Notes under the pieces: generated by a model
The model's database searches: none
Seen by the model: only the letters and a program-made list of their open reading frames with translations
Told to the model about the DNA's origin: nothing
DNA from: Flavobacterium cerinum
GTDB taxonomy: Bacteria > Bacteroidota > Bacteroidia > Flavobacteriales > Flavobacteriaceae
NCBI RefSeq assembly: GCF_024496085.1
Contig: NZ_CP101751.1
Coordinates: 3,100,001-3,164,000, forward strand
Direction of reading: 5' to 3'
Length of the DNA stretch: 64,000 bases
Position numbers and translations under genes: made by a program
In this document: positions 1 to 64,000 of the stretch, piece after piece
Position numbering within the stretch: the first letter of the stretch is position 1
Layout: every line of letters begins with the position of its first letter

Positions 1-1324
1 GTAATTCATTAACCAGATAAATCAGTTTTTTAGAATTTCGTTCGATCAGGGATAATTCTTCTTGATATGCTGTTCCCGAATGTTGTTTTATGACCTGAAC
101 CGGACCATCGATCAACGTAAGTGGTGTTCGGATTTCATGAACGATATTTTCAAATAAGCGTAGCTTTTCCTGTTCGATTTTCTGGTTGGTTTTCTTTCTC
201 AAAAACAGTAAATAAGCCGCAAATCCGGCTACGATAAATAGCGTAATTGCGCCAAATAACACTATAATATTCTGATTTTTGGCTTTTTCGATTTCCTGTT
301 TATTCAACTGGATTTCCTTTTCTTTCTTTTCGCTTTGGTATTTGATTTCCAGTTCTTCAATCTCTTTTTGTTTGGCTACTGAAAACAAGCGTTGTCGCGT
401 TTCATTTTCCAGGTTTTTATAATAATACGCGTTTTTAAAATCGTTTACGCTATCATATAACGCACTGATACGCTGATATAAAGTCGGTTTATATTGATCC
501 TCCGGACGCAATTCGTTTATTGCGATTGCCTTTTTCATATAAGCAATTGCCGTAGCATAATCTTTTTTGCTCTGGTAATATTCTCCAATATTCTGAGTTG
601 CATTCATCATAGTCAGATAATCCTTTTGTTTTGATGATGCCTCCAGACTTTTCCGGTAATAATAGATACAGGAATCCGGTTTTATGGTCTGATAAGCTGC
701 TCCCAATGAATTGTAAACAGTTGCCAGATATTGTTGTTGTTTTTCCTTTAAAAGGGTCTTTTCGGCATCTTTCAGTGTTTTTATCGCTTCATTAAACGAT
801 TTGTTGGTTATTTGCAATACGGCAAGATTTGCTGAAATAAAAGCGTAATACTGATAATCATTCGCCTCTTTTTTGGACTGAGCTGCCTTTTTCAGGTAAA
901 ATTCGGCTTTTTGCAAGTTGTTCTGATAAAAGTAACAAACCGCAATACCGTTATAAATGGTACCGCATAGCGATTTTTCATCGTGTTTTTCAGCCAACTC
1001 CAATCCTTTCAGATAAGCTGAAATAGCTTGTTTCATATGATTTTGCTTCTGATATACTTCTCCGGTTTTTGCGTAAGACCGAATAACAAGCGAGGGATTA
1101 TTTTCTTTTTCACCGATCGTGCGGGCAATCTGACTATAATACAAACAGGAATCTACATTAATCTCCAGATAATGATGGGCAAGTTGTATGCTCAAATCAC
1201 CTTTCCGGATACTTTCTGCTTTTTGAAACAGACTTCGTAATGAATCGGCTGTATTCTGACTATAGCCTTCTTTAGAGAAGAGAAATGATAAAGCTAATAC
1301 GAGAAAAAGTTTTTTTTTTGTCAT
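1..1324 (-). CDS. TPR-containing sensor histidine kinase, partial (C-terminus outside window)
   Basis: The reading frame runs from an ATG at 1324 to the window edge with no stop, so about 441 residues are visible. An N-terminal signal segment (MTKKKLFLVLALSFLFS) is followed by about 300 residues of helical TPR-like repeats (for example AVCYFYQNNLQKAEFYLKKA), then a coiled stretch and one transmembrane helix near residues 354-376. After it comes the start of a histidine kinase dimerisation domain with the H-box VHEIRTPLTLIDGPV near residue 396. The ATPase domain and any fused regulator lie beyond the window. This architecture, a periplasmic TPR sensor with one membrane helix and a cytoplasmic kinase, is common in Flavobacteria. 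The ligand is unknown. No cognate regulator is visible. Confidence 0.88.
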   Translation of the reverse strand, partial: MTKKKLFLVLALSFLFSKEGYSQNTADSLRSLFQKAESIRKGDLSIQLAHHYLEINVDSCLYYSQIARTIGEKENNPSLVIRSYAKTGEVYQKQNHMKQAISAYLKGLELAEKHDEKSLCGTIYNGIAVCYFYQNNLQKAEFYLKKAAQSKKEANDYQYYAFISANLAVLQITNKSFNEAIKTLKDAEKTLLKEKQQQYLATVYNSLGAAYQTIKPDSCIYYYRKSLEASSKQKDYLTMMNATQNIGEYYQSKKDYATAIAYMKKAIAINELRPEDQYKPTLYQRISALYDSVNDFKNAYYYKNLENETRQRLFSVAKQKEIEELEIKYQSEKKEKEIQLNKQEIEKAKNQNIIVLFGAITLFIVAGFAAYLLFLRKKTNQKIEQEKLRLFENIVHEIRTPLTLIDGPVQVIKQHSGTAYQEELSLIERNSKKLIYLVNEL

Positions 1325-1573
1325 AATTGTATAACAATAATGGGCGTTATTTTTTCAATTGTACTTTCTTTTATCCCATTAATGAGACAAATACGGACAA
1401 ATATATACTTTTATAGTAAATCATTCGTTTTGATTATCTTAATTAACGGTGACAAAAAACGGACTGTAATTTCCTTTTACGCTATTATTCCCGATGTATT
1501 TGTAAATTGCACGATCCGTTTGTCCGAACGAAATCTCAACCGTTTCCAACAAGGATTTATACCATTTGAGAGC

Positions 1574-2035
1574 ATGAAAAATAACAAAAAACGATTTATC
1601 GCTACTTCCACCTTACTAATTCTATTTTTAGGAATGTTATTTTCCGGTTGTAAAAAAAAGGATTTTAACGAATACCGTTCTTTTTATCGCGCCGTACACC
1701 AAAATGATACCGCATTATTATCCATCGAAACCCATGAGGATCGGTTTTACGGGCATTATCAGATTTATTACGGAAGTCGGGCGGTTAAAGATTCCGGTAG
1801 TATTGAAGGCGTTATTAACGGGGATACATTACGCGCTAAATACCGATATCGTTCTTTCGGAGGCGGCATTAATGTTGTTCCGGTTATTTTTCTAAAACGC
1901 AATGACAAACTGATATTAGGCAGTGGTATTGCCGCCAGTTATATGAATTTTGTCTACTACAAACCCGAGTTTCCGATTGATTTTGACAACTCTAAATTTA
2001 TTTTTGATCCGGTTAAGGAATCTGAAATAAAATAA
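1574..2035 (+). CDS. small lipoprotein of unknown function
   Basis: I take the ATG at 1574 as start because it begins a clear lipoprotein signal (MKNNKKRFIATSTLLILFLG, then a lipobox ending LFSGC) and is preceded by the purine-rich GAGAG. The longer frame from 1340 adds 78 residues before the signal and is unlikely. The mature part, about 125 residues, is beta-rich with a glycine-rich centre (YRSFGGGINVV). No family was recognised. It stands alone, divergent from the histidine kinase. Confidence 0.7.
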   Translation: MKNNKKRFIATSTLLILFLGMLFSGCKKKDFNEYRSFYRAVHQNDTALLSIETHEDRFYGHYQIYYGSRAVKDSGSIEGVINGDTLRAKYRYRSFGGGINVVPVIFLKRNDKLILGSGIAASYMNFVYYKPEFPIDFDNSKFIFDPVKESEIK

Positions 2036-2180
2036 GTTATCCCAAATCGCATAGCGACAATTTAAAATTTCTCACTTAATTGAAAAAAAGTGGCAAGGTT
2101 TTAGTTATTTCGAAAATGTCTTGAAAATAAAGGCTCCGGACACGGTATACCCAATAACTTTAACCCTATTAAAATGTACT

Positions 2181-3479
2181 ATGATCAGATATTATTTTAA
2201 ATTTCTTACTGCACTACTCTTTATAACTTCCGTTAATACCTATGGTCAGCTTTATGACATTTTTCAAGTCACAAACATTGAAAAATTTCAGGGCAAAAAC
2301 TTTACACTGGAAGGAAAAATCTATTACAAAGATGCCATCACAAATGATTCCTGGTTAGTTTTGGCCGCACTTTCGGTGGATGATAAAGGAAAAGTAATAA
2401 AGGCTCCGATCTATAATGATAATGCAGGTGACTATTATAAAAAAGGAGAATGGAGTTCGTATCAGCTTAAAGGCAAAATCGAAAAAAAAGCAACCTATTT
2501 GGCTGTCGGTATTACCATTGCCGGTAACGGAAGCTATTATTTAGATGATTTTAAACTTTTTGTTGGCGACGGAAAAAACCGAATTGAAATTCCTTTAGCG
2601 AATGCGGGTTTTGAAAACGATTCACTAACCAATTGGCAAAACCGGAATTTCGACAAAAACACTACGATTTTGCCGTCAAAAGAAATGGCTTTTACGGGCG
2701 CTCAATCTTTGTTTATTGACAACTCAAAAGTTGTAGCTGCGCCAACATTGGGAAATAATCCGGAAGTGGGAAAATACATGGATGTGAACGGGATTAAACT
2801 CTATTATGAAATTTACGGAGAAGGCGAACCGCTTTTATTGATTCACGGGAATAATTCTTCAATGGGCCGTTTTGACAAACAACTGGAGGCGCTGACCAAG
2901 AAGTATAAAGTAATTGCACTGGACAGCCGCGGACAAGGAAAATCTACAGATGATCAAACTAAAATAACGTATGAACTGATGGCCGGGGATATTGCTGTTT
3001 TCTTAGAAAAATTGCAACTCAAAAAAGTAAATATATTGGGTTGGAGTGATGGCGGAAATATTGCAGTTATTCTTGGTATGTTACATCCTGATAAAGTAAA
3101 TAAAATGGCTATTATGGGAACCGTTTTATATAACAATGACAGTTCTGTAACGTCCGAAACGAATAAATTACTTCATCAACAAGTAAAAGAAATGACAAAT
3201 CGAGGCGTTTCTGAGACCAGTATGGATTATCGCCTAAAAATGCTTTTACTAACAGAACCGAACATCAATCCGGATGCTTTAGAAAAAATACAGGCGCCAA
3301 CATTAGTCATGGCCGGTGAGCATGATGTGGTTAAGGAAAAACACACCAAACTGATTGCTGCCAAAATACCGAATAGTCAATTGGTTATTTTCAAAGGAGC
3401 TGATCACGAAGCACCTGCTAAGATTCCGCAGCTATTTAATGAAACCGTTTTAAAGTTTTTTGACTCGCCTGTTAAATAA
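2181..3479 (+). CDS. secreted alpha/beta hydrolase with N-terminal beta-sandwich domain
   Basis: The start at 2181 gives a signal peptide (MIRYYFKFLTALLFITSVNT). Residues about 25-160 look like a carbohydrate-binding-type jelly roll (ending SYYLDDFKLFVGDG). The second half is an alpha/beta hydrolase: oxyanion segment LLLIHGNNSS, strand VIALDSRGQGKS, nucleophile elbow GWSDGG (serine), acid in MAGEHDVV and histidine in GADHEAPA, so the Ser-Asp-His triad is complete. The substrate cannot be read; esters or lactones are typical for the family. It is monocistronic and converges on the HNH gene, sharing a terminator hairpin with it. Confidence 0.85.
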   Translation: MIRYYFKFLTALLFITSVNTYGQLYDIFQVTNIEKFQGKNFTLEGKIYYKDAITNDSWLVLAALSVDDKGKVIKAPIYNDNAGDYYKKGEWSSYQLKGKIEKKATYLAVGITIAGNGSYYLDDFKLFVGDGKNRIEIPLANAGFENDSLTNWQNRNFDKNTTILPSKEMAFTGAQSLFIDNSKVVAAPTLGNNPEVGKYMDVNGIKLYYEIYGEGEPLLLIHGNNSSMGRFDKQLEALTKKYKVIALDSRGQGKSTDDQTKITYELMAGDIAVFLEKLQLKKVNILGWSDGGNIAVILGMLHPDKVNKMAIMGTVLYNNDSSVTSETNKLLHQQVKEMTNRGVSETSMDYRLKMLLLTEPNINPDALEKIQAPTLVMAGEHDVVKEKHTKLIAAKIPNSQLVIFKGADHEAPAKIPQLFNETVLKFFDSPVK

Positions 3480-3490
3480 AAACAGATAAA

Positions 3491-3524
3491 AGCCTCGAAA
3501 TCATATGACTTCGGGGCTTTTTTT
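3491..3524. terminator. hairpin between convergent genes, inside the 3' end of the HNH gene
   Basis: AGCCTCGAA (3491-3499) pairs with TTCGGGGCT (3510-3518) and is followed by a T run on the plus strand. It serves the plus-strand hydrolase. The hairpin includes the stop and last codons of the minus-strand HNH gene. Confidence 0.75.
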
Positions 3525-4562
3525 ATCCTCTTTTATTATTTGCTGAAAATAAGCATCTAATTGTACATTGATATCTTGCAAAAATTTACTCATCGGACGT
3601 TTATGAATTCCTTTTTCCTGATCATAGGTTCCCAATATAATACGTTCTTCAATTGTAGTGTTGGTAAATATTCCGGAGAAAGAAGCGGAAAGTTTGTCTT
3701 TATAGGTTTCCGAATATTTTATTTTTCGGGTAATCAACTCTTCTACCAAATCGATTTGTGTATTATAAATCCCTTTTATATCATAGCGATCAGCTAATTT
3801 GGTCATTCCATCCGGATAAGTATGATTGTCTATAAAATCAATTTCCAATGGTTTTTGATGAAGTAAAAAAGAACTTAACGTGCGTTCGACTATCTTAAAT
3901 GTAAATTTATTTGTCCATTTATCGGTATCACTCGCTAAAAAATCAATTCCGATTTCTTGATTTCTTTTAATCAAATTGCATCCGGAACAGATCGGCAAAA
4001 GGTTATACAGCGAAATACTTAAGCCCGGATATTTTTCTTTCGGAAAATAATGATCAAACTGAAATTTAGCGCTGTATCTTTTCTGGACGCTATTTCCTTT
4101 TTTGTTCTTTTTTTCCGGTTGAACGGATAAAGCATATTGGGCATTACAGATATAACAGGTTTTGATTCCGATTTTGGGATATACTTTCCGAATTGCATTT
4201 TTCCCTTTGGTTTTGTAATTCAAAATCGCCATTATTTCATTATGAAATGCTTTTTTTCTTTTGTTTTCTCTGCATGTTTTACAATCGCCGCAATCTTTTT
4301 TATCCTTTACAAAATCACATCGACCGTTATCAAACTGTACCGTACAATTATCAAATTGTTTTTTAAAGACCGGCAGTTTTTTTTCATCTGCCATTACGAT
4401 ATTTTTTAAAACGGTTTGGGAAGAAAAAATAGCAATAAAGCTGTTGAAATCCGGGTATTTCTTTTCTAATCCTGTAATTCGGCCGAATAATTCAGCATAA
4501 TCAAAGGCTTTTGCATATTCGTTTTTTATTGCTTTAAATTTAGAAAAATCAATCGGCCCCAC
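3501..4562 (-). CDS. HNH endonuclease, PtuB-like partner of the adjacent ATPase
   Basis: 353 residues. The nuclease core has a zinc pair C136-x2-C139, then the His-metal segment FDHYFPKEKYP (D170-H171), an Asn in SLYNLLP (N187), and a second zinc pair C192-x2-C195 followed by N196 and K199. This is an HNH fold with a structural zinc. Upstream, residues 73-97 hold a further cysteine cluster (C73, C82, C91-x2-C94-x2-C97), possibly a second zinc site. The start is GTG, whose last base-sharing overlap with the TAG stop of the ATPase gene (TAGTG) indicates translational coupling. ATPase plus HNH nuclease is the layout of Septu (PtuAB) and of some retron effectors. Both proteins appear longer than the usual Septu pair, so this may be a variant. 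The function is inferred from motifs and context. Confidence 0.8.
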   Translation of the reverse strand: MGPIDFSKFKAIKNEYAKAFDYAELFGRITGLEKKYPDFNSFIAIFSSQTVLKNIVMADEKKLPVFKKQFDNCTVQFDNGRCDFVKDKKDCGDCKTCRENKRKKAFHNEIMAILNYKTKGKNAIRKVYPKIGIKTCYICNAQYALSVQPEKKNKKGNSVQKRYSAKFQFDHYFPKEKYPGLSISLYNLLPICSGCNLIKRNQEIGIDFLASDTDKWTNKFTFKIVERTLSSFLLHQKPLEIDFIDNHTYPDGMTKLADRYDIKGIYNTQIDLVEELITRKIKYSETYKDKLSASFSGIFTNTTIEERIILGTYDQEKGIHKRPMSKFLQDINVQLDAYFQQIIKEDKKSPEVI

Positions 4563-6892
4563 TAGTTCTTTAATTTGGCATTAATTACTGCTAATTCTCT
4601 TTTCAATTCGATTTGTCGTTTTTTCAATACCAAAAAATCAGCGAATTTAGATTCTAATAATGACAGCACCGAATTCTTTATTACCGGTTCTCCGATAAGG
4701 TTAATTTGCGCTAGCAAATGTTCGTATTTACCATTATCTAATTGATTATCTTTCAGTTTATTAATTTTTTCAATTAGTTTAAGGATACAGTTTTTCGCAA
4801 ATTCACCCATAAATCCGTTTAAAAAAAAATCGTTGGCTAATAAATCATGAATATTGGCTCCAAAAGTTTGTTCAAATTGTTTGGATGACGGTTTCCCCTC
4901 TTCTATTCTAAGAATATTTTGATTGGGTATATCTGAAAGAATAAAAGGCGAATGGGTTGCCAATAGTATATTAAAATTTTTCAGGCTTCCGGTAGCGGCA
5001 TTTTTTTTAATTTCCGAAAGTAAATCCTGTATTAGTTTTTTCTGATATTCCGGATGATAGTACAGTTCTACCTCATCGAGTATAATCGTGACATAATTGT
5101 ATTTTTTAATCCGTGATTTATTTACGGGATGTATCGTTTTTAGATTATTGATATGGTAAATTATGGTATTGATATTAAAAATATACTGTTGTTCGCCGGA
5201 GCTTAAATCGGATAGTTTAACCCGTTGCTTTTCTTTTTCAAATTCGATATCAATTGTAAACAACGCCGGAAAAAGATAGCGAATCAGTTCTTCTGTTCCT
5301 TTTGATTGCAGATTAAATCTCTTTTCTACAAAATCGATCCATTCTCTTAATTCCTGTTCCGACAAATGAATTTCTTTTTGCGTATTCCAGCTTTTCAAAA
5401 AATTCAGGTGCGTTACCAAAACATCATAATGCAGTAAAAAGTTATAGGTCTGATTGAATTTTCTTGAAATATGAGAATTTGAAACCAGTAAAAATTCTTT
5501 TGTTTTATTGAGCTGCCATTCATCTGTATCCGTTATTTCAAACGGGTAATGTTTACCTGAAAAATCATCGGCTTCATAAAAATGTTTCATATAAGTATTC
5601 GAAATACTACGCATTTTTTTGATTAGATACCCCATACAAAAACTTAGTATGTGTTCGTCTTTTTTTAACTGAAAGCGGTTTGGAAACGGAGCATTTGCTA
5701 AAAAGTTTAAAAAAGCCTCTTTATTTTTATAAGTAACCGTTTCATGAAACGGATAAATAATATCTGATTTTCGTTTTAAGATAAACTTTTTAAAGGTATA
5801 TTTTCCGAGAATACTGGCTTTCGAATCAGTTTTGTATTGTTCAATTATGGTGTAAACGAGACGATCGGTTGCCAGTTCCTGCTCGGCATTTATATCAATA
5901 TTCCCTTTTCTGCGATAAGGATTAATTACAATCGGAGTCTGATACCCGTCATTTTTATGCAATAATTTAAAAATCCAATCCCCTAAATGATCCGAATTCA
6001 TCGAATAATGGGCATAATTTAAAAGAATGGTATAGAACCGATTTCCTTTTGGAATTTGTACGTGGTGATTTATCTTTTCTATCCGATAGATTTCATGATC
6101 GATTTGATAAAACAGCTGAAAATTAAGTTCTTCTTTAATCTTTATTTCAAATTTCACTTCTGTTTTATAACGTGTAAGCAAAGACTGTAATTGGTTTATA
6201 AAAGATTCATTTAGTTCTTTGTATAAAAAATCAATATTATGTGATTCCGGATTAATTTTGATGTCATAATTTTTTCCGGCTTCCACATAATAACGCCACA
6301 AAACCGAATAACATTTTGCTGTACTATCCGATATTTTACAATCCAGTAATGAGTCGGAATTCCATATTTGAAGCTGAGAAATGAGTTTTTCGGCAACAGG
6401 AATCAGGTTGTTTTCATTTAAACTTCTAAAGAGTATTGAAAAACGAGTTCCTGCCTTTTGCTTATCCTGTAAAAAAGGTAAAATTTCGTTATAATATTCT
6501 TTGACAAAGTGAACCAGATAGCGAAGATCTTTAAACAATTGCTGACTTGTGGAGGTCATCGTTCCTAAATGATAACAGGAAAGATAGTAAAGAATCAAAT
6601 TATAGAAATCGATTAAGCTGCTTTTACCGCTTCCGTTCGGGCCAACTATTGCGGCAACATTAAAATGAATACCATCGGAAGAATAGATGTCCGGTGTGAT
6701 CGTATCGGGTTGGATTACACTAACCGTATTGGTTGCTGTATTTCCGTTGATTTCCGATATTTCAACATTGTGTTCGTCTACAAACAGAAAGTCCTGATAA
6801 AACTTATAAATGATCTGATCCTGAAGGTTTTTTTTAAATTTTTTGTTTGTTCCTGTTAACGGACGTATGGCCAGTAGTCGAAATCCATTCAT
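4562..6892 (-). CDS. ABC/SMC-type ATPase, PtuA-like
   Basis: 776 residues. Walker A is GPNGSGKSS (residues 84-92). A long helical insert without recognised domains follows, then the ABC signature LSSGE (563-567), Walker B with catalytic Glu IILDEVELYYHPE (D606-E607) and the H-loop LLATHSP (H647). These order and spacings fit the AAA_15/AAA_21 (OLD/PtuA-like) class. The C-terminal ~60 residues are a charged helix (KKRQIELKRELAVINAKLKN). The gene is first in a two-gene unit with the HNH nuclease, overlapping it by one base. A defence role is inferred from the pairing. In the family, the ATPase is thought to control the nuclease. No reverse transcriptase or other third component was seen nearby. 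Confidence 0.82.
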   Translation of the reverse strand: MNGFRLLAIRPLTGTNKKFKKNLQDQIIYKFYQDFLFVDEHNVEISEINGNTATNTVSVIQPDTITPDIYSSDGIHFNVAAIVGPNGSGKSSLIDFYNLILYYLSCYHLGTMTSTSQQLFKDLRYLVHFVKEYYNEILPFLQDKQKAGTRFSILFRSLNENNLIPVAEKLISQLQIWNSDSLLDCKISDSTAKCYSVLWRYYVEAGKNYDIKINPESHNIDFLYKELNESFINQLQSLLTRYKTEVKFEIKIKEELNFQLFYQIDHEIYRIEKINHHVQIPKGNRFYTILLNYAHYSMNSDHLGDWIFKLLHKNDGYQTPIVINPYRRKGNIDINAEQELATDRLVYTIIEQYKTDSKASILGKYTFKKFILKRKSDIIYPFHETVTYKNKEAFLNFLANAPFPNRFQLKKDEHILSFCMGYLIKKMRSISNTYMKHFYEADDFSGKHYPFEITDTDEWQLNKTKEFLLVSNSHISRKFNQTYNFLLHYDVLVTHLNFLKSWNTQKEIHLSEQELREWIDFVEKRFNLQSKGTEELIRYLFPALFTIDIEFEKEKQRVKLSDLSSGEQQYIFNINTIIYHINNLKTIHPVNKSRIKKYNYVTIILDEVELYYHPEYQKKLIQDLLSEIKKNAATGSLKNFNILLATHSPFILSDIPNQNILRIEEGKPSSKQFEQTFGANIHDLLANDFFLNGFMGEFAKNCILKLIEKINKLKDNQLDNGKYEHLLAQINLIGEPVIKNSVLSLLESKFADFLVLKKRQIELKRELAVINAKLKN

Positions 6893-6971
6893 CTGAGTTT
6901 ATTTTATTCTGAAAACACATTATAAACGGTGCGCCTTAATTCCGGGAGAAGGTTACTTTTCAGAAAAATAA

Positions 6972-6995
6972 AAGGACAACCTTTCGATTGTCCTT
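6972..6995 (-). terminator. terminator of the protease/exported-protein operon
   Basis: On the minus strand AAGGACAA pairs with TTGTCCTT across a short loop and is followed by TTTATTTTT. It lies 25 bases after the stop at 7020. Confidence 0.75.
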
Positions 6996-7019
6996 CTCTT
7001 TTGATAGTATCTTTAAAAA

Positions 7020-8975
7020 TTATCTTCCGAGATTAAAGCTAACCGCTAATGCAAAATAGTAACCAAATTTCACTCGTTTTTCAATCAGGTTACTTTCTTC
7101 CAGTTCCATTCCGGTAATGTCCACATCATTGTACCGATCTTTAATTGAATTGACTTTTCCGACTGCTAATCCGTATGAAAAATTCACTTTATAATCTTTT
7201 CCGAAAATTCCGACTCCCAATCCGCCGGTTGCATATGGTGTAATGTCTTCTTCCAAAGGCACAAAGAAACCGAAGTTAAGCGTAGGTCGTAATTCCGATC
7301 CGGTTTTATACGACATATCCAGATTAATCCCGAGTCCGAACGAACCTTGTTTGTTATCGTCCATTTTGGCTTTGGTTTCGGTAACCGCCGGTTGTGTATC
7401 GGTGGCCGGAGTGATGATTCGGGTATCTTTATAGATATTATTATTAACCAGATTGGTATAAAACAAAGCCGCTCCGTAATCGACTGAAAATTTACCCATG
7501 GTACGGAAGGTTCCTAATGATTTATTGACGGAACCGGTTCCTTTATTCTTTAATGTATATTTGATTTCCACTTCATCTTTAGCCGGAACATCAATTGGAA
7601 TAGGTGTCAGTAATACATTTTCAGGATGCCAGGCCATAATCTTATTTTTTAAAGGTAAAGCAAATGCATCGAATTCCTCAAGATGCTTTTTATAATAAGC
7701 GTCCAGTTCTGTTTTATATTCCGTTACTTCATACAAGTCATTTAGACTGATATAATCGTATGATTTTAAGACAATAATGATATTTTTAAGATAGTTGACT
7801 AAAAGCGGTGATTTGGGGTCTTCAGTCACTAAAGAATCTTTTTCCAATGCAGCAGCGTCAGCCGCATCATCGGTGCCTGCTTTTTTACTTTTGGGTACCA
7901 AATTTTGCAGTGTTTGGATATCACTTTCATAACTATAATTATCTCCGTTTACTATTATTTCAAAATTTTCCAGTTTGTGAAAGCGGTAACTGTTAATCGC
8001 AACCGAAAGATAGCCTTTATTCGGTAAGGTATAAGTTGATTCCAGTTCTCTTATTGCCGAAGTCTTATCGTCTGATTTCTTTTCAAACTGCTTGATTTTC
8101 TTTAAACCCGTGTTGTTTCCGTTCAAAACCGTTTTGGGATCCGTATCAATTACTAATATTCTGTTTTTTTTATGGTATTTTTTATCGGTAATAGGTTCTA
8201 ATTTAAGTAATGGAAAGTCGGTTAATGTTTCACCTAATTCCGTTTCGTCGTCTTCCGTGTTCGTAACTGTTTCTTTAGGAGTATCCGCTTTACCCAGTGA
8301 GAACTTGTCACCTTTTAAATCAAAACACGTTGACGGCGTTCCGCTATTATCTTTAAAACATATTTTTTTATCCGCTTTAGAAATCGTATAGGCTACTTTA
8401 TCCGCTTCGGTACTCCCTAATTGCGTTTCCTTTTTAGTGTCGGAATCAAACATATCCGGTTTTATTGTCACTGCTATTTCGTTAAATGTTCCGTCTTCAT
8501 ACAAATGAATCTGTTTGTATTCATCACCGCCATAAAAAACTACAACTCCTGCATTTGAACTGATAATACTAATGCCCTCTTTTACAAATCGGGGATTTTC
8601 AGGGTCTGGTTGTTTTACGAAATAAAGTACAATTTTATCCGCATCGTTTATAGTATTCACATAGAAAGTAACCTTATTTTTATCTTTTTTACAATCCAGT
8701 TTATACTTTAATTTCCCTCCTTTTTCGGTGCCTAAATCAACTGTTTTTTCCTCGGCACAATTAGTTGCAGTAAATACCGATTCCTGAACAATATTCTTCG
8801 GATCAATTACTTTTCCAAATTTATCGTTTGCATATTCATAAAAACCGATTCTTTTAAAATCGCCTGTCGATTTCGGGAATTCCACTATTGGTTTTCCGCT
8901 GTTGACACCTACTTTGATTTGTGCCTGAAGTGTTCCGGTGATTAGAACCACTAAAAAAAGTACTATTTTTTTCAT
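7020..8975 (-). CDS. large exported protein, possibly outer-membrane associated
   Basis: Start taken at 8975 because it begins a signal peptide (MKKIVLFLVVLITGTLQAQ); the frame extends 16 codons further upstream into the preceding gene. About 651 residues. The first ~250 residues are beta-rich and lysine/aspartate-rich. A middle part looks alpha/beta (residues ~270-430). The last ~150 residues alternate in a way that suggests an outer-membrane barrel (GSFGLGINLDMSYKTGSE, PTLNFGFFVPLEEDI, a terminal FGYYFALAVSFNLGR). No family was recognised. It starts 19 bases after the membrane protease stop, so the two are very likely co-transcribed, and it may be a partner or substrate of that protein. Confidence 0.75.
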   Translation of the reverse strand: MKKIVLFLVVLITGTLQAQIKVGVNSGKPIVEFPKSTGDFKRIGFYEYANDKFGKVIDPKNIVQESVFTATNCAEEKTVDLGTEKGGKLKYKLDCKKDKNKVTFYVNTINDADKIVLYFVKQPDPENPRFVKEGISIISSNAGVVVFYGGDEYKQIHLYEDGTFNEIAVTIKPDMFDSDTKKETQLGSTEADKVAYTISKADKKICFKDNSGTPSTCFDLKGDKFSLGKADTPKETVTNTEDDETELGETLTDFPLLKLEPITDKKYHKKNRILVIDTDPKTVLNGNNTGLKKIKQFEKKSDDKTSAIRELESTYTLPNKGYLSVAINSYRFHKLENFEIIVNGDNYSYESDIQTLQNLVPKSKKAGTDDAADAAALEKDSLVTEDPKSPLLVNYLKNIIIVLKSYDYISLNDLYEVTEYKTELDAYYKKHLEEFDAFALPLKNKIMAWHPENVLLTPIPIDVPAKDEVEIKYTLKNKGTGSVNKSLGTFRTMGKFSVDYGAALFYTNLVNNNIYKDTRIITPATDTQPAVTETKAKMDDNKQGSFGLGINLDMSYKTGSELRPTLNFGFFVPLEEDITPYATGGLGVGIFGKDYKVNFSYGLAVGKVNSIKDRYNDVDITGMELEESNLIEKRVKFGYYFALAVSFNLGR

Positions 8976-8994
8976 TATATCTGTTTTTGGCTGA

Positions 8995-10644
8995 TTAAAC
9001 ATAATATCGAAACATATAAGCATAATTACTGCTTCTGGCTATTAGTATTCCGGTTGAATATTCCGTTTGTGCATTGTCTTTTTTATTTCTGAAATAGATC
9101 ACAGAACCACTATCTCCCAATTGTACATTAACAGCATCCGTAACCTGAAGTTTGATCACATTCATGCTGACCGAATTGTTAAACCCTTTATAGTTGATTG
9201 AACATTGCGTGTATTGTTGTTTGTTATAAAATTCTTTATACTTACTGATCGCTCCGAACATTCGCATTCTATCCTCAGATCCGTTCCATAAATAGTTATT
9301 ATTAACCGTCGAACGATAAGTGTCAAATACTGCTTTACTTATGGTACAAATACAAACATCGACACCATAGCCGTTGCTGTTACCAAAACTGTAATCGTCT
9401 GTTATAACTCCTTTATCCGGATGAACTTTTCCTCCTATTACAAAACAAACGCTCTTATGCGTAAGCTGATAATCGGTGTTGTTTTCAAAATTTTTAAATT
9501 CGGATGCATCGGCAAATACATGGAGATTACTTACCGCATAATATTGGTTTTCCTTTTCGTAAACCCAGAATGAACCTACCGTATTCGGTGAATTCGCATT
9601 ATAGGCATAACAAACCGGCTTCTTATCCGTTAAATCATCTAAAAGAGCTTCCAGTTTTTCCGTCATTAGCAATATCAGGTAATCCCGGAGATAAAAGGTA
9701 TTATAGTTAATCACAACCGATCCCTTATTTTGTAAGGCTAATAATTCCTGTTGTGCTTCGGATGTGGTAAATTCCACTTCGATTATCTTTTTAAAAAGTC
9801 CGGTTCGCGGATCGGTTATCGTATTTAATCCGTGTGAAACGACTCCTTTAATAGCAGCGATCTCATGAACGTAAGCCATATAAAGTTGTTCGGCAACAGC
9901 ATATTGGGAAGTATCGGCCAATGCCTGTAGTTTATCGGCACTATCATAGTTTTGATAGGTTTTAGGATCGGAAAGTACTTGTTTTGTATTTTTAAATTTA
10001 AACAGTATATCCAGTAAATCGTGCCAGAATTTGGAACCCAGACTTAAAAAAAGCCCGGTAAAAATATAACCTATCGTATTCGTTACAATAGCAGCAAAAT
10101 TGTTGGATGGATTGGAAAAAACAATCAGAGTAAACGTTAGAATGATCCAGGCGATAAAAGGAAAACGCACATACTTTTGATTGACTTTATCCTGACTTTC
10201 CTGAAGTCGGTTAAACATTAAAAGACTTGTCGACCATAAAAAGGTAAGCAAGTATAAAAATCCGAATAAGTGTTTTAGCTCAAGTTTGTTAACATCCCAT
10301 CCGGTAATCGCAACGGCTTGTTTACTATTTCGTATTTGTTCCGTTATCTCAAAAAAATCGGCATTCGCAAAAGCCGCAATAATAATCCCGATAATGATAT
10401 TAATAATCTGTATCCGGTATTCCCGTTCTTTTTCCATCGCGGCCGTAGGTTGTTCGTAGGCCAGAATTTTCAGCTCGGTGGAAAGGAAGAATTTCAGTTG
10501 CTTCTCGCTGTTAAAATAGATATACGGAATACTGATCCTTTTCCCCTGAAAATGGATTTTTGCAAAGTTTGCAGCTCTTTCGGAGATCAGACTCAACATC
10601 ATCATGATGATGCTGAATGCGATCAGGAATTCGGTCAGTTCCAT
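8995..10644 (-). CDS. polytopic membrane protein with C-terminal trypsin-like domain
   Basis: 549 residues. About five hydrophobic helices fill the N-terminal half (near residues 5-20, 75-95, 125-145, 160-178 and 185-205). After a linker, residues ~340-549 resemble a chymotrypsin-fold protease: GSFWVYEKENQYYAVSNLHVF supplies a candidate His, DVCICTI a candidate Asp, and QLGDSGSVIYF the GDSGS serine motif. All three catalytic residues are therefore plausible. Membrane-tethered trypsin-like domains occur in housekeeping quality control and in some bacterial conflict systems; neither can be chosen from sequence alone. It is the first gene of a two-gene unit with the exported protein. Confidence 0.78.
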   Translation of the reverse strand: MELTEFLIAFSIIMMMLSLISERAANFAKIHFQGKRISIPYIYFNSEKQLKFFLSTELKILAYEQPTAAMEKEREYRIQIINIIIGIIIAAFANADFFEITEQIRNSKQAVAITGWDVNKLELKHLFGFLYLLTFLWSTSLLMFNRLQESQDKVNQKYVRFPFIAWIILTFTLIVFSNPSNNFAAIVTNTIGYIFTGLFLSLGSKFWHDLLDILFKFKNTKQVLSDPKTYQNYDSADKLQALADTSQYAVAEQLYMAYVHEIAAIKGVVSHGLNTITDPRTGLFKKIIEVEFTTSEAQQELLALQNKGSVVINYNTFYLRDYLILLMTEKLEALLDDLTDKKPVCYAYNANSPNTVGSFWVYEKENQYYAVSNLHVFADASEFKNFENNTDYQLTHKSVCFVIGGKVHPDKGVITDDYSFGNSNGYGVDVCICTISKAVFDTYRSTVNNNYLWNGSEDRMRMFGAISKYKEFYNKQQYTQCSINYKGFNNSVSMNVIKLQVTDAVNVQLGDSGSVIYFRNKKDNAQTEYSTGILIARSSNYAYMFRYYV

Positions 10645-10697
10645 AGGTATAATTGAGGCGTTAATTATTAGTAAATTAAGCCATTACACCGATAAAT

Positions 10698-10722
10698 AAA
10701 ATACCTAATAGTAGGTATTTTT
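10698..10722. terminator. terminator downstream of lipoprotein gene
   Basis: AAAATACCTA (10698-10707) pairs with TAGGTATTTT (10712-10721) across a 4-base loop. It lies about 95 bases beyond the stop of the minus-strand lipoprotein gene. A second small palindrome, AAACCTGT-A-ACAGGTTT, follows at 10742-10758 and resembles the repeat at 63.5 kb. Confidence 0.6.
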
Positions 10723-10815
10723 AACATATAAAAGAGTATCGAAACCTGTAACAGGTTTGATCAATATGTTTACTTCAGGCAAATCGTGACGGATATCCTG
10801 TCTCAACAGTAACCT

Positions 10816-11499
10816 TTACTTTATTAGTTTAAAACTATTATTCCTGTATTCGTATCGTGTATTATTGTTTTTGATACGGATGTGTTCACTTCCGGGTTTC
10901 AGGATTAAAGAATCTGAATTAAAAGTAAATACGATCGCTTTATCTGATTCTTTAATATTTACCATATTAACCATAAACACCTCCGGATCAATACTTTCCA
11001 AATCAATATTTCCGATTTGCTTTATGGTATCATTTTTAATTAAATAAACATCGCCACCATAAGCATACTCATATCCTAATTGACAAATTACAATTATATT
11101 TCCGTTTTTATCATTTTTAAAAAAATACGGTTTGTACATAAAAGGATCACCTACTCCTTTCGCTTTGTAGATTATTTCATTTTTATTATTTAGATACAAT
11201 AAACGATCGCCCCAATCATGGTCCATATCCCCATTATTTGATTCCCCGTTGTCGAGTAAGTCATAAACAACTGCAACAATGTTGTTCCCTATTCTATGGG
11301 AATAATTTACATCAAAATCTTTAAGCGTTAGCCCTATACTATCCGGTGTATAAATCCGGTAATTTTCATATTCTTCTTTTAGCTTTACAGGTTTTATTTC
11401 TGCCGTTTGAACACTGATCTTGTCTTTTTGATTTTCCTTATCCTGTTTACAAGCTGAAAAAAAGATCATAATACAGCTAATGAATATAATTTTTTTCAT
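10816..11499 (-). CDS. lipoprotein of unknown function
   Basis: 227 residues with a lipoprotein signal (MKKIIFISCIMIFFSAC, Cys at 17). The mature part is beta-rich and could form propeller-like blades (VAVVYDLLDNGESNNGDMDH). It contains acidic clusters. No family was recognised. It opens a run of minus-strand genes for small exported proteins. Confidence 0.7.
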   Translation of the reverse strand: MKKIIFISCIMIFFSACKQDKENQKDKISVQTAEIKPVKLKEEYENYRIYTPDSIGLTLKDFDVNYSHRIGNNIVAVVYDLLDNGESNNGDMDHDWGDRLLYLNNKNEIIYKAKGVGDPFMYKPYFFKNDKNGNIIVICQLGYEYAYGGDVYLIKNDTIKQIGNIDLESIDPEVFMVNMVNIKESDKAIVFTFNSDSLILKPGSEHIRIKNNNTRYEYRNNSFKLIK

Positions 11500-11577
11500 A
11501 GTTACTCTTAAACCGTTTTTAAATTCTTCTGTTAATGTTTTTTGTTTTTTACGCTGAAAATGCCTGAATATTGTTTA

Positions 11578-12201
11578 TTACTCGACCAAAAATTTATCGG
11601 TATATTCAACTATAGAATATCTTAAAATATCATCAATCTCTTTTTGATCCCAATCTTGTTTTTTAAGTTTTTTAACTTCCTTTATATAGTCTTTCGATTG
11701 TTTGTAAACTTCAAATTGCCTTGTTTTAAAAACTTCATACGTTTTATAATCAAAGTCTTTCGATTGAATCGATGTACCGTTTTTAATTTCAATCAGAACA
11801 TAATTTTCGTATGTATTTCCCCTTTCGTGAAGATCTACGAATTCTCCGTGTCCCAATATGATAAAACCACTATACCAGGTTACCAGACGATCTTTCCTTG
11901 TGGGTAATATTTTATTGATTATGCTTTTCCATTTACCGGTGCTGACTTCAATTTTAATATCCTCTACAAAAAGCTGATTGTCTATGATTTCGAAGGTAGC
12001 AACATAACCTCTCCATAATGCAGTTGACGAATATTTTTCATCCGGACGTTTACTTTCGTGCTTTTCAAAATATTTTTCAAGCGGAAATGTAAGCAGATCG
12101 TACTCTTTGTTATTAATAATAATTTTATCCGGGTATTGTATTGTGGCTGATAGTTTTGAAAAACTAATAACTGATACTAAAATTGCTAATAAAACTCTCA
12201 T
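11578..12201 (-). CDS. small secreted protein of unknown function
   Basis: 207 residues with an N-terminal signal peptide (MRVLLAILVSVISFSKLSA). The mature protein contains WRGYVATFEI, WYSGFIILGHGEFVDLHE and a lysine-rich C-terminal helix. No Cys lipobox. Unrecognised; similar in layout to its neighbours. Confidence 0.65.
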   Translation of the reverse strand: MRVLLAILVSVISFSKLSATIQYPDKIIINNKEYDLLTFPLEKYFEKHESKRPDEKYSSTALWRGYVATFEIIDNQLFVEDIKIEVSTGKWKSIINKILPTRKDRLVTWYSGFIILGHGEFVDLHERGNTYENYVLIEIKNGTSIQSKDFDYKTYEVFKTRQFEVYKQSKDYIKEVKKLKKQDWDQKEIDDILRYSIVEYTDKFLVE

Positions 12202-12333
12202 AATTGTTTTTTTACATCGAATTTCAATAAAATGTTTTACTCTTTTACCTGCTACATATTCTCTGATACTGTGTCCCGGTCTGGTAAATAATTCTTTTAT
12301 TGTATAGAAAAATCCGGTATCAAAATGAAATAT

Positions 12334-13227
12334 TTATTTTTTTAGTTGCATTACCTTTTCTAACAACGGTGCCAATCCGTTTTCTGTTATCGTATCATTA
12401 TTCCAAAAGCTCATGCAACAGCTAACATAATTTCCTCTGACTTCAGCTGCTACATAATAAATGGTCAATGTTTTTCCGCCTGACATTCCGGCCAATAATG
12501 ACTTTACTCCTGTAAAATCATAAATCACTTTCTTTGCTTTTGTTTCCGTTCCTTCAAATAACACCGCTACTTCTTCTTCTGAAATCACCTTTCCGCCTTT
12601 TTTGTTTTTGGTAACCGCAAACTGATTGTCAATTGCTTTTTTTGCACTTTCATATGTTTTATGAACCGACCAATTCATTTCTCCGTAATACGGACATTGT
12701 ACGGTATTTACATTGGTCCAGTAACAACTATTTCCAAGTTCCAGTTTTCTACCTGCAAAATCAATGCTTTCGATTTTCATAGGTTCAAAAACTTCTTTTG
12801 GTATTTCATCATTCAAAATACGATTTACATATTTTCTTTCAAATTCCTTATTTACTTTTCCGAAGTAACCAAACCAAATGACAGTAATCGTTTTATTCGC
12901 ATTTTCAATGAAATAATAAGAACTGATTTGATCGGTGTTTTCAGCTACATTTTCCGATTTTGTGACACAAACATTATTCTCTTTTAATGTTTCGTCTTTT
13001 GCTTTTATAGCACTGTCATTTATTTCATATTTCCTGTACAATTTTTTTAATCCTTTTTCGGAAAACGAATTGCTGAAAGTCTGACTTGAAAATTCAACGC
13101 CATCTACATTATAAAAAACGATGGTTTGATTATGTATCGCTTTAAGTCGTTTTGCGAAATCATCATTCTCCTGCGAAAATGACACTGTTGTTATCAGACT
13201 AATAATCAAGAAAAATATAGTTTTCAT
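12334..13227 (-). CDS. secreted protein of unknown function
   Basis: 297 residues with a signal peptide (MKTIFFLIISLITTVSFSQ). The mature domain has a conserved-looking end with a Cys pair (GNYVSCCMSFWNNDTITENG) and a segment MSGGKTLTIYYVAAEV. No family was recognised. The next gene upstream ends five bases before its start, so the two are probably co-transcribed. Confidence 0.68.
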   Translation of the reverse strand: MKTIFFLIISLITTVSFSQENDDFAKRLKAIHNQTIVFYNVDGVEFSSQTFSNSFSEKGLKKLYRKYEINDSAIKAKDETLKENNVCVTKSENVAENTDQISSYYFIENANKTITVIWFGYFGKVNKEFERKYVNRILNDEIPKEVFEPMKIESIDFAGRKLELGNSCYWTNVNTVQCPYYGEMNWSVHKTYESAKKAIDNQFAVTKNKKGGKVISEEEVAVLFEGTETKAKKVIYDFTGVKSLLAGMSGGKTLTIYYVAAEVRGNYVSCCMSFWNNDTITENGLAPLLEKVMQLKK

Positions 13228-13232
13228 AGCTA

Positions 13233-13604
13233 TTATTTTACGATGTTAAAAATATAAACCGGTTTTCCGTCTTTGCCGACCGTTTTAACCCAATTTTGAC
13301 CTACTTTGGGATCATTAAATTCCAGACCATCCGTTGGAAAAATAGTAAACTGCGTAAACCATTTTTCCGGGCTAACATCATTTCTGAGCGCTACTTTTCT
13401 GGCCAACACACTATCGTTTGGTTTAACTGTAAAATTCTGATTAATAACGTAAGGTCCGCTTTGGGAAAATTTGGTTACCGAAGCATCAAAACTAACCGAT
13501 TTATCGGATGTGTTTTTTACATAAAATGTACTCATTGTATAATTTCCGCAACTCATAAGAATTAGCGGTAAAAGAACAAATAGTATTTTTCTTATTTTCA
13601 TCAT
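13233..13604 (-). CDS. small lipoprotein
   Basis: 123 residues. Signal MMKIRKILFVLLPLILMSC with the lipid-modified Cys at 19. The mature part is a short beta-sandwich-like segment (TFYVKNTSDKSVSFDASVT). It ends five bases before the next gene, suggesting an operon with the 297-residue protein. Unrecognised. Confidence 0.68.
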   Translation of the reverse strand: MMKIRKILFVLLPLILMSCGNYTMSTFYVKNTSDKSVSFDASVTKFSQSGPYVINQNFTVKPNDSVLARKVALRNDVSPEKWFTQFTIFPTDGLEFNDPKVGQNWVKTVGKDGKPVYIFNIVK

Positions 13605-13624
13605 CGTCTGTTAGTTGGTTTTAC

Positions 13625-14197
13625 TTAATCCTCAGATTCATAATCGATCCATTCCAGTTTAAAGCTTCCGTTTTTGTTGACTTTTAAATAAAAGTCATTT
13701 TCAAAATCAGTATTCGGAATTAATAATGTGGTTTTAAAAATAAGTGTATCTGTACCCTCTTCCATACGGTTAAACACAAAGTCTTTCATGATTGCACTAC
13801 GCAACAAATCGTAAAATGTTCCTTCCGGCAAATCCGTTTTTCTGAATGTTTTATTGAAAAAAGGAACTCCGTTTTTTTTAATCGTGATTTTTGATTCCAT
13901 CTCCGGATAAAAACTCTGAACTACAATTGAATCACTAATTCTTATATTCTGCCTAACATACTCTTCCGTATTTTTATTATTAATTCTAATTTCATAATTC
14001 CCTACAATCGTATCTTCTGTAATATTATAGGTCACATACTGATTTCTTCGAATGGTATCCGTTTTTACAGTATTATTTTTAATTTCTTTTTCCTTAGCAA
14101 CGTTCCGATTTTCATTTTCAGATTTACTTTTAGTACAACTTGAAAGAAAGAAAAGCGTATTAATTAATAAAATCGGAATTAGAGGGTGTATTTTCAT
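13625..14197 (-). CDS. lipoprotein of unknown function
   Basis: 190 residues. Lipoprotein signal MKIHPLIPILLINTLFFLSS followed by Cys 21. The mature part is polar, rich in Lys/Asn/Glu, with a beta-rich C-terminus (GSFKLEWIDYESED). It lies 20 bases upstream of the next lipoprotein gene. Confidence 0.67.
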   Translation of the reverse strand: MKIHPLIPILLINTLFFLSSCTKSKSENENRNVAKEKEIKNNTVKTDTIRRNQYVTYNITEDTIVGNYEIRINNKNTEEYVRQNIRISDSIVVQSFYPEMESKITIKKNGVPFFNKTFRKTDLPEGTFYDLLRSAIMKDFVFNRMEEGTDTLIFKTTLLIPNTDFENDFYLKVNKNGSFKLEWIDYESED

Positions 14198-14293
14198 AAA
14201 ATTTCTTAATGCGATGCGATTTCGTTTTTATCAAACTTCAAAAAGAGAAACAAACAATTTTACAAGCTGCTTTTAGTGCTCATTTTATCAACC

Positions 14294-14854
14294 TTATTCC
14301 GGCTGACTGTCTTCTTTTCGATACAATAATAAAGCCAGGCCTAAAGAAAAAAGCAGGCAACTCAGTAGCATATATATTCCGTTTTTCATTATAAAAAAGG
14401 AATAACCGATTGCCGGCGCGCCAAGTATCACCATTAGGGCTTTTAGCGTATGCGTTTTAATAAAGTTTGCCGCATGAACCGCTAATCCGATAAAAAGTAA
14501 GGAAGGTCCGATAATGATAAAAGGAAATAAAATGGAAGGCGTATTGCTTATGTGTTCGCTTAATTGCATTCTGGCATTATCATCGTCTCCGAAACTCCAC
14601 ATGATAAAGTCGATAGTACAAAGTCCGATATGCGCAATAACACCTAATGCCGTTAGAAAAGAGGCAACCGTATTCAAATTGTTTTTCGGAAATACTTTAT
14701 TAAATGAAAGTAGTAATACTGCTCCGATTAAGTTAAACCAATGGGCAAAATCGATAGGTTTCTGAAAAAAGGCAAGCTTAGCACCTTGAGAAAACAGAAC
14801 ATAACTAACAACGAAAAACAATAACCCGATTAAACAAACACTTTTTGGCTTCAT
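14294..14854 (-). CDS. six-helix membrane protein of unknown function
   Basis: I prefer the ATG at 14854 (MKPKSVCLIGLLFF), which has GGAAAAAATT just upstream, over the TTG at 14866. About 186 residues with roughly six hydrophobic helices, including SVCLIGLLFFVVSYVLF, IGAVLLLSFN, ILFPFIIIGPSLLFIGLAV and GIYMLLSCLLFSLGLALLLY. No transporter or enzyme motif was seen. The terminal KEDSQPE is probably cytoplasmic. Confidence 0.7.
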   Translation of the reverse strand: MKPKSVCLIGLLFFVVSYVLFSQGAKLAFFQKPIDFAHWFNLIGAVLLLSFNKVFPKNNLNTVASFLTALGVIAHIGLCTIDFIMWSFGDDDNARMQLSEHISNTPSILFPFIIIGPSLLFIGLAVHAANFIKTHTLKALMVILGAPAIGYSFFIMKNGIYMLLSCLLFSLGLALLLYRKEDSQPE

Positions 14855-15111
14855 AATTTTTTCCAATAGACAATTATTTTAAATATAGTTGATACTTTGA
14901 AACCGTTACGAAAACGGCAGCGGATTTTCCTACGCCAATATACAACTTTCCCGGTTCGATCAAACGAAAAACTACTTTTACTTAATTAGCGTATTAATAA
15001 GGGTTTTCTTAATACCCCGATCAAATTGAAATCATTTCGAATCTTAAACTGTCAATAAAAGAAATATTCAGCGATAAAGAGTGCAATACTAAATGTTAAT
15101 CTGATGTTGTC

Positions 15112-15145
15112 TTTTGTGCCGATTATACCATAACAACTATCTTTG
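15112..15145 (+). promoter_or_regulatory. Bacteroidota-type promoter of the HD hydrolase gene
   Basis: TTTTG at 15112-15116 and TATCTTTG at 15138-15145 match the -33 and -7 boxes (TTTG / TAnnTTTG) with 21 bases between. The gene starts 28 bases downstream. The rest of the 306-base gap before it holds nothing else I recognise. Confidence 0.6.
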
Positions 15146-15172
15146 TTCTCTTAATTAAAAAACGGTTGGAAG

Positions 15173-15766
15173 ATGTTTTCAGATACGCTATTAAAACAAA
15201 TTGATTTTATAAAAGAAATCGATAAGATTAAATACATACAACGTAAAACAAAGCTTTTCAATAGTGATCGCCGTGAAAACGATGCGGAACACAGCTGGCA
15301 TCTGGCGATGATGGCTATTGTGCTTTCCGGGCATTCCAACGAACCGGTAGATCTCCTTAAAGTAATAAAAATGGTACTTATTCATGACATCGTGGAAATT
15401 GATGCCGGTGATACTTTTATATACGATACACAGAAGAACCATACGAATACCGATGAAGAACGACTGGCTGCCAATCGTATTTTCGGGATACTCCCTAAAG
15501 AACAGGCGGAGGAATTAATTGCTATCTGGGAGGAATTCGAATTAGGTGAAACGGCTGAAGCAAAATTTGCTAAATCAATGGACCGACTGGAACCGTTGTT
15601 ACAAAACAGTTCCAATAACGGCGGTACTTGGAAGGAACCGGGAGTAACTTATAAAAAGGTATTTGCTAAAAAAAGAACGATTAAAGAGGGAGCAGAAAGT
15701 ATCTGGCCTTATGCTGAATCACTAATTAATGAAGGCGTTAAAAAAGGATTTTTAAAGGAGGAATAA
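15173..15766 (+). CDS. HD-domain hydrolase (YfbR/HDDC2-like 5'-deoxynucleotidase candidate)
   Basis: 197 residues, normal for the family. The HD core is visible: NDAEHSWHLAMMAIVL (His near 39, with the EHSWH motif of YfbR/HDDC2 proteins), LIHDIVEIDAGDTF (HD pair and E), and FAKSMDRLEPLLQN with the last metal Asp. YfbR-like enzymes dephosphorylate deoxynucleoside monophosphates; the exact substrate here is inferred. It is the only plus-strand gene in a minus-strand block and has its own promoter. Confidence 0.85.
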   Translation: MFSDTLLKQIDFIKEIDKIKYIQRKTKLFNSDRRENDAEHSWHLAMMAIVLSGHSNEPVDLLKVIKMVLIHDIVEIDAGDTFIYDTQKNHTNTDEERLAANRIFGILPKEQAEELIAIWEEFELGETAEAKFAKSMDRLEPLLQNSSNNGGTWKEPGVTYKKVFAKKRTIKEGAESIWPYAESLINEGVKKGFLKEE

Positions 15767-15836
15767 GGTAAACATCGGCAATTGTTTTTTACAAACTTTC
15801 TGCGCAAGCTTTGCTTAGTACTATTTCATTAGTAGG

Positions 15837-16298
15837 TTAAACACGGATATTAATTAAGTTTTTTTCTTCCTGTGTCAGGTTTTTAAGCCGGATCTCAACG
15901 TTTGTTGATGTGACACTCGATTCACCAAACTCAATATGAACAGCATTCCCAAAAGAATTTAAATTAAATCGTTTCAATTTTCCGATACCACTTACTGAAT
16001 TATCGTTTATAAGGAAAAAATTAATGTAAATCTTATATTTTCCTATGTTATAAAAAGGAATTATTACCAGACCATTTTCCAGAAAAATTAAATCACATTT
16101 TTTAAAACGATAACCTGTATTTCTTCTTCCGGATATAAACGTCTCACTCTTTACCGATTTTTTCTGATATAGAATTTTATCCTTAAAATTGACATAAAGT
16201 TCTTCCAGTTGTTTAATTACGTTGTCATTTCTTCTTTTTTGAGTCAAAAAAAACAGTATGACTAGTATTACAATAATTATATAAGAATAGAGTATCAT
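15837..16298 (-). CDS. single-pass membrane protein, unknown
   Basis: 153 residues. N-terminal helix (MILYSYIIIVILVILFFL) followed by basic KRRNDN and a ~120-residue cytoplasmic beta-rich domain (YRFKKCDLIFLENGLVIIPF). The pattern resembles small PH-like membrane-anchored proteins. Unrecognised at family level. Confidence 0.6.
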   Translation of the reverse strand: MILYSYIIIVILVILFFLTQKRRNDNVIKQLEELYVNFKDKILYQKKSVKSETFISGRRNTGYRFKKCDLIFLENGLVIIPFYNIGKYKIYINFFLINDNSVSGIGKLKRFNLNSFGNAVHIEFGESSVTSTNVEIRLKNLTQEEKNLINIRV

Positions 16299-16332
16299 CT
16301 TTTTTGTGTGCTATACGTTGTTTACAGTAATT

Positions 16333-16812
16333 TTATCTGTATCGCTTCCAATCAGAAAAATAACTGAACGGGACAAAACCGCAGTCTTTCAATTTTGATC
16401 GTACTTTATTTTTGATTTCTTTGTAATTTGAAAAATGGAATTCCGAAATGTGAACTAAAACTTTATTGTCTTTTATTAAATACAGAATCTCATAGCTTTT
16501 CCCTCCTTTAGAAGTTTCAAATGTCGTTTCAAAACCATCTAAATCTTTGAATTTAATTTTCAGTTCCGATTGCAAAATATTTTTTACAACAATTTCGTTA
16601 TCGGATAAATTCACTGAAATTACTCTTCGTAGTATTACTACAAATAAAAACAAACACGTAATTAGCATAAGTGAACCTACAAATAAAAACTTGATATTAT
16701 AATTTTCTCCGAAAGCCTCTCCCCTTTTAATAAAAAGATAAACTGGAAGAATTAGGGTCGGAATGATCAAACCGACTTGAATATAAGCTTGATATGTTAA
16801 TTTAGATTTCAA
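16333..16812 (-). CDS. two-helix membrane protein with PH-like domain
   Basis: 159 residues. Two helices near residues 10-28 and 38-62, then a ~90-residue beta-rich domain (ISVNLSDNEIVVKNILQSEL, FKDLDGFETTFE) ending in a C-terminal helix. The fold prediction, a bacterial PH (YcxB/bPH-like) domain, is an inference from the strand pattern. It has the same overall plan as the 179-residue protein at 17.6-18.1 kb. Confidence 0.6.
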   Translation of the reverse strand: MKSKLTYQAYIQVGLIIPTLILPVYLFIKRGEAFGENYNIKFLFVGSLMLITCLFLFVVILRRVISVNLSDNEIVVKNILQSELKIKFKDLDGFETTFETSKGGKSYEILYLIKDNKVLVHISEFHFSNYKEIKNKVRSKLKDCGFVPFSYFSDWKRYR

Positions 16813-16838
16813 TGCTTAACAAATGTATTTTTAAATTA

Positions 16839-17417
16839 TTATTTATTTCTTTGATTCTCTTTCTTATAGAATAACCGCGGAAAAGTAGCCTCCAGTTCTC
16901 CTTTTTTGATCAGTTCGGCAACCTCTTCCTCACTCCATTCATACGGATAATCTACTCCTTTAGCAATACCGATTATTTCCATCGTATCCAAAGCGGTAGT
17001 AATGATATTCTCAAAAGCAGTTTCATGAGGCTCAAATATATAATCTCTTGTTGTAATGGCAATATATTCAATAGTTCTGTTATCTAATGATCGAAACTCA
17101 ACTCCAATATCATAGGGAGCCAATCCTTCAAATTTTTCTTTACTGCCTCTATAATTTACTAATCCGCCGGTTCTGTGATTTCTAAGCTTTTCAATAGCCT
17201 CATCCCTTTCTTGTTTTGACTCCGGATAAATGGATTCAGATTCAAATATATAATCTTCACCATCATCTGTATCGATATCGCAAAGAATAACAGAATCGAA
17301 TGGTTCTTCTTCAAATTCAAAGTTATTTTTCCTGAAAACGGCATCCATCTTATCAAATACGTCTTTCATATTTGACGGCGGAACGACTATTACTATAACC
17401 TGGCTAAAATGAGACAT
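16839..17417 (-). CDS. acidic soluble protein, unknown
   Basis: 192 residues, no signal peptide. Strongly acidic stretches (EEEPFDSVILCDIDTDDGED). Alpha/beta composition. Small acidic cytoplasmic proteins of this kind are often toxin-immunity proteins in Bacteroidota, but no family could be named. Confidence 0.6.
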   Translation of the reverse strand: MSHFSQVIVIVVPPSNMKDVFDKMDAVFRKNNFEFEEEPFDSVILCDIDTDDGEDYIFESESIYPESKQERDEAIEKLRNHRTGGLVNYRGSKEKFEGLAPYDIGVEFRSLDNRTIEYIAITTRDYIFEPHETAFENIITTALDTMEIIGIAKGVDYPYEWSEEEVAELIKKGELEATFPRLFYKKENQRNK

Positions 17418-17477
17418 TTTCTATTTTGAATTTCTTTTAATTGTTTAGCAAGAATGCCTTTATTATCAAAACCCATG

Positions 17478-17539
17478 CTTGTGCGAGCGTCTCGCTCGTG
17501 CAGAAACCGGATTCACGAGCGAGACGCTCGCGCCAGCAG
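17478..17539. repeat. REPIN-like double palindrome, copy 1
   Basis: Two inverted arms, TGCGAGCGTCTCGCTCGTG and its complement, are separated by CAGAAACCGGATT. Each arm is itself palindromic (CGAGCG..CGCTCG). Related copies are at 24.5, 25.4, 44.8 (half) and 48.0 kb. This one sits between two minus-strand genes. Confidence 0.85.
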
Positions 17540-17549
17540 AAAGGCTTTA

Positions 17550-18089
17550 TTATTTCAAATCGATTCCATCAACATACGTTTCGATATTTTTTGTTTTAAG
17601 ATAGAAAACATAATTCTTTAAATCCTCTCTTTTTTCGCGATCTTCAATAACAAATCGTTGTGTTATAATACCGGTTGTTGTTTTAATTTCAATTTTGTTG
17701 TTTGCTCCTTCACTACTTCTGTTATAACCTCTTGTTCTTACTGCTCTTAAATGTATTTTTTTTACTTTTTGTAGATCAATACAATTCTCATTGATCTCAA
17801 TACTATTTTCTGTTAATCTTATCTTTCCTGTAATATGATAAAGCGCATCAATATTGCAATTGAGTGCCCTGTAAATACTAATCATAAAAGCTATGATTCC
17901 AAATATCAGTAGTATTGCTACCAGCACTGCGATAAGATTACTAAACGGAATATTATTTTTTTGTAAAATCATCAGTATAAAAGCACCCAAAAACCCTGAA
18001 ACAGTTATACAATCCAAGATTTTAGGGATTCTTTTTCGCTTTCCGTGCGCCAGTAATTCGATTGTTATTTTTGATTTTTCAATTTCCAT
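17550..18089 (-). CDS. two-helix membrane protein with PH-like domain
   Basis: 179 residues. After a basic N-terminus (HGKRKRIPKILD) come two helices near residues 28-45 and 52-72, then a beta-rich domain (IEINENCIDLQKVKKIHLRA, GIITQRFVIEDREKREDL). The layout matches a bacterial PH-like membrane protein. Function unknown. Confidence 0.6.
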   Translation of the reverse strand: MEIEKSKITIELLAHGKRKRIPKILDCITVSGFLGAFILMILQKNNIPFSNLIAVLVAILLIFGIIAFMISIYRALNCNIDALYHITGKIRLTENSIEINENCIDLQKVKKIHLRAVRTRGYNRSSEGANNKIEIKTTTGIITQRFVIEDREKREDLKNYVFYLKTKNIETYVDGIDLK

Positions 18090-18125
18090 TTAGTTGCTAT
18101 AACTTAAAAATACTTTATAATTCTT

Positions 18126-18847
18126 TTAATCATTTACCGTTTTTTCAAATCTGCTTAATGTTTCGGCATATTTTTCCTGATGGTACGACCAGTCTTTGTC
18201 CGGGAAAAGCAACGGGAGTGTTTTTGCAGCCACGCGCATGTCTTCTAAAACCTCTTCAATCCGTGGAATTTTCGCAGTGATGTCGATGTAAAAATATTGC
18301 CATCCTTTAAAACCGTAATTTTCAAATAAAAGTTCCATGTAGCGATAATAATCGAAATTAAGTTTTACGTACCAATCACGTCTAAAAAATACAATAGGAG
18401 GCGGAAATGTACTTCCTGGTCCTTGTATGATAAAACACCCTCTCATAGAATCGTCTACCCCTTTCGGAAGGTTTTCGAACCTTTGCAATTTTTTTGAAAA
18501 ATCTTCCTCCCCACTTACATTAGTACTCTCGTTAAAATACTCATCTCCAAAATCACAGATGGACTCCGAGGGGCTGTTCAGTACGAAACCGCCTCTTAAT
18601 GTAGTTTCATTCCGCAATTTTAATTGGCTATCCCAATTCAATTTTACGGAACAAAAATTATAATACTCAAGATCTTTTTCAAGTAAAGTGATATTCTCCT
18701 CGGCGAATTCTTTTTTTCGCCGTTCCATAAACCTTTCGGAGGCGCTTCGACTCTATAATAATTTTGCTCGCTGTATTTCCCTAATTCGATATTGGGATTG
18801 TTTTGAAGTTCTTCCAGGCATTTCAGGAATTTTTCTGTAATGGTCAT
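18126..18847 (-). pseudogene. hypothetical gene split by a frameshift at an A7G run
   Basis: The frame from ATG 18847 (MTITEKFLKCLEELQNN) reads to GLWNGEKK and then runs out of sense. A second frame, overlapping from 18728, continues EFAEENITLLEKDLEYYNF to the stop at 18126. Joining them by one -1 shift at the minus-strand run GAAAAAAAG (plus 18710-18718) gives one protein of about 240 residues. In the first frame the run reads GAA AAA AAG, which contains A AAA AAG, the slippery heptamer of E. coli dnaX in the correct phase. GGCGAA and TTCGCC flank the run as a small inverted repeat. It may be a programmed shift, a phase-variable tract, a true pseudogene or a homopolymer sequencing error. The product is unrecognised and has no signal peptide. 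Confidence 0.6.
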
Positions 18848-19488
18848 ATTGTTGTTTTGTTTTATCTTTTTAATAATGTTTTATCTAAGCATTCTGTAAT
18901 TTGTCGGCTTATCGCGAATAAGTCATAAGTCGGTTTACTTTATGCAAATCGGATTCATGGTTAACGTTTATCCGCTGCAATGTAGGAATTTGCAGCTAAA
19001 AAATTCCACTGTCCAAAAATAGAAAGATAATAATTGAAATTTTATTGGAATGTACGAACGTAACAGTTAAATGTGTAAGCGTAGGTTATAAGTATAAAAC
19101 CGTACTCGTTTACCCTCTTTATCATCGCGAGCATCTTGCTCTTGAATACAATTTTTCTGCAACAATACCATACAATCTTCCCTTGTTGGCACGAGTCGGT
19201 AGCTTGTCAACATTTATACGCTCAGCGCTCGACTTGATTTTTAGAAAACTGTCGGATTTTATTATCGCTGCCGGATCTCACTAAATAACCCGGTTATTGT
19301 AAGTATTTTCATTTTTAAAACATATCCCGAAAGAACGAATATCCCGTAATAGTTTACAGTAATTCACTTATAGGTCGCAATTGTTCATTGGCTCCGATTT
19401 TTTCTTGCTTTTGAACTATCATTGCAACCTATTATTGATTTTCAAATATTAATAGCAATCGTAAATTAATTAACCCGCAATACCAAAC
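18848..19488. other. 640-base gap with degenerate REP remnants
   Basis: No convincing gene. CGCGAGCATCTTGCTCTTGA at 19126-19145 and CCTTGTTGGCACGAG at 19182-19196 look like decayed arms of the REPIN-like element. A 79-codon plus-strand frame (19045-19284) runs through these remnants and has no coding character. The last ~100 bases, AT-rich, should hold the promoter of the RCC1 gene, but no clean box pair was found. Confidence 0.45.
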
Positions 19489-22400
19489 ATGAAAAGAATA
19501 ATTACAATTTTATTGATGTCACTAAGTCTACAGTTGTCAGCACAATGTATTCAAAAGGCCGGCGCAGGATCATCCTCCACTTTTGTAATCAAAGCAGACG
19601 GAACACTTTGGGCTTGGGGTAGAAATAACTACGGCCAATTGGGAATCGGCAATCTTGTCAATACTCCGGCAAAAACTAAAGTCGGTACTGCTTCAAACTG
19701 GCAGAGCATAGAAGGCGGCCAATTTCATACAGTCGCCATAAAAGCAGACGGGTCACTTTGGACATGGGGTTATAATGCCAGCGGCCAGTTAGGACTTAAT
19801 AATACCACTAACAAAAACATCCCAACTCAAGTATCCTCAAGTAATATCTGGGCTAGCGTAGCTGCCGGATATGACCATACGGTGGCGATTACGAATGATG
19901 GAACCCTGTATGCCTGGGGACTCAACGATCATGGCCAGTTAGGTGACGGTAGCAGTAGCAACAGGACCACTCCCCGATTTATCGGAACGGGTTGGAAGAG
20001 TGTTTCCGCAGGAAGCAATGTCACAATCGCTATAAAAACGGATGGAACACTTTGGGGTTGGGGCGAAGGTAGTCAGGTTGGTGATGGTACGACTACCGAC
20101 AAATATTCACCTGTTCAGCTTGGAACAGACACTAATTGGAAGAGCGTAAGCCGTGGTGTAAGTCATACCTTAGCCGTAAAAACGGATGGAACACTTTGGG
20201 CTTGGGGAACGAACGGACGTGGTCAATTAGGTAACGGTACTACTTCCGGAGGCTCACTACCTACGCAAGTGGGAACCGAAACCAACTGGGAAAGCGCTAA
20301 AGCAGGTTTTTTCTTCAGTATCGGAAAGAAAACCGACGGTACGATATGGTCGTGGGGACAAGGTACTTACCATCAATTGGGCTTAGGAGCAAGCACTGCG
20401 AATGTATTGGTTCCTACCCAAATTGGCACTGAAAATGACTGGCATACCATTTCAGTAGGTACAAGTTCACTATTTGCCGGAGCTATAAAAAATGATGGTT
20501 CTTTCTGGGCCTGGGGCTATAACAATTACTCGCAATTGGGTGACGGGCTTACGGCGCAACTGCAAGTACCGACATTCATTATCTGTCCGGGAAGTACAAG
20601 CATAACGGAAACCGCTTGTGACAGCTATACATGGGCAGATACCGGAATAACTTACACTACAAGCGGAGTGTATATCAATTCGGTTACCAATAATGAATTG
20701 CATTTAACAATCAACAACAGTACAACATCAACTGCAACCGAGACGGCTTGTGATAGTTATACCTGGGCGGAAAACGGAACAACTTATACAACAAGCGGAA
20801 CCTACACCAACGTTACAACTAACGCTTCCGGATGTACAAACACCGCAACACTAAATCTTACGATCAATAATAGTACGACATCAACTGCAACCGAAACGGC
20901 TTGCGACAGTTATACATGGGCGGAAAACGGAACAACTTACACAACAAGCGGAACCTACACCAATGTTACAACTAACACTTCCGGATGTACAAACACCGCA
21001 ACGTTAAATCTTACGATCAACAACAGTACGACATCAAGCGTGACTGAAACGGCTTGTGATAGCTATACTTGGGCGGAAAACGGAACAACTTACACAACCA
21101 GCGGAACCTACACCAACGTTACAACGAACCCTTCCGGATGTACGAACACCGCAACGTTAAACCTTACGATTAACAACAGTACGACATCAAATGTTACCGA
21201 AACAGCTTGTGATAGTTATACCTGGGCGGAAAACGGAACAACTTATACAACAAGCGGAACCTACACCAACGTTACAACTAATGCTTCCGGATGTACGAAC
21301 ACTGCAACGTTAAACCTAACAATTAATAATAGTACGACATCAAATGTTACCGAAACAGCTTGTGACAGTTATACCTGGGCGGAAAACGGAACAACTTATA
21401 CAACAAGCGGAACCTACACCAACGTTACAACTAATGCTTCCGGATGTACGAACACTGCAACGTTAAACCTAACAATTAATAATAGTACGACATCAAATGT
21501 TACCGAAACAGCTTGTGACAGTTATACCTGGGCGGAAAACGGAACGACATATACAACAAGCGGAACCTACACCAATGTTACAACTAACACTTCCGGATGT
21601 ACGAACACTGCAACGTTAAACCTGACAATCAACAGCAGTACAACATCAACTGCAACCGAAACGGCTTGTGACAGTTATACCTGGGCGGAAAACGGAACAA
21701 CTTATACAACAAGCGGAACCTACACCAATGTTACAACGAACACTTCCGGATGTACGAATACTGCAACGTTAAACCTTACGATTAACAACAGTACGACATC
21801 AACTGCAACCGAGACGGCTTGTGACAGTTATACCTGGGCGGAAAACGGAACAACTTATACAACAAGCGGAACCTACACCAATGTTACAACGAACACTTCC
21901 GGATGTACGAATACTGCAACGTTAAACCTTACGATTAACAACAGTACGACATCAACTGCAACCGAGACGGCTTGTGACAGTTATACCTGGGCGGAAAACG
22001 GAACAACTTATACAACAAGCGGAACCTATACCAACGTTACAACTAACCCTTCCGGATGTACGAACACCGCAACGTTAAACCTGACAATCAACAACAGTAC
22101 GACATCAACTGCAACCGAAACGGCTTGTGATAGTTATACCTGGGCGGAAAACGGAACGACATATACAACAAGCGGAACCTACACCAACGTTACAACTAAC
22201 GCTTCCGGATGCACAAACACCGCAACGTTAAATCTGACAATCAACAACAGTACGACATCAAGTGTGACCGAAACGGCTTGTGATAGTTATACCTGGGCGG
22301 AAAACGGAACAACTTATACAACAAGCGGAACTTATACCAACGTTACAACTAATACTTCCGGATGTACCGACACGTCAATATTAAATTTAATCATAAACAA

Positions 22401-22887
22401 TTCAGAATCTCCAGTTGGTGAATCGTCCCAGATAATAACCGGCAATGCAACAATCGCTGATATTGTTATCAGTCCGTCAACTGTTGTTTGGTATGCATCT
22501 GAATCGGATGCAATATCGCATACTAATCCGCTGAGCAGTACTACAGCTTTGGTGAACGATGCTACTTATTACGCAGTCAATACGACTAGTCAAGGCTGTA
22601 GCAGCGCACCATATCCGGTAACGGTTTCAGTTACATTGGCTACGAATTCTTTTGATGATACACAGTTTAGCTTTTATCCGAATCCTACTTCGAACGTACT
22701 GTACCTTAAATATGACCGTACAATTAATACTATAAGTGTAAATAATGTATTGGGTCAGGAAGTATATGCCAAATCGCTAAATGCGAAAGATGGTGTAGTA
22801 GATTTTTCGAATTTACCATCAGGAAATTACTTTGTTAGGGTAACTAGTGGTGATTTCGTGAAAATTATTACAATTATAAAAAGATAA
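19489..22887 (+). CDS. RCC1-propeller repeat protein with type IX secretion sorting domain
   Basis: 1132 residues with a signal peptide (MKRIITILLMSLSLQLSAQ). Residues ~22-365 contain seven RCC1 blades, each with a motif like GTLWAWGxNxxGQLGxG, enough for a closed seven-bladed propeller. A degenerate copy and then 11 almost identical 51-residue units follow (TETACDSYTWAENGTTYTTS...), each with two Cys. Residues ~970-1050 form an Ig-like domain. The C-terminal ~75 residues (FSFYPNPTSNVLYLKY, VLGQEVY, LPSGNYFVRV, ending KIITIIKR) are a type A T9SS sorting domain, so it should be exported by T9SS and attached to or released from the surface. An adhesin role is inferred. A terminator follows directly. 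Confidence 0.92.
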   Translation: MKRIITILLMSLSLQLSAQCIQKAGAGSSSTFVIKADGTLWAWGRNNYGQLGIGNLVNTPAKTKVGTASNWQSIEGGQFHTVAIKADGSLWTWGYNASGQLGLNNTTNKNIPTQVSSSNIWASVAAGYDHTVAITNDGTLYAWGLNDHGQLGDGSSSNRTTPRFIGTGWKSVSAGSNVTIAIKTDGTLWGWGEGSQVGDGTTTDKYSPVQLGTDTNWKSVSRGVSHTLAVKTDGTLWAWGTNGRGQLGNGTTSGGSLPTQVGTETNWESAKAGFFFSIGKKTDGTIWSWGQGTYHQLGLGASTANVLVPTQIGTENDWHTISVGTSSLFAGAIKNDGSFWAWGYNNYSQLGDGLTAQLQVPTFIICPGSTSITETACDSYTWADTGITYTTSGVYINSVTNNELHLTINNSTTSTATETACDSYTWAENGTTYTTSGTYTNVTTNASGCTNTATLNLTINNSTTSTATETACDSYTWAENGTTYTTSGTYTNVTTNTSGCTNTATLNLTINNSTTSSVTETACDSYTWAENGTTYTTSGTYTNVTTNPSGCTNTATLNLTINNSTTSNVTETACDSYTWAENGTTYTTSGTYTNVTTNASGCTNTATLNLTINNSTTSNVTETACDSYTWAENGTTYTTSGTYTNVTTNASGCTNTATLNLTINNSTTSNVTETACDSYTWAENGTTYTTSGTYTNVTTNTSGCTNTATLNLTINSSTTSTATETACDSYTWAENGTTYTTSGTYTNVTTNTSGCTNTATLNLTINNSTTSTATETACDSYTWAENGTTYTTSGTYTNVTTNTSGCTNTATLNLTINNSTTSTATETACDSYTWAENGTTYTTSGTYTNVTTNPSGCTNTATLNLTINNSTTSTATETACDSYTWAENGTTYTTSGTYTNVTTNASGCTNTATLNLTINNSTTSSVTETACDSYTWAENGTTYTTSGTYTNVTTNTSGCTDTSILNLIINNSESPVGESSQIITGNATIADIVISPSTVVWYASESDAISHTNPLSSTTALVNDATYYAVNTTSQGCSSAPYPVTVSVTLATNSFDDTQFSFYPNPTSNVLYLKYDRTINTISVNNVLGQEVYAKSLNAKDGVVDFSNLPSGNYFVRVTSGDFVKIITIIKR
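20740..22375 (+). repeat. eleven tandem 153-bp coding repeats
   Basis: The period is 153 bases (for example 20740 to 20893), coding for 51 residues. Copies differ mainly at silent sites and at a few positions (Ala/Thr/Pro before SGC; TA, SV or NV before TE). This near identity suggests recent amplification or gene conversion, and copy number probably varies between strains. Confidence 0.95.
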
Positions 22888-22909
22888 AACAAATTGTTAA
22901 TTACAAAAA

Positions 22910-22943
22910 ATCCCAAATTCCGATAAGAGTTTGGGATTTTTTT
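22910..22943 (+). terminator. terminator of the RCC1 gene
   Basis: ATCCCAAA (22910-22917) pairs with TTTGGGAT (22930-22937), followed by seven T. It lies 22 bases after the stop. Confidence 0.9.
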
Positions 22944-23340
22944 ATTGATTTCCCTGAATGGAATTTGATGCAAAATAAATTTATTTTATTGGCAGAAGCG
23001 GATGAAAACGATTCATTAAGAACAGCTAACTTGGCTTTTTCTTTGTGGAGTGTCAGGGACTGTAATCGAACACTTAATTCCAATCTTAACTTTTTTTGAA
23101 AACTTAAAACAGGCTTTTAAAGAATTAAAAATCCTTTTGATATTTTTTACTTTTAAAAGTAACTGTAAACAGGTGATATTAGTTCGAGACCATTCATAAG
23201 CCTTTACTTTATAAACAAATTAACTTGCTCTAAAAGATGACTTTAAAAACATACAGTTTTATAATACATCTTAACTTTGTATATGCTAATTTGCACAAAC
23301 GAATAAAATGTAACTAAGGAGACATTACAGATTAATAAAC
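22944..23340. other. 397-base gap upstream of the AraC regulator
   Basis: No gene seen. TAACTTTG at 23272-23279 matches the -7 consensus TAnnTTTG, 61 bases before the AraC start, but no good -33 box was found. The sequence AAGGAGACATTA just before the start contains a Shine-Dalgarno-like GGAG. Confidence 0.4.
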
Positions 23341-24282
23341 ATGACAAAAGAAGAGTCTATCAAAGAGTATTGCTTTAGAATCAATAAAAGCATAGATTAT
23401 ATTAAAGAAAATCTTCATGAAGAACTCTCTTTAGAAAAACTGGCTGGTCTTTCCAATTTTTCAAAATTTCATTTTCATAGAATTTTTAAATCCGTAACGG
23501 GAACGACTATTAATGAGTTTATTAAAAATGCAAAAATAGAAAGAGCTCTATTTTTCTTAATGAACAATCAGTCAAAAACTATGAACGAAATTGCTAATGA
23601 CTGTGGTTTTTCAAGTCTTTCCTCTTTTTCAAGGAGTTTTCGTGAAATCAAACAGATAACACCAAGTGAATGGAAAAAACTTTATAATAATAGCAATATT
23701 GGTATAACAGATAGCAATATTGGAAAAATGCAGTCCGAAATCGAAAGCTACCTTGCACTCAAATTAAATAATTTAAAAAAGATTGAAATGAGTGAAATTG
23801 TAAAACTTGATTTTGAAATCAAAAAGTTGGAAGAGTTTAATGTTATTTATATCAGAAACCTCAATATCAATAATCATGACAGCGAAACATTTGGAAAAAT
23901 GTTTGAGCAGCTTTTTAGCTGGGCCACTCCAAGAAATTTAGTTAATTTTCCTGAAACCAAAGCATTAACCGTTTATCGAAGCAATGCTAATTTATCCGGA
24001 ATGCTCCAGGCTGATGTTTGTTTGTCTGTTCCTGAAGGAATCGTTGGAGAAGGATTAATTGGCAATACAAGAATAAGCGGAGGATTATATGCTATTTTCC
24101 ATAAAGAAGCACCAATATCTGAATGCTTCAAAACATGGAATTACATTTACGAAGTATGGTTTGAAGAAAACGGTTACCAACCGGATAATAGAAATTTCTT
24201 TCTAAGTCATTTAAATGATCCTAAATTACATCCTGAAAATCTTCATATTATTGACATTTACATACCAATTAAGTTATTGTGA
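23341..24282 (+). CDS. AraC-family regulator with GyrI-like effector domain
   Basis: 313 residues. The DNA-binding part is N-terminal (residues ~10-115), with two helix-turn-helix units: LSLEKLAGLSNFSKFHFHRIFK and the second unit ending CGFSSLSSFSRSFREI. The C-terminal part (~160-313) matches the GyrI-like/AraC effector-binding fold (VIYIRNLNINN, GLYAIFHKEAPIS, LHIIDIYIPI), which binds small molecules. It is close in plan to SoxS/Rob-like multidrug regulators. No target gene is evident next to it. Confidence 0.9.
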   Translation: MTKEESIKEYCFRINKSIDYIKENLHEELSLEKLAGLSNFSKFHFHRIFKSVTGTTINEFIKNAKIERALFFLMNNQSKTMNEIANDCGFSSLSSFSRSFREIKQITPSEWKKLYNNSNIGITDSNIGKMQSEIESYLALKLNNLKKIEMSEIVKLDFEIKKLEEFNVIYIRNLNINNHDSETFGKMFEQLFSWATPRNLVNFPETKALTVYRSNANLSGMLQADVCLSVPEGIVGEGLIGNTRISGGLYAIFHKEAPISECFKTWNYIYEVWFEENGYQPDNRNFFLSHLNDPKLHPENLHIIDIYIPIKLL

Positions 24283-24499
24283 GAATTGTGATATGCAAGC
24301 TTTAATAAAATCAAATTAAATTTTATGAAATTGTCATTTATTGTATCATTCTCTTTGACAGATAATGGTTTACGATTTAATTTTAGACTGAAGTATCTCT
24401 AAGAGAATTTAAAAAATATTTAAATCAAGGTCTTTATTGAAAGAAAAAAACGATAAAAAAATAAAGCCACTGTAAGACAGCCCCTTTATTTGTTTTTCT

Positions 24500-24534
24500 G
24501 TGGGCGATGAGGGATTCGACCCCCCGCCCCCCCC
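24500..24534 (-). pseudogene. tRNA 3'-end remnant joined to a C-rich tract
   Basis: TGGGCGATGAGGGATTCGA is the complement of an acceptor 3' strand and T arm like those of the two tRNA-Val genes in this window. The rest of the tRNA is missing. A C-rich tract replaces the T-arm end, followed by a REPIN-like element. Upstream, AAAGCCACTGTAAGACAG resembles the hairpin that follows intact tRNA genes. It is either a scar of integration at a tRNA 3' end or a tRNA gene destroyed by rearrangement. Confidence 0.65.
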
Positions 24535-24600
24535 TTGCTGGCGCGAGCGTCTCGCTCGTGCAGAAACTATATTCACGAGCGAGACGCTCGCGCCAGCAGG
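24535..24600. repeat. REPIN-like double palindrome, copy 2
   Basis: Arms TTGCTGGCGCGAGCGTCTCG and its near-perfect complement (ending CGCGCCAGCAG) flank CAGAAACTATATT. It directly abuts the C-rich end of the tRNA remnant. Confidence 0.9.
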
Positions 24601-24660
24601 GGGAACATTAAATTGTTCCAGATTAAAATTGCACAAAATTGTAGAATAATATTACTGCAC

Positions 24661-24790
24661 ACAACAGCAGTCACGGCTTATTACTAGATTTCATAAACCG
24701 GAAAATTTTTTCCTCACGAAAAAATTCTATCTTAGTGGAGAAAACTCGTTTCGCTTAACCGCAACAAGCCGTGGCTGCGAAACGTTATGC
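24661..24790 (+). repeat. attC-like site upstream of a plus-strand cassette
   Basis: CAGTCACGGCTT (24668-24679) pairs with AAGCCGTGGCTG (24766-24777), 11 of 12 positions. The site ends with AACGTTATGC, whose GTTATGC (24784-24790) is the exact complement of GCATAAC at 25430-25436 after the next gene. Inner arms plus a terminal GTTnnnC box is the layout of integron attC sites. Confidence 0.55.
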
Positions 24791-24844
24791 GATATGCTAA
24801 GAACTTGCTGATTAAAACTAAGCAATTAACCTAAAAACGCATTT

Positions 24845-25408
24845 ATGAAATTTTTTAAATTTTTATTTACTTTATTTGGATTGTTACTTTTAGCTGGTTG
24901 TCGACTTGAAAATGCACCTAAAGGTTTAATGATAGATTATCCATATTTTATAACCAAAGATTCAATGTTTGTTAAAAAAATAATGGTTCCAAAGGGAACC
25001 GAGTTAATTTATCAAGAGGATGGTTTTAACAAAGGTAAACAAGAAAAAATTTTGAACGAAGAAAATCTCAAGACAATAAAACTTCACAATGGTGCAACAA
25101 TCGATTGGGGAGGCGTACCCGTTTATGAAATTGAACTTTTTTTTAATACCAAGATGCATGGATTTACAGTTTATGCAAACTTTTACAGATTGAGTAAAGA
25201 CAAAAAAACTAAATTTTCCGAGTTATGGCAAAGCTGTAATGATGGATTAGGTGTGACTGTAAAAAATCTTAATGATTGGTCTTTTAATCCTAAAAACATC
25301 TCTGATATTGAAAGTTGTAGTGTAAGCTACCAGCGATATTTCAAAGAAGATGCAAAGCAGCAAAAATTTTTGGATTCTATTTATAATGAAGTAACTAAAA
25401 AAAAATAA
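24845..25408 (+). CDS. lipoprotein of unknown function, apparent gene cassette
   Basis: 187 residues. Lipoprotein signal MKFFKFLFTLFGLLLLAGC with Cys 19. The mature part has no recognised motif; it includes TIDWGGVPVYEIELFFNT and paired Cys residues. It is bounded on the left by GTTATGC and on the right by its complement GCATAAC, as expected for a mobile cassette. It is read in the opposite direction to the main 31-48 kb array. Confidence 0.68.
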   Translation: MKFFKFLFTLFGLLLLAGCRLENAPKGLMIDYPYFITKDSMFVKKIMVPKGTELIYQEDGFNKGKQEKILNEENLKTIKLHNGATIDWGGVPVYEIELFFNTKMHGFTVYANFYRLSKDKKTKFSELWQSCNDGLGVTVKNLNDWSFNPKNISDIESCSVSYQRYFKEDAKQQKFLDSIYNEVTKKK

Positions 25409-25429
25409 AGCTAAACTAATAAGCACATC

Positions 25430-25446
25430 GCATAACAGCGGTTAAA
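25430..25446 (+). repeat. start of an attC-like site, cut by a REPIN-like element
   Basis: GCATAACAGCGGTTAAAC lies 21 bases after the stop of the lipoprotein gene. It matches the 5' arms of the spacers at 35, 41, 45 and 47 kb (TAACAGCGGTTTT). The REPIN-like element begins right after it and no 3' arm is seen. Confidence 0.5.
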
Positions 25447-25449
25447 CCC

Positions 25450-25515
25450 TTGCTGGCGCGAGCGTCTCGCTCGTACACAAACTATATTCACGAGCGACAC
25501 ACTCGCTCCAGCAGG
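25450..25515. repeat. REPIN-like double palindrome, copy 3
   Basis: The left arm TTGCTGGCGCGAGCGTCTCG is intact. The right arm (CACGAGCGACACACTCGCTC) has several changes, so the outer pairing is weakened. The spacer is CACAAACTATATT. Confidence 0.85.
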
Positions 25516-25527
25516 GGATCGTAATTT

Positions 25528-26154
25528 TTAATCTACAGCTTCTCTTCCTTTTTTGTAAATACCCAAACTTCTTGTTTTTATAAATCCATCTTTTTGAATT
25601 TTTATATCAATTAATTCTTTGCTTAATGGATATTGATGATATTTCATTAAACGTAATTGATAGCCATTTTCAATTTTTTTATATTGACTCGCTTTCAATT
25701 CAGTGTCTAATTGATAACCATAAGTATGAGCCAAAAGTATAGCCTCTTCTAAGTTATCTATTTCACCAATAAAATTTCTAAATTCTTCATCGGTTCGGAT
25801 ATATTTTACTTTTTGGTTCACAATAGTTGTCACATAATTACAGCGATAACTCGGATGTCCCCCTTCAAATATTCCATATGGTTCAAATTTTTGAGTTATT
25901 TCTTTTTTCAATAAAGTATCACCACCTTCCTTTAGGATTGTTCGACTAATTTTCTGGTCACCATAGCTTTCATGGTAAGATGAATAGGCCCAATATTGAA
26001 AATTATCATTTGGTACAATTTTCTTCCCGATACTATCTAAATAATTATATTTCAAACTGTAGTCTATTTTTCGAAATTTTGTGTCGCTTTTTTCAATCTC
26101 TTCTTTTTTTGAACAAGAAATTAATAAAACTAAAAGTATAAATGTAATCCTCAT
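25528..26154 (-). CDS. lipoprotein of unknown function
   Basis: 208 residues with a short signal (MRITFILLVLLISC, Cys 14). The mature domain is alpha/beta with many Tyr and Lys. No family was recognised. It follows the membrane protein gene at 26.2 kb by 47 bases; the spacer contains GTAACCAACAAGGGG. Confidence 0.66.
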   Translation of the reverse strand: MRITFILLVLLISCSKKEEIEKSDTKFRKIDYSLKYNYLDSIGKKIVPNDNFQYWAYSSYHESYGDQKISRTILKEGGDTLLKKEITQKFEPYGIFEGGHPSYRCNYVTTIVNQKVKYIRTDEEFRNFIGEIDNLEEAILLAHTYGYQLDTELKASQYKKIENGYQLRLMKYHQYPLSKELIDIKIQKDGFIKTRSLGIYKKGREAVD

Positions 26155-26201
26155 TTTTAAGATTTTTTAGAGTCATGTCGAAAAACGTTTCCCCTTGTTG
26201 G

Positions 26202-26870
26202 TTACAGGCTGTTACCAGAAGCTGACCTTTCTTTTTCTAATCTTTTTCTTTCAAGCAAAATAGCATTTGATAAATCTTTCTGAAAATGATTTTTATAATA
26301 TTTATAATAATCACGGTTACGAGTATGTTTATATCCCAATTTCATTTCAAAAATTATCTGATCATTTATTTCGACTACAAGAGCTTGCATTTCCGCAGGT
26401 TTTGGAATTACTGTGTATGCTGATTTGGTACGCAATTTTCCATCAAAGTTTACGTAAGTATACATCGCAAAATAAACATCCGCAATCGTAAGCACTTTAT
26501 TTTTTAGATTTTTATTGTTTGGCAAATAGGCTTTCGACAATACATTAAGTCTTGAAACTTTACGTATAAGAGTATCATAGTCAATCATTTTAATAAAACT
26601 CTCCTTGTACTTTGCTAATGCTTGCAAATTTTTAGGTGGTTCTTTTCGGTTTGCAAGAACTTCAACTTTTTCTTCCATATCTTTAAAAAGTAAAAACAAT
26701 CCTTTGTAATGAGAATCTAAAAAACTTAGTATTTCAAGAACCTCTTCGAGTTTACCTAATCTTAATTGTTTTTTTAAATTTTGCCTCGTAAAGTAAATAC
26801 TAATGATTGAAATAGCAATTGCTATAGACGAAAACACAATAGGAATAATTTTATAAATATCGATTTCCAT
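26202..26870 (-). CDS. membrane-anchored helical protein, unknown
   Basis: I use the ATG at 26870; an in-frame TTG at 26894 is possible. About 222 residues. One N-terminal helix (IIPIVFSSIAIAISIISIYF) and a long, mainly helical cytoplasmic part (KQLRLGKLEEVLEILSFLDS). Its last codons (GGT AAC AGC CTG TAA) merge into a GTAACAGCCTGTAACC spacer, and AACGTTAC lies just upstream of its start, so it also looks like a cassette. Confidence 0.62.
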   Translation of the reverse strand: MEIDIYKIIPIVFSSIAIAISIISIYFTRQNLKKQLRLGKLEEVLEILSFLDSHYKGLFLLFKDMEEKVEVLANRKEPPKNLQALAKYKESFIKMIDYDTLIRKVSRLNVLSKAYLPNNKNLKNKVLTIADVYFAMYTYVNFDGKLRTKSAYTVIPKPAEMQALVVEINDQIIFEMKLGYKHTRNRDYYKYYKNHFQKDLSNAILLERKRLEKERSASGNSL

Positions 26871-26954
26871 AATTATTATAAAGGTTTTTTCCAATCTCTA
26901 GTAACGTTCTCACATTACAGCAGGCTTAGGACTAAATTAAGTTTATCTTCGGAT

Positions 26955-27422
26955 TTGCCAAATAATCCACTTTGCTGGCATAAAGGAAAAGGAGAAGAAG
27001 ATCTAAGAGATTTTGGCTTAATGATGCTTGAATCGAGATATGAAAGTGCAGTTGCAGTTGGTGAAGCCTTTAACAAGGAAGGCAAAACAGATATTATTCT
27101 GAAATCAGATAATGGAAGTAATCTTTTTGTTGCTGAGTGCAAAGTCTGGCATGGGGCAGTACAATTTCATGAAGCTATTGATCAGCTTTTTGGCTATCTT
27201 ACATGGAGAGATACAAAGTCAACTTTGATATTTTTTGTACGCAATGCAGACTTTACAAGTGTCCTCGCTAAAATTAAAGAAGAGGCGCAGAAGCATCCCC
27301 TTTTTATGGAGTATGTCGGCGATAGAGCGGAAACAAATTTTTCTTTCAATTTTAAACACAAAGAAGATGGAGAAAGAGTAATCAAAATTGAGATAATGGC
27401 ATTTTCATTTCCAGCTAACTAA
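26955..27422 (+). pseudogene. C-terminal remnant of a PD-(D/E)XK nuclease-like protein
   Basis: The visible 155 residues (TTG start at 26955) begin LPNNPLCWHKGKGEEDLRD and contain a nuclease-like core, GKTDIIL (D46) then LFVAECKVW (E61, K63), followed by EAIDQLFGYLTWRDTKSTL. Longer proteins with this C-terminal region have a sizeable N-terminal part that is missing here. The frame stays open for ~20 more codons upstream but has no start or coding character, and it overlaps the start of the divergent gene. Most likely truncated. If active, the D-ExK core would cut DNA. Confidence 0.6.
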
Positions 27423-27507
27423 TTATTTGACGATTACTACTTTAGAATTAAAAAAGGAACTCATTAATTTAAGCTATAATTGTTGTACTTATGTTGTACC
27501 AAAATAA

Positions 27508-27537
27508 AAGCCCCGCAAGGAAATCCTTGCGGGGCTT
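27508..27537 (-). terminator. terminator of tRNA-Val copy 1
   Basis: A GC-rich stem, AAGCCCCGCAAGGA pairing with TCCTTGCGGGGCTT, is followed on the minus strand by TTTATTTT. It lies 10 bases after the tRNA 3' end. A near-identical hairpin follows the second tRNA-Val. Confidence 0.9.
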
Positions 27538-27546
27538 GTGTTTTCT

Positions 27547-27624
27547 TGGTGGGCGATGAGGGGTTCGAACCCCCGACCCCCTCGGTGTAAACGAGGTGCT
27601 CTGAACCAGCTGAGCTAATCGCCC
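27547..27624 (-). tRNA. tRNA-Val (UAC), copy 1
   Basis: The complement reads GGGCGATTAGCTCAGCTGG for the acceptor and D arm. The anticodon stem is CCTCG/CGAGG around TTTACAC (anticodon TAC), the T arm GGGGG-TTCGAAC-CCC, and the acceptor closes with ATCGCCC plus discriminator A and an encoded CCA. All arms pair. Codon read: GUA and related Val codons. Confidence 0.96.
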
Positions 27625-27664
27625 TAATTTCTGTAATCAGCAATTGTGTTCCTGATTACGGGTG

Positions 27665-27694
27665 CAAATATAGGCAAGATATTCGATTTTACAA
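27665..27694 (-). promoter_or_regulatory. promoter of tRNA-Val copy 1
   Basis: On the minus strand TTG and TATATTTG are separated by exactly 19 bases, a full match to the Bacteroidota -33/-7 promoter. It lies about 40 bases upstream of the tRNA. The same pair occurs before the second tRNA-Val. Confidence 0.85.
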
Positions 27695-27798
27695 GCCTTT
27701 TTCAAAAAAAATGTTCTTTTTAATCCTTTATAATTCCTGTTATTCTTTGCATTTATCCGACATTCAACACTAACATTTTAAAGATCAAACAGATGTCG

Positions 27799-28113
27799 TT
27801 ATTCCGAAACAAATTCAAGTTGTCTGAAAATCGGTACAAGCGCATGCCCTTTATCCGTAAGAGTATATTCTATATGTAGCGGTTTTTGCTGAATCACTTT
27901 TTTTTCCAGTAATCCGAACTCCTCCAATTCCCGTAAGGCCACCGAAATTGTTTGTTTATTTGATCCTTTTATATTCCGTAATAAAGTATTAAACCGGATC
28001 GGACCTTCCAGTGCATGACGAAATAACTGTGCTTTGTATTTTCCGGACAATAGTTTTAATAAACCTTGTGCCGGGCAATCATAAGCTTCATTGGTATCTT
28101 TTTCCATGGTCAT
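27799..28113 (-). CDS. HxlR-family transcriptional regulator
   Basis: I take the start at 28113 (MTMEKDTNEAYDCPAQGLL); the frame extends further only by running through the divergent gene's start. 104 residues, usual for HxlR. It has the family features: a Cys near the N-terminus (YDCPA), GKYKAQLFRHALEGPIRFN, LLRNIKGSNKQTISVALREL and the wing EYTLTDKGHALVPI. HxlR proteins with a conserved Cys often respond to thiol or electrophile stress. It is divergent from a DsbA-like gene and probably controls it. Confidence 0.9.
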   Translation of the reverse strand: MTMEKDTNEAYDCPAQGLLKLLSGKYKAQLFRHALEGPIRFNTLLRNIKGSNKQTISVALRELEEFGLLEKKVIQQKPLHIEYTLTDKGHALVPIFRQLEFVSE

Positions 28114-28222
28114 TTTTTTCAGACTAATTGACTTGTATTGAAATTCTTTCAAACTTTGTATCAAAACTACGAATTTATTAGCAAACCATTTTTGAACTAT
28201 TAAAAGCCATGCCTTAATAAAA

Positions 28223-29209
28223 ATGAAACTATTATCGTTACTATTAATACTGATCAGCAGTGTAAGCTGCCAATCGCAAACCCAATCCAAGATGAGTGAA
28301 AACAAAACAAATCCGCTATTATGTGATCCTGAAACCGGTTCTTGCGAAATCCCTTCCGGTAACACACAAGGAGAATCCATAACAATTCCCGCGAATGCAA
28401 AACCCGTTAAAATAATTTATTATACTGATCCGATCTGTTCTTCCTGTTGGGGCATCGAACCGCAACTGCGCAAACTAAAATTAGAATACGGTTCGCTTAT
28501 TGAAATCGATTATCGTATGGGCGGACTCCTACCCGACTGGAGCTATAATAGCGGCGGCATTAGCAAACCCAGTGATGTAGCGCATCATTGGCACGAAGCC
28601 AGTTTATACTATAAAATGCCAATTGACGGAAATGTATGGCTGGAAGATCCGTTGGATTCTTCCTATCCATCCTGTATCGCTGTAAAAGCAGCTCAAATTC
28701 AGGATAAAAACAAAGCTGTTACCTTTATGAGAGTCCTGCGCGAAAAACTTTATTTAGAGAAAATGAATATTGCTAAATGGGAAAACATTGAATTATGCGC
28801 TCAGCTAACAGGACTGGATACTAAAAAATTAAAGCAGGATTACGACAACGAAGCGAAAAAACTTTTCCAGGACGATTTACAACTGGCACGTCAACTGGGC
28901 GTAAGAGGATTCCCTACTCTATTCTTTTCGGATGCCGACGGCAACAAGTTAACCGTTTACGGTTCGAAGCCTTATAGTGCGTATGAAAATGCTCTTTTGG
29001 CTTTATATCCGGATGCAAAAAAGAAAAAAGTAGAAAACAACGAACCTTTATCTTTATTTGATCATTATCCAACACTTGCCGTAAGAGAGTATGCCGAAAT
29101 TTTAGATATTCCGTTTGCTAAGGCCAATGAAATTTTAGAAAAATACACCAAAGAAGGTATTCTGACTAAAAAAAACATCGAAACCGGTGCTTTATACCGA
29201 AAAAAATAA
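28223..29209 (+). CDS. DsbA/FrnE-like thioredoxin-fold lipoprotein with C-terminal winged-helix-like segment
   Basis: 328 residues. Signal MKLLSLLLILISSVSC suggests a lipoprotein (Cys 16). The thioredoxin-fold domain has C72-x2-C75 in YTDPICSSCWGIEP, the hydrophobic-CxxCW form of FrnE/SpxH-like oxidoreductases, and a cis-Pro region RGFPTLFFSD. The last ~60 residues (PTLAVREYAEILDIPFAKAN, KYTKEGILTKK) look like a small winged-helix unit, as in some DsbA-like proteins with extra C-terminal domains. A redox role in the cell envelope is likely. If the signal is really cleaved, a DNA-binding tail would make no sense, so the tail may be structural. Confidence 0.8.
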   Translation: MKLLSLLLILISSVSCQSQTQSKMSENKTNPLLCDPETGSCEIPSGNTQGESITIPANAKPVKIIYYTDPICSSCWGIEPQLRKLKLEYGSLIEIDYRMGGLLPDWSYNSGGISKPSDVAHHWHEASLYYKMPIDGNVWLEDPLDSSYPSCIAVKAAQIQDKNKAVTFMRVLREKLYLEKMNIAKWENIELCAQLTGLDTKKLKQDYDNEAKKLFQDDLQLARQLGVRGFPTLFFSDADGNKLTVYGSKPYSAYENALLALYPDAKKKKVENNEPLSLFDHYPTLAVREYAEILDIPFAKANEILEKYTKEGILTKKNIETGALYRKK

Positions 29210-29344
29210 GCTGTTTTAAAAACTATCGAAAAATTTAAATATTGAGAAAAATGCTATTGGTAACAATGGCATTTTTGTTTTTTATCCGGATACAGCGAGC
29301 CATAGCAATAGAAAAAAATGTAGTTTTGAGAAAAATAAGAACAT

Positions 29345-30883
29345 ATGAAGTTTCTTTTACGCTATCTTTTTTGTTTACTCACTCCTGCTACGCTATTGGC
29401 TCAGACTGCAAAAGCGAATCATAACATTGATCAATTGTCAGGTATCGATTCTGTACTTAACAGTGTTTTAAAAGACCAGCATATTGCCGGTTTTGCGGTA
29501 GCTGTTGTAAAGGGAAATGACGTGATTTATAGCAAGGGATTCGGTTATCGCGATGTTGCGAACAAGAAACCGGTAACCCCCAATACGCTATTTGCAATTG
29601 GTTCCAGTTCCAAAGCTTTTACGGCTTCTCTTTTAGGAATCCTTAGAAAGGAAGGAAAACTGACATTTGAAGATAAGGCTGTTGGCTTACTTCCGCAATT
29701 GCAATTCTATAATGATGAAATGAACCGTCAGATTACGCTCAGGGATTTGATGGCACACCGATCCGGATTATCCCGATACGATTTATCGTGGTTTTTATTT
29801 AATACCCAAAACAGAGATAGTATAATCGCACGGGTGAAATATATGAAGCCCACTGCTGCCGTACGCGAAAAATGGTACTATAATAATTTTATGTATCTCG
29901 CGCAAGGTATGATTACTGAGCGATTTACCGGTAAAACATGGGAACAAAATATAACGGAAAAGTTTTTTATTCCGTTAAACATGACACGTTCTAACACTGA
30001 TATTAAAACCTTCCAAAACGATAATGATGCTGCTTTACCGTATACGGTAGAGAAAGATAATACGATTAAAAAGATCCCGTATTACAACATTAACGGAATG
30101 GGACCGGCCGGAAGTATTAACAGTAGTGTAACCGACATGGCCAACTGGTTAAAAATATGGCTTAATGAAGGGAAACTTAACGGAAAGGAAATTTTACCGG
30201 TTGATTATATTACGGAAGCTGTCAGTTCTCAAATGGTTATGGAAGCCGCTTTACCGGACAAACACGAAGATGTTTTTCTGGCTAATTATGGTTTAGGTTG
30301 GATGATCGGTTCCTATAGAGGCCATTATGTGGTGGAACATGGCGGTAATATTAATGGTTTTTCCGCTAATGTCGCTTTTTTCCCTTCGGATAAATTAGGG
30401 ATTGTTGTTCTGACCAATCAAAGTGTTTCAAAAGTGCCGACAATTATAACCAATTCAATTGCCGACAAAATGCTTAAACTCACACCTTTTGACTGGAACG
30501 GAGAAGTAACAGCAAAGGCTAAAAAGGCAACTCAAACAAAAAAAGAAGCTCAAAAGTTTGCTTTAAATACAATGCCGTCACATCCGTTAAAAGACTATGC
30601 AGGTTCTTTTTTTAATCCTGCTTACGGAACAATCAAAATAACGTTTGAGAATAAAAACTTATATACAATATTAGGTGACGAAAAGATAGTCCTAAAACAT
30701 ATGCATTATGATGTTTTTGATCCGAGATCCATCGATAAAAACGGAAAAGCCGATACGGAACAAAGTAATTTAATGTTTAATTTTTCAACCGATTTAGAGG
30801 GCAAAATTCAGTCAATAGGAATTTTCCTTGACGGTAGCGAAAAACCGGTACAATTTGATTTAATTAACCCGGTAAAAAAGTAA
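29345..30883 (+). CDS. serine hydrolase, class C beta-lactamase/DD-peptidase fold
   Basis: 512 residues with a signal peptide (MKFLLRYLFCLLTPATLLAQ). The three family motifs are present: SxxK as SSSK (S87-K90), YxN as YNN (179-181) and HGG in VVEHGGNINGFSA. A C-terminal domain after residue ~400 (HPLKDYAGSFFNPAYGTIKI) matches the DUF3471-type beta-barrel appended to such enzymes. Substrates may be peptides, esters or beta-lactams and cannot be told from sequence. A strong terminator follows. Confidence 0.9.
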   Translation: MKFLLRYLFCLLTPATLLAQTAKANHNIDQLSGIDSVLNSVLKDQHIAGFAVAVVKGNDVIYSKGFGYRDVANKKPVTPNTLFAIGSSSKAFTASLLGILRKEGKLTFEDKAVGLLPQLQFYNDEMNRQITLRDLMAHRSGLSRYDLSWFLFNTQNRDSIIARVKYMKPTAAVREKWYYNNFMYLAQGMITERFTGKTWEQNITEKFFIPLNMTRSNTDIKTFQNDNDAALPYTVEKDNTIKKIPYYNINGMGPAGSINSSVTDMANWLKIWLNEGKLNGKEILPVDYITEAVSSQMVMEAALPDKHEDVFLANYGLGWMIGSYRGHYVVEHGGNINGFSANVAFFPSDKLGIVVLTNQSVSKVPTIITNSIADKMLKLTPFDWNGEVTAKAKKATQTKKEAQKFALNTMPSHPLKDYAGSFFNPAYGTIKITFENKNLYTILGDEKIVLKHMHYDVFDPRSIDKNGKADTEQSNLMFNFSTDLEGKIQSIGIFLDGSEKPVQFDLINPVKK

Positions 30884-30889
30884 ATAAAA

Positions 30890-30917
30890 AACTCCGACAT
30901 GGCTGTCGGAGTTTTTT
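30890..30917 (+). terminator. terminator of the serine hydrolase gene
   Basis: AACTCCGACA (30890-30899) pairs with TGTCGGAGTT (30904-30913), then a T run. It lies 7 bases after the stop and can also end the minus-strand gene at 30950. Confidence 0.9.
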
Positions 30918-30949
30918 ATATAAAGTCATAGCAATGTTGTAAATAGCTA

Positions 30950-31699
30950 TTAGTGAGCATAACTGTTATAGTAGCGACCATTTATTTCCGGTAGGCTTTT
31001 ATCTTTAAACCAACCGGGATGTATCAGTACTTTATAAGTAGTCGATAGTGTATAATCGTCTTTTTTTCTGGATTTTTTAATTTTACCTTTTGAATAGCCG
31101 ATGATAAGATTATCGGCTACATCCCGTCCGATATCAAAATAATCAATACCGTTCTTTTTAAACCACTTTCGGAACGGATTTTCCTCTCCGTTATTATCAG
31201 GACCAATTTCGTATAATTCAAGATAGATATCATGGATTAATCGTATAAGAAAACATCGTTCTTTATATTCTCTACCGATTCTATGGAAATCAAAATCAAC
31301 ATCCGGATGCGTTGTTTCGACTTCTAAATCCAATTCTAAGACCGGAAGTTCTTTTTTACCCAATAACGGCGCCCAAATATTATAACCGACAAATAACGGT
31401 GACCAAAAAAGCTCTTTTATTTCATTTGAATAAGAGTCTTCCAAAATTTGCCATTCTTCTTTTAAAACATAAGGATGCATCTCCTCGGGTAGCATTTTAG
31501 AATTGTACTTATTCGATTGGGATACCAATTCCTGAAAACGCTTAACACCAACAAATTTTTCTTCATTCGTTACATCAATTCCTAATGATTTAGCATACGA
31601 TTTAAAATTTCGGGAAGGCGCCTGAATACAAAGATTCACTAAATCTTCTGTATCCCATAACTTCTCATTGGATTGGACACAAAATCTATATTTGCTCAT
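30950..31699 (-). CDS. soluble protein of unknown function
   Basis: 249 residues, no signal peptide. The N-terminal part is helical (LVNLCIQAPSRNFKSYAKSL); the C-terminal part is mixed and ends KDKSLPEINGRYYNSYAH. No family was recognised. It is the last gene (in reading direction) of the one-strand 31-48 kb block. TATATTTG, a possible -7 box, lies ~70 bases upstream. Confidence 0.6.
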   Translation of the reverse strand: MSKYRFCVQSNEKLWDTEDLVNLCIQAPSRNFKSYAKSLGIDVTNEEKFVGVKRFQELVSQSNKYNSKMLPEEMHPYVLKEEWQILEDSYSNEIKELFWSPLFVGYNIWAPLLGKKELPVLELDLEVETTHPDVDFDFHRIGREYKERCFLIRLIHDIYLELYEIGPDNNGEENPFRKWFKKNGIDYFDIGRDVADNLIIGYSKGKIKKSRKKDDYTLSTTYKVLIHPGWFKDKSLPEINGRYYNSYAH

Positions 31700-31875
31700 G
31701 TTCTTTTGTTATTTGTTTTTAACGTTTAATATCCTTTACAATTTCAGCTTTTTTATTACTGATTACTACAAATATAATAAAAATATTGAAAGAAAAAACT
31801 TACTTTAAAACAACCGTACTTACTCTAAATTTTATAATGTTCCTTTATTAAATCCCTTTAGAACTGTGCTTACCT

Positions 31876-32226
31876 TTATTTATAATAGTCTGTAAAATTT
31901 ACTTCGACTTTTATATAATTTTCATTGGCTTCCAAAATTGAATTTATTTTTAAAAGACATTCCTGGTTATTACCCGCCATTATAAAAGCTAAACCCCAAA
32001 TATCTTTTGAGATTATGAATCCCCCCATTTCAGAAGCGATACTTATCAAAATCTCGTCATTCATCCATAGATCCGTTATGTCTTCGATATTAGGGTTCAG
32101 TTCTGAAATTGCATTTAATAAATCAGATAGAAAAGCTTCATTTTCTGCACCTTCTACAAACTCTATTAAAAGTCTTAAGGAATCATTTGAGGAGCCATAT
32201 TCCGGACGAAACTTGTATTTGTACAT
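31876..32226 (-). CDS. small soluble acidic protein, unknown
   Basis: 116 residues, no signal. Acidic, with FVEGAENEAFLSDLLNAISE and a beta-rich end (YIKVEVNFTDYYK). Unrecognised. Size and charge fit an immunity-type protein, but this is inference only. Confidence 0.55.
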   Translation of the reverse strand: MYKYKFRPEYGSSNDSLRLLIEFVEGAENEAFLSDLLNAISELNPNIEDITDLWMNDEILISIASEMGGFIISKDIWGLAFIMAGNNQECLLKINSILEANENYIKVEVNFTDYYK

Positions 32227-32285
32227 TGTATTTACTTTAAGCTGGTCTTTTAAACTTTTAAACCCTTAATTTCACAAAACCGCAA

Positions 32286-32480
32286 TTATAAGATGGTTGA
32301 ATTGAAGCTGTATTTTTCATCCAGCTCTTCAGTTTTTATTTTGTGCGTTTCTATTAATTCACCGAACTTATTGTAAATGGTAAGCCGGCCAAATTCATTT
32401 TTATATTTAAGTTCAACTTTATGAATTTGATCATTATGTATAACAATTCTTTGAAATTTCTTAAAACTATTGCTATACAT
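32286..32480 (-). CDS. very small basic protein, unknown
   Basis: 64 residues, lysine-rich, mostly beta strands (FGRLTIYNKFGELIETHKIK). The preceding lipoprotein gene stops 2 bases before its start, so the two are probably co-transcribed. Unrecognised. Confidence 0.5.
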   Translation of the reverse strand: MYSNSFKKFQRIVIHNDQIHKVELKYKNEFGRLTIYNKFGELIETHKIKTEELDEKYSFNSTIL

Positions 32481-32482
32481 AA

Positions 32483-33085
32483 TTATGGATTTCTTGGAAT
32501 TTCACTAACTTCTGATTCATATCTCCGTTGAAATAATTCAACCTGATGATCGGTCAAAAGAAAAGTTGAAAGATCATTTCCCCCATTAACTAAATAGAAT
32601 CTTTCATCTGATTTCTTTAGCTTAAGAATTTCGTTTAACTTCTTGAAAAAATTATTTGCCGCAGAATTCCAAAACGTTTCATTATCTAATTCTTCCTCTG
32701 TATAAAGAATTATTTTTTCCCCATTAATACTGATTTCTCTCATTTTTTCAGTATTGTCTGTTTTTTCTACAATCAATGTAATATTTCTTTTTGACAGCAT
32801 TTTAACCAATTGAGGTACAAAATAATCAAAACTGAATTCTGCCAGTTCTTCCGCATCTATTGCCGCAAACTTATTTGTGTTTTCATTGTAAATGTCTAAA
32901 GAATCAATTTTATTAATATCCACATTTTGTTCTGAATATTTAAAAAAATCTTCTTTAATCAATTGACTTTTAAACTCTTTTTCTGTAATATTTAATTTCT
33001 TGGCCTTGATATTACCTCTAATTCCGTTTTCTGTTTTCTTAGAACACGAAACAAATACAAGTATAATAAAAATAATGTTCCTCAT
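32483..33085 (-). CDS. lipoprotein of unknown function
   Basis: 200 residues. Signal MRNIIFIILVFVSC (Cys 14). The mature part is Lys/Glu-rich (KLNITEKEFKSQLIKEDFFK) and helical, ending FQRRYESEVSEIPRNP. No family was recognised. Confidence 0.64.
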   Translation of the reverse strand: MRNIIFIILVFVSCSKKTENGIRGNIKAKKLNITEKEFKSQLIKEDFFKYSEQNVDINKIDSLDIYNENTNKFAAIDAEELAEFSFDYFVPQLVKMLSKRNITLIVEKTDNTEKMREISINGEKIILYTEEELDNETFWNSAANNFFKKLNEILKLKKSDERFYLVNGGNDLSTFLLTDHQVELFQRRYESEVSEIPRNP

Positions 33086-33442
33086 AAATTAGGTTTTAGC
33101 ATTTAGGCATACCATTCTGTAGCTTTACGCAGTAACAACATTGATAGTACCTTTTATATTTTATTCTTAACGTTACAATATTATAAAATCTAACTTTCCG
33201 TTATTCATTTTATCCCTTTGGGCAATACAAGTATATCAAGGAATTGCAATGTATTTTGAATGATCAACTTCAGTTAAATGAAGATGCATTCTTTTCTTTA
33301 AATAGGTCTCATTCTCTATTTTAATTTTTCTTATGCTGCTTTTTGCCATTTCTCTTTTAAATAAACGAAGTGTTTTCCCAAAAAACGAACCGTTATACCA
33401 AACCCTTGTTACTGATTAGCTGTTTATTTTAAACTAACTATT
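33086..33442. other. 357-base gap, no gene
   Basis: AT-rich, no frame with coding character. CCGTTATACC near 33391 and AACGTTACAA near 33166 resemble the terminal boxes of nearby cassette spacers, suggesting a decayed cassette. Confidence 0.3.
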
Positions 33443-34006
33443 CTAATGTCTCCACTTTCCTTTAAATTTACCATTGTAAAATATTCCGTCCCCTTTTGCT
33501 ACAATGTTGCAATTCGGAATTTCGCTTGCTATTTTTAGAAGACCTTCAAATGTATAATTGTTTTCCCATATGTCTATAATAATGGTTTCCAGGTTTTCTA
33601 ATACCGTTAATTTTCTCAGACCTTCTTCCGTTATTCCTGTTTCGTGAATTTGCAGGTCCAGTAAATTTTCCAATTCGGCTAAGTCTGAAATACAAGCGTT
33701 TGTAAGTTGCGGATTATCTTTTAATCTAAGGCTTTTTAATTGTTTTAGTTTCTTCAGATAGTGCATACCGGCGTTTGTAATTTCAGTTTCCTGTAAATTC
33801 AAATTTTCAATTCCACTGCAATTTGATAGATGAAGTAATCCTTCGTCATTAAGATTAGTACCGGAAAAACTAGCCGATTTCAGATTCGGAAACCGGTTCA
33901 GATAAGATAACTCATTGAAATTACTGAGTGGTTCTTCCCCTTTAAGCAAAAAATGTTCACTGTTTATATCGTAGTAGTGATTCCCTATTTTTATTTCACT
34001 TTCCAT
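33443..34006 (-). CDS. leucine-rich-repeat protein
   Basis: 187 residues, no signal. Five LRR units with the pattern LxxLxxLxLxxTxIT, for example SGIENLNLQETEITNAGMHY, LKSLRLKDNPQLTNACISDL and LLDLQIHETGITEEGLRKL. Cytoplasmic LRR proteins of this ribonuclease-inhibitor-like type bind proteins. The partner is unknown, and an immunity role would be consistent with its neighbours. Confidence 0.78.
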   Translation of the reverse strand: MESEIKIGNHYYDINSEHFLLKGEEPLSNFNELSYLNRFPNLKSASFSGTNLNDEGLLHLSNCSGIENLNLQETEITNAGMHYLKKLKQLKSLRLKDNPQLTNACISDLAELENLLDLQIHETGITEEGLRKLTVLENLETIIIDIWENNYTFEGLLKIASEIPNCNIVAKGDGIFYNGKFKGKWRH

Positions 34007-34061
34007 TTAATGATCATTTATCTTATACCTTATAGGTTGTTATTTCATGGATTTAAATTTG

Positions 34062-34113
34062 TGCTGTCAGGACTGAATTCAAATATAGAAAAATGCCTTA
34101 AAGCTCCCATTAG
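34062..34113 (-). repeat. cassette spacer core with TAnnTTTG box
   Basis: On the minus strand this reads GCTTTAAGGCATTTTTCTAT then ATTTGAATTCAGTCCTGAC. It matches the centre of the spacers at 41, 43, 45 and 47 kb. The TATATTTG box is at 34080-34087. Confidence 0.5.
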
Positions 34114-34544
34114 GATCCAAATAACCATCTAAAAATGGTATAAAAACCAATTACGGCTCCTATAACTACTATTGCAATTAACGATAAGCATCCATATTTA
34201 AACATTTTGTCCTTAAAGCTTTCTACATGAGGTGTTGTATCTTCTTTAATTTCATTGCGCGCTTCAGAAACCGGTTTTATGTAGGCAATCATTTCCCCGC
34301 TCATCCACTCCTTTCTCCATTCAAAATCAATATAGTTTTTTTCGGTGTTATTGATAATCGTTTCGGAATCCCTTGATGCTTTTAAGAGTTCAGCAGCAAA
34401 CAATTCAAAGCCTTCTTTATTTGCTTTAATATGCATTTCATCTTCATCTTCACCTTCACCATAATATAAGCCAAATGAAGCTTTATCTTCAGCATTATTA
34501 TTCGTTAAACTTTGAATGATTTTGTCTAATTCTTCTTTTTCCAT
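34110..34544 (-). CDS. tail-anchored membrane protein, unknown
   Basis: 144 residues. An acidic cytoplasmic domain (FGLYYGEGEDEDEMHIKAN) is followed by a single C-terminal helix (YGCLSLIAIVVIGAVIGFYT) near residues 117-140, so it should be tail-anchored. Unrecognised. Confidence 0.62.
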   Translation of the reverse strand: MEKEELDKIIQSLTNNNAEDKASFGLYYGEGEDEDEMHIKANKEGFELFAAELLKASRDSETIINNTEKNYIDFEWRKEWMSGEMIAYIKPVSEARNEIKEDTTPHVESFKDKMFKYGCLSLIAIVVIGAVIGFYTIFRWLFGS

Positions 34545-34659
34545 TTAGTTTGTTCAAGTTGCTTTTATGCATAATTTAAATAATCGACAGCTATCATTTC
34601 GAGAACCATTATAGATTCAAAACCAATCTTTAAATCCATGTTTCGTTGCCGACATTATT

Positions 34660-35046
34660 TTATTCGTAACGTATTCCGAAGCTATAACGTTTCTTTTTTG
34701 GGTTTTTAATGATATAGGTCGCTTCTACGATGGCAGTAGATGTACAAACTTCATCAGATGTTAATCTATATATTAAAATAATACTATCTTTTTTTATTTC
34801 TAAATCCCCGGAATAGGTTCCGCAGGCATTGGCATCAATTTTTTTTGATATATAAATAATCTTGTCAATGTATTTGGCTTTTACTTTTGAGTTTAAATTA
34901 GCTTTAAGTTTATCGTAGTTCACATCGTCAAGTTCGGCAAGAAATTCAGAGTTAAAATATATTAGATTGGGATTTACTTCTTTTTTCTTTTCTGCACAAG
35001 AAAAAGTAAGAATGCTCATAATTAAAAAGCAATATGTTTTTTTCAT
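34660..35046 (-). CDS. small lipoprotein, unknown
   Basis: 128 residues. Signal MKKTYCFLIMSILTFSC (Cys 17). Two further Cys (NACGTYSGD, DEVCTSTA) may form a disulfide. No family was recognised. Confidence 0.64.
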   Translation of the reverse strand: MKKTYCFLIMSILTFSCAEKKKEVNPNLIYFNSEFLAELDDVNYDKLKANLNSKVKAKYIDKIIYISKKIDANACGTYSGDLEIKKDSIILIYRLTSDEVCTSTAIVEATYIIKNPKKKRYSFGIRYE

Positions 35047-35059
35047 TAGAATTTATCGT

Positions 35060-35155
35060 TTTTTTTGCTCCCCTGACCTTATGCAAAGACAGAACTAAAA
35101 TATTCAAAAGTTAGCTTCATTATAATCTAAAAATTTCAGGAAAACCGCTGTTAGT
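35060..35155 (-). repeat. attC-like cassette spacer
   Basis: On the minus strand it starts ACTAACAGCGGTTTTCCTGA and ends GCATAAGGTCAGGGGAGC. CCTGA pairs with TCAGG near the two ends. The 5' box matches the spacers at 45 and 47 kb; the centre is diverged. Confidence 0.45.
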
Positions 35156-35166
35156 TGTAGTCTTTT

Positions 35167-35679
35167 TTAATCACTCCCTTTTATTTGAAGAAATACAATT
35201 TTTGTTTCATCAATTTCAAAAATAATATCGATTCCTGTTAATCTATAGAAGCTATTTTCAATGAGTTTTAATTCATAAATATCCGATGCGCTTCCTGCAA
35301 ATTCTTTCTCCATATAATTAATGAAGTGATCAATTGCATTTTTGATGCTAAAACCTAAATCTTTAGTCAATTCATTTTCAGTATAATCAGCAGTAAATCT
35401 TCGGGTTAAACCGGATTTTAATTCCGTTTCCAGTTTATTTTTCCAGTCATTACATTTAACTATTTCAAGTTTCCAATCATATGGATATACACCGAAAAGT
35501 TCGTATGAATTATTTTGAATTGCACTTTCAATATTTCCGGCTGAAAAGTTAAACGCAAACAGTTTATACTTCATTCCAACCACAGAATAAGATTTTATTA
35601 ATTCCAGCGCATTCAGATACCCATTCAGATAGGTTAATTTTGTTTGTAAAATTTGATCTTTTAGTTCTTCGTTTAACAT
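35167..35679 (-). CDS. soluble protein of unknown function
   Basis: 170 residues, no signal. Mainly helical N-terminus (LNEELKDQILQTKLTYLNGY) and a beta-rich end (IIFEIDETKIVFLQIKGSD). No family was recognised. Confidence 0.58.
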   Translation of the reverse strand: MLNEELKDQILQTKLTYLNGYLNALELIKSYSVVGMKYKLFAFNFSAGNIESAIQNNSYELFGVYPYDWKLEIVKCNDWKNKLETELKSGLTRRFTADYTENELTKDLGFSIKNAIDHFINYMEKEFAGSASDIYELKLIENSFYRLTGIDIIFEIDETKIVFLQIKGSD

Positions 35680-35712
35680 GCAATGCTATTTATAATCTTT
35701 CGGTTAAAATTA

Positions 35713-35744
35713 CAGCTAACGCTCTTTCAGGAGTTGTTTGAGGT
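35713..35744 (-). repeat. cassette boundary with CGTTAGC box
   Basis: The minus strand reads ACTCCTGAAAGAGCGTTAGC. A GAGCGTTAGC end also occurs at 37.2 kb, and CGTTAGC ends occur at 44.7 and 47.4 kb. In each case the box precedes a new gene. Confidence 0.4.
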
Positions 35745-35752
35745 TATAAAAA

Positions 35753-36307
35753 TTAGTTTTTTATTTTACCATTTTCAAAATTTTGAACATCAATCCGATT
35801 GCCGTCTATGTCATATGAATTCAGGCTTCCGGTTCCTTTTTTTAAAGTGCCTTTTTCTAAGGGATTTCCCTTTCCGTCATAACAGGAAAAAATTTCCATT
35901 AAATTTCCGTCTTCATAAAGCCTTTCGGTGTAGAGATTACCATTAGAATGATACCAGATCCACTTCCCGATCATTTTACCGGATGCTAAATTTCCTACTC
36001 CTTCTTTATTTCCGTTATCATGATAAAAAAGCCATTGCCCATCTTGTTTTCCCTCTTTAAAATTTCCGATTTGCCGCAACGTTTCATTTTCATGATAAAT
36101 TTTCCAAATACCGGTCTCTTTATCATCTTTAAATGAACCTTTTTGGTACATTTTTCCATTTTGATGATAATATTTCCATTGCCCGTTTTTTAATTGATCA
36201 ACCATTTTTCCTTTCATTTTTAATTCTCCCGTTTCATAGAACGTTTCTGATGATTTACAGGAAATAAATAAAATGAGTGTCAAAAAGGATAGTAAATAGT
36301 TACGCAT
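35753..36307 (-). CDS. YwqK-type MORN-like repeat lipoprotein
   Basis: I take the ATG at 36307 because it begins a lipoprotein signal (MRNYLLSFLTLILFISC). 184 residues. The mature part consists of repeated units with the pattern GxWxxYHxNGxxxxxGxF (NGQWKYYHQNGKMYQKGSF, TGIWKIYHENETLRQIGNF), five in all, as in YwqK-family antitoxin/immunity proteins. In Bacteroidota such proteins are frequent and usually exported; the partner is not known. Confidence 0.8.
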   Translation of the reverse strand: MRNYLLSFLTLILFISCKSSETFYETGELKMKGKMVDQLKNGQWKYYHQNGKMYQKGSFKDDKETGIWKIYHENETLRQIGNFKEGKQDGQWLFYHDNGNKEGVGNLASGKMIGKWIWYHSNGNLYTERLYEDGNLMEIFSCYDGKGNPLEKGTLKKGTGSLNSYDIDGNRIDVQNFENGKIKN

Positions 36308-36342
36308 TGATTTTATATATTGTTTGATCATTATTACAAGCC

Positions 36343-36720
36343 TTATATTGCCATACAGCTTCCGGCTATCACTTTTAATTGATTGTCGACTATTTTCCAA
36401 ACTCGCAGATAACGAAAATTTCCTTCAAATTTTTGCCCCGACATTGTTCCTGAAATCCTGGAAGACAGAGTAACTACAACGTTTTCTCCGATTTCTTTTA
36501 TAGCTTCTATTGCTGACGTGATTTCTTCTAAAACCAGGTTTCCGGATTTGTGTGTTTCTAAATCCATTTCCTTGGTAATTACTTCGCCGCCCGGAAGAAC
36601 AAAAAGCAAATCATCATGAAGTAATTGCTCCAGGATCTCGACATCGCTTTTCTTCATCGCTTCGAGGAGTCGGTTTTCAATTTCCAGTATTTTTTGTTGG
36701 TTAAGAGTTGTTGAATTCAT
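36343..36720 (-). CDS. NTF2-like (DUF4440/SnoaL-type) protein
   Basis: Start taken at 36720 (MNSTTLNQQKILEIENRL). 125 residues. The fold pattern is that of an NTF2-like cone: an N-terminal helix, LLHDDLLFVLPGGEVITKEM, then alternating strands ending FRYLRVWKIVDNQLKVIAGS. Members act as small-molecule binding or immunity proteins; no catalytic role is evident here. Confidence 0.78.
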   Translation of the reverse strand: MNSTTLNQQKILEIENRLLEAMKKSDVEILEQLLHDDLLFVLPGGEVITKEMDLETHKSGNLVLEEITSAIEAIKEIGENVVVTLSSRISGTMSGQKFEGNFRYLRVWKIVDNQLKVIAGSCMAI

Positions 36721-36730
36721 AAGTAAATTT

Positions 36731-37186
36731 TTAGCCGTTTTTTTTAATTTCGTCCGTATATTCACTAATAAAATAATTGTCTCTTTTAATTACATATCCA
36801 TTAATGATATAATCACCTTCACATTGAGAGAATGCATAAATTTTATCATTTTGCTTTTTTATGGTAATAAATTCAGCCCATTTTTCACGTTCAAACCTAT
36901 AATCATCACTAATTTTCTCTAGCTTTTTTTCGACTGTGCTCTTTAATGTCAAGAATTCATTTTCAGATAATTCAAATTTTAAATCACTCTCTTTTATATT
37001 TGAAATTCCCCAATGACCTTCTGTTTTTCCGTGATCCTGCTTCCGTAAATAAATTTCGCAACTCGGACACCTAGCTTTGTAAGTAATTCTGTCAGCTTGA
37101 GGTTTTCCGTCCTTATCTCTCATTCTTGCCCGACGAATTATTTGTTTTTCTTCCAATTGATAATTACAAATTATACAAATATCCAT
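36731..37186 (-). CDS. small zinc-ribbon-like protein, unknown
   Basis: 151 residues. Two Cys pairs, CIIC near residues 4-7 and CPSC near 39-42, should bind one zinc. The rest is mixed alpha/beta (YAFSQCEGDYIINGYVIKRD). It ends about 10 bases before the NTF2-like gene, so they may share a transcript. Confidence 0.6.
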   Translation of the reverse strand: MDICIICNYQLEEKQIIRRARMRDKDGKPQADRITYKARCPSCEIYLRKQDHGKTEGHWGISNIKESDLKFELSENEFLTLKSTVEKKLEKISDDYRFEREKWAEFITIKKQNDKIYAFSQCEGDYIINGYVIKRDNYFISEYTDEIKKNG

Positions 37187-37207
37187 ATCATTTATTTTTA
37201 AATATTG

Positions 37208-37229
37208 GCTAACGCTCCGTTACAAGCTC
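37208..37229 (-). repeat. cassette boundary with CGTTAGC box
   Basis: The minus strand reads CTTGTAACGGAGCGTTAGCC, a short inverted repeat (TAACG/CGTTA) and a CGTTAGC end directly before the next gene. ACTTGTAACGGCGCTAC near 42.27 kb is a relative. Confidence 0.4.
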
Positions 37230-37234
37230 TTTTC

Positions 37235-37720
37235 TTAGTTATTAATATTGGTAAGTTGTCTAAGCCTGTCCGGCATTATATGCCCGGTTGCTATTAAGAT
37301 TCCATGATGATTAATACATAATAGCCAATCATATTTCTTTGAGACAATATAAAGTTCGTCTATATAGGATGATTGTTCAGTAATTATCTGAATAGGCTTG
37401 ATCTGCCCTTGATAAAACCAAAATTTGTTCATCTCATTTACTGTCTCGTTAACGAAAAACCAAACACTCTCCTTACTGTCTATAAGTTTATCCAAATACA
37501 CATAAGGATATTGTTCAATCGAAATAGAATATGTTTCAAGTTTAAAATAGTTCCAAAGCCAAACAGGTCTCGATTTATGGTGCGTCAGTTTACAAAATGT
37601 CTGGTAAATTTTGTCCTCAACCTCTTGCCATTCATTTAGTCCTAAAGACCGGAATTGATTCTCCTTAAACTCAAAGTCTTTACTTATTGTTTCAATTTCT
37701 TTCCGTAAATCAGTCCACAT
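37235..37720 (-). CDS. soluble protein of unknown function
   Basis: Start taken at 37720 (MWTDLRKEIETISKDFEF). 161 residues, Trp/Tyr-rich, with SRPVWLWNYFKLETYSISIE and a C-terminal KYDWLLCINHHGILIATG. No family was recognised; the plan resembles small immunity-type proteins. Confidence 0.58.
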   Translation of the reverse strand: MWTDLRKEIETISKDFEFKENQFRSLGLNEWQEVEDKIYQTFCKLTHHKSRPVWLWNYFKLETYSISIEQYPYVYLDKLIDSKESVWFFVNETVNEMNKFWFYQGQIKPIQIITEQSSYIDELYIVSKKYDWLLCINHHGILIATGHIMPDRLRQLTNINN

Positions 37721-37783
37721 AATTTTTATTTTTAACAGAAAAAAATAAACCAACAATTACATAAATCATTGTTAGCAGTAGTT

Positions 37784-38368
37784 CTAATTATAATATTCCG
37801 TTATTTTAACAATAGTCTTTTTCTCTTTTTCTAAAATCTGAATGCCTCCATAAATTATATTATCTTCAGGATCATCATCTTCAAATTCTAACAGAACGGA
37901 TGCATCATCATTATCAACTCGTTTGAATTTACCTTCAACTAATTTTTGGCAATAATTGTCAAATTTAAACTTACAGGCTACATCATTAATTTTTTTTAAC
38001 AGCGTACTGTCTGTTTCTTTATTAGGATAAAGAGCTGTGCTAATTTCTACAGAACTGACAAAATGATAACAACCACCTTGATATAAAGTTAAAGTATCTC
38101 CGTTATAGGCGACTATTGCTCTGTTATTTTTCGGATCCCAAACATATTTTTTGATACCAAGTTCATCTAGCCATTCTTTGGTTACTACTTTGTAATTATC
38201 ATCAAATATACAATCCGAATTGCTTTTCTCTTTACTGCTTTCTTCTACTTTAGAAACTGTATCCGATTTGCTATTTTTATTAATTTTATTATTATTTGAT
38301 TGCGTCTTTTTCTCCGTACAAGAAAGCGTTATAATGAATAGTAATAGATAGTAAATTGTTTGTCTCAT
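37784..38368 (-). CDS. lipoprotein of unknown function
   Basis: 194 residues. Signal MRQTIYYLLLFIITLSC (Cys 17), a polar low-complexity linker (Asn/Lys/Ser, residues 18-50), then a compact domain with three Cys. Unrecognised. The gap to the next gene carries GCTAACAATG and ATTGTTGG, a short hairpin. Confidence 0.64.
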   Translation of the reverse strand: MRQTIYYLLLFIITLSCTEKKTQSNNNKINKNSKSDTVSKVEESSKEKSNSDCIFDDNYKVVTKEWLDELGIKKYVWDPKNNRAIVAYNGDTLTLYQGGCYHFVSSVEISTALYPNKETDSTLLKKINDVACKFKFDNYCQKLVEGKFKRVDNDDASVLLEFEDDDPEDNIIYGGIQILEKEKKTIVKITEYYN

Positions 38369-38424
38369 AAAATTATTATTAACTTTAACATTTTTAATAC
38401 GTTAACTTTTTGCTTTAAAACCAT

Positions 38425-38512
38425 TCCGTTAAGACGGAATTCAAACATATATAATTGCCCTGAACTCCCAAACTTACACTTCTGTCCGCCAAGTGTAAAA
38501 CCGGATTGCACA
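38425..38512 (-). repeat. hybrid cassette spacer with TAnnTTTG box
   Basis: The 5' side (GGTTTTACACTTGGCGGACA) resembles the spacers at 43.5 and 46.6 kb. The centre (TTTGAATTCCGTCTTAACGG) resembles those at 41-47 kb. The box here is TATGTTTG (38442-38449), still a TAnnTTTG match although it differs from the usual TATATTTG. AAGTTAACGTA follows before the next gene. Confidence 0.5.
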
Positions 38513-38514
38513 GA

Positions 38515-39177
38515 TTAGTAATTTTCCATCTGCCAGTCAAAATCTATTTTTCTGAAATCGTGATCAACATATTTGTATTGACTTACCAAAGTATTCATTT
38601 CGATATCACGTTTAGCAGGATCCAGGATAAGCCAAAGCGTTTCGTCTATTTCATTTAAGTTGTCCTTAATAAGTTTTTTTAAGTTGTTTTGCAGATAAAA
38701 ACTATAATGCAGACCGGCTGAAAAACCTTCTAACATCCCTTCGTTCGGATAAATCAGTTTATAAACCTCTTTTCTAAAAAGGAACAAATTATTATACAAC
38801 CAACTTATGTTTACAGGTCTTTCATTAATATCCTCTTTCATAAACGGATACAGTAAAATTATAGTTTCTCTGATTTTTTCAGAGAGTACTGCATTTCCAT
38901 TTTCTTCCCGGTCATGAAGGAATTCACCTTTTAATACATAATCAAGATTGGTCAATTTATTCAGATGTCTTGCTCTGTCCAGACTTTCCTTGTCACCTAC
39001 AATGGAATATTTTATTTGAACAAGCGGATTTACATACTTTTTTGTAAGTCCGAATGCATCAAGTAATGCTTCTATTTGCTCTAATCTGAGGTTTGCCGGT
39101 TTACTATTTTTATTTTGAGGAAGTGACCACAAATATTGATAGTCTAAAATTTTATATAATAAGTCTTTTGCTGTCAT
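38515..39177 (-). CDS. soluble helical protein, unknown
   Basis: 220 residues, no signal. Helical and charged (LRLEQIEALLDAFGLTKKYV, MKEDINERPVNISWLYNNLF). Unrecognised. Confidence 0.58.
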   Translation of the reverse strand: MTAKDLLYKILDYQYLWSLPQNKNSKPANLRLEQIEALLDAFGLTKKYVNPLVQIKYSIVGDKESLDRARHLNKLTNLDYVLKGEFLHDREENGNAVLSEKIRETIILLYPFMKEDINERPVNISWLYNNLFLFRKEVYKLIYPNEGMLEGFSAGLHYSFYLQNNLKKLIKDNLNEIDETLWLILDPAKRDIEMNTLVSQYKYVDHDFRKIDFDWQMENY

Positions 39178-39256
39178 TTTTTAATTTGTATATAATATTT
39201 GACGTTGCTATAAAGGTAAACTTTTGTTGTCAGCCTTGTTTTTGATTATCGTACCT

Positions 39257-39685
39257 CTATTTATATCCGTAAATTTTTAGTCCGTCTTCTGTTCTATCAT
39301 ACTCAAATTGACCCAAAAGGTTTATTATTTTTTCAAGTGTATCTAATGGTTGATCAATAATTTCAGAGGTTAATTTTTCATTTCTGTTCCAACGTTCTGT
39401 TTCATATTTGTCAGGAATCAATAGCCACTCTATTTCTTTGAACTTAAATGGTCCTAATTCGCTTACATCACCAAAACCTGTTTCATCAAATCCGCCAAAA
39501 TGGAATTTATACTTTCTGTCGGTTAATAGGAATTTAATGTATGCCGAATGGATTTTTATGTTTTCATTTTCAATTTCTGAAAATAATTTAAACCATTTTG
39601 CATTATTCATAAAGGAAGTTCGTTTTAAAATTTCCTTTTCCAACTTACTTGCATGGATTGAATAATTGTCTTTATTATTTGTCAT
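39257..39685 (-). CDS. soluble protein of unknown function
   Basis: 142 residues, no signal. Contains KYKFHFGGFDETGFGDVSEL and WLLIPDKYETERWNRNEKL. Its start overlaps the end of the upstream gene by 11 bases, so the two form one two-gene cassette. Unrecognised. Confidence 0.6.
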   Translation of the reverse strand: MTNNKDNYSIHASKLEKEILKRTSFMNNAKWFKLFSEIENENIKIHSAYIKFLLTDRKYKFHFGGFDETGFGDVSELGPFKFKEIEWLLIPDKYETERWNRNEKLTSEIIDQPLDTLEKIINLLGQFEYDRTEDGLKIYGYK

Positions 39686-40292
39686 AATACGTATACGGTT
39701 CTTTCAGGTTATATTTTTGTTTCACCTCGGTTGCCCAGGTGAAATATTCCTCTTTAAAGTTGTTAAAGTTACATGGAATACCTTTTGTCCAGTACATATC
39801 ACCGTGGACTAACAACATAGCCCAATGAAACTCTAATTCGTGGGTAATAAATTCAACGTCAGAAATTGTTCTGGGTACTTTTATCAGGTAGGAATTATTT
39901 AGTTTTTCAGTTGCTAAATCATAGTCTATCTTTCCATAGTTGACCATGATATGCTTTACAAATTCACAAAAGGAATATTGATTAAACAGTACTCCTGTTT
40001 CGTCATCTTCAATTCGAAGTCCGTCTGTGATACTTTCAGTTATTAGTTTGTCCCATACTCTCATGTCCGGACTACACCAACCTGTAACAATGTCAAGTAT
40101 ATCATAGGCGTTGTCCCGTAAAGTTTCATCATTTGAAAAGTCGATGGCTAATTGTTCCACAAGTTTTTTAGCGGTTTCCTGTTCTCCTCCTGAATCCTTA
40201 AAGTCTAATAGAATCTTTTGAATGTCTTTATTAAAACAGTCATCCTGTTCTATTTTCTCTTTTAAAATTTCTTGTAGTTCCTTGTCGGTCAT
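39675..40292 (-). CDS. soluble helical protein, unknown
   Basis: 205 residues, no signal. Helical N-terminal half (GGEQETAKKLVEQLAIDFSN) and a C-terminal half rich in aromatic residues (FHWAMLLVHGDMYWTKGIPC). Overlaps the next gene by 11 bases, indicating coupled translation. Unrecognised. Confidence 0.6.
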   Translation of the reverse strand: MTDKELQEILKEKIEQDDCFNKDIQKILLDFKDSGGEQETAKKLVEQLAIDFSNDETLRDNAYDILDIVTGWCSPDMRVWDKLITESITDGLRIEDDETGVLFNQYSFCEFVKHIMVNYGKIDYDLATEKLNNSYLIKVPRTISDVEFITHELEFHWAMLLVHGDMYWTKGIPCNFNNFKEEYFTWATEVKQKYNLKEPYTYYDK

Positions 40293-40384
40293 TTTTTTAT
40301 ATGGTGTGGTTCTAAACAGCTTAGTGAAACGGTGATATGTAAAACCGTTTTTAGCGGTAACATTTATAAATGGTAAGTTATGAG

Positions 40385-40990
40385 CTATTTAGAATATATA
40401 TTCATAATATATTTGATAAGTTGCTGTTTTTCAGAATCATTTGGTGGTACAATTTCTTGAATTTCATTAACAAATATTTTCAAAACCTTAAATTCTTTTT
40501 TGTAATCTTTATCAATTAGCTTACAACCTTTAAACTTAATTCTACCTAAATAATATTTGTTATGCTTTATTTTTTTTAAAAAGTATTTTTTATCAGTTTC
40601 ATTTAGATTACCATCATCTTGATAATGAAAATAAACCAGTCTAAAGTTAGTATTAAAATAATAGTCCAGGTCTTTTTCTTTTGTTTCAATACATTTTTCA
40701 TTTTTAAAAGAAAAAGGATATTTGTAAAATTTTAAGCCATTTGAAGTTCTAATTTTTAATTCTAACTCGTCATCTTCAACTTCTACATTTTCTTTATTAA
40801 AATGAACACTGATTTTCATATAATCAATAGGAATATAATAGTACTCATTTATTTCTTTTAACCCTTGACTTGAATTATCGATACATAATATATATCCATC
40901 ATAGCTTTCTTGAGAAAATAATGACTCTGAAAATAAAAGAAGTAATAAGAGATTAATAATTCGTAGCAACATTTTACATTTAGAATTCAT
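40385..40990 (-). CDS. secreted protein of unknown function
   Basis: 201 residues. Signal peptide (MLLRIINLLLLLLFSESLFSQ) preceded by MNSKCK; the ATG at 40972 is an equally good start. The mature part is beta-rich with paired aromatic residues. Unrecognised. The downstream gap holds ACCGCTAAAAACGGT, a small hairpin. Confidence 0.6.
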   Translation of the reverse strand: MNSKCKMLLRIINLLLLLLFSESLFSQESYDGYILCIDNSSQGLKEINEYYYIPIDYMKISVHFNKENVEVEDDELELKIRTSNGLKFYKYPFSFKNEKCIETKEKDLDYYFNTNFRLVYFHYQDDGNLNETDKKYFLKKIKHNKYYLGRIKFKGCKLIDKDYKKEFKVLKIFVNEIQEIVPPNDSEKQQLIKYIMNIYSK

Positions 40991-41030
40991 TATTTATGAA
41001 ATAGTTATTGTCTTGATAAATTTGCTACTT

Positions 41031-41139
41031 ACGTCTCTTTAGCTTTAAGAAGTTGTTTCTTTATCCCTAACCTTTCCATCACGACAGAAATCAAATATAG
41101 AAAAATACATTCAATCTCAATTTCTTAAAACCGCTGTCG
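41031..41139 (-). repeat. attC-like cassette spacer; 5' arm is coding
   Basis: The minus-strand 5' arm ACAGCGGTTTTAAGAAATTG pairs with the 3' arm CAACTTCTTAAAGC. The 5' arm encodes the last residues of the upstream protein (TAVLRN and its TGA stop). The centre has TATATTTG at 41092-41099, and the end is GACGTAAGTAGC. Confidence 0.6.
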
Positions 41140-41500
41140 TTTTTATTTTTTTATATTCCTTTTCCGTATTAATCCAATGCTTTTTACACATCCAGCTATT
41201 TATAAAATAAGAGAATTCAATACTTAATTTTCTAAAATAATTTCTTTTTTCTATCGATTTTACAATGCTTTCTTCCAGCCACTTTTCATCAAATCCTGCC
41301 CATTCACCTGCTATGTTTGATAAATTAGCTTGTAAAACCGGAAAAACTTCATATTTGTTGATATTTTTTATTTCTTCCAGACTAAACGGACTTTCTATCA
41401 TTTTTAAAGCAATTCGTTTAAAATCTTTTTGTTCAAGTTCGGTATCAAGATAGAACTCCGATAGCGCTATCCATATTGGTTTTCGTTCGCTTATATTCAT
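41117..41500 (-). CDS. soluble protein of unknown function
   Basis: Start taken at 41500 (MNISERKPIWIALSEFYL), since the six codons upstream belong to the preceding spacer (AACGTGATG). 127 residues, helical with Trp-rich ends. Its last six residues and stop are written by the 5' arm of the next spacer, so the C-terminus probably changed when the cassette formed. Unrecognised. Confidence 0.6.
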   Translation of the reverse strand: MNISERKPIWIALSEFYLDTELEQKDFKRIALKMIESPFSLEEIKNINKYEVFPVLQANLSNIAGEWAGFDEKWLEESIVKSIEKRNYFRKLSIEFSYFINSWMCKKHWINTEKEYKKIKTTAVLRN

Positions 41501-41521
41501 CACGTTATAAATGTACACTAT

Positions 41522-41612
41522 GTTCGCGGCTTTGTGTAGTAGCTCTAATTTAAGAAAAAGTAATCCAAAGCACTTGATATTCTCTTAAAAAAAACCAGCT
41601 ATTGTATATTGA
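41522..41612 (-). repeat. diverged attC-like spacer
   Basis: The minus strand starts AATAGCTGGTTTTTTTTAAG and ends CACAAAGCCGCGAACATAG. AGCTGGTTT and AAAGCCGC sit where other spacers have GCGGTTTT and AAAGCCGG. Confidence 0.4.
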
Positions 41613-41617
41613 TATAG

Positions 41618-42169
41618 TTAGTTACAGTTTCTTTTATTATCGGGGAACTCTTTTTCATTCCATTTTTCAAATACTGTATTTCCGGCGGAATCGTCACTTT
41701 TATACGAACTCCATTTAAAACTACACTTTGAGCATTCATAAATTATGTAATTATAATAGCCGTCACAGCCGAAGCCTACTTTATCCAAATGCGTTACATC
41801 AGGGATTTGATTGTATTTATATTTTATTTCGCAATCGCAAACAGCCTCTTTAAGGTTGTCTTTTTCAAGATGAAATTCTATTTCTTCTGCAATTTTTGTT
41901 AGTTGGCCGGTCAATAACATTGGATTGACTAAACTATAGAATTTCCCCATAAACGGTAATTCCGAAATCTCATTTTTGTACGATTTTATTAATTTATAGA
42001 GTTCACTAAAATTGAAATTTTCGTTTTCTGCTTCAATTTGAACTAACTTTTTAAAATCATCTAAAATCTCATTATATAATTCCGATTGTTTTAATCCGTT
42101 GTCAATTTTATTAAAACTGACCCAATCTTTTTGAATTAAGTGCAACAAAAATGCTTTTATTTTATCCAT
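41618..42169 (-). CDS. soluble protein with possible zinc site, unknown
   Basis: 183 residues, no signal. Helical N-terminal ~110 residues, then a Cys-bearing C-terminus (AVCDCEIKYKY, GFGCDGYYNYIIYECSKCSF) with two Cys-x-Cys/Cys-x2-Cys sets that could hold zinc. Unrecognised. Confidence 0.6.
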   Translation of the reverse strand: MDKIKAFLLHLIQKDWVSFNKIDNGLKQSELYNEILDDFKKLVQIEAENENFNFSELYKLIKSYKNEISELPFMGKFYSLVNPMLLTGQLTKIAEEIEFHLEKDNLKEAVCDCEIKYKYNQIPDVTHLDKVGFGCDGYYNYIIYECSKCSFKWSSYKSDDSAGNTVFEKWNEKEFPDNKRNCN

Positions 42170-42300
42170 AAGTCTTTAAAATAGTAGGATTACCATCCTG
42201 TAACTTTATAACTGTTGAAACTGAATTAGCCCAGTTGAATTAAAACGAAAATAGGAAAAAAGTAGCGCCGTTACAAGTCATTCCCCAATCTTTGATTTCT

Positions 42301-42381
42301 TTATCTATGTTCCAATACCAATAAAATTGTTAACGACAAAACCAGTCCTAAAGCGATATACGGAATGAGTGCATATTTCAT
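42301..42381 (-). CDS. possible 26-residue membrane microprotein
   Basis: A short frame coding MKYALIPYIALGLVLSLTIL then LVLEHR lies in the 265-base gap between two genes. It is one transmembrane helix with a charged end. ACAGCAA is a poor ribosome site. It could be chance, but a Met-Lys start followed by a clean helix and stop is suggestive. Confidence 0.3.
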   Translation of the reverse strand: MKYALIPYIALGLVLSLTILLVLEHR

Positions 42382-42434
42382 TTGCTGTGACTTGTTGCCA
42401 AATAACAATTTTGCAAAACTGCTGTTGGCCGTAA

Positions 42435-42875
42435 TTAGTATGTTTTTACAGGAATACCTTTTTTTGACATTTCAAATCGTTCTTCAATAAAATAATAAAT
42501 GGCATCTAATTCATAAGTGGTTAAATTTATAAAAGAAGGCATTAGTCCCCATCCTTCTTCTCTTAAATTAACTGCAATACTATCACCAAGCTTGAACATT
42601 TGGTGTGGATTTCGGGTGTATTTATATAGCCAGTTTTTTTTCCTTCTTTTTGTTATGCCTCCTAATGCAGGTGCGGTCATCACTTTATCCATTCCGATAT
42701 AATGACAAGAAGCGCAATTTTTAATGAAGAGTTTTTCACCTTTTTCAAAAGAATCATTTTGAACAACATTGGCTTTTCTAAGTGGTTTTAATTTGTCGTC
42801 ATTCGATTTTATAAAATGTGTTGTTCCCATAGCAGAGACAATAACTAACATAAAAAATATTATGCTTTTCTTCAT
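42435..42875 (-). CDS. class I cytochrome c
   Basis: 146 residues with a signal (MKKSIIFFMLVIVSAMGTTH). The haem motif CASCH is in LFIKNCASCHYIGMDKVMTA, and the axial Met is probably in GWGLMPSFINLTTYELDAIY. It is a single-haem periplasmic electron carrier. A cytochrome inside an array of unknown genes is unexpected. No oxidase lies nearby. Confidence 0.88.
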   Translation of the reverse strand: MKKSIIFFMLVIVSAMGTTHFIKSNDDKLKPLRKANVVQNDSFEKGEKLFIKNCASCHYIGMDKVMTAPALGGITKRRKKNWLYKYTRNPHQMFKLGDSIAVNLREEGWGLMPSFINLTTYELDAIYYFIEERFEMSKKGIPVKTY

Positions 42876-42949
42876 GATTCTATTTTGTAGATTTTATCTT
42901 ACAGCTTACATTCTGTTATTTTATGGTTTTGGATATTTTTGTACTCGAA

Positions 42950-43045
42950 CTATTCCGTTAGGACTGAAGTCAAATATATAAAATGGCCTTTTTAATATTG
43001 CTTAAAATCTCAATTTTACAAAACCACTGTTAACTGCTATCCTAT
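42950..43045 (-). repeat. attC-like cassette spacer with TAnnTTTG box
   Basis: The minus strand starts GTTAACAGTGGTTTTGTAAA and continues with TATATATTTGACTTCAGTCC then TAACGGAATAG. The TATATTTG box is at 42972-42979. The 3' arm is less clear than in other copies (AATGTAAGCTG near 42.9 kb). Confidence 0.5.
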
Positions 43046-43054
43046 TTCTTTCAA

Positions 43055-43405
43055 TCATATATTAAACCTATAATTTATCATTCCAGTTTTGTCAAAAGTG
43101 GGTATAAGAATTTTGGTTTCTTTTCCATTTAACTCAACTAACTTCCACTCATTTGAATTTATTAAATTCTCAAATAAGCTCTCTTTCTTTAAAAGTATAC
43201 TTTCTTTAGTTTGATCAATTTCGGAAGTATTTAGATAAAATTCCGTTAATTCAGATGAGAATTTTATGTATTCAATTATTTGGTAGGAAATTGAATTTGT
43301 TGGTTTTAATAATAAATTAAAAAGACCACAAAGGTTTGGAAAATCTCTTTCTGCATTAGTGATATTTCCAATTAAAATGTTTCCGTAGTATAATTTCGAT
43401 GTCAT
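43055..43405 (-). CDS. small soluble protein, unknown
   Basis: 116 residues, no signal. Contains FSSELTEFYLNTSEIDQTKE and a beta-rich end (ETKILIPTFDKTGMINYRFN). Unrecognised. Confidence 0.55.
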   Translation of the reverse strand: MTSKLYYGNILIGNITNAERDFPNLCGLFNLLLKPTNSISYQIIEYIKFSSELTEFYLNTSEIDQTKESILLKKESLFENLINSNEWKLVELNGKETKILIPTFDKTGMINYRFNI

Positions 43406-43439
43406 ATCAGATGTCGTTTTGGGAGCTTTCTGCTACCGT

Positions 43440-43558
43440 TTGGAGTTTAATGCAGTGCTGGATTTCAGAAAAAAGGTCAACCTGCACTGACCTAGAATAG
43501 AAGTACAAAACTCCAAGTTTGTAAGTCACCCCGCCAGACGTAAAACATGTGCTAACAG
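43440..43558 (-). repeat. second class of cassette spacer
   Basis: The minus strand begins GTTAGCACATGTTTTACGTC then TGGCGGG and ends CTCCAAACGGTAGCAG. The first 27 bases are almost identical to the spacer at 46.6 kb. CTTGGAGTTT near the start pairs with AAACTCCAA near the end. Confidence 0.55.
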
Positions 43559-43566
43559 TGATATTT

Positions 43567-44706
43567 TTATTTCTTAGTCGGTTTTGATGTCACTGTCGGT
43601 TTAACTTTTCCCTCAAGTAGGTCAATTACAGATTTCTTCAAGTCATCATATTTTAAATTGTCGTTAAAACCGATATTGAAAGTTGAATGTTCACCGTCTT
43701 TGCTCATACAGAGAAGATATTTGACTCCTCCTTGTTCCACTGAAATAGGCGAATATTCTGTCTGTATTCTAAATTCAATTTTTTCATCTGGATTTACTAC
43801 ATAAAACAAGTGTTTGTTGTAAATATTGCTTTTATCTCCTTCTTCATACCTCTCGTATGCCTGAATTAACTTGTCTTTCCACTTAAATTGATCATAACAA
43901 AACATATCTTCTAAATTGTCTTTTAGTAATCCTTTTTTATGAGCATCATATAATTTGTCTTTGTATGGCTTTGCCTTGTCATACTCTTTTCTGTGATAGT
44001 AGATTTGAATAAGTTTTGCGTAAGAATGATAGTCCGTCGGGTCTAATTGAATAAGTTCAACAAATGCCGGTTCTGCTTTATCATAGTTTCCTTTTAAAGA
44101 TTCAAGTAGCCCAATGTTAAACAAGACATTTATATATGAGTTTGATTTTTTAGAGATTTTTGATTTTGCCGTGTAAAATGCTTCTAATGCTTTGTCACTC
44201 TGTTTTAAGTCAGAATAAATTTGTGCTATCATTGAATATGGTCTGTCAGGACATTCATTTTGTTCAGTTGCCTTTTTATAGCTTTCAAGTGCCAGGTCTT
44301 GCTTTTCAAGTTGGTAGTAGGAATCTCCAAGTCCGCTATAAAACTCTGCATCGTCTGGCTTTAGATTTATTGCTGTTTGAAAACACTTTATAGCATCGTT
44401 GTATTTTCCCATATAGTTCAATGTCGAAGCCTTTATGTAATGTGGTGCTGGGTCTTTACTGTTTTTGTTTATTGACAAGTCCATAAACTTGATGCAATTG
44501 TTGTCATCTTCTTTCATATAGTAAGCAAGTCCAATATAATACAGGGATCCTGCGGAATAGTCCTTAGATTTTGAGGCGTGTTGTTCAATTATCTTGTCAT
44601 ACTGTTTGTTTTCTGATAAGGCCTTTAACTCATCGGTGATTTTGTCTTGAGCAAAAATTGTCAAGCTATAAATTATCAAAATGAATGTTGTTAGTATTTT
44701 GTTCAT
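43567..44706 (-). CDS. exported TPR protein
   Basis: Start taken at 44706 because it begins a signal peptide (MNKILTTFILIIYSLTIFAQ). The frame upstream to 44793 runs through the REP palindrome. About 379 residues. TPR units are visible from ~residue 30 to 270, including IKCFQTAINLKPDDAEFYSG, LGDSYYQLEKQDLALESYKK and GNYDKAEPAFVELIQLDPTD. A C-terminal ~90-residue domain follows (KIEFRIQTEYSPISVEQGGV). Probably a periplasmic protein-interaction scaffold. Confidence 0.82.
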   Translation of the reverse strand: MNKILTTFILIIYSLTIFAQDKITDELKALSENKQYDKIIEQHASKSKDYSAGSLYYIGLAYYMKEDDNNCIKFMDLSINKNSKDPAPHYIKASTLNYMGKYNDAIKCFQTAINLKPDDAEFYSGLGDSYYQLEKQDLALESYKKATEQNECPDRPYSMIAQIYSDLKQSDKALEAFYTAKSKISKKSNSYINVLFNIGLLESLKGNYDKAEPAFVELIQLDPTDYHSYAKLIQIYYHRKEYDKAKPYKDKLYDAHKKGLLKDNLEDMFCYDQFKWKDKLIQAYERYEEGDKSNIYNKHLFYVVNPDEKIEFRIQTEYSPISVEQGGVKYLLCMSKDGEHSTFNIGFNDNLKYDDLKKSVIDLLEGKVKPTVTSKPTKK

Positions 44707-44724
44707 TACTGTCGTTTTTAGAAT

Positions 44725-44750
44725 TGGTGCTAACGGTTTGGGGGGTTGCT
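44725..44750 (-). repeat. cassette boundary next to the half REP element
   Basis: The minus strand reads CAACCCCCCAAACCGTTAGC and ends just before the start of the TPR gene. CGTTAGC is the same terminal box seen at 35.7, 37.2 and 47.4 kb. Confidence 0.4.
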
Positions 44751-44755
44751 TTCGT

Positions 44756-44780
44756 TGACACGAGCGTCTCGCTCGTGTCA
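44756..44780. repeat. single-arm REP palindrome
   Basis: TGACACGAGCG-TCT-CGCTCGTGTCA is a perfect 11-base palindrome, one half of the REPIN-like element. It sits inside a cassette spacer, between a stop and the CGTTAGC box. Confidence 0.85.
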
Positions 44781-44796
44781 GTAGTACTTTCATTTA

Positions 44797-45231
44797 TTAT
44801 TTTAGTTTCCCATAATCAATTGGATTTTCTTCCCACCATTTTTCAGCGTCATTCCAAAGTTCTATAATTTCGTTTGCAATTTTTTTATAATTATCTGTGA
44901 ATAAAGATTCTTTTCCATAATCAAACCAGTAATCTATATTTTGTTTATCGCTTCCTAACCGCATTCTATATACCACATCATGTGCAGTTACTTTGTTTTT
45001 TGGTATTTCTTTCCCCCAATGTGTAGTTATTCCGTTTGGATCACAGTTCGCTATTTCAACTACAAATTTTGTGTCATACAAACTATGTTGGAAAGTTAAT
45101 AGATTGATCCTGTCTGATTGTTGCCTTCTAAAATGTGGAAGAGAACCTTTAAAACCTTTTTCACGTAAAAATGGTATAAAGATTTCTTTAAGTGCAATAT
45201 CGATTTTATTTCTGTGTTCTTTTCTTTCCAT
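44797..45231 (-). CDS. DUF4304-like protein
   Basis: 144 residues, no signal. The pattern fits DUF4304: KEIFIPFLREKGFKGSLPHF, then RRQQSDRINLLTFQHSLYD, KFVVEIANCDPNG and a Trp-rich end. Proteins of this family are small, often near toxin or immunity genes, and have no known activity. Confidence 0.7.
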   Translation of the reverse strand: MERKEHRNKIDIALKEIFIPFLREKGFKGSLPHFRRQQSDRINLLTFQHSLYDTKFVVEIANCDPNGITTHWGKEIPKNKVTAHDVVYRMRLGSDKQNIDYWFDYGKESLFTDNYKKIANEIIELWNDAEKWWEENPIDYGKLK

Positions 45232-45251
45232 TTTGTTAGTTTAAATAACGT

Positions 45252-45372
45252 ATAACGTCCCGCCGGCTTTAATAAATTGCGCTAACCATTCCGTTAGGAC
45301 TGAAGTCAAATATAAAAAACTAGCTTTAAATTTTGCCTAAAACCCCGATTACTTAAAAACCGCTGTTAGTGC
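45252..45372 (-). repeat. attC-like cassette spacer containing the upstream stop codon
   Basis: The minus strand starts CACTAACAGCGGTTTTTAAG; its TAA (45366-45368) is the stop of the gene before it. The end is TTATTAAAGCCGGCGGGACG then TTA. TTTAA and TTAAAG pair in the arms, and CCGGC..GACGTTA pairs with TAACAGCGG with a bulge. The TATATTTG box is at 45307-45314. Confidence 0.6.
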
Positions 45373-45845
45373 TTCGTAGTGATAAAATCCAGGGTCTTAA
45401 AAATCAAATTACTTATGTCAGGTTTTTCAAAAACAAACTCAATTTTCCATTTTTTAGACAAAACATTGTCATAGTTGTTTAGTTGAGCTTTAATGTATTT
45501 AGTATTAGGAAGAATTTCGATCTCTTTAGGGTTGAGATTTAATACTTCGAAACGCAGAAAGACTTTGTCTTTAAAATTTTTAAGTGGAATTTTTATCGTA
45601 AATTTTCCGTTATTGTCTGTCATTACAAAATTTCCTTTCCCTTTCTCCAATACAACAACATTCGATAACGGTTCTAAATCCGATACTATTCCGCTTATTT
45701 CTACATGTTCAAAAATAGAATTTTCAACTGATTTTTTTTTGATTCCATCATCAGTTTCTTGAGAATAAAAACTAACCGTAAAAAAAAGTAATTTGAAAAG
45801 GATTATTTTCTTTACCAATATTTTAGATTTTCTTGAAAAAATCAT
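45366..45845 (-). CDS. exported carboxypeptidase-regulatory-like domain protein
   Basis: Start taken at 45845 (MIFSRKSKILVKKIILFKLL). 159 residues with a signal peptide ending near SFYSQE. Residues ~45-115 form a CarboxypepD_reg-like beta-sandwich (VSDLEPLSNVVVLEKGKGNF, VMTDNNGKFTIKIPL). Such modules usually head TonB-dependent receptors; here it is free-standing. Its stop is supplied by the next spacer. Confidence 0.72.
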   Translation of the reverse strand: MIFSRKSKILVKKIILFKLLFFTVSFYSQETDDGIKKKSVENSIFEHVEISGIVSDLEPLSNVVVLEKGKGNFVMTDNNGKFTIKIPLKNFKDKVFLRFEVLNLNPKEIEILPNTKYIKAQLNNYDNVLSKKWKIEFVFEKPDISNLIFKTLDFITTKH

Positions 45846-45918
45846 CGCTGTCAATTTTTATGATAATCCTGATTAAGGTTTATGATTAATTTTATTACTG
45901 TTCAGTTCTCTATTTCTG

Positions 45919-46461
45919 CTACGTTTTGTCTACTTGCGCAACTAAACTCATGCCCGCGTCAGCAGAGCAGTTTTTTCCTTTGTGGACTATGTTCCCTTTA
46001 TTATCATAAAGGTTTGTATAATTGTCATTATAGTTCCGACTTGTCACGCCTAGTTTGTCAAGTAAGAAATTTGATTTTTGCCTTATCGAAGTCCAGGTCT
46101 TGTGATTGTCAATAAACTCCCAATCCCAAATTTCTGTCGGAATTTCGTCAACCTCTTTCTTGAACATTAGCAGTTCGTTTTTTAGTGAGACCTCAATTAG
46201 TCCCATTCTGAAAACTGTCTCGAAACAAACTGGCGTAAAAGCATGTTCAAGCTCTTCATATAACTCAGCCAATGGGTCTATCAATATCGGAGCCATTTTG
46301 TCTAACTTCTCTGTGTCGTATGTGTATAAAATAATTGAATTGACAATGTTTGTATAATAAAAGTCAACGTGTTTGTCATATTCAATTTCTTCCTTGTCGG
46401 CTGATGATTTTTCTGACGATGTAGGTTTACTACCAAATATTGATTTCAAATTTATCCTCAT
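45919..46461 (-). CDS. soluble protein of unknown function
   Basis: 180 residues, no signal. Helical (YTNIVNSIILYTYDTEKLDK, PLAELYEELEHAFTPVCFET), Trp-rich centre. No clear spacer separates it from the downstream gene (64 bases), so the pair may be one cassette. Unrecognised. Confidence 0.58.
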   Translation of the reverse strand: MRINLKSIFGSKPTSSEKSSADKEEIEYDKHVDFYYTNIVNSIILYTYDTEKLDKMAPILIDPLAELYEELEHAFTPVCFETVFRMGLIEVSLKNELLMFKKEVDEIPTEIWDWEFIDNHKTWTSIRQKSNFLLDKLGVTSRNYNDNYTNLYDNKGNIVHKGKNCSADAGMSLVAQVDKT

Positions 46462-46481
46462 TTCTCTCGGTTGTCAAAATT

Positions 46482-46617
46482 GCCCACAACCGTTTTAGGG
46501 CTTTGTGTTTGGCAGGTTTCGAAGTAAAAAGTTTCAATTTATTACTAAAGTTTATTAAAAGCTAAAAAAACCAAGTTTGCACATCAGCCCGCCAGACGCA
46601 AAACATGTGTTAGTGGC
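46482..46617 (-). repeat. second class of cassette spacer
   Basis: The minus strand begins GCCACTAACACATGTTTTGC then GTCTGGCGGG and ends GCCCTAAAACGGTTGTGGGC. GCCAC and GTGGGC, and TCTGGCGGG and CCTGCCAAA, pair imperfectly. It shares its start with the spacer at 43.5 kb. Confidence 0.55.
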
Positions 46618-46626
46618 TGTTTTTAA

Positions 46627-47385
46627 TCAATAATATTCGTAATTTCTATAATGAAATTCCTGAGTTCGCCTTAAATAAAAATTGTCTGTGATTAAACTGT
46701 CAAGTTCGTCAACAATTTCATTTAGTTTTTTGGTTCGCTCAACTTTTTCTTTTCCTAATGTTTCAAAATCAATTTTACTTTCGTCTTCTATTAGTTGTCT
46801 TAAAGATTTTATATAAAGTTCCTTTTGCTTATTTATATCATACGTTTTATCAAATTTATTTTTCTCCTTAGGGAAAAGGTAAACTGAATACTCAGCGTAT
46901 CCTAAAATTCTAATCTGTTGGTGTCCGAAGTATGTTCCTCCGTATTGAAAATGCCCGAATAAAGAGTTTATTCTTGAATATATTTCAATAAGGTTCTTTC
47001 TTTGTTGAGCATACTTTGCGATACCGTTCTTTTGTTTTAAAAAGTATGCATATAAAGCATAGTAAACATCTTGTCCTTGTTCGCTTCCAAAGTCAACACT
47101 TTTTACAAAACAATAATAAAGCTTGTCAGGATGTTCCGGGAATTCTTGAAATAATTCAGGATGTTCGTCTACAATTTTATTGAAGTCTGATTTAGTAAAT
47201 CTGAGAGTATCACTAATTTCGGTAGCAATTAAAATGGTGTCTTGTTGTGTATAATATTGTGAATTATCAATCTTTACAGTCTTAGTGTCTGCATTAGCAA
47301 TAGTAACCTTGTCAACTTGTTTATGTTGATTATTACAGCTTAAAAGTCCGATTGTAATTGTCAGTATGTAGATTATATGTTTCAA
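46627..47385 (-). CDS. lipoprotein of unknown function
   Basis: I take the TTG at 47385, the first codon of a lipoprotein signal (LKHIIYILTITIGLLSC, Cys 17). The longer frame to 47454 reads through the upstream spacer. About 252 residues, helical and Lys/Glu-rich (KQKELYIKSLRQLIEDESK). Unrecognised. Confidence 0.62.
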   Translation of the reverse strand: MKHIIYILTITIGLLSCNNQHKQVDKVTIANADTKTVKIDNSQYYTQQDTILIATEISDTLRFTKSDFNKIVDEHPELFQEFPEHPDKLYYCFVKSVDFGSEQGQDVYYALYAYFLKQKNGIAKYAQQRKNLIEIYSRINSLFGHFQYGGTYFGHQQIRILGYAEYSVYLFPKEKNKFDKTYDINKQKELYIKSLRQLIEDESKIDFETLGKEKVERTKKLNEIVDELDSLITDNFYLRRTQEFHYRNYEYY

Positions 47386-47400
47386 GGTCGTCTTAAAATA

Positions 47401-47539
47401 GCCGCTAACGTCATGCCGGCTTTGAGAAGTTGGAGATTTTTGTTCCCGATCCATTCCGTTAGAACTGAAGCCAAATATATAAAAATGCCTTTAAATTTTG
47501 ACTATACCTCAAATTTCTCAAAACCGCTGATAGCGGCAG
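47401..47539 (-). repeat. attC-like cassette spacer, best-preserved copy
   Basis: The minus strand starts GCCGCTATCAGCGGTTTTGA then GAAATT, and ends CAACTTCTCAAAGCCGGCAT then GACGTTAGCGGC. GCCGCTA pairs with TAGCGGC at the outer ends. GGTTTTGAGAA pairs with TTCTCAAAGCC inside. The TATATTTG box is at 47472-47479. Confidence 0.65.
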
Positions 47540-47545
47540 TATTTT

Positions 47546-47974
47546 TTATCCGTACATTGTTGTATCATTAAAATTTTCTCCGTCAAATGATTGAGCAATT
47601 AGATAGTGATTTCCAAACATTCCGTTTTCAGAATAGAAAAAGTCAACAGAAGTGTCAGATAAAAATGTTATGCTATTTAACGTCAAGTTTTCGCTAAATG
47701 CTTGTTCATCTAACTCGGGTTCGTCATCTTCTTCATTTCTCCAATTGTCGTTATAGCTTTCTAAATACTCTTGAATAATCACTTTTTTTGCCTTTGACTC
47801 GTAAAGTTCAAATTGTCCAATTATTTTATTTACCAAGTTTATTGTCTTCTCTAATTCAACGTCATCTGGGTCTAGTGAAATTTCAATAGATTGTCCATTT
47901 ACGACAAATTTCGTTTGGAAAGCGTTTTCATTATCAGGGTTTATCTTTAGATTTTCTTTTGTAATCTTATTCAT
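47546..47974 (-). CDS. soluble protein of unknown function
   Basis: Start taken at 47974 (MNKITKENLKINPDNENAF). 142 residues, acidic. Contains VVNGQSIEISLDPDDVELEK and an acidic linker NWRNEEDDEPELDEQAFSEN, then SVDFFYSENGMFGNHYLIAQ. The end, SFDGENFNDTTMYG, looks immunity-like. Unrecognised. It is the first gene of the array in the direction of reading. Confidence 0.6.
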   Translation of the reverse strand: MNKITKENLKINPDNENAFQTKFVVNGQSIEISLDPDDVELEKTINLVNKIIGQFELYESKAKKVIIQEYLESYNDNWRNEEDDEPELDEQAFSENLTLNSITFLSDTSVDFFYSENGMFGNHYLIAQSFDGENFNDTTMYG

Positions 47975-48038
47975 AAAAGTAGTTTTTAATTCACTTATAG
48001 TTTTCAAAGTCAAAATTCAATTTTTAGTCTTATCCCCT

Positions 48039-48102
48039 CGCTGACACGAGTATCTCGCTTGTATAGAAACTGTATTCACGAGCGAGATGCTCGTGTCAGC
48101 AG
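48039..48102. repeat. REPIN-like double palindrome, copy 5
   Basis: Arms CGCTGACACGAGTATCTCGC and its complement (ending GCTCGTGTCAGCAG) flank ATAGAAACTGTATT. The arm sequence is the TGACACGAG type, as at 44.76 kb, rather than the TGGCGCGAG type at 24.5-25.5 kb. Confidence 0.85.
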
Positions 48103-48148
48103 GGTGTGCCATACCCGCAAGAACATGAAATAAGTTTGCCGAGATATA

Positions 48149-48188
48149 AAATGCCATACTGACAGAAAAATATGTCTGTATGGCATTT
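48149..48188. terminator. strong hairpin in the 48 kb gap
   Basis: AAATGCCATAC (48149-48159) pairs with GTATGGCATTT (48178-48188), with an inner GACA/TGTC after one mismatch, then TTT. No plus-strand gene ends just before it, so it may be a relic or serve as an insulator between the array and the next operon. Confidence 0.55.
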
Positions 48189-48283
48189 TCTTAAAACACA
48201 ACAAAACATGTTAATGTTATGACAATCAAACCATTAAATAAATCATAAAATATTTTACAATTAAATGAGATAAAAGCAATATT

Positions 48284-48300
48284 TTGGCATGACAGTTGTC
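48284..48300 (+). promoter_or_regulatory. possible sigma-54-type promoter
   Basis: TTGGCAT-GACAG-TTGTC is close to the -24/-12 pattern TGGCAC-N5-TTGC. It lies ~195 bases before the DUF2188 start, which would leave a long leader. Low confidence: one of the key -12 bases differs. Confidence 0.3.
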
Positions 48301-48496
48301 ATTATCAATACCGCTTTAATGAATGTTCTAAAATTGACCCTTCAGGACATTTGGAGAACCATTGAAAAGAAGGTTCTCAATAATAAGTGAGCAAAAATAA
48401 ATATTTCTCCAATTTCTGCAAATTTTAAAGCCGATTTCTTTTCCGGAACTCAACGCCGATATAAAGATTGAGATTAATCCCTAAAAAAACAAAAAC

Positions 48497-48721
48497 ATGG
48501 GAAAAAATCAACACATTACACCGCATCCTGACGGAGGATGGCAGGTTAAAGGTGAAGGTAATACTAAAGCAACTGTTATTACCGACACACAACAAGAGGC
48601 GATTGACGCTGGTAGAAACATCGCTAAGAACCAGCAGTCAGAATTATTAATTCATGGAAGAAATGGTCAAATCAGAGCTAGGGATAGCTATGGTAATGAT
48701 CCTCATCCCCCAAAGAACTAA
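48497..48721 (+). CDS. DUF2188-like protein
   Basis: 74 residues. KNQHITPHPDGGWQVKGEGN and ITDTQQEAIDAGRNIAKNQQ then SELLIHGRNGQIRARDSYGN are typical of DUF2188, a small fold often found beside DUF3892. Activity unknown. It is followed by the DUF3892 gene after 3 bases. Confidence 0.8.
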   Translation: MGKNQHITPHPDGGWQVKGEGNTKATVITDTQQEAIDAGRNIAKNQQSELLIHGRNGQIRARDSYGNDPHPPKN

Positions 48722-48724
48722 GGC

Positions 48725-49054
48725 ATGGCAGAGTATAGAATTACTGGAGTTTGGAAAAACGGAGGTGAGATTACACATTATGCAGTTCATGAACGTGTAA
48801 GAAATTCTACTAATGATGGATACACAATTAGGCACGCAATAAAAATGAGAAAAGCTGACGTAGTTGCGCTTTTAGAAACTCGTGGTAATACCGCCAAAAC
48901 TTACCTTTGGAATTACGGTTCTGCATCTTGGTCAGCTGGTGCTGATGTAACTGTTGTTGCTGGAACACCGAAATTTCTCCGCACAACTCATGACGGATCA
49001 GTTAAGGATAATTTATTGCATCTGCCTGATTATGGATATGTCTGGAATCCGTAA
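48725..49054 (+). CDS. DUF3892-like protein
   Basis: 109 residues. MAEYRITGVWKNGGEITHYA, then RKADVVALLETRGNTAKTYL and TPKFLRTTHDGSVKDNLLHL match the DUF3892 pattern. With the DUF2188 gene it forms a compact two-gene unit. The next stretch has no plus-strand gene, only the tRNA-Val terminator. Confidence 0.78.
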   Translation: MAEYRITGVWKNGGEITHYAVHERVRNSTNDGYTIRHAIKMRKADVVALLETRGNTAKTYLWNYGSASWSAGADVTVVAGTPKFLRTTHDGSVKDNLLHLPDYGYVWNP

Positions 49055-49166
49055 AATCAAAATCCGAGAATAAGTTTTAAGGCCAACACTGCGAAGCCAA
49101 AAGTTACTTCCCATTCTATTAGGCCTCGTGCATCTAATTGTTGTACCTATGTTGTTCCAAAAGAAA

Positions 49167-49196
49167 AAGCCCCGCAAGGATTTCCTTGCGGGGCTT
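49167..49196 (-). terminator. terminator of tRNA-Val copy 2
   Basis: AAGCCCCGCAAGGA pairs with TCCTTGCGGGGCTT around a TT loop, nearly identical to the hairpin after copy 1. The minus strand continues TTTTTCTTTT. It may also end the plus-strand DUF3892 transcript. Confidence 0.9.
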
Positions 49197-49203
49197 TTTC
49201 TTT

Positions 49204-49281
49204 TGGTGGGCGATGAGGGGTTCGAACCCCCGACCCCCTCGGTGTAAACGAGGTGCTCTGAACCAGCTGAGCTAATCGCCC
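49204..49281 (-). tRNA. tRNA-Val (UAC), copy 2
   Basis: Identical in sequence to copy 1, with encoded CCA, anticodon TAC and all arms paired. Confidence 0.96.
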
Positions 49282-49320
49282 TTATGTTTCAACCAGTAAA
49301 CTTGTTCCTGATTGCGGGTG

Positions 49321-49350
49321 CAAATATAGGCAAGTTATTTGATTTTACAA
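49321..49350 (-). promoter_or_regulatory. promoter of tRNA-Val copy 2
   Basis: TTG and TATATTTG are separated by 19 bases on the minus strand, exactly as before copy 1. The ~50 bases around it are also similar to copy 1, with a few changes. Confidence 0.85.
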
Positions 49351-49365
49351 GTCTTTTCAATAAAA

Positions 49366-49743
49366 TTATTGCTCTTTTTTTACATCCTTTACCACAACTC
49401 TGTCGCTGTAGTTGATCACCTCTACTATAATATCCTCATTAGCAGCATTCTTCCCTTCCACAATATATAATTTTCCTTTATCCATCGGAACATTACTTTT
49501 GGAAAAATCAACATCGCCAAACTCTAATGTCTTTTTAATATCCTCTAATGATACCCATTTTTCAGCAAACTTAGCAGTAGTAGCCTCCGAATACGAAATC
49601 GATTTACTTCTCAGGTCTTTTAAAACACGGCAATTCGGTAAATAACAAAACTCCGTTTTCTTCTCTTTAAAGAAAAAAGCCAGGAACATCGAACCTAATA
49701 ATAAACCAAATAAATAATACGCCAGACGGAACTTGAATTTCAT
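49366..49743 (-). CDS. small membrane-anchored protein (DUF4258-like?)
   Basis: 125 residues. N-terminal helix (YYLFGLLLGSMFLAFFF), then a periplasmic domain with a Cys pair (EFCYLPNCRVLKDLRSKSIS) and KWVSLEDIKKTLEFGDVDFS, ending VEVINYSDRVVVKDVKKEQ. It resembles DUF4258-type proteins of Flavobacteria, but I am not sure of the family. It lies between the second tRNA-Val and ald. Confidence 0.62.
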   Translation of the reverse strand: MKFKFRLAYYLFGLLLGSMFLAFFFKEKKTEFCYLPNCRVLKDLRSKSISYSEATTAKFAEKWVSLEDIKKTLEFGDVDFSKSNVPMDKGKLYIVEGKNAANEDIIVEVINYSDRVVVKDVKKEQ

Positions 49744-49801
49744 AATCTTTTAATTTGCTGCAAAAGTACTATTTGTTTCGGGCTAAGCCAAACAACGTGT
49801 A

Positions 49802-50995
49802 CTAAAAAACAATCAGATTTATATCGCGGTACGGAATCGAAAACCAATCAGATATGGATCTGTTCGTTAAAATACCGTGGTAAAAGTAAATTCCGTTCTT
49901 TAGCGAACGATTACAACGGATCGCACTTTCAACTCCGCCATCTTCTGCAATCTGTAATAAAAAAGGCGTAATTATGTTGCTGATCGACATTGAAGCGGTT
50001 TTAGAATAGCGCGACGGTATATTCGGTACGCAATAATGCACGACATTGTGCTTGATAAAAGTCGGTTTTTCATGAGTTGTAATTTCCGAAGTTTCAAAAC
50101 AACCTCCGGTATCAATACTCACATCAATAATGATAGCGCCGCGTTTCATGTTCTCAACCATCGTTTCCGATACGATAATCGGTGCCCGGTTTTTCCCTTT
50201 CATACATCCGATCGCCACATCGCAACGCATTAATGATTTCAACAATGATTTTTCTTGTATGGTAGAAGTGAAAATACGCTGATTTAACGTATTCTGTAAA
50301 CGTCTTAATTTTGTAATGGAGTTATCAAACACTTTAACACTGGCTCCTAATCCGATGGCCGTTCGGGCTGCATATTCCGCTACCGTTCCGGCTCCTAAGA
50401 TTACAACTTCCGTTGGACGTACACCGGTAATATTCCCTAATAATAATCCTTTTCCGAATGACTGATTAATCATCAGTTCCGCAGCAATTAATACTGAAGC
50501 GGTACCGGCAATTTCACTAAGGGATTTTACGGCCGGATACGAACCGTCTTCGTCTCTGATAAATTCAAAAGCCAAAGCGGTTACTCTTTTTTCGGCTAAC
50601 GCTTCAAAATAGGCTTTGCGTTGTGTTTTTAGCTGAATCGCCGAAATCACCAGTGTTTGCGGATTCATCATATGAATCTCATCAATCGTAGGCGGTTCTA
50701 CTTTTAGAATCATCGGGCAACTAAAAACCTTTTTTCGGTCTTTCGTAATTTCAGCACCGGCCTCACTGTATTCTTTATCTGAAAAACTGGAACTCTCCCC
50801 CGCTCCGGATTCCATTAAAACCCGATGTCCGTGAAAGGTTAGCGAATTGACCGCATCCGGTGTCAGACAAATTCTTCGTTCCTGATATGAAATTTCTTTT
50901 GGAATCCCGATAAAAAGCTCGCCCTTTTGTTTGGCTATTTCTAACTTTTCTTCTTGTGGAAGTAATTGTTGTCTGGTAAATGGGGTCAATGACAT
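49802..50995 (-). CDS. ald: alanine dehydrogenase
   Basis: About 397 residues, using the ATG at 50995 (MSLTPFTRQQLLPQEEKL). The N-terminal domain has IGIPKEISYQERRICLTPDA with the substrate-binding Arg/Lys region; the NAD domain has VILGAGTVAEYAARTAIGLG and VKVFDNSITKLRRL; and the conserved IIDVSIDTGGCFETSEITTH follows. It reversibly converts L-alanine to pyruvate and ammonia with NAD. The N-terminal ~30 residues are an extension of the usual start. Related transhydrogenase alpha subunits are longer. Confidence 0.9.
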   Translation of the reverse strand: MSLTPFTRQQLLPQEEKLEIAKQKGELFIGIPKEISYQERRICLTPDAVNSLTFHGHRVLMESGAGESSSFSDKEYSEAGAEITKDRKKVFSCPMILKVEPPTIDEIHMMNPQTLVISAIQLKTQRKAYFEALAEKRVTALAFEFIRDEDGSYPAVKSLSEIAGTASVLIAAELMINQSFGKGLLLGNITGVRPTEVVILGAGTVAEYAARTAIGLGASVKVFDNSITKLRRLQNTLNQRIFTSTIQEKSLLKSLMRCDVAIGCMKGKNRAPIIVSETMVENMKRGAIIIDVSIDTGGCFETSEITTHEKPTFIKHNVVHYCVPNIPSRYSKTASMSISNIITPFLLQIAEDGGVESAIRCNRSLKNGIYFYHGILTNRSISDWFSIPYRDINLIVF

Positions 50996-51069
50996 GATTT
51001 TACGCAATAATTTGTACTAATGTACAATTTTTTTTGTGATAAACGAGCTATAAACGAAAGACTTACCTA

Positions 51070-51492
51070 CTAATTTCGAAGTTCCAGTAATCGCTTACCT
51101 CCGGGAAGTAATTTGATATGTATAGCCGCATGATCAATCGGAATTAAATTGGGTGTTTTTTCCGGCCATTCGATAAAACACCAGTCACCTGAATAAAAAT
51201 ATTCGTCGATTCCCATATCATAAGCCTCTTCTTCATTATTCAATCGGTATAAATCAAAATGGTAAATGCGTTCTCCCTCATTCCCTTCATATTCATTAAC
51301 AAGGGAAAAAGTCGGACTACTGGCCATATCGCGTACGCCAAGTTCTTGCACCAATGCTTTGATCAATGTTGTCTTACCAACACCCATCTCAGCATGGAAC
51401 GTAACTACCTTTTTTAAGTTTTGTGACAGTATTTGTCGGGCTACATCCCGGATTTCCTCCAGAGCGAAAGTTCTTTGCATAGCGATATCCAT
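51070..51492 (-). CDS. tsaE: tRNA N6-threonylcarbamoyladenosine ATPase TsaE
   Basis: About 140 residues from ATG 51492 (MDIAMQRTFALEEIRDVARQ). Walker A is FHAEMGVGKTTLIKALVQEL, with the conserved SPTFSLVNEYEG, HFDLYRLNNEEEAYDMGIDE and IEWPEK segments. TsaE is the ATPase of the t6A tRNA modification complex with TsaB and TsaD. It shares a compact core cluster with ald and porX. Confidence 0.95.
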   Translation of the reverse strand: MDIAMQRTFALEEIRDVARQILSQNLKKVVTFHAEMGVGKTTLIKALVQELGVRDMASSPTFSLVNEYEGNEGERIYHFDLYRLNNEEEAYDMGIDEYFYSGDWCFIEWPEKTPNLIPIDHAAIHIKLLPGGKRLLELRN

Positions 51493-51560
51493 ATTGAACA
51501 AATATAATTATTTTATCCAAACTATATTACAAAATTTCTTACATCAAATTCAGACAAAAA

Positions 51561-51579
51561 AAGGGCTTATTCAGCCCTT
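51561..51579 (-). terminator. terminator after porX
   Basis: AAGGGCT pairs with AGCCCTT, and on the minus strand a T run follows. It lies between the porX stop and tsaE. Confidence 0.75.
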
Positions 51580-51585
51580 CCTATT

Positions 51586-53139
51586 TTATTTCGGATTGAA
51601 GATTAACAACGGAATAATCATTTCTTCCAATGATATTCCACCGTGTTGATAGGTATTCCTGTAGTAGCTTACATAATGATTGTAATTGTTTACATACGCC
51701 AGAAACAAATCGTTTTTAGCAAAAATATACGAACTACTCATATTGATCGCCGGCAAACCGATTTTCTTCGGATCTTTTACCGCATATACATCTTTATCTT
51801 CATAAGTAAGACTTCTTCCGGTTTTATAACGCAGGTTCAGACTTGTATTTTTATCACCGATTACTTTCGACGGATTTTTACAGTTTATCGTACCGTGATC
51901 GGTTGTCAGAATCAATTTAAATCCTTGTTGTTGCGCCAACTGGATGATCTCCAATAACGGTGAGTTTCGGAACCAACTTAATGTTAACGATCGATATGCT
52001 TTATCATTGGATGCCAATTCTTTTACTACGTCCATTTCGGTTTTCGCATGTGAAAGCATATCTACAAAATTATAAACAATAGTCGTCAAATCGTTATTTT
52101 TCAACGTTTTAAAGTTGTCAACCAATTTTTTACCGTCTTTAAAGTTCGTGATCTTATAGTATTCCTGTTTAATGTCGATTCGCAAACGTTTTAATTGCTC
52201 AGCCAAAAACTCGCCTTCATATAAATTTTTACCGCCTTCATCTATGTCATTTTTCCAGTATTGCGGATACATTTTTTCCATTTCTAACGGTAATAATCCG
52301 GAAAATATCGCATTACGGGCATACTGCGTTGCTGTTGGTAAAATCGAATAATAGCTCGCTTCTTTTTCCAACTTATAATGATTATTCACTACGCTTTCAA
52401 AGGCTTTCCATTGATCATAACGTAGGTTATCAATCACTACAAATAAAATCGGTGCTTCTTTTTTACGAAGTTCCGGCACAACATATTCCCGAAACAACTG
52501 ATGCGACATAATCGGTGCATCGGCTTTCGGATCAAACCAATTCTGATAATTTTTTTCGATAAATTTTCCGAACTGAGAATTCGCTTCCAGCTTCTGACTT
52601 TCGAGAATTTCCACCATACTCTGATCTTCGATGTTCTCCAACTCCATTTCCCAGAATACTAATCTTTTGTACAGATCAATCCAATCTTCAAAGGAATTAA
52701 CCATGGCCATATCCATCGCAATTTTTCGGAATTCCTTCTGATAATCCATTGTTGTTTTTTCAGAAACCAGACGCGAATGATCCAGATTCTTTTTCAAACT
52801 CAACAGAATCTGATTCGGATTTACCGGCTTAATCAGATAATCGGCTATTTTAGAACCGATCGCCTCCTCCATAATATATTCTTCCTCACTCTTTGTAATC
52901 ATGATAACCGGCACTGCCGATTTCTTTTCTTTTATTTCCGATAAGGTTTCCAACCCACTTAAACCGGGCATATTTTCATCCAGAAAAACGATATCAAAAT
53001 TTTCTTCATCAAATATATCAATCGCATCCTGCCCGTTGTTACAGGTTGTCACACTGTACCCTTTTTTCTCCAGAAATAAGATATGCGGCTTTAACAAATC
53101 GATTTCGTCATCCACCCATAATATTTTAATCGTGCTCAT
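51586..53139 (-). CDS. porX: PorX-type response regulator with PglZ/alkaline-phosphatase-like domain
   Basis: 517 residues. N-terminal receiver domain (MSTIKILWVDDEIDLLKPHI, phospho-acceptor Asp in FDIVFLDENMPGLSG, KP in DYLIKPVNPNQ), a helical linker, then a PglZ/alkaline-phosphatase-fold domain with PILFVVIDNLRYDQWKAFES, MLSHAKTEMDV and LILTTDHGTINCKNPSKVIG. This is the domain order of PorX, which works with the PorY kinase and SigP to control type IX secretion. No porY or T9SS structural gene is in the window. The RCC1 protein here is a probable T9SS client. Confidence 0.93.
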   Translation of the reverse strand: MSTIKILWVDDEIDLLKPHILFLEKKGYSVTTCNNGQDAIDIFDEENFDIVFLDENMPGLSGLETLSEIKEKKSAVPVIMITKSEEEYIMEEAIGSKIADYLIKPVNPNQILLSLKKNLDHSRLVSEKTTMDYQKEFRKIAMDMAMVNSFEDWIDLYKRLVFWEMELENIEDQSMVEILESQKLEANSQFGKFIEKNYQNWFDPKADAPIMSHQLFREYVVPELRKKEAPILFVVIDNLRYDQWKAFESVVNNHYKLEKEASYYSILPTATQYARNAIFSGLLPLEMEKMYPQYWKNDIDEGGKNLYEGEFLAEQLKRLRIDIKQEYYKITNFKDGKKLVDNFKTLKNNDLTTIVYNFVDMLSHAKTEMDVVKELASNDKAYRSLTLSWFRNSPLLEIIQLAQQQGFKLILTTDHGTINCKNPSKVIGDKNTSLNLRYKTGRSLTYEDKDVYAVKDPKKIGLPAINMSSSYIFAKNDLFLAYVNNYNHYVSYYRNTYQHGGISLEEMIIPLLIFNPK

Positions 53140-53249
53140 ATGCGCTTGGTTTTGTAATTTCTATTGCAATTTATTGTTTTAAGAACTCAACGAGGTTAAA
53201 ATTATTATAAAACTAATCGCTGTTTTCGGTTCTTTTTTGTCATCCATAC

Positions 53250-54158
53250 TCATATCCATTCCGTTGCCGTTTCATATTGTTCCGGAAAATAGGTCAGATA
53301 TTGTACCATTCGCGGTGCTGCTCCGTGATTAGCGCTGGCACAATGCGGCAATGCCTGATGCCATATCACAAAATCACCGGCATTACCAACTATCGGAATT
53401 GGTTTTAAAGTCTGCAATGCTACATTTCTCGGATTTTCTCCTTCTTTTAAGCCCGCCATCCAATTTCCGATTTCACGATGAAAACCGGGGACACAATGAA
53501 AAGCTCCGTCTTCCGGTCCGCAATCCGTCAGATATAACAATCCTTGTATTCCATAGGGTATCGGTTGTTTCAGGCTGACATCCCAATGCAACGGACTCCC
53601 TAAAAAGTGATACGAATCGGTTTCCGGCGGATTAAAACTTACTTTATCGATTGTTTTATAAATTTTATCCGATCGGTATAATTGTTCATACGCTTTACGG
53701 ATACGTTCTGAGCTGCGGTTTTTATTCAGTATCGGATGATCCGAAAAAGTCAGCATCAAACCTCTCTGTTCTTCATGCTGGCGGTACCAACCATCGCGAT
53801 CTTCCGGTTGTAATCCTAAAAAAGTCCAGATCGCCTGTACCGTAGCCTGACAATCTTCTTCTGAAATAGCATTTTTCAATACCAGATAACCGTTTTCTTC
53901 CCAAAATAACAAATCGGCTTCGGTTAACACATCTGCTGTACTATTTATATCTTCCGTCAACGGCACTACCTCCCGACTTGTAACCCATTTATAAAATTGT
54001 TCAAAATCAGGTTTTTCAAAAAAAAGATACTGCATTGCTCCTTCAATTCCGATACCATATCGGTACAAGGTTTCCAATTCTTCATTCCAAGTAGCTTTCG
54101 TTACCTGATCAGGATATAAAGTCCGTTTCCAAAGCTGTTCTAAAATCTGATGTTCCAT
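53250..54158 (-). CDS. phytanoyl-CoA dioxygenase family protein
   Basis: Start taken at 54158 (MEHQILEQLWKRTLYPDQ). About 302 residues. It is a 2-oxoglutarate/Fe(II) oxygenase of the PhyH fold: FLGSPLHWDVSLKQP gives the metal His and Asp, and the distal His/Arg region is FVIWHQALPHCASANHG. DCGPEDGAFHCVPGFH is the conserved loop. It would hydroxylate a small molecule; the substrate is unknown. Confidence 0.88.
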   Translation of the reverse strand: MEHQILEQLWKRTLYPDQVTKATWNEELETLYRYGIGIEGAMQYLFFEKPDFEQFYKWVTSREVVPLTEDINSTADVLTEADLLFWEENGYLVLKNAISEEDCQATVQAIWTFLGLQPEDRDGWYRQHEEQRGLMLTFSDHPILNKNRSSERIRKAYEQLYRSDKIYKTIDKVSFNPPETDSYHFLGSPLHWDVSLKQPIPYGIQGLLYLTDCGPEDGAFHCVPGFHREIGNWMAGLKEGENPRNVALQTLKPIPIVGNAGDFVIWHQALPHCASANHGAAPRMVQYLTYFPEQYETATEWI

Positions 54159-54366
54159 AGGATTTCTAAAATTCTTACTCAAAAATAAAGATTTTTATTA
54201 CTAATCCTGTTTTTTTAATCCGGAACTTTTACTCTCAAAATGACGTATTATTTTTTAGTATTTCGTACTTACTCCGAACACTTTAAATCCTGTTTTTCCC
54301 TTATAATTGATAAAAAGACCTTAAAATGACTCCATAGCTATAAAAAAATAATCTATCTTTACCGTC

Positions 54367-54696
54367 ATGAAATGGTTAACGATTTTATTATCCTTATACT
54401 TTGTCCTGCTAGCCGGCATACCTTGTGCTGATGCAGCGACAGGTCATACCCATTTCCGTACACAAAGCAAAACACCTGCGCAACATGAGAATCATTCCCA
54501 TGAAAAACAAAGCGATATGTGCTCGCCATTTTGTGTTTGCAATTGTTGTGGCGCTCAGATTATGAATTACGCTCCGGTAATTATTTTCACGCTTCAGCCT
54601 GCCACTTCCGAAATTACAACTCCGGTGCCCAATTATCAATCCGTATTCCATTCGGATTACTATGGTAGCATCTGGCAACCCCCGCAATTAGTATAA
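54367..54696 (+). CDS. small Cys/His-rich exported protein (DUF6660-like)
   Basis: 109 residues with a signal (MKWLTILLSLYFVLLAGIPC). The mature part carries HENHSHEKQSDMCSPFCVCN and CCGAQI, a His/Cys metal-binding stretch. In Flavobacteria such small proteins sit just upstream of CzcA-type pumps, as here. It may bind or deliver metal in the periplasm. The 97-base gap to the pump gene contains no clear terminator. Confidence 0.72.
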   Translation: MKWLTILLSLYFVLLAGIPCADAATGHTHFRTQSKTPAQHENHSHEKQSDMCSPFCVCNCCGAQIMNYAPVIIFTLQPATSEITTPVPNYQSVFHSDYYGSIWQPPQLV

Positions 54697-54793
54697 TAGA
54701 TTCCCGGCACCAACCGGGCTAAGATGTCATGTAGCATTGCTACCCGATACAGGTATTATATCCTGTTTGTACTTATTTCTATTATACTGAAAC

Positions 54794-57700
54794 ATGCTAG
54801 ATAAAATCATTCATTTCAGTATCAACAATAAATTTATTGTTGGACTGTTCACACTTATACTTATTGCGGTGGGAGGCTACTCTGCCTATACCCTTCCGAT
54901 TGATGCTTTACCCGATATTACTAATAATCAGGTACAAATCATCACCAGTTCACCTACACTGGCTACACAGGAGGTCGAACAATTTATCACTTATCCGATA
55001 GAACAGGCCGTAAAACCTATTCCAAAAATTGTTGAACTCCGCTCTATTAGTCGGTTCGGACTAAGCGTAGTTACGGTTGTTTTTGAAGAAAGCACCGATA
55101 TCTACTGGGCACGTGCTCAAATTTCCGAACGTCTTAAAGAAGCCGAAAACAGCATCCCAAAAGGTGTCGGATCTCCCGAAATGGCTCCGGTAAGTACCGG
55201 TTTGGGTGAAATTTACCAATATGTTGTATTTCCTGAAAAAGGATACGAAAAGCAATATGATGCCACTCAGCTACGAACGATACAGGACTGGATTATCAAA
55301 CCCCAGCTTATCGGAACAAAAGGTGTAGCTGAAGTAAACACATTAGGCGGCTATCTAAAACAATATGAAATTGCCGTTCAGCCTGATAAGCTAAAAAGTA
55401 TGAACACCACCATATCCGAAATTTTCGATGCTTTAGAAGTAAACAACGAAAATACCGGGGGTGCTTATATCGATAAAAAGCCATATGCCTATTTTATCCG
55501 TGGTATCGGTATGGTTAACGGCATTGACGATATCAATAAAATCGTAGTTAAAAATCAAAACGGAATCCCTATTCTGATTCGTGATGTCGCTCAGGTTCGC
55601 ATCGGAAGCAGTATTCGCTACGGAGCCGTAACTAAAGACGGTAAAGGCGAAGAAGTAAGCGGAATGGTGATGATGCTAAAAGGCGAAAACAGCGGTGAAG
55701 TAGTGACGCGTGTTAAAGAAAAAATGGAGCAAATCAAAAAGTCCTTACCAAAAGGGGTTACGATTGAACCGTTTATGGATCGAACCCAATTAGTAAACAA
55801 AGCGATTTCTACCGTAGAAAAAAACCTGATTGAAGGTGCCTTAATTGTAATTTTCATCCTGGTTTTACTTTTAGGAAACTGGCGTGCCGGATTAGTCGTG
55901 GCTTCCGTTATCCCGTTATCACTCCTTTTTGCAATTTCAATGATGCGCTTATTTGGCGTCAGCGGGAACCTGATGAGTCTCGGTGCTATTGATTTCGGAC
56001 TTATTGTCGACGGTGCCGTTATTATTGTGGAAGCGATTATCCACAGACTTCAGGTTAGTCGTAAAGGTATTCTGACGAAGCAACAGATGAATGAAGAAGT
56101 TTTTGAAGCTGCTTCTAAAATCAGAAGTAGTGCCGCTTTTGGTGAAATAATCATTCTGATTGTTTACCTTCCTATCCTCGCATTGGTTGGCATTGAAGGT
56201 AAAATGTTCGGGCCAATGGCACAAACCGTTTCCTTTGCCATTCTAGGTGCTTTTGTACTATCGTTAACCTATGTTCCGATGATGAGTTCTCTAGTATTGA
56301 AAAAAGAAACCGGACATAAGAAAAATATCAGTGATACCATCATACAGAAATTATATAATTTCTATTCTCCGATTCTGGAAAAAGCCTTACAAATCAAGGC
56401 CGCTGTTATTGGCGTAGCCGTAGCTTTATTTATAGCGGCACTACTCCTTTTTAATAGTCTGGGCGGTGAATTTATTCCAACTTTGGATGAAGGCGATATT
56501 GCTACACATTTGATCATTGCATCCGGAAGTTCATTATCACAGGAAGTAGAAGCAACAACTAAAGCCGAGCAGATTTTAAAAGCCAAATTCCCTGAAATTA
56601 AAATGATTGTCACCAAAATCGGTAGTGCGGAAATCCCAACTGATCCGATGCCGATTGAAGCCGGTGATATGATTATTTTATTAAAGGATAAAGATGAGTG
56701 GACTTCGGCTACAACCAAAGAAGAATTAATGGCTAAAATGGAAAAAGCGCTGGAAGATATTCCGGGTGCCACCACCGAATTTTCCCAACCGATACAAATG
56801 CGTTTTAATGAGCTAATGACGGGCGTTCGTAGTGATGTTGCTATTAAAATCTTTGGTGAAGACATTGATATGTTAGTCAGCAAAGGTGATGAAACCCTAC
56901 AACTTATTCAGGGAATTCAAGGCGTATCGGATGCGAAACTGGAGCGTGTAGCCGGTTTACCACAGATTACAGTACGCTATAACAAAGATAAAATGGCTTT
57001 ATACGGTCTGAAAATCGGTGATCTGAATAAAGTAATCCGTATGGGATTTGCCGGTGAAGCTGCCGGATTGGTATACGAAGGTGAAAAACGTTTTGATCTG
57101 GTAGTCCGGTTAGAAGGTGACAGCCGACAAGATATTTCCAATTTAAAAGCCTTATACATCACTTTACCGTCCGGAAATCAGATTCCATTGGAACAGGTAG
57201 CCGATATCAATTATGAAGACGGTCCGATGCAAATCAGCCGAGAAGATGGTAAACGCCGAATTGTTGTCGGTTTCAACGTTCGCGGTGCGGATGTAAAATC
57301 GGTAGTAGAAAAAATTCAGCAAAAATTAGATGCCAAACTTACACTTCCGGACGGGTATTATGTTACCTATGGCGGCCAGTTTGAAAATCTGATAGAAGCA
57401 AATAAAAGACTTGCAGTAGCAGTTCCGGTAGCGCTAGCTATGATATTCGTTCTCTTATACTTTACCTTTAAATCAGTTCGTCAATCACTGTTGATTTTTA
57501 CTGCCATTCCACTGGCGGCAATTGGCGGTGTTTTTGCACTTTGGCTACGCGATATGCCGTTTAGTATTTCGGCCGGTGTAGGCTTTATCGCACTGTTTGG
57601 CGTAGCAGTTCTTAACGGTATCGTACTGATTGGTTATTTTAATCAGTTAAAGACCGAAGGAATGGCCAATATTTACGACCGGATCCGTGAAGGGACAAAA

Positions 57701-57934
57701 GTACGTTTACGCCCTGTAATTATGACCGCAGCTGTTGCTTCATTAGGATTTCTCCCGATGGCTATCAGTACAAGTGCCGGAGCGGAAGTGCAAAAACCAT
57801 TGGCGACTGTTGTCATTGGCGGACTTGTAACCGCTACGTTACTTACCTTAATTGTGCTTCCTATTTTGTATCTCTATTTTGAAAAAGGAACACCAAACCC
57901 TACCACCGATAAACCGGAAAATAACGCATCATGA
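54794..57934 (+). CDS. CzcA/CusA-type heavy-metal efflux RND pump
   Basis: 1046 residues, as expected. Twelve hydrophobic helices are arranged in two halves with large periplasmic loops. The HME subfamily motif lies in GAIDFGLIVDGAVIIVEAI, the signature used for CzcA (Zn, Cd, Co) rather than CusA (Cu, Ag). ISPFGLSVVTVVF-like porter segments and GEFIPTLDEGDIA are also present. It is the inner-membrane part of a tripartite pump with the next two gene products. The stop overlaps the TolC-like start by 4 bases (ATGA). Confidence 0.95.
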   Translation: MLDKIIHFSINNKFIVGLFTLILIAVGGYSAYTLPIDALPDITNNQVQIITSSPTLATQEVEQFITYPIEQAVKPIPKIVELRSISRFGLSVVTVVFEESTDIYWARAQISERLKEAENSIPKGVGSPEMAPVSTGLGEIYQYVVFPEKGYEKQYDATQLRTIQDWIIKPQLIGTKGVAEVNTLGGYLKQYEIAVQPDKLKSMNTTISEIFDALEVNNENTGGAYIDKKPYAYFIRGIGMVNGIDDINKIVVKNQNGIPILIRDVAQVRIGSSIRYGAVTKDGKGEEVSGMVMMLKGENSGEVVTRVKEKMEQIKKSLPKGVTIEPFMDRTQLVNKAISTVEKNLIEGALIVIFILVLLLGNWRAGLVVASVIPLSLLFAISMMRLFGVSGNLMSLGAIDFGLIVDGAVIIVEAIIHRLQVSRKGILTKQQMNEEVFEAASKIRSSAAFGEIIILIVYLPILALVGIEGKMFGPMAQTVSFAILGAFVLSLTYVPMMSSLVLKKETGHKKNISDTIIQKLYNFYSPILEKALQIKAAVIGVAVALFIAALLLFNSLGGEFIPTLDEGDIATHLIIASGSSLSQEVEATTKAEQILKAKFPEIKMIVTKIGSAEIPTDPMPIEAGDMIILLKDKDEWTSATTKEELMAKMEKALEDIPGATTEFSQPIQMRFNELMTGVRSDVAIKIFGEDIDMLVSKGDETLQLIQGIQGVSDAKLERVAGLPQITVRYNKDKMALYGLKIGDLNKVIRMGFAGEAAGLVYEGEKRFDLVVRLEGDSRQDISNLKALYITLPSGNQIPLEQVADINYEDGPMQISREDGKRRIVVGFNVRGADVKSVVEKIQQKLDAKLTLPDGYYVTYGGQFENLIEANKRLAVAVPVALAMIFVLLYFTFKSVRQSLLIFTAIPLAAIGGVFALWLRDMPFSISAGVGFIALFGVAVLNGIVLIGYFNQLKTEGMANIYDRIREGTKVRLRPVIMTAAVASLGFLPMAISTSAGAEVQKPLATVVIGGLVTATLLTLIVLPILYLYFEKGTPNPTTDKPENNAS

Positions 57935-59205
57935 AAACAATATTTCAAATAAAATCCGACAATTTAAAACCTAAATTTATTATTTATATAATAACATTTT
58001 TAGCTTTAATTATCAATCCATTAGATTCAATATCGCAAACCAAATTAACTTTAAAAGAAGCTATTGAATCCGGAATGAAAAACAACCTCGGCATACAAGC
58101 TTCTGAATTGGAAAGTAAAATGCATAGTCAACTTACCCGTTCGGCTTTTGAAATTCCGAAAACAGAATTATCCGGTACATTCGGACAAATCAACTCCAAT
58201 GCAAAAGATAAAAATTTCGGTGTGTCCCAAAGCTTTAATCCGTTTCAATATGGTGCCAAAAAGAAATGGCTAAACGAGAATAACGCTGCCGGGCAATTAA
58301 AGGTAAAAGCCACCAAACAAGACATCACATTTAATATCCGTCAGGCCTGGAATACAATGTTGTTTTACGCCAAACAAAACCAGTTATTAGGTCAGCAAAA
58401 TCAATTGATGGAGAAATTTGTCCGCTCGGCTTCCCTGAAATTCCAAACCGGCGAAAGCAATTCACTTGAAAAAACAATTGCAATAGCCAAGCAACAGGAA
58501 TTACAGCAGCTCATCAAACAAAATGAGGCAAAAATATGGGTTGAAAAATCAAAAGTAAAAACATTGATCAATCTGGAAACCGACTTTAACCCCGCTGATA
58601 CGTCATTTATTCCGATGACTACATTAGCTGTTGCCGACAGTACTTTGCTCAAACAAAACAGCAACCTACAACTGGCTACCAAACAAATTGAGATTGCCGA
58701 AGCTGCAAAAAAAGTAGAAAGATCCGCTTTCTTCCCTGATTTTACAGCCGGTTACGCTATTCAGTCCATTACCGGAAATCAGGAAATCAACGGCGAAAGT
58801 GTAAATTATGACAATGCATTGCGTTTTCAGACTTTTTCTGTCGGAATTGCGATCCCTTTGTTTGCCGGTAGTACAATTGCCAAAACTAAAGCCGCTCAAA
58901 GTAATATCGAAATGCAGCAGAAAAATGCCGCCTATCTGGAAAATCAGCTCAAAAGTCAGTTTCAACAACAATTTGAAGAGTTAAAAACATTTCAGTCTTT
59001 AGTTGATTATTATCAGAGTACCGCATTACCCAACGCTAAAAAGATCAGTACTAATGCGACCAAAGCCTATCAAAACGGTGATATTTCATATGTCGAATAC
59101 GTGCAAAGCATCGAAACGGCACTTAATATTCGTCTGAATTACAGTAATGCTATTCATAATTACAACCAGACTGCGATCAATATCCAGTATTTAATCCATC
59201 AATAA
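57931..59205 (+). CDS. TolC-family outer-membrane channel
   Basis: 424 residues. Signal-like N-terminus (FIIYIITFLALIINPLDSIS), then long coiled helices in two repeats (LTLKEAIESGMKNNLGIQAS, TKAYQNGDISYVEYVQSIET). This is the CzcC/CusC part of the pump. Its start overlaps the pump stop, so the two are translationally coupled. Confidence 0.92.
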   Translation: MKTIFQIKSDNLKPKFIIYIITFLALIINPLDSISQTKLTLKEAIESGMKNNLGIQASELESKMHSQLTRSAFEIPKTELSGTFGQINSNAKDKNFGVSQSFNPFQYGAKKKWLNENNAAGQLKVKATKQDITFNIRQAWNTMLFYAKQNQLLGQQNQLMEKFVRSASLKFQTGESNSLEKTIAIAKQQELQQLIKQNEAKIWVEKSKVKTLINLETDFNPADTSFIPMTTLAVADSTLLKQNSNLQLATKQIEIAEAAKKVERSAFFPDFTAGYAIQSITGNQEINGESVNYDNALRFQTFSVGIAIPLFAGSTIAKTKAAQSNIEMQQKNAAYLENQLKSQFQQQFEELKTFQSLVDYYQSTALPNAKKISTNATKAYQNGDISYVEYVQSIETALNIRLNYSNAIHNYNQTAINIQYLIHQ

Positions 59206-59209
59206 CGCC

Positions 59210-60478
59210 ATGAAAAAATCAACTATATTATATATCAATATCGCCGGACTTCTGATCATCGGAACCGTATTATACTTCGCTTTACGTCACGATCACAATG
59301 CAGAAGACGGCCATGATCATACCGAAAAAACCACATCCGAAAACGCAAATCCGGAAAAGGAAGTAGAATTAAACGAGGCTCAGTTTAAAGCAGCCGGTGT
59401 CGAACTGGGAACCTATTCGCTTAAAAACCTGAGCGAAGTCATCAATGCCAACGGTTATACCAAGCTTCCGCCACAAAATCAGGCTGATGTATCGGTACAT
59501 CTTCAGGGCGTAGTGAAGACAATTTCTGTTATAGAAGGTCAATTTGTACGAAAAGGACAGGTTTTAGCCACAATAGAAAGCCCGGAATTCACTAAATTGC
59601 AGGAAGCTTATCTGACATCAAAAAGTAATCTGGAATTCCTGAGTCAGGAATTTGAAAGACAAAAAACATTGAGCGAAGAAGAAGTCAACTCAAAAAAGGT
59701 ATTTCAGAAAACCAAAGCCGAATATCAGATCGAAAAAGCGCGGTATAATTCGCTGAAACAACAATTAAACGTTCTTAATATACAATCCGGATCTACAGCG
59801 GTAGCTACTGTCCCGATTTTGGCTCCGATTTCGGGCTATACAACCGAAATCAACGTGAAAATAGGTAGTAATGTAGAAGTCGGAAAACCCATTTTAAGCA
59901 TTGTAGACAACACCAAATTACACGTGGATTTGCTGGTTTATGAAAAAGATCTTCATAAAGTAAAACCGGGACAAACCGTTCAATTGGTACTCACCAATCA
60001 GAATAACACGGCTATTCGCGGGACCATTTTCAGCGTTGGTAAAGCTTTTGAAAACGAAACAAAATCCGTTGCCGTTCACGCGGATATCAACAATGAAAAA
60101 AATGCACTGATTCCCGGAATGTACGTTAACGCACTGATTGATATCGGAACCAATGCTGTAAACGCACTTCCGGTAGAAGCTATTGTGAAAGCCGACGGAC
60201 GTGAATTTATGTTTGTTTTGGAAGAAGGGCACGAAGAAACGGCACACGATACCGAAAAAGGGCATTCACACGAAGATGGTCATCAACACGATGATAACGA
60301 AGCGAATAACTTCCATTTTCGTAGAGTTGAAATTAAAACCGGAACGTCACAACTCGGTTATATTCATGTTACACCGCTACAGAAAGTGGCATCCGATGCT
60401 AAAATTGTGCTAAAAGGAGCTTATTATATCCAAAGCCATTTATTAAAAACCGAAGGCGGCGGCGGACATTCACATTAA
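59210..60478 (+). CDS. His-rich periplasmic adaptor (CzcB/CusB-like)
   Basis: 422 residues. N-terminal anchor helix (ILYINIAGLLIIGTVLYFAL), then His/Asp-rich stretches (HDHNAEDGHDHTEK and, near residue 350, HEETAHDTEKGHSHEDGHQH) and a GGGGHSH end. The middle has the biotinyl-lipoyl-like VSVHLQGVVKTISVIEGQFV and a coiled hairpin, with the barrel VDLLVYEKDLHKVKPGQTVQ. It links pump and channel; the His clusters suggest zinc or related metals. Confidence 0.92.
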   Translation: MKKSTILYINIAGLLIIGTVLYFALRHDHNAEDGHDHTEKTTSENANPEKEVELNEAQFKAAGVELGTYSLKNLSEVINANGYTKLPPQNQADVSVHLQGVVKTISVIEGQFVRKGQVLATIESPEFTKLQEAYLTSKSNLEFLSQEFERQKTLSEEEVNSKKVFQKTKAEYQIEKARYNSLKQQLNVLNIQSGSTAVATVPILAPISGYTTEINVKIGSNVEVGKPILSIVDNTKLHVDLLVYEKDLHKVKPGQTVQLVLTNQNNTAIRGTIFSVGKAFENETKSVAVHADINNEKNALIPGMYVNALIDIGTNAVNALPVEAIVKADGREFMFVLEEGHEETAHDTEKGHSHEDGHQHDDNEANNFHFRRVEIKTGTSQLGYIHVTPLQKVASDAKIVLKGAYYIQSHLLKTEGGGGHSH

Positions 60479-60488
60479 AACTAAAAAA

Positions 60489-61091
60489 ATGGAATACTTT
60501 TTAAAACTATATCTCCCTTTTTATCTGGTGCTTTATCTGCTGGTTACTTTTGTTATTCCCACGTATCGGACATATAAACAAACCGGTATTAATCCGGTAA
60601 CCTTCGGTAAACAGGATAATGCACATGATTATATCGGTTTTGTGATGAAGTTTTTAATCGTCTTATCAACGCTATCCGTACTCTTGTTTTCTTTGGGAAG
60701 TAATTACTATCAATATACCGCACCGATCCTTTTTCTGGAAAGTGAACCGATTGTAATTACCGGATTATTCTTCATTCATATTTCACTGATTTGGGTGATG
60801 ATTGCGCAATATCAGATGCAAAACTCATGGCGGATTGGTATTGACGAAACACATAAAACGGAATTGCGTACCACCGGAATTTTTGGCATTAGCCGAAATC
60901 CTATTTTTTTAGGAATGATCATTAGTATATCGGGACTTTTTTTAATTGTTCCCAATACATTGACTTTTTTTACGATGTTAGCGACTTATTTTATCATCCA
61001 AATACAAGTACGTCTTGAAGAAGCATTTCTTTTACAACAACATCCGGATACCTATCCGAACTACAAACAACGTGTAAAACGATTTTTATAA
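60489..61091 (+). CDS. ICMT/PEMT-family membrane methyltransferase
   Basis: 200 residues with about five helices. The C-terminal motif TTGIFGISRNPIFLGMIISI followed by RLEEAFLLQQHPDTYPNYKQ is typical of isoprenylcysteine carboxyl methyltransferase/PEMT-like proteins, which use SAM. Such genes are often beside metal-efflux genes. The substrate is unknown. The start is 10 bases after the adaptor stop, so it is in the same operon. Confidence 0.85.
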   Translation: MEYFLKLYLPFYLVLYLLVTFVIPTYRTYKQTGINPVTFGKQDNAHDYIGFVMKFLIVLSTLSVLLFSLGSNYYQYTAPILFLESEPIVITGLFFIHISLIWVMIAQYQMQNSWRIGIDETHKTELRTTGIFGISRNPIFLGMIISISGLFLIVPNTLTFFTMLATYFIIQIQVRLEEAFLLQQHPDTYPNYKQRVKRFL

Positions 61092-61106
61092 CCCTATAAA
61101 TTCTAT

Positions 61107-61445
61107 ATGATGAAAACTTTTTATATAATCGCCCTTATGACCCTGACGATGGCTACAGCCAAGGCACAAGTACAAAAAGCAGTGATCAAAACAGCTATTA
61201 CCTGCGATCATTGCAAACAATGTGAAACCTGCGGTCAATTATTCGAAAAGAAACTGATTCGCCAGAAAGGTGTCCAAATGGTTACTCTCAACGAAACGGA
61301 AATGACCATCACTGTATTTTTTAATTCCAAAAAGACCGATCTACCGGCTATTCGCACCGCGATTAGTCAACTGGGCTATGACGCTGACGAAATAAAAGCG
61401 GATCCGAAAGCCTACGAATCACTGGACGGTTGCTGTAAAGCCTGA
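61107..61445 (+). CDS. secreted heavy-metal-associated (HMA) domain protein
   Basis: 112 residues with a signal (MMKTFYIIALMTLTMATAKA). One HMA fold with the metal loop TCDHCKQCETCGQLFEKKLI, which has extra Cys compared with the usual CxxC, and a C-terminal GCCKA. Periplasmic HMA proteins next to P-type ATPases may chaperone metal to or from the pump. A start at the second ATG (61110) is also possible. Confidence 0.88.
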   Translation: MMKTFYIIALMTLTMATAKAQVQKAVIKTAITCDHCKQCETCGQLFEKKLIRQKGVQMVTLNETEMTITVFFNSKKTDLPAIRTAISQLGYDADEIKADPKAYESLDGCCKA

Positions 61446-61482
61446 TCATCTCTGTATTTATATTTTCATAATCCTGAAAATT

Positions 61483-63471
61483 ATGACAACTAAAAACCAT
61501 CAACACACAAACGTCGAAACGGACTGCTGTTCAGCCGATCGCAAAGTCAATACTTCACACAGCCATAATCATGATGACCATGATCACGGACATGATCATA
61601 ATCATGACGGAGCCACCGGTTGGAAACTATTTCTTCCGGCTATACTTTCCTTTGTATTGCTGATGATCGCTATCGGAATTGACAATTATTTCCCGATTCC
61701 GGCTTTTACCGGATGGGTTCGCATCGGTTGGTATATCCTTGCCTATTTACCCGTAGGCTGGCCGGTTTTAAAAGAAGCCTGGGAAAACATTCGCAAAGGT
61801 GCTTTTTTTACTGAATTCTTTCTGATGTCGATTGCTACTTTAGGCGCCTTTTATATCGAACAATATCCGGAAGGAGTTGCAGTTATGCTTTTTTATGCCA
61901 TAGGAGAATTGTTTCAGACATTAGCTGTTAGTCGGGCTAAATCCAATATTAAAGCGCTACTGGATCAGAGACCGGATACCGCAACGGTAATAGCAGACGG
62001 TAATCCGGTAACTAAAAAAGCGGAAACCATTACGATTGGTGAAATCATTCTGCTAAAACCGGGCGAAAAACTAGCATTAGACGGTAGACTTTTATCCGAT
62101 TCCGCTACTTTTAACACAGCCGCTCTAACCGGCGAAAGTAAACCGGATACAAAGCGCAAAGGCGACATCGTATTAGCCGGAATGATCAATTTGAATACAA
62201 CCGGTCATGTGGAAGTAACAACTGCTTATACCGACAGTAAATTATCCAAAATTCTGGAAATGGTACAGGAAGCTACAGCCAAAAAAGCGCCAACGGAATT
62301 ATTTATCCGGAAATTTGCTAATATCTACACTCCTATTGTCGTATTTCTGGCCATTGGAATTTGTCTTTTGCCTTTATTTTTTGTTTCAGACTATAATTTC
62401 AACGACTGGTTATACCGCGCTTTGGTGTTCCTTGTTGTATCCTGTCCGTGTGCCCTGGTGATTTCCATTCCACTTGGTTATTTTGGTGGAATCGGTGCTG
62501 CCAGTAAAAACGGAATTCTGTTTAAAGGCTCGACCTTTTTAGATACAATGGCTGCAATACAAGCTGTCGTGATGGATAAAACCGGTACGCTTACCAAAGG
62601 TGTTTTTAAAGTGCAGGAAGTCGTAGCAACCGGCATTACCGAAAACGAACTGGTTCAATATACCGCTGCTTTGGAAACCCATTCTACACATCCGGTGGGA
62701 ACGGCTATTATTGCCTATGCCAACGGATTGGAAAAGACGGTAACAGTAAGTGATGTTGAAGAAATTGCCGGCCATGGTTTACAAGGCGTTGTAAATGGTA
62801 AAACAATAGTAGCCGGTAATCTAAAACTGCTTAAAAAATTCGGCATTTCCTATGATACGGCTATTGAAAACACGCCTTATACTATTATCGCAGTCGCTTT
62901 AGACGGACAATATGCCGGTTATTTTCTGATTTCCGATGAAATTAAGGAAGATGCGCCACAGGCTATTGCCAATTTACATCAACTGGGAATTAAAACCGTT
63001 ATGCTTTCGGGTGACAAACAAGCTGTTGTAACCGCAGTCGCAAAGGAACTCAATATTGATGTCGCCTATGGTGATTTGTTACCGGAAAACAAGGTCGAAA
63101 AAGTACAGCAGTTAAAAGATCAGAACCTTAAACTGGCTTTTGTAGGCGATGGTGTTAACGATGCTCCGGTTGTTGCTTTAGCCGATGCCGGTATCGCAAT
63201 GGGCGGTCTGGGAAGTGATGCCACTATTGAAACCGCCGATATTGTAATTCAAAACGATCAGCCTTCTAAAATATATACCGCTATTTCGATTGGTAAAAAA
63301 ACCAAACAGATTGTCTGGCAAAACATAGGAATGGCTTTTGTTGTAAAAGCTTTTGTATTAATCCTCGGTGCCGGCGGACTCGCTACGATGTGGGAAGCTG
63401 TATTTGCCGATGTAGGCGTTGCATTATTAGCCATCCTGAATGCTGTTCGAATACAGAAAATGAAATTCTAA
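61483..63471 (+). CDS. His-rich heavy-metal P1B-type ATPase (CadA/ZntA-like)
   Basis: 662 residues. N-terminal His/Asp/Asn-rich metal site (SHNHDDHDHGHDHNHDG), no HMA domain. The transmembrane metal site is CPC in FLVVSCPCALVISIPLGY. The phosphorylation motif is DKTGTLTKG, then HP in THPVGTAI, and the hinge GDGVNDAPV is present. The CPC membrane motif and His-rich tail point to a Zn/Cd/Pb exporter of the ZntA group. It ends the colinear metal cluster, with 37 bases after the HMA gene. Confidence 0.95.
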   Translation: MTTKNHQHTNVETDCCSADRKVNTSHSHNHDDHDHGHDHNHDGATGWKLFLPAILSFVLLMIAIGIDNYFPIPAFTGWVRIGWYILAYLPVGWPVLKEAWENIRKGAFFTEFFLMSIATLGAFYIEQYPEGVAVMLFYAIGELFQTLAVSRAKSNIKALLDQRPDTATVIADGNPVTKKAETITIGEIILLKPGEKLALDGRLLSDSATFNTAALTGESKPDTKRKGDIVLAGMINLNTTGHVEVTTAYTDSKLSKILEMVQEATAKKAPTELFIRKFANIYTPIVVFLAIGICLLPLFFVSDYNFNDWLYRALVFLVVSCPCALVISIPLGYFGGIGAASKNGILFKGSTFLDTMAAIQAVVMDKTGTLTKGVFKVQEVVATGITENELVQYTAALETHSTHPVGTAIIAYANGLEKTVTVSDVEEIAGHGLQGVVNGKTIVAGNLKLLKKFGISYDTAIENTPYTIIAVALDGQYAGYFLISDEIKEDAPQAIANLHQLGIKTVMLSGDKQAVVTAVAKELNIDVAYGDLLPENKVEKVQQLKDQNLKLAFVGDGVNDAPVVALADAGIAMGGLGSDATIETADIVIQNDQPSKIYTAISIGKKTKQIVWQNIGMAFVVKAFVLILGAGGLATMWEAVFADVGVALLAILNAVRIQKMKF

Positions 63472-63480
63472 CACACTTAC

Positions 63481-63538
63481 ACCTGACAGGTTTCTAAAAC
63501 CTGTCAGGTGTTAATACGGTTTTTAAAACCTGTCAGGT
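63481..63538. repeat. ACCTGACAGGT repeat hairpin and extra copy
   Basis: ACCTGACAGGTTT (63481-63493) pairs with AAACCTGTCAGGT (63497-63509). A third AAACCTGTCAGGT lies at 63526-63538. It probably ends the metal operon, and the sequence is of a kind often dispersed in Flavobacteria. A related palindrome is at 10742-10758. Confidence 0.75.
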
Positions 63539-63622
63539 GCAATGTTATAACTCTTTCGTAAAATACTACAACCTTTTTCCGGGTTTATTCCAATATTTTC
63601 GTCTTTCTAAATCTAGTTAATT

Positions 63623-64000
63623 ATGACACCTTTATCTCCTTTAGAAACCGGTATACAATTGCGGAAACCGGAAGGCGAAAACGGCATTGCAATCGGACGT
63701 GATATGAATCGTTCCAACAGTCAGATGTATAATGACCTGTTTTCTTTACTACACTTAAAAGACAATGATATCCTACTGGAAACCGGTTACGGAAACGGTA
63801 TTCATTTCCCGAATTATTTCGCTACCGAAAAAGCCATCACGTTATATGGTATGGATTATTCCGAAGTAATGTATCAGGAAGCAGTTAAAAATAATGAATC
63901 AGCGATAAAAGAGGGTAAAATCATCGTGGAATACGGCGATATTAAAGATTCTAACTATCCGTCCAATCAGTTTGATCATATTATTGCGCTAAATACCGTT
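63623..64000 (+). CDS. class I SAM-dependent methyltransferase, partial
   Basis: 126 residues visible, open at the window edge. Motif I is ILLETGYGNGIHFPNYF, followed by LYGMDYSEVMYQEAVKNN (acidic residue for the ribose) and DIKDSNYPSNQFDHIIALNT. A small-molecule or quinone-type methyltransferase is likely. The start at 63623 has the AAATCTAGTTAATT upstream stretch, without a strong ribosome site. Confidence 0.85.
   Translation, partial: MTPLSPLETGIQLRKPEGENGIAIGRDMNRSNSQMYNDLFSLLHLKDNDILLETGYGNGIHFPNYFATEKAITLYGMDYSEVMYQEAVKNNESAIKEGKIIVEYGDIKDSNYPSNQFDHIIALNTV

Follow-up and report, generated by a model that had tools for sequence, protein, structure and literature searches.

The window analyzed here, a stretch of 64,000 nucleotides from Flavobacterium cerinum, harbors a long run of small genes on a single strand. 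It raises the question whether these genes are cassettes of an integron and, if so, which recombinase could have collected them. From the sequence comparisons described below we conclude that the window very probably contains an eroded, integrase-less remnant array of an integron variant native to the Flavobacteriaceae, the presumed recombinase of which lacks the additional domain (I2) of the integron integrases (IntI).

Gene content of the array

The ORF list of the window comprises 27 open frames between 30950 and 48013, all on the minus strand, in agreement with the original prediction of about 27 consecutive minus-strand genes over 17 kb. The majority are unrelated single genes, as had been proposed; the products have 64-275 aa (64-250 codons in the original prediction), with one exception of 408 aa. 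Plus-strand ORFs overlapping the array (60-114 aa) were taken as spurious. Pfam matches at E <= 0.05 were obtained for 12 of the 27 proteins, nine of them above the cut-off (MORN_2, DUF4440, DUF6756, DUF6678, DUF7079, cytochrome c, TPR, DUF4304 and DUF2262) and three below it (LRR, DUF6584 and CarbopepD_reg_2); 15 had no match. Relatives of the window genes were present in the fetched loci for just three of the 27, one of these in loci fetched with that same gene.

Sites, cassettes and genomic setting

Naive folding of the window spacers yielded no clear attC shape, and the sites were recognizable only via relatives. For their detection we used R1, a covariance model built from other genomes only and containing no window sequence. 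R1 sites were found at five of the 26 array junctions (E 5e-15 to 4e-5), one further junction was doubtful (E 0.44), and 20 junctions had no R1 match. Many related spacers with inverted arms had been described for this region; related spacers do exist, but they form a minority. Because 20 of the junctions lack a match, many array genes are cassettes by position only. CALIN elements are recognized by at least two attC sites with no integrase nearby, and the array has five sites at E <= 4e-5, as judged by R1, a model made here. Apart from the well-kept site at 47407, the sites of the array show damage: the GTT is gone, or an arm, or a portion of the loop. The 58-nt block of repeat family D1 occurs at six places and persists at two of the 20 junctions without R1 match; at some other junctions half-sites are visible by eye. 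Some annotated gene starts fall within sites, for example 47454 within 47407-47531, so that the true start is to be placed further in. All features are listed in Table 1.

Table 1. Features of the window (positions refer to the 64,000-nt stretch).
Feature	Position	Strand	Evidence
Well-preserved attC-like site, outside 30950..47974	24663..24786	+	R1 E 7.2e-12
Intact lone cassette, GTTATGCGAT ... ATCGCATAAC, ends complementary over 10 bp	24784..25436 (about)	+	End match
Gene of lone cassette, 187 aa, lipoprotein-like start	24845-25408	+	
Second copy of tRNA gene (Val by likeness), far edge of ~21.6-kb stretch	27550..27624	-	
Cassette array, 27 same-strand genes	30950..48013	-	ORFs, Pfam
Isolated inner block of site family, with TATATTTG	34045..34102	-	Repeat family D1; motif
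Left half of attC-like site	35055..35152	-	R1 E 0.44 (doubtful); nhmmer E 7.2e-4
Eroded single-gene cassette, gene 35167-35679, ends match 5/6	35150..35720	-	
MORN_2 protein	35753..36400	-	Pfam 1.8e-16
Isolated inner block of site family, with TATGTTTG	38407..38464	-	Repeat family D1; motif
Eroded attC-like site, GTT changed to GTA	41030..41138	-	R1 E 5.8e-8
Cytochrome c gene of array	42435..42875	-	Pfam PF00034 2.3e-10
Eroded attC-like site, right half diverged	42907..43031	-	R1 E 4e-5
attC-like site, loop shortened	45254..45367	-	R1 E 3e-10
attC-like site, second type	46489..46611	-	R1 E 6.3e-6
Eroded single-gene cassette, gene within 46627-47454, ends match 5/6	46609..47409	-	
attC-like site, best preserved of the array; R' GTTAGCGGC, inner block with TATATTTG	47407..47531	-	R1 E 4.8e-15, 77.3 bits
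tRNA gene (Val by likeness), at core-genome edge	49207..49281	-	Rfam; comparison with relatives

The cassette-end test of the window gave one perfect match (the lone cassette), two matches at 5/6 and four starts without a mate. Of the two partial matches, one joins the R'' sequence ACAACT-AAC of the left half-site to GTT-AGCTGT beyond gene 35167-35679, the other the R'' flank GCCACT-AAC of the second-type site to GTT-AGCGGC of the preceding site. De novo chaining found no chain of cassettes left within the window array. The site at 24663-24786 on the opposite strand was absent from the original prediction.

Rfam at the gathering threshold returned two tRNAs in the window and nothing else; these two like genes bracketing the array region had also gone unmentioned. 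In four relatives (G009, G080, G011 and G061) the core flank holds a single tRNA-Val, in a fifth (G033) none was found, and all five lack an R1 site at the equivalent stretch, which rules out a conserved location of the array. Gene order conserved in distant relatives, named beforehand as an argument against cassettes, was not observed, the place itself not being conserved in the five examined.

Intact arrays in relatives

A 119-nt query taken from the site with the shortened loop retrieves arrays in relatives, which contain chains of up to 22 cassettes and structured attC sites of about 125 nt. De novo chains of at least three cassettes were detected in 39 of the 81 fetched loci and of at least four in 29; shuffled controls reached three in 2/405 cases and four in 0/405. 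Ten of the 39 chains comprise exactly three cassettes, a length attainable by shuffles. Complementary cassette ends are the rule in these arrays: 86 of 95 neighboring site pairs match at 6/6 positions, two pairs score 3 and 2, and the mean match is 5.73 vs 2.87 for permuted pairs, with 3.31 as the highest of 2000 permutations.

The sites have the form of an imperfect hairpin in which the R boxes (AAC..GTT) pair and the inner L stem contains a conserved mispairing, as known from attC. The outer R stem consists of GTT/AAC and about six cassette-specific bases. The inner helix has 17 bp, with 93.2% of cells paired and 222 double-change cells vs 64.5 +- 6.6 after shuffling (0/500 shuffles as high); its covariation amounts to 0.692 vs 0.175 in the shuffled alignment. 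An A.C mismatch is conserved in 49 of 50 sites, and the unpaired spacer is lopsided, with about 2 nt opposed to 6-7. This strong covariation is the opposite of spacers devoid of structure-specific conservation, the second observation that was to speak against cassettes. Together with the complementary ends in relatives and the three cassettes of the window, the site structure upholds the original interpretation, a cassette array of Bacteroidota in which the attC-like sites have diverged and an integrase is lacking.

On a Chryseobacterium plasmid (locus L160), five R1 sites at E <= 5e-7 were found; there is no perfect chain, but three or four cassettes can be linked once the chaining criteria are relaxed. 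Two of the plasmid's R1 sites flank a relative of the window's MORN_2 protein (41% over 153 aa; tblastn 4e-28; 14598-15053).

The window could alternatively represent a non-mobile gene island or a polyimmunity-type locus with repeated intergenic promoters, the attC likeness being coincidental. The many small orphan genes, the TAnnTTTG promoter box in the best-kept part of the spacers and the position between two tRNA gene copies would suit such a locus, but R1 matches down to E 5e-15, complementary cassette ends and a covarying helix argue against an island. With respect to polyimmunity, PADLOC gave no match for the ten of the 27 array proteins submitted, and the Pfam matches of all 27 include no family named as immunity. 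We consider this explanation extremely improbable.

The recombinase at the array head

In relatives, the arrays are headed by a tyrosine recombinase gene transcribed toward the array. A chain of at least three cassettes lies downstream of it in 29 of the 51 loci having 3 kb in view. In 20 of these 29 loci the first GTT (the crossover site) follows 40-154 bp past the recombinase stop; the chains at these loci comprise 156 sites, of which 153 are oriented in the direction of the recombinase. An attI-like place beside the integrase gene is thus present in relatives and absent from the window. No upstream chain was seen in 66 recombinase loci (65 genes; L059 and L110 overlap), which is little proof given the short stretches available there (median 2.3 kb). 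Therefore, 15.5-16 kb upstream were fetched in 18 genomes, in which chains of three occurred in 0/18 and R1 sites numbered zero. In contrast to the five sites in the array and the one at 24663, R1 had no match at E <= 0.001 in 285,518 bases of relatives.

Homologues of the recombinase occur in 83 of 150 Flavobacterium genomes. No chain of three was found in 22 of the 51 loci with 3 kb downstream, among them L126-L130 (47-50% identity) and L086 of G080 (75%), the latter also without any R1 site. Genomes with the recombinase contain a median of seven sites vs two in those without (31 vs 30 genomes, p 5.6e-4, kinship ignored). Some recombinase-less genomes are rich in sites (G055 with 24, G013 with 14), which fits loss of the recombinase and also the action of other recombinases.

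The protein resembles IntI and XerA. It lacks the I2 domain of about 41 residues that defines IntI, visible as a gap at about 180-238 of the integron-integrase profile. Its distance from GKGxKDR to HxLRHS is 56-57 aa; in Xer-like rows this distance is 62-65 aa, and 13 canonical IntI have 98. Three array recombinases scored 177-196 bits against the XerC/XerD NCBIfam models, the cut-offs of which are 330-335. An extra N-terminal domain yielded only a sub-threshold match to DUF5710; the fold comparison covered residues 77-356 of a middling structure model (pLDDT 79.7, pTM 0.47). A tree of 44 rows did not settle the sister relation of the I2-less clades to IntI, its deep joins being unsafe because of long branches (L003, L159); descent as sister of IntI and an independent origin are both compatible with it.

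These data bear on the idea of an ordinary integron, in which a canonical IntI, since lost, assembled the cassettes and the I2-less recombinases are bystanders. Donation of such a gene is conceivable since 84 out of 296 genomes from the phylum carry a canonical IntI over the cut-off, and the I2-less protein has the IntI model TIGR02249 among its best matches, albeit below the cut-off. However, none of the 86 matching canonical rows stems from the window's family (f1), of which at least 20 genomes were sampled, and none of the 13 array-bearing genomes has TIGR02249 over the cut-off. It is the I2-less gene that heads the arrays, with the first GTT 40-154 bp past its stop in 20 of 29 loci, the other side being empty in all 18 genomes. 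An ordinary integron is accordingly a very improbable source. The aside that a different recombination system might be at work was partly right, as intact arrays are accompanied by a recombinase other than a standard IntI.

Integrase search in the window's own genome

In keeping with the absence of a visible integrase, no array-recombinase homologue at E <= 1e-45 was found in the genome, and candidates beyond XerC/XerD-like and distant recombinases were lacking. The integron-integrase profile matched XerD, an XerC-like protein and distant recombinases; an integrase remnant was not among them. Against the NCBIfam XerC/XerD models, the genome's XerD scores 338 bits, over its cut-off, and the XerC-like protein 295.5 bits, under its cut-off. 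At nadC, which carries the integrase in G009 and G011, this genome has neither integrase nor site.

The array might nevertheless still be active if XerC/XerD or a different recombinase encoded in this genome acted on its sites in trans. Well-preserved sites, though few, do exist (47407, 24663 and one elsewhere in the genome at 3565748), and recombinase-less genomes retain sites. Against this stand the defects of the remaining sites and the lack of any cassette chain, and we regard present activity as very unlikely.

Proposed mechanism and implications

Site structure, complementarity of cassette ends, the placement of the integrase gene on one side of the array, its direction and the missing IntI domain are established at the sequence level; how recombination would proceed is a proposal. 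In intact relatives, short cassettes each terminate in an attC hairpin of about 125 nt, one strand of which would be used in folded form. The head-encoded recombinase would recognize this structure, putatively cut between G and TT, and insert cassettes at an attI just beyond its own stop codon. The lineage of the window would then have lost the recombinase, followed by decay of the sites. The TAnnTTTG block, a box counted inside the sites and present in some of them, may have been retained as a promoter after recombination ended; a TTG about 20 nt upstream of it was not seen by eye in the few sites read.

We consider it likely that the Flavobacteriaceae harbor a widespread second integron lineage with a recombinase that either lacked I2 from the start or can do without it. 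Recognition of attC would proceed otherwise, through the N-terminal domain, the lopsided spacer or the A.C mismatch, and attC of one lineage would double as promoter of the next cassette.

I2 is reportedly, by the title of a 2001 paper, necessary for activity. It is described as the integrases' solution for handling folded attC (PMC4792948) and is used in surveys for recognizing IntI (PMC9668308, PMC2426708). The IntegronFinder 2.0 paper reports a single complete integron in Bacteroidetes proper (Salinibacter ruber M1) and only In0 there in its earlier survey (PMC9024848); other reviews list Bacteroidota among integron-bearing phyla (PMC8618304, PMC9668308). Our open-access literature search retrieved no report of a system with an I2-less recombinase. 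Natural arrays with as many as 22 cassettes behind an I2-less recombinase make the I2 requirement directly testable and suggest a second way of recombining folded DNA. If this holds true, finders based on I2 profiles would miss such integrases, and IntI searches would overlook an extensive stock of cassettes in a family common in the environment.

Comparison with known systems

Sedentary chromosomal integrons of the Vibrio superintegron type carry IntI. The Flavobacterium arrays share with them short same-strand cassettes arranged head to tail with complementary ends, structured attC sites in which crossover takes place at GTT, and a tyrosine recombinase gene with an attI-like place next to it. 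They differ in the recombinase, which lacks I2 and has an extra N-terminal domain, in the lopsided attC spacer and in the gene's direction, which runs toward the array and not away from it. The window itself resembles CALIN elements in its several attC-like sites, same-strand genes and the lack of an integrase in its genome, but its sites belong to a family with a non-standard recombinase in place of IntI, and most junctions are eroded. Xer proteins resolve chromosome dimers, whereas the Flavobacterium recombinase heads cassette arrays. XerA and the integron-like simple tyrosine recombinases are a close known group (PDB 5hxy, 2a3v; PMC8138268). According to a study on Treponema integrons (PMC3607928), intI is there transcribed toward attI and the cassettes, and one lineage has lost the integron; the direction recurs here, and a loss is presumed for the lineage of the window, but the Treponema gene is named intI, whereas the Flavobacterium protein remains under the IntI cut-off.

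Sequence and structure of attC-like sites in relatives

With the 119-nt spacer of the window as query, matches (E <= 0.01) were obtained in 18 of 61 genus genomes, own genome counted, and iterated nhmmer searches of 19 sequences yielded 118 sites, most of them spaced 0.3-1.5 kb. The sites share the layout N6-AAC-AG-CGGTTT...GGGG, a variable loop and then CCCC...AAGCCG-spacer-GTT-N6. In integrons, the bases following GTT (cassette start) and those preceding AAC (cassette end) derive from one circle and are expected to be complementary. This complementarity was found in 86 of 95 neighboring site pairs over all 6 nt and over 5 nt in three more, which corresponds to a mean of 5.73 vs 2.87 with permuted ends; the other six pairs include two from the window, scoring 3 and 2 of 6. 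An alignment-free detector, based on 9-bp GTT/AAC cassette ends linked by 50-210 nt spacers with an inner stem, identified chains of at least three cassettes in 28 of 61 sequences and in 11 of 20 from other genera. For the 81 loci of both sets (minus the window, plus the plasmid locus L160), chains of at least three occurred in 39 and of at least four in 29, compared to 2 and 0 of 405 block shuffles, respectively; these fractions are not population estimates, because the loci were picked for holding a site or an integrase. The longest chains comprise 22 (L104), 20 (L125) and 18 (L141) cassettes.

The folded structure was analyzed with 50 sites, 49 of them distinct. Within a 17-bp inner helix 93.2% of the cells were paired and double changes amounted to 222 vs 64.5 +- 6.6 in shuffled sites; the pairing signal vanished when the partner strand was slid. 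Inside this helix 49 of the 50 sites share an A.C mismatch and 38 a T.G wobble; such conserved mispairing resembles the extrahelical bases of classical attC sites (PMC4792948). Spacers lacking structure-specific conservation, which would have counted against the array, were not what was seen: the helix covaries in sites of relatives, and the covariance model R1 built from them matches five sites of the array.

The motif TAnnTTTG, which corresponds to the -7 promoter box of flavobacteria (PMC9723704), was present on the cassette strand of 72 out of 240 sites and on the opposite strand of four (shuffled mean 13.8). It is concentrated in the site type of G009 and G011 (48 of 51 sites, L043-L049), which is also the type of the window. 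All six copies of the window's repeat block retain the motif, two of them having lost the remainder of the site. As these copies were found by likeness, the retention is only suggestive of a promoter carried by the site and kept in the window.

The recombinase at the array head

Where arrays are intact, the genome encodes a tyrosine recombinase at the array head; its length is mostly 350-400 aa. Among 66 loci with a recombinase homolog (two overlap), 51 offered at least 3 kb downstream, and 29 of these showed a chain of at least three cassettes there. The first GTT lies 40-154 bp beyond the recombinase stop in 20 of these 29 loci, and 153 of the 156 sites in these 20 chains are oriented as the recombinase gene. 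The segment preceding the first GTT often contains an inverted repeat, in many cases ending with TATATACAA or TATATACTA (24 listed), and is likely the attI. Upstream of the recombinase (15.5-16 kb in 18 genomes) neither a chain of three (0/18) nor any R1 site at E <= 0.001 was detected. This one-sided position places the recombinase gene at one array end, transcribed toward the cassettes, like the integrase of Treponema integrons (PMC3607928). From position, orientation and exclusion we infer that the array-head recombinase would be the catalyst.

A version of the array recombinase of 584-590 aa with a long extra N-terminal part is encoded in L058, L106, L107, and L108, some of which adjoin arrays. 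Within 18 kb, locus L087 (G139) harbors four similar ORFs (at 333, 3397, 7262, and 10891), each encoding a tyrosine recombinase of 320 aa.

Distribution of recombinase and sites

Recombinase homologs were found in 83 of 150 Flavobacterium genomes (E <= 1e-45) and in 30 of 70 family genomes (E 1e-60), sites (E <= 1e-10) in 48 of 61 genus genomes. As scoring was limited to 57 candidates in each genome, G009 has at least 55 sites and G030 at least 57. The median was seven sites in 31 genomes with recombinase vs two in 30 without (p 5.6e-4, kinship ignored), and at least ten sites occurred in 14 vs three genomes. The association is incomplete: a chain of three was absent from 22 of the 51 recombinase loci with at least 3 kb downstream, including the L126-L130 clade (47-50% identity) and G080 (75%), and G055 possesses 24 sites, yet no recombinase homolog at the search threshold. 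A plasmid of Chryseobacterium sp. SNU WT5 carries a recombinase, cassette-like genes and five R1 sites with a group II intron among them, and the system may therefore be mobile. L160 (NZ_CP041688.1) also has a repeated element, beginning with GTTGGGAAAAATCGCCC, that is found after the plasmid integrase and again within the array (about 13120-13280, 15195-15350, and from 20645); it is possibly a duplicated attI or another site type.

The array of the window, a probable remnant

The predicted run of about 27 same-strand genes was recovered as 27 open frames in the window, which spans G000:C1:3100001-3164000 of the own genome, a single contig of 4.08 Mb. Nine of them matched Pfam families over the cut-off and three more weakly, chiefly domains of unknown function and also cytochrome c, TPR and MORN_2; for 15 no match was obtained at E <= 0.05. 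R1 (50 sites, none from the window) detected five array sites with E-values from 4.8e-15 to 4e-5 and a doubtful one; in 285,518 bases upstream of relatives' integrases it gave no match at E <= 0.001. The own genome has 11 sites at E <= 1. Five belong to the array and three lie together at 3.564-3.567 Mb; the remaining three are singles, one of which starts an intact lone cassette bounded by GTTATGCGAT and ATCGCATAAC. The ends of two eroded array cassettes still match in 5 of 6 positions; mates sought for four other array cassette starts were not found. Together, the R1 sites and these end matches uphold the integron-like array of the original prediction as real, in a worn state.

Features of the window and the own genome
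Feature	Position	Strand	Remark
1132-aa protein	19489-22887		RCC1-like repeats, many near-identical TETACDSYTWA repeats
attC-like site	24663-24786	plus	R1 match
Lone cassette	24663-25436	plus	one gene, 24845-25408; AAC at 25434, distal attC from there continues into CGAGCG-rich palindrome
tRNA gene	27550-27624		
tRNA gene	49207-49281		
Array, 27 open frames	48013 down to 30950	minus	
Eroded cassette	47409 to 46611		
Eroded cassette	35720 to 35152		
REP-like recurrent CACGAGCG palindromes	44759-44784, 48045-48102, about 25450-25520		in or beside cassette sites
Second small cluster, three sites	G000:C1:3564346-3567385 (L052 8347-11386)	plus	one well preserved, 88.4 bits

A recombinase homolog was also absent from the own genome at E <= 1e-45; the nearest own recombinases among those compared were XerD (29%) and a XerC-like protein (27%). 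The nearest sampled relatives by the bit score of one core gene are G009 (87% identity), G080 (86%), and G011 (82%), of which G009 and G011 possess large arrays with the site type of the window. In both, the integrase adjoins nadC; the nadC locus of the own genome holds neither integrase nor site. The array lies in a 21.6-kb stretch bracketed by two copies of a tRNA gene, which do not differ in the gene itself and have clearly similar flanks. At the corresponding core flank this tRNA-Val gene is present once in four of the five relatives and was not seen in the fifth; sites were absent there in all five. A cassette block relocated from elsewhere would give the same picture; loss of the recombinase followed by decay of the sites is the simplest account.

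Comparison with known integrons

Among the open-access PMC papers listed by the searches, preprints not included, none was found on Flavobacterium integrons of this kind. Bacteroidota are among the listed integron-bearing phyla (PMC8618304), and the IntegronFinder 2.0 paper mentions one complete integron for Bacteroidetes proper, where its earlier survey had seen only In0 (PMC9024848). IntegronFinder recognizes IntI by the IntI-specific domain (PMC9668308), and the arrays described here suggest a role for at least some members without it. The larger finding is the intact system of the relatives rather than the worn copy in the window: it is an integron by its logic, with an integrase that lacks I2 and falls outside the usual membership test.
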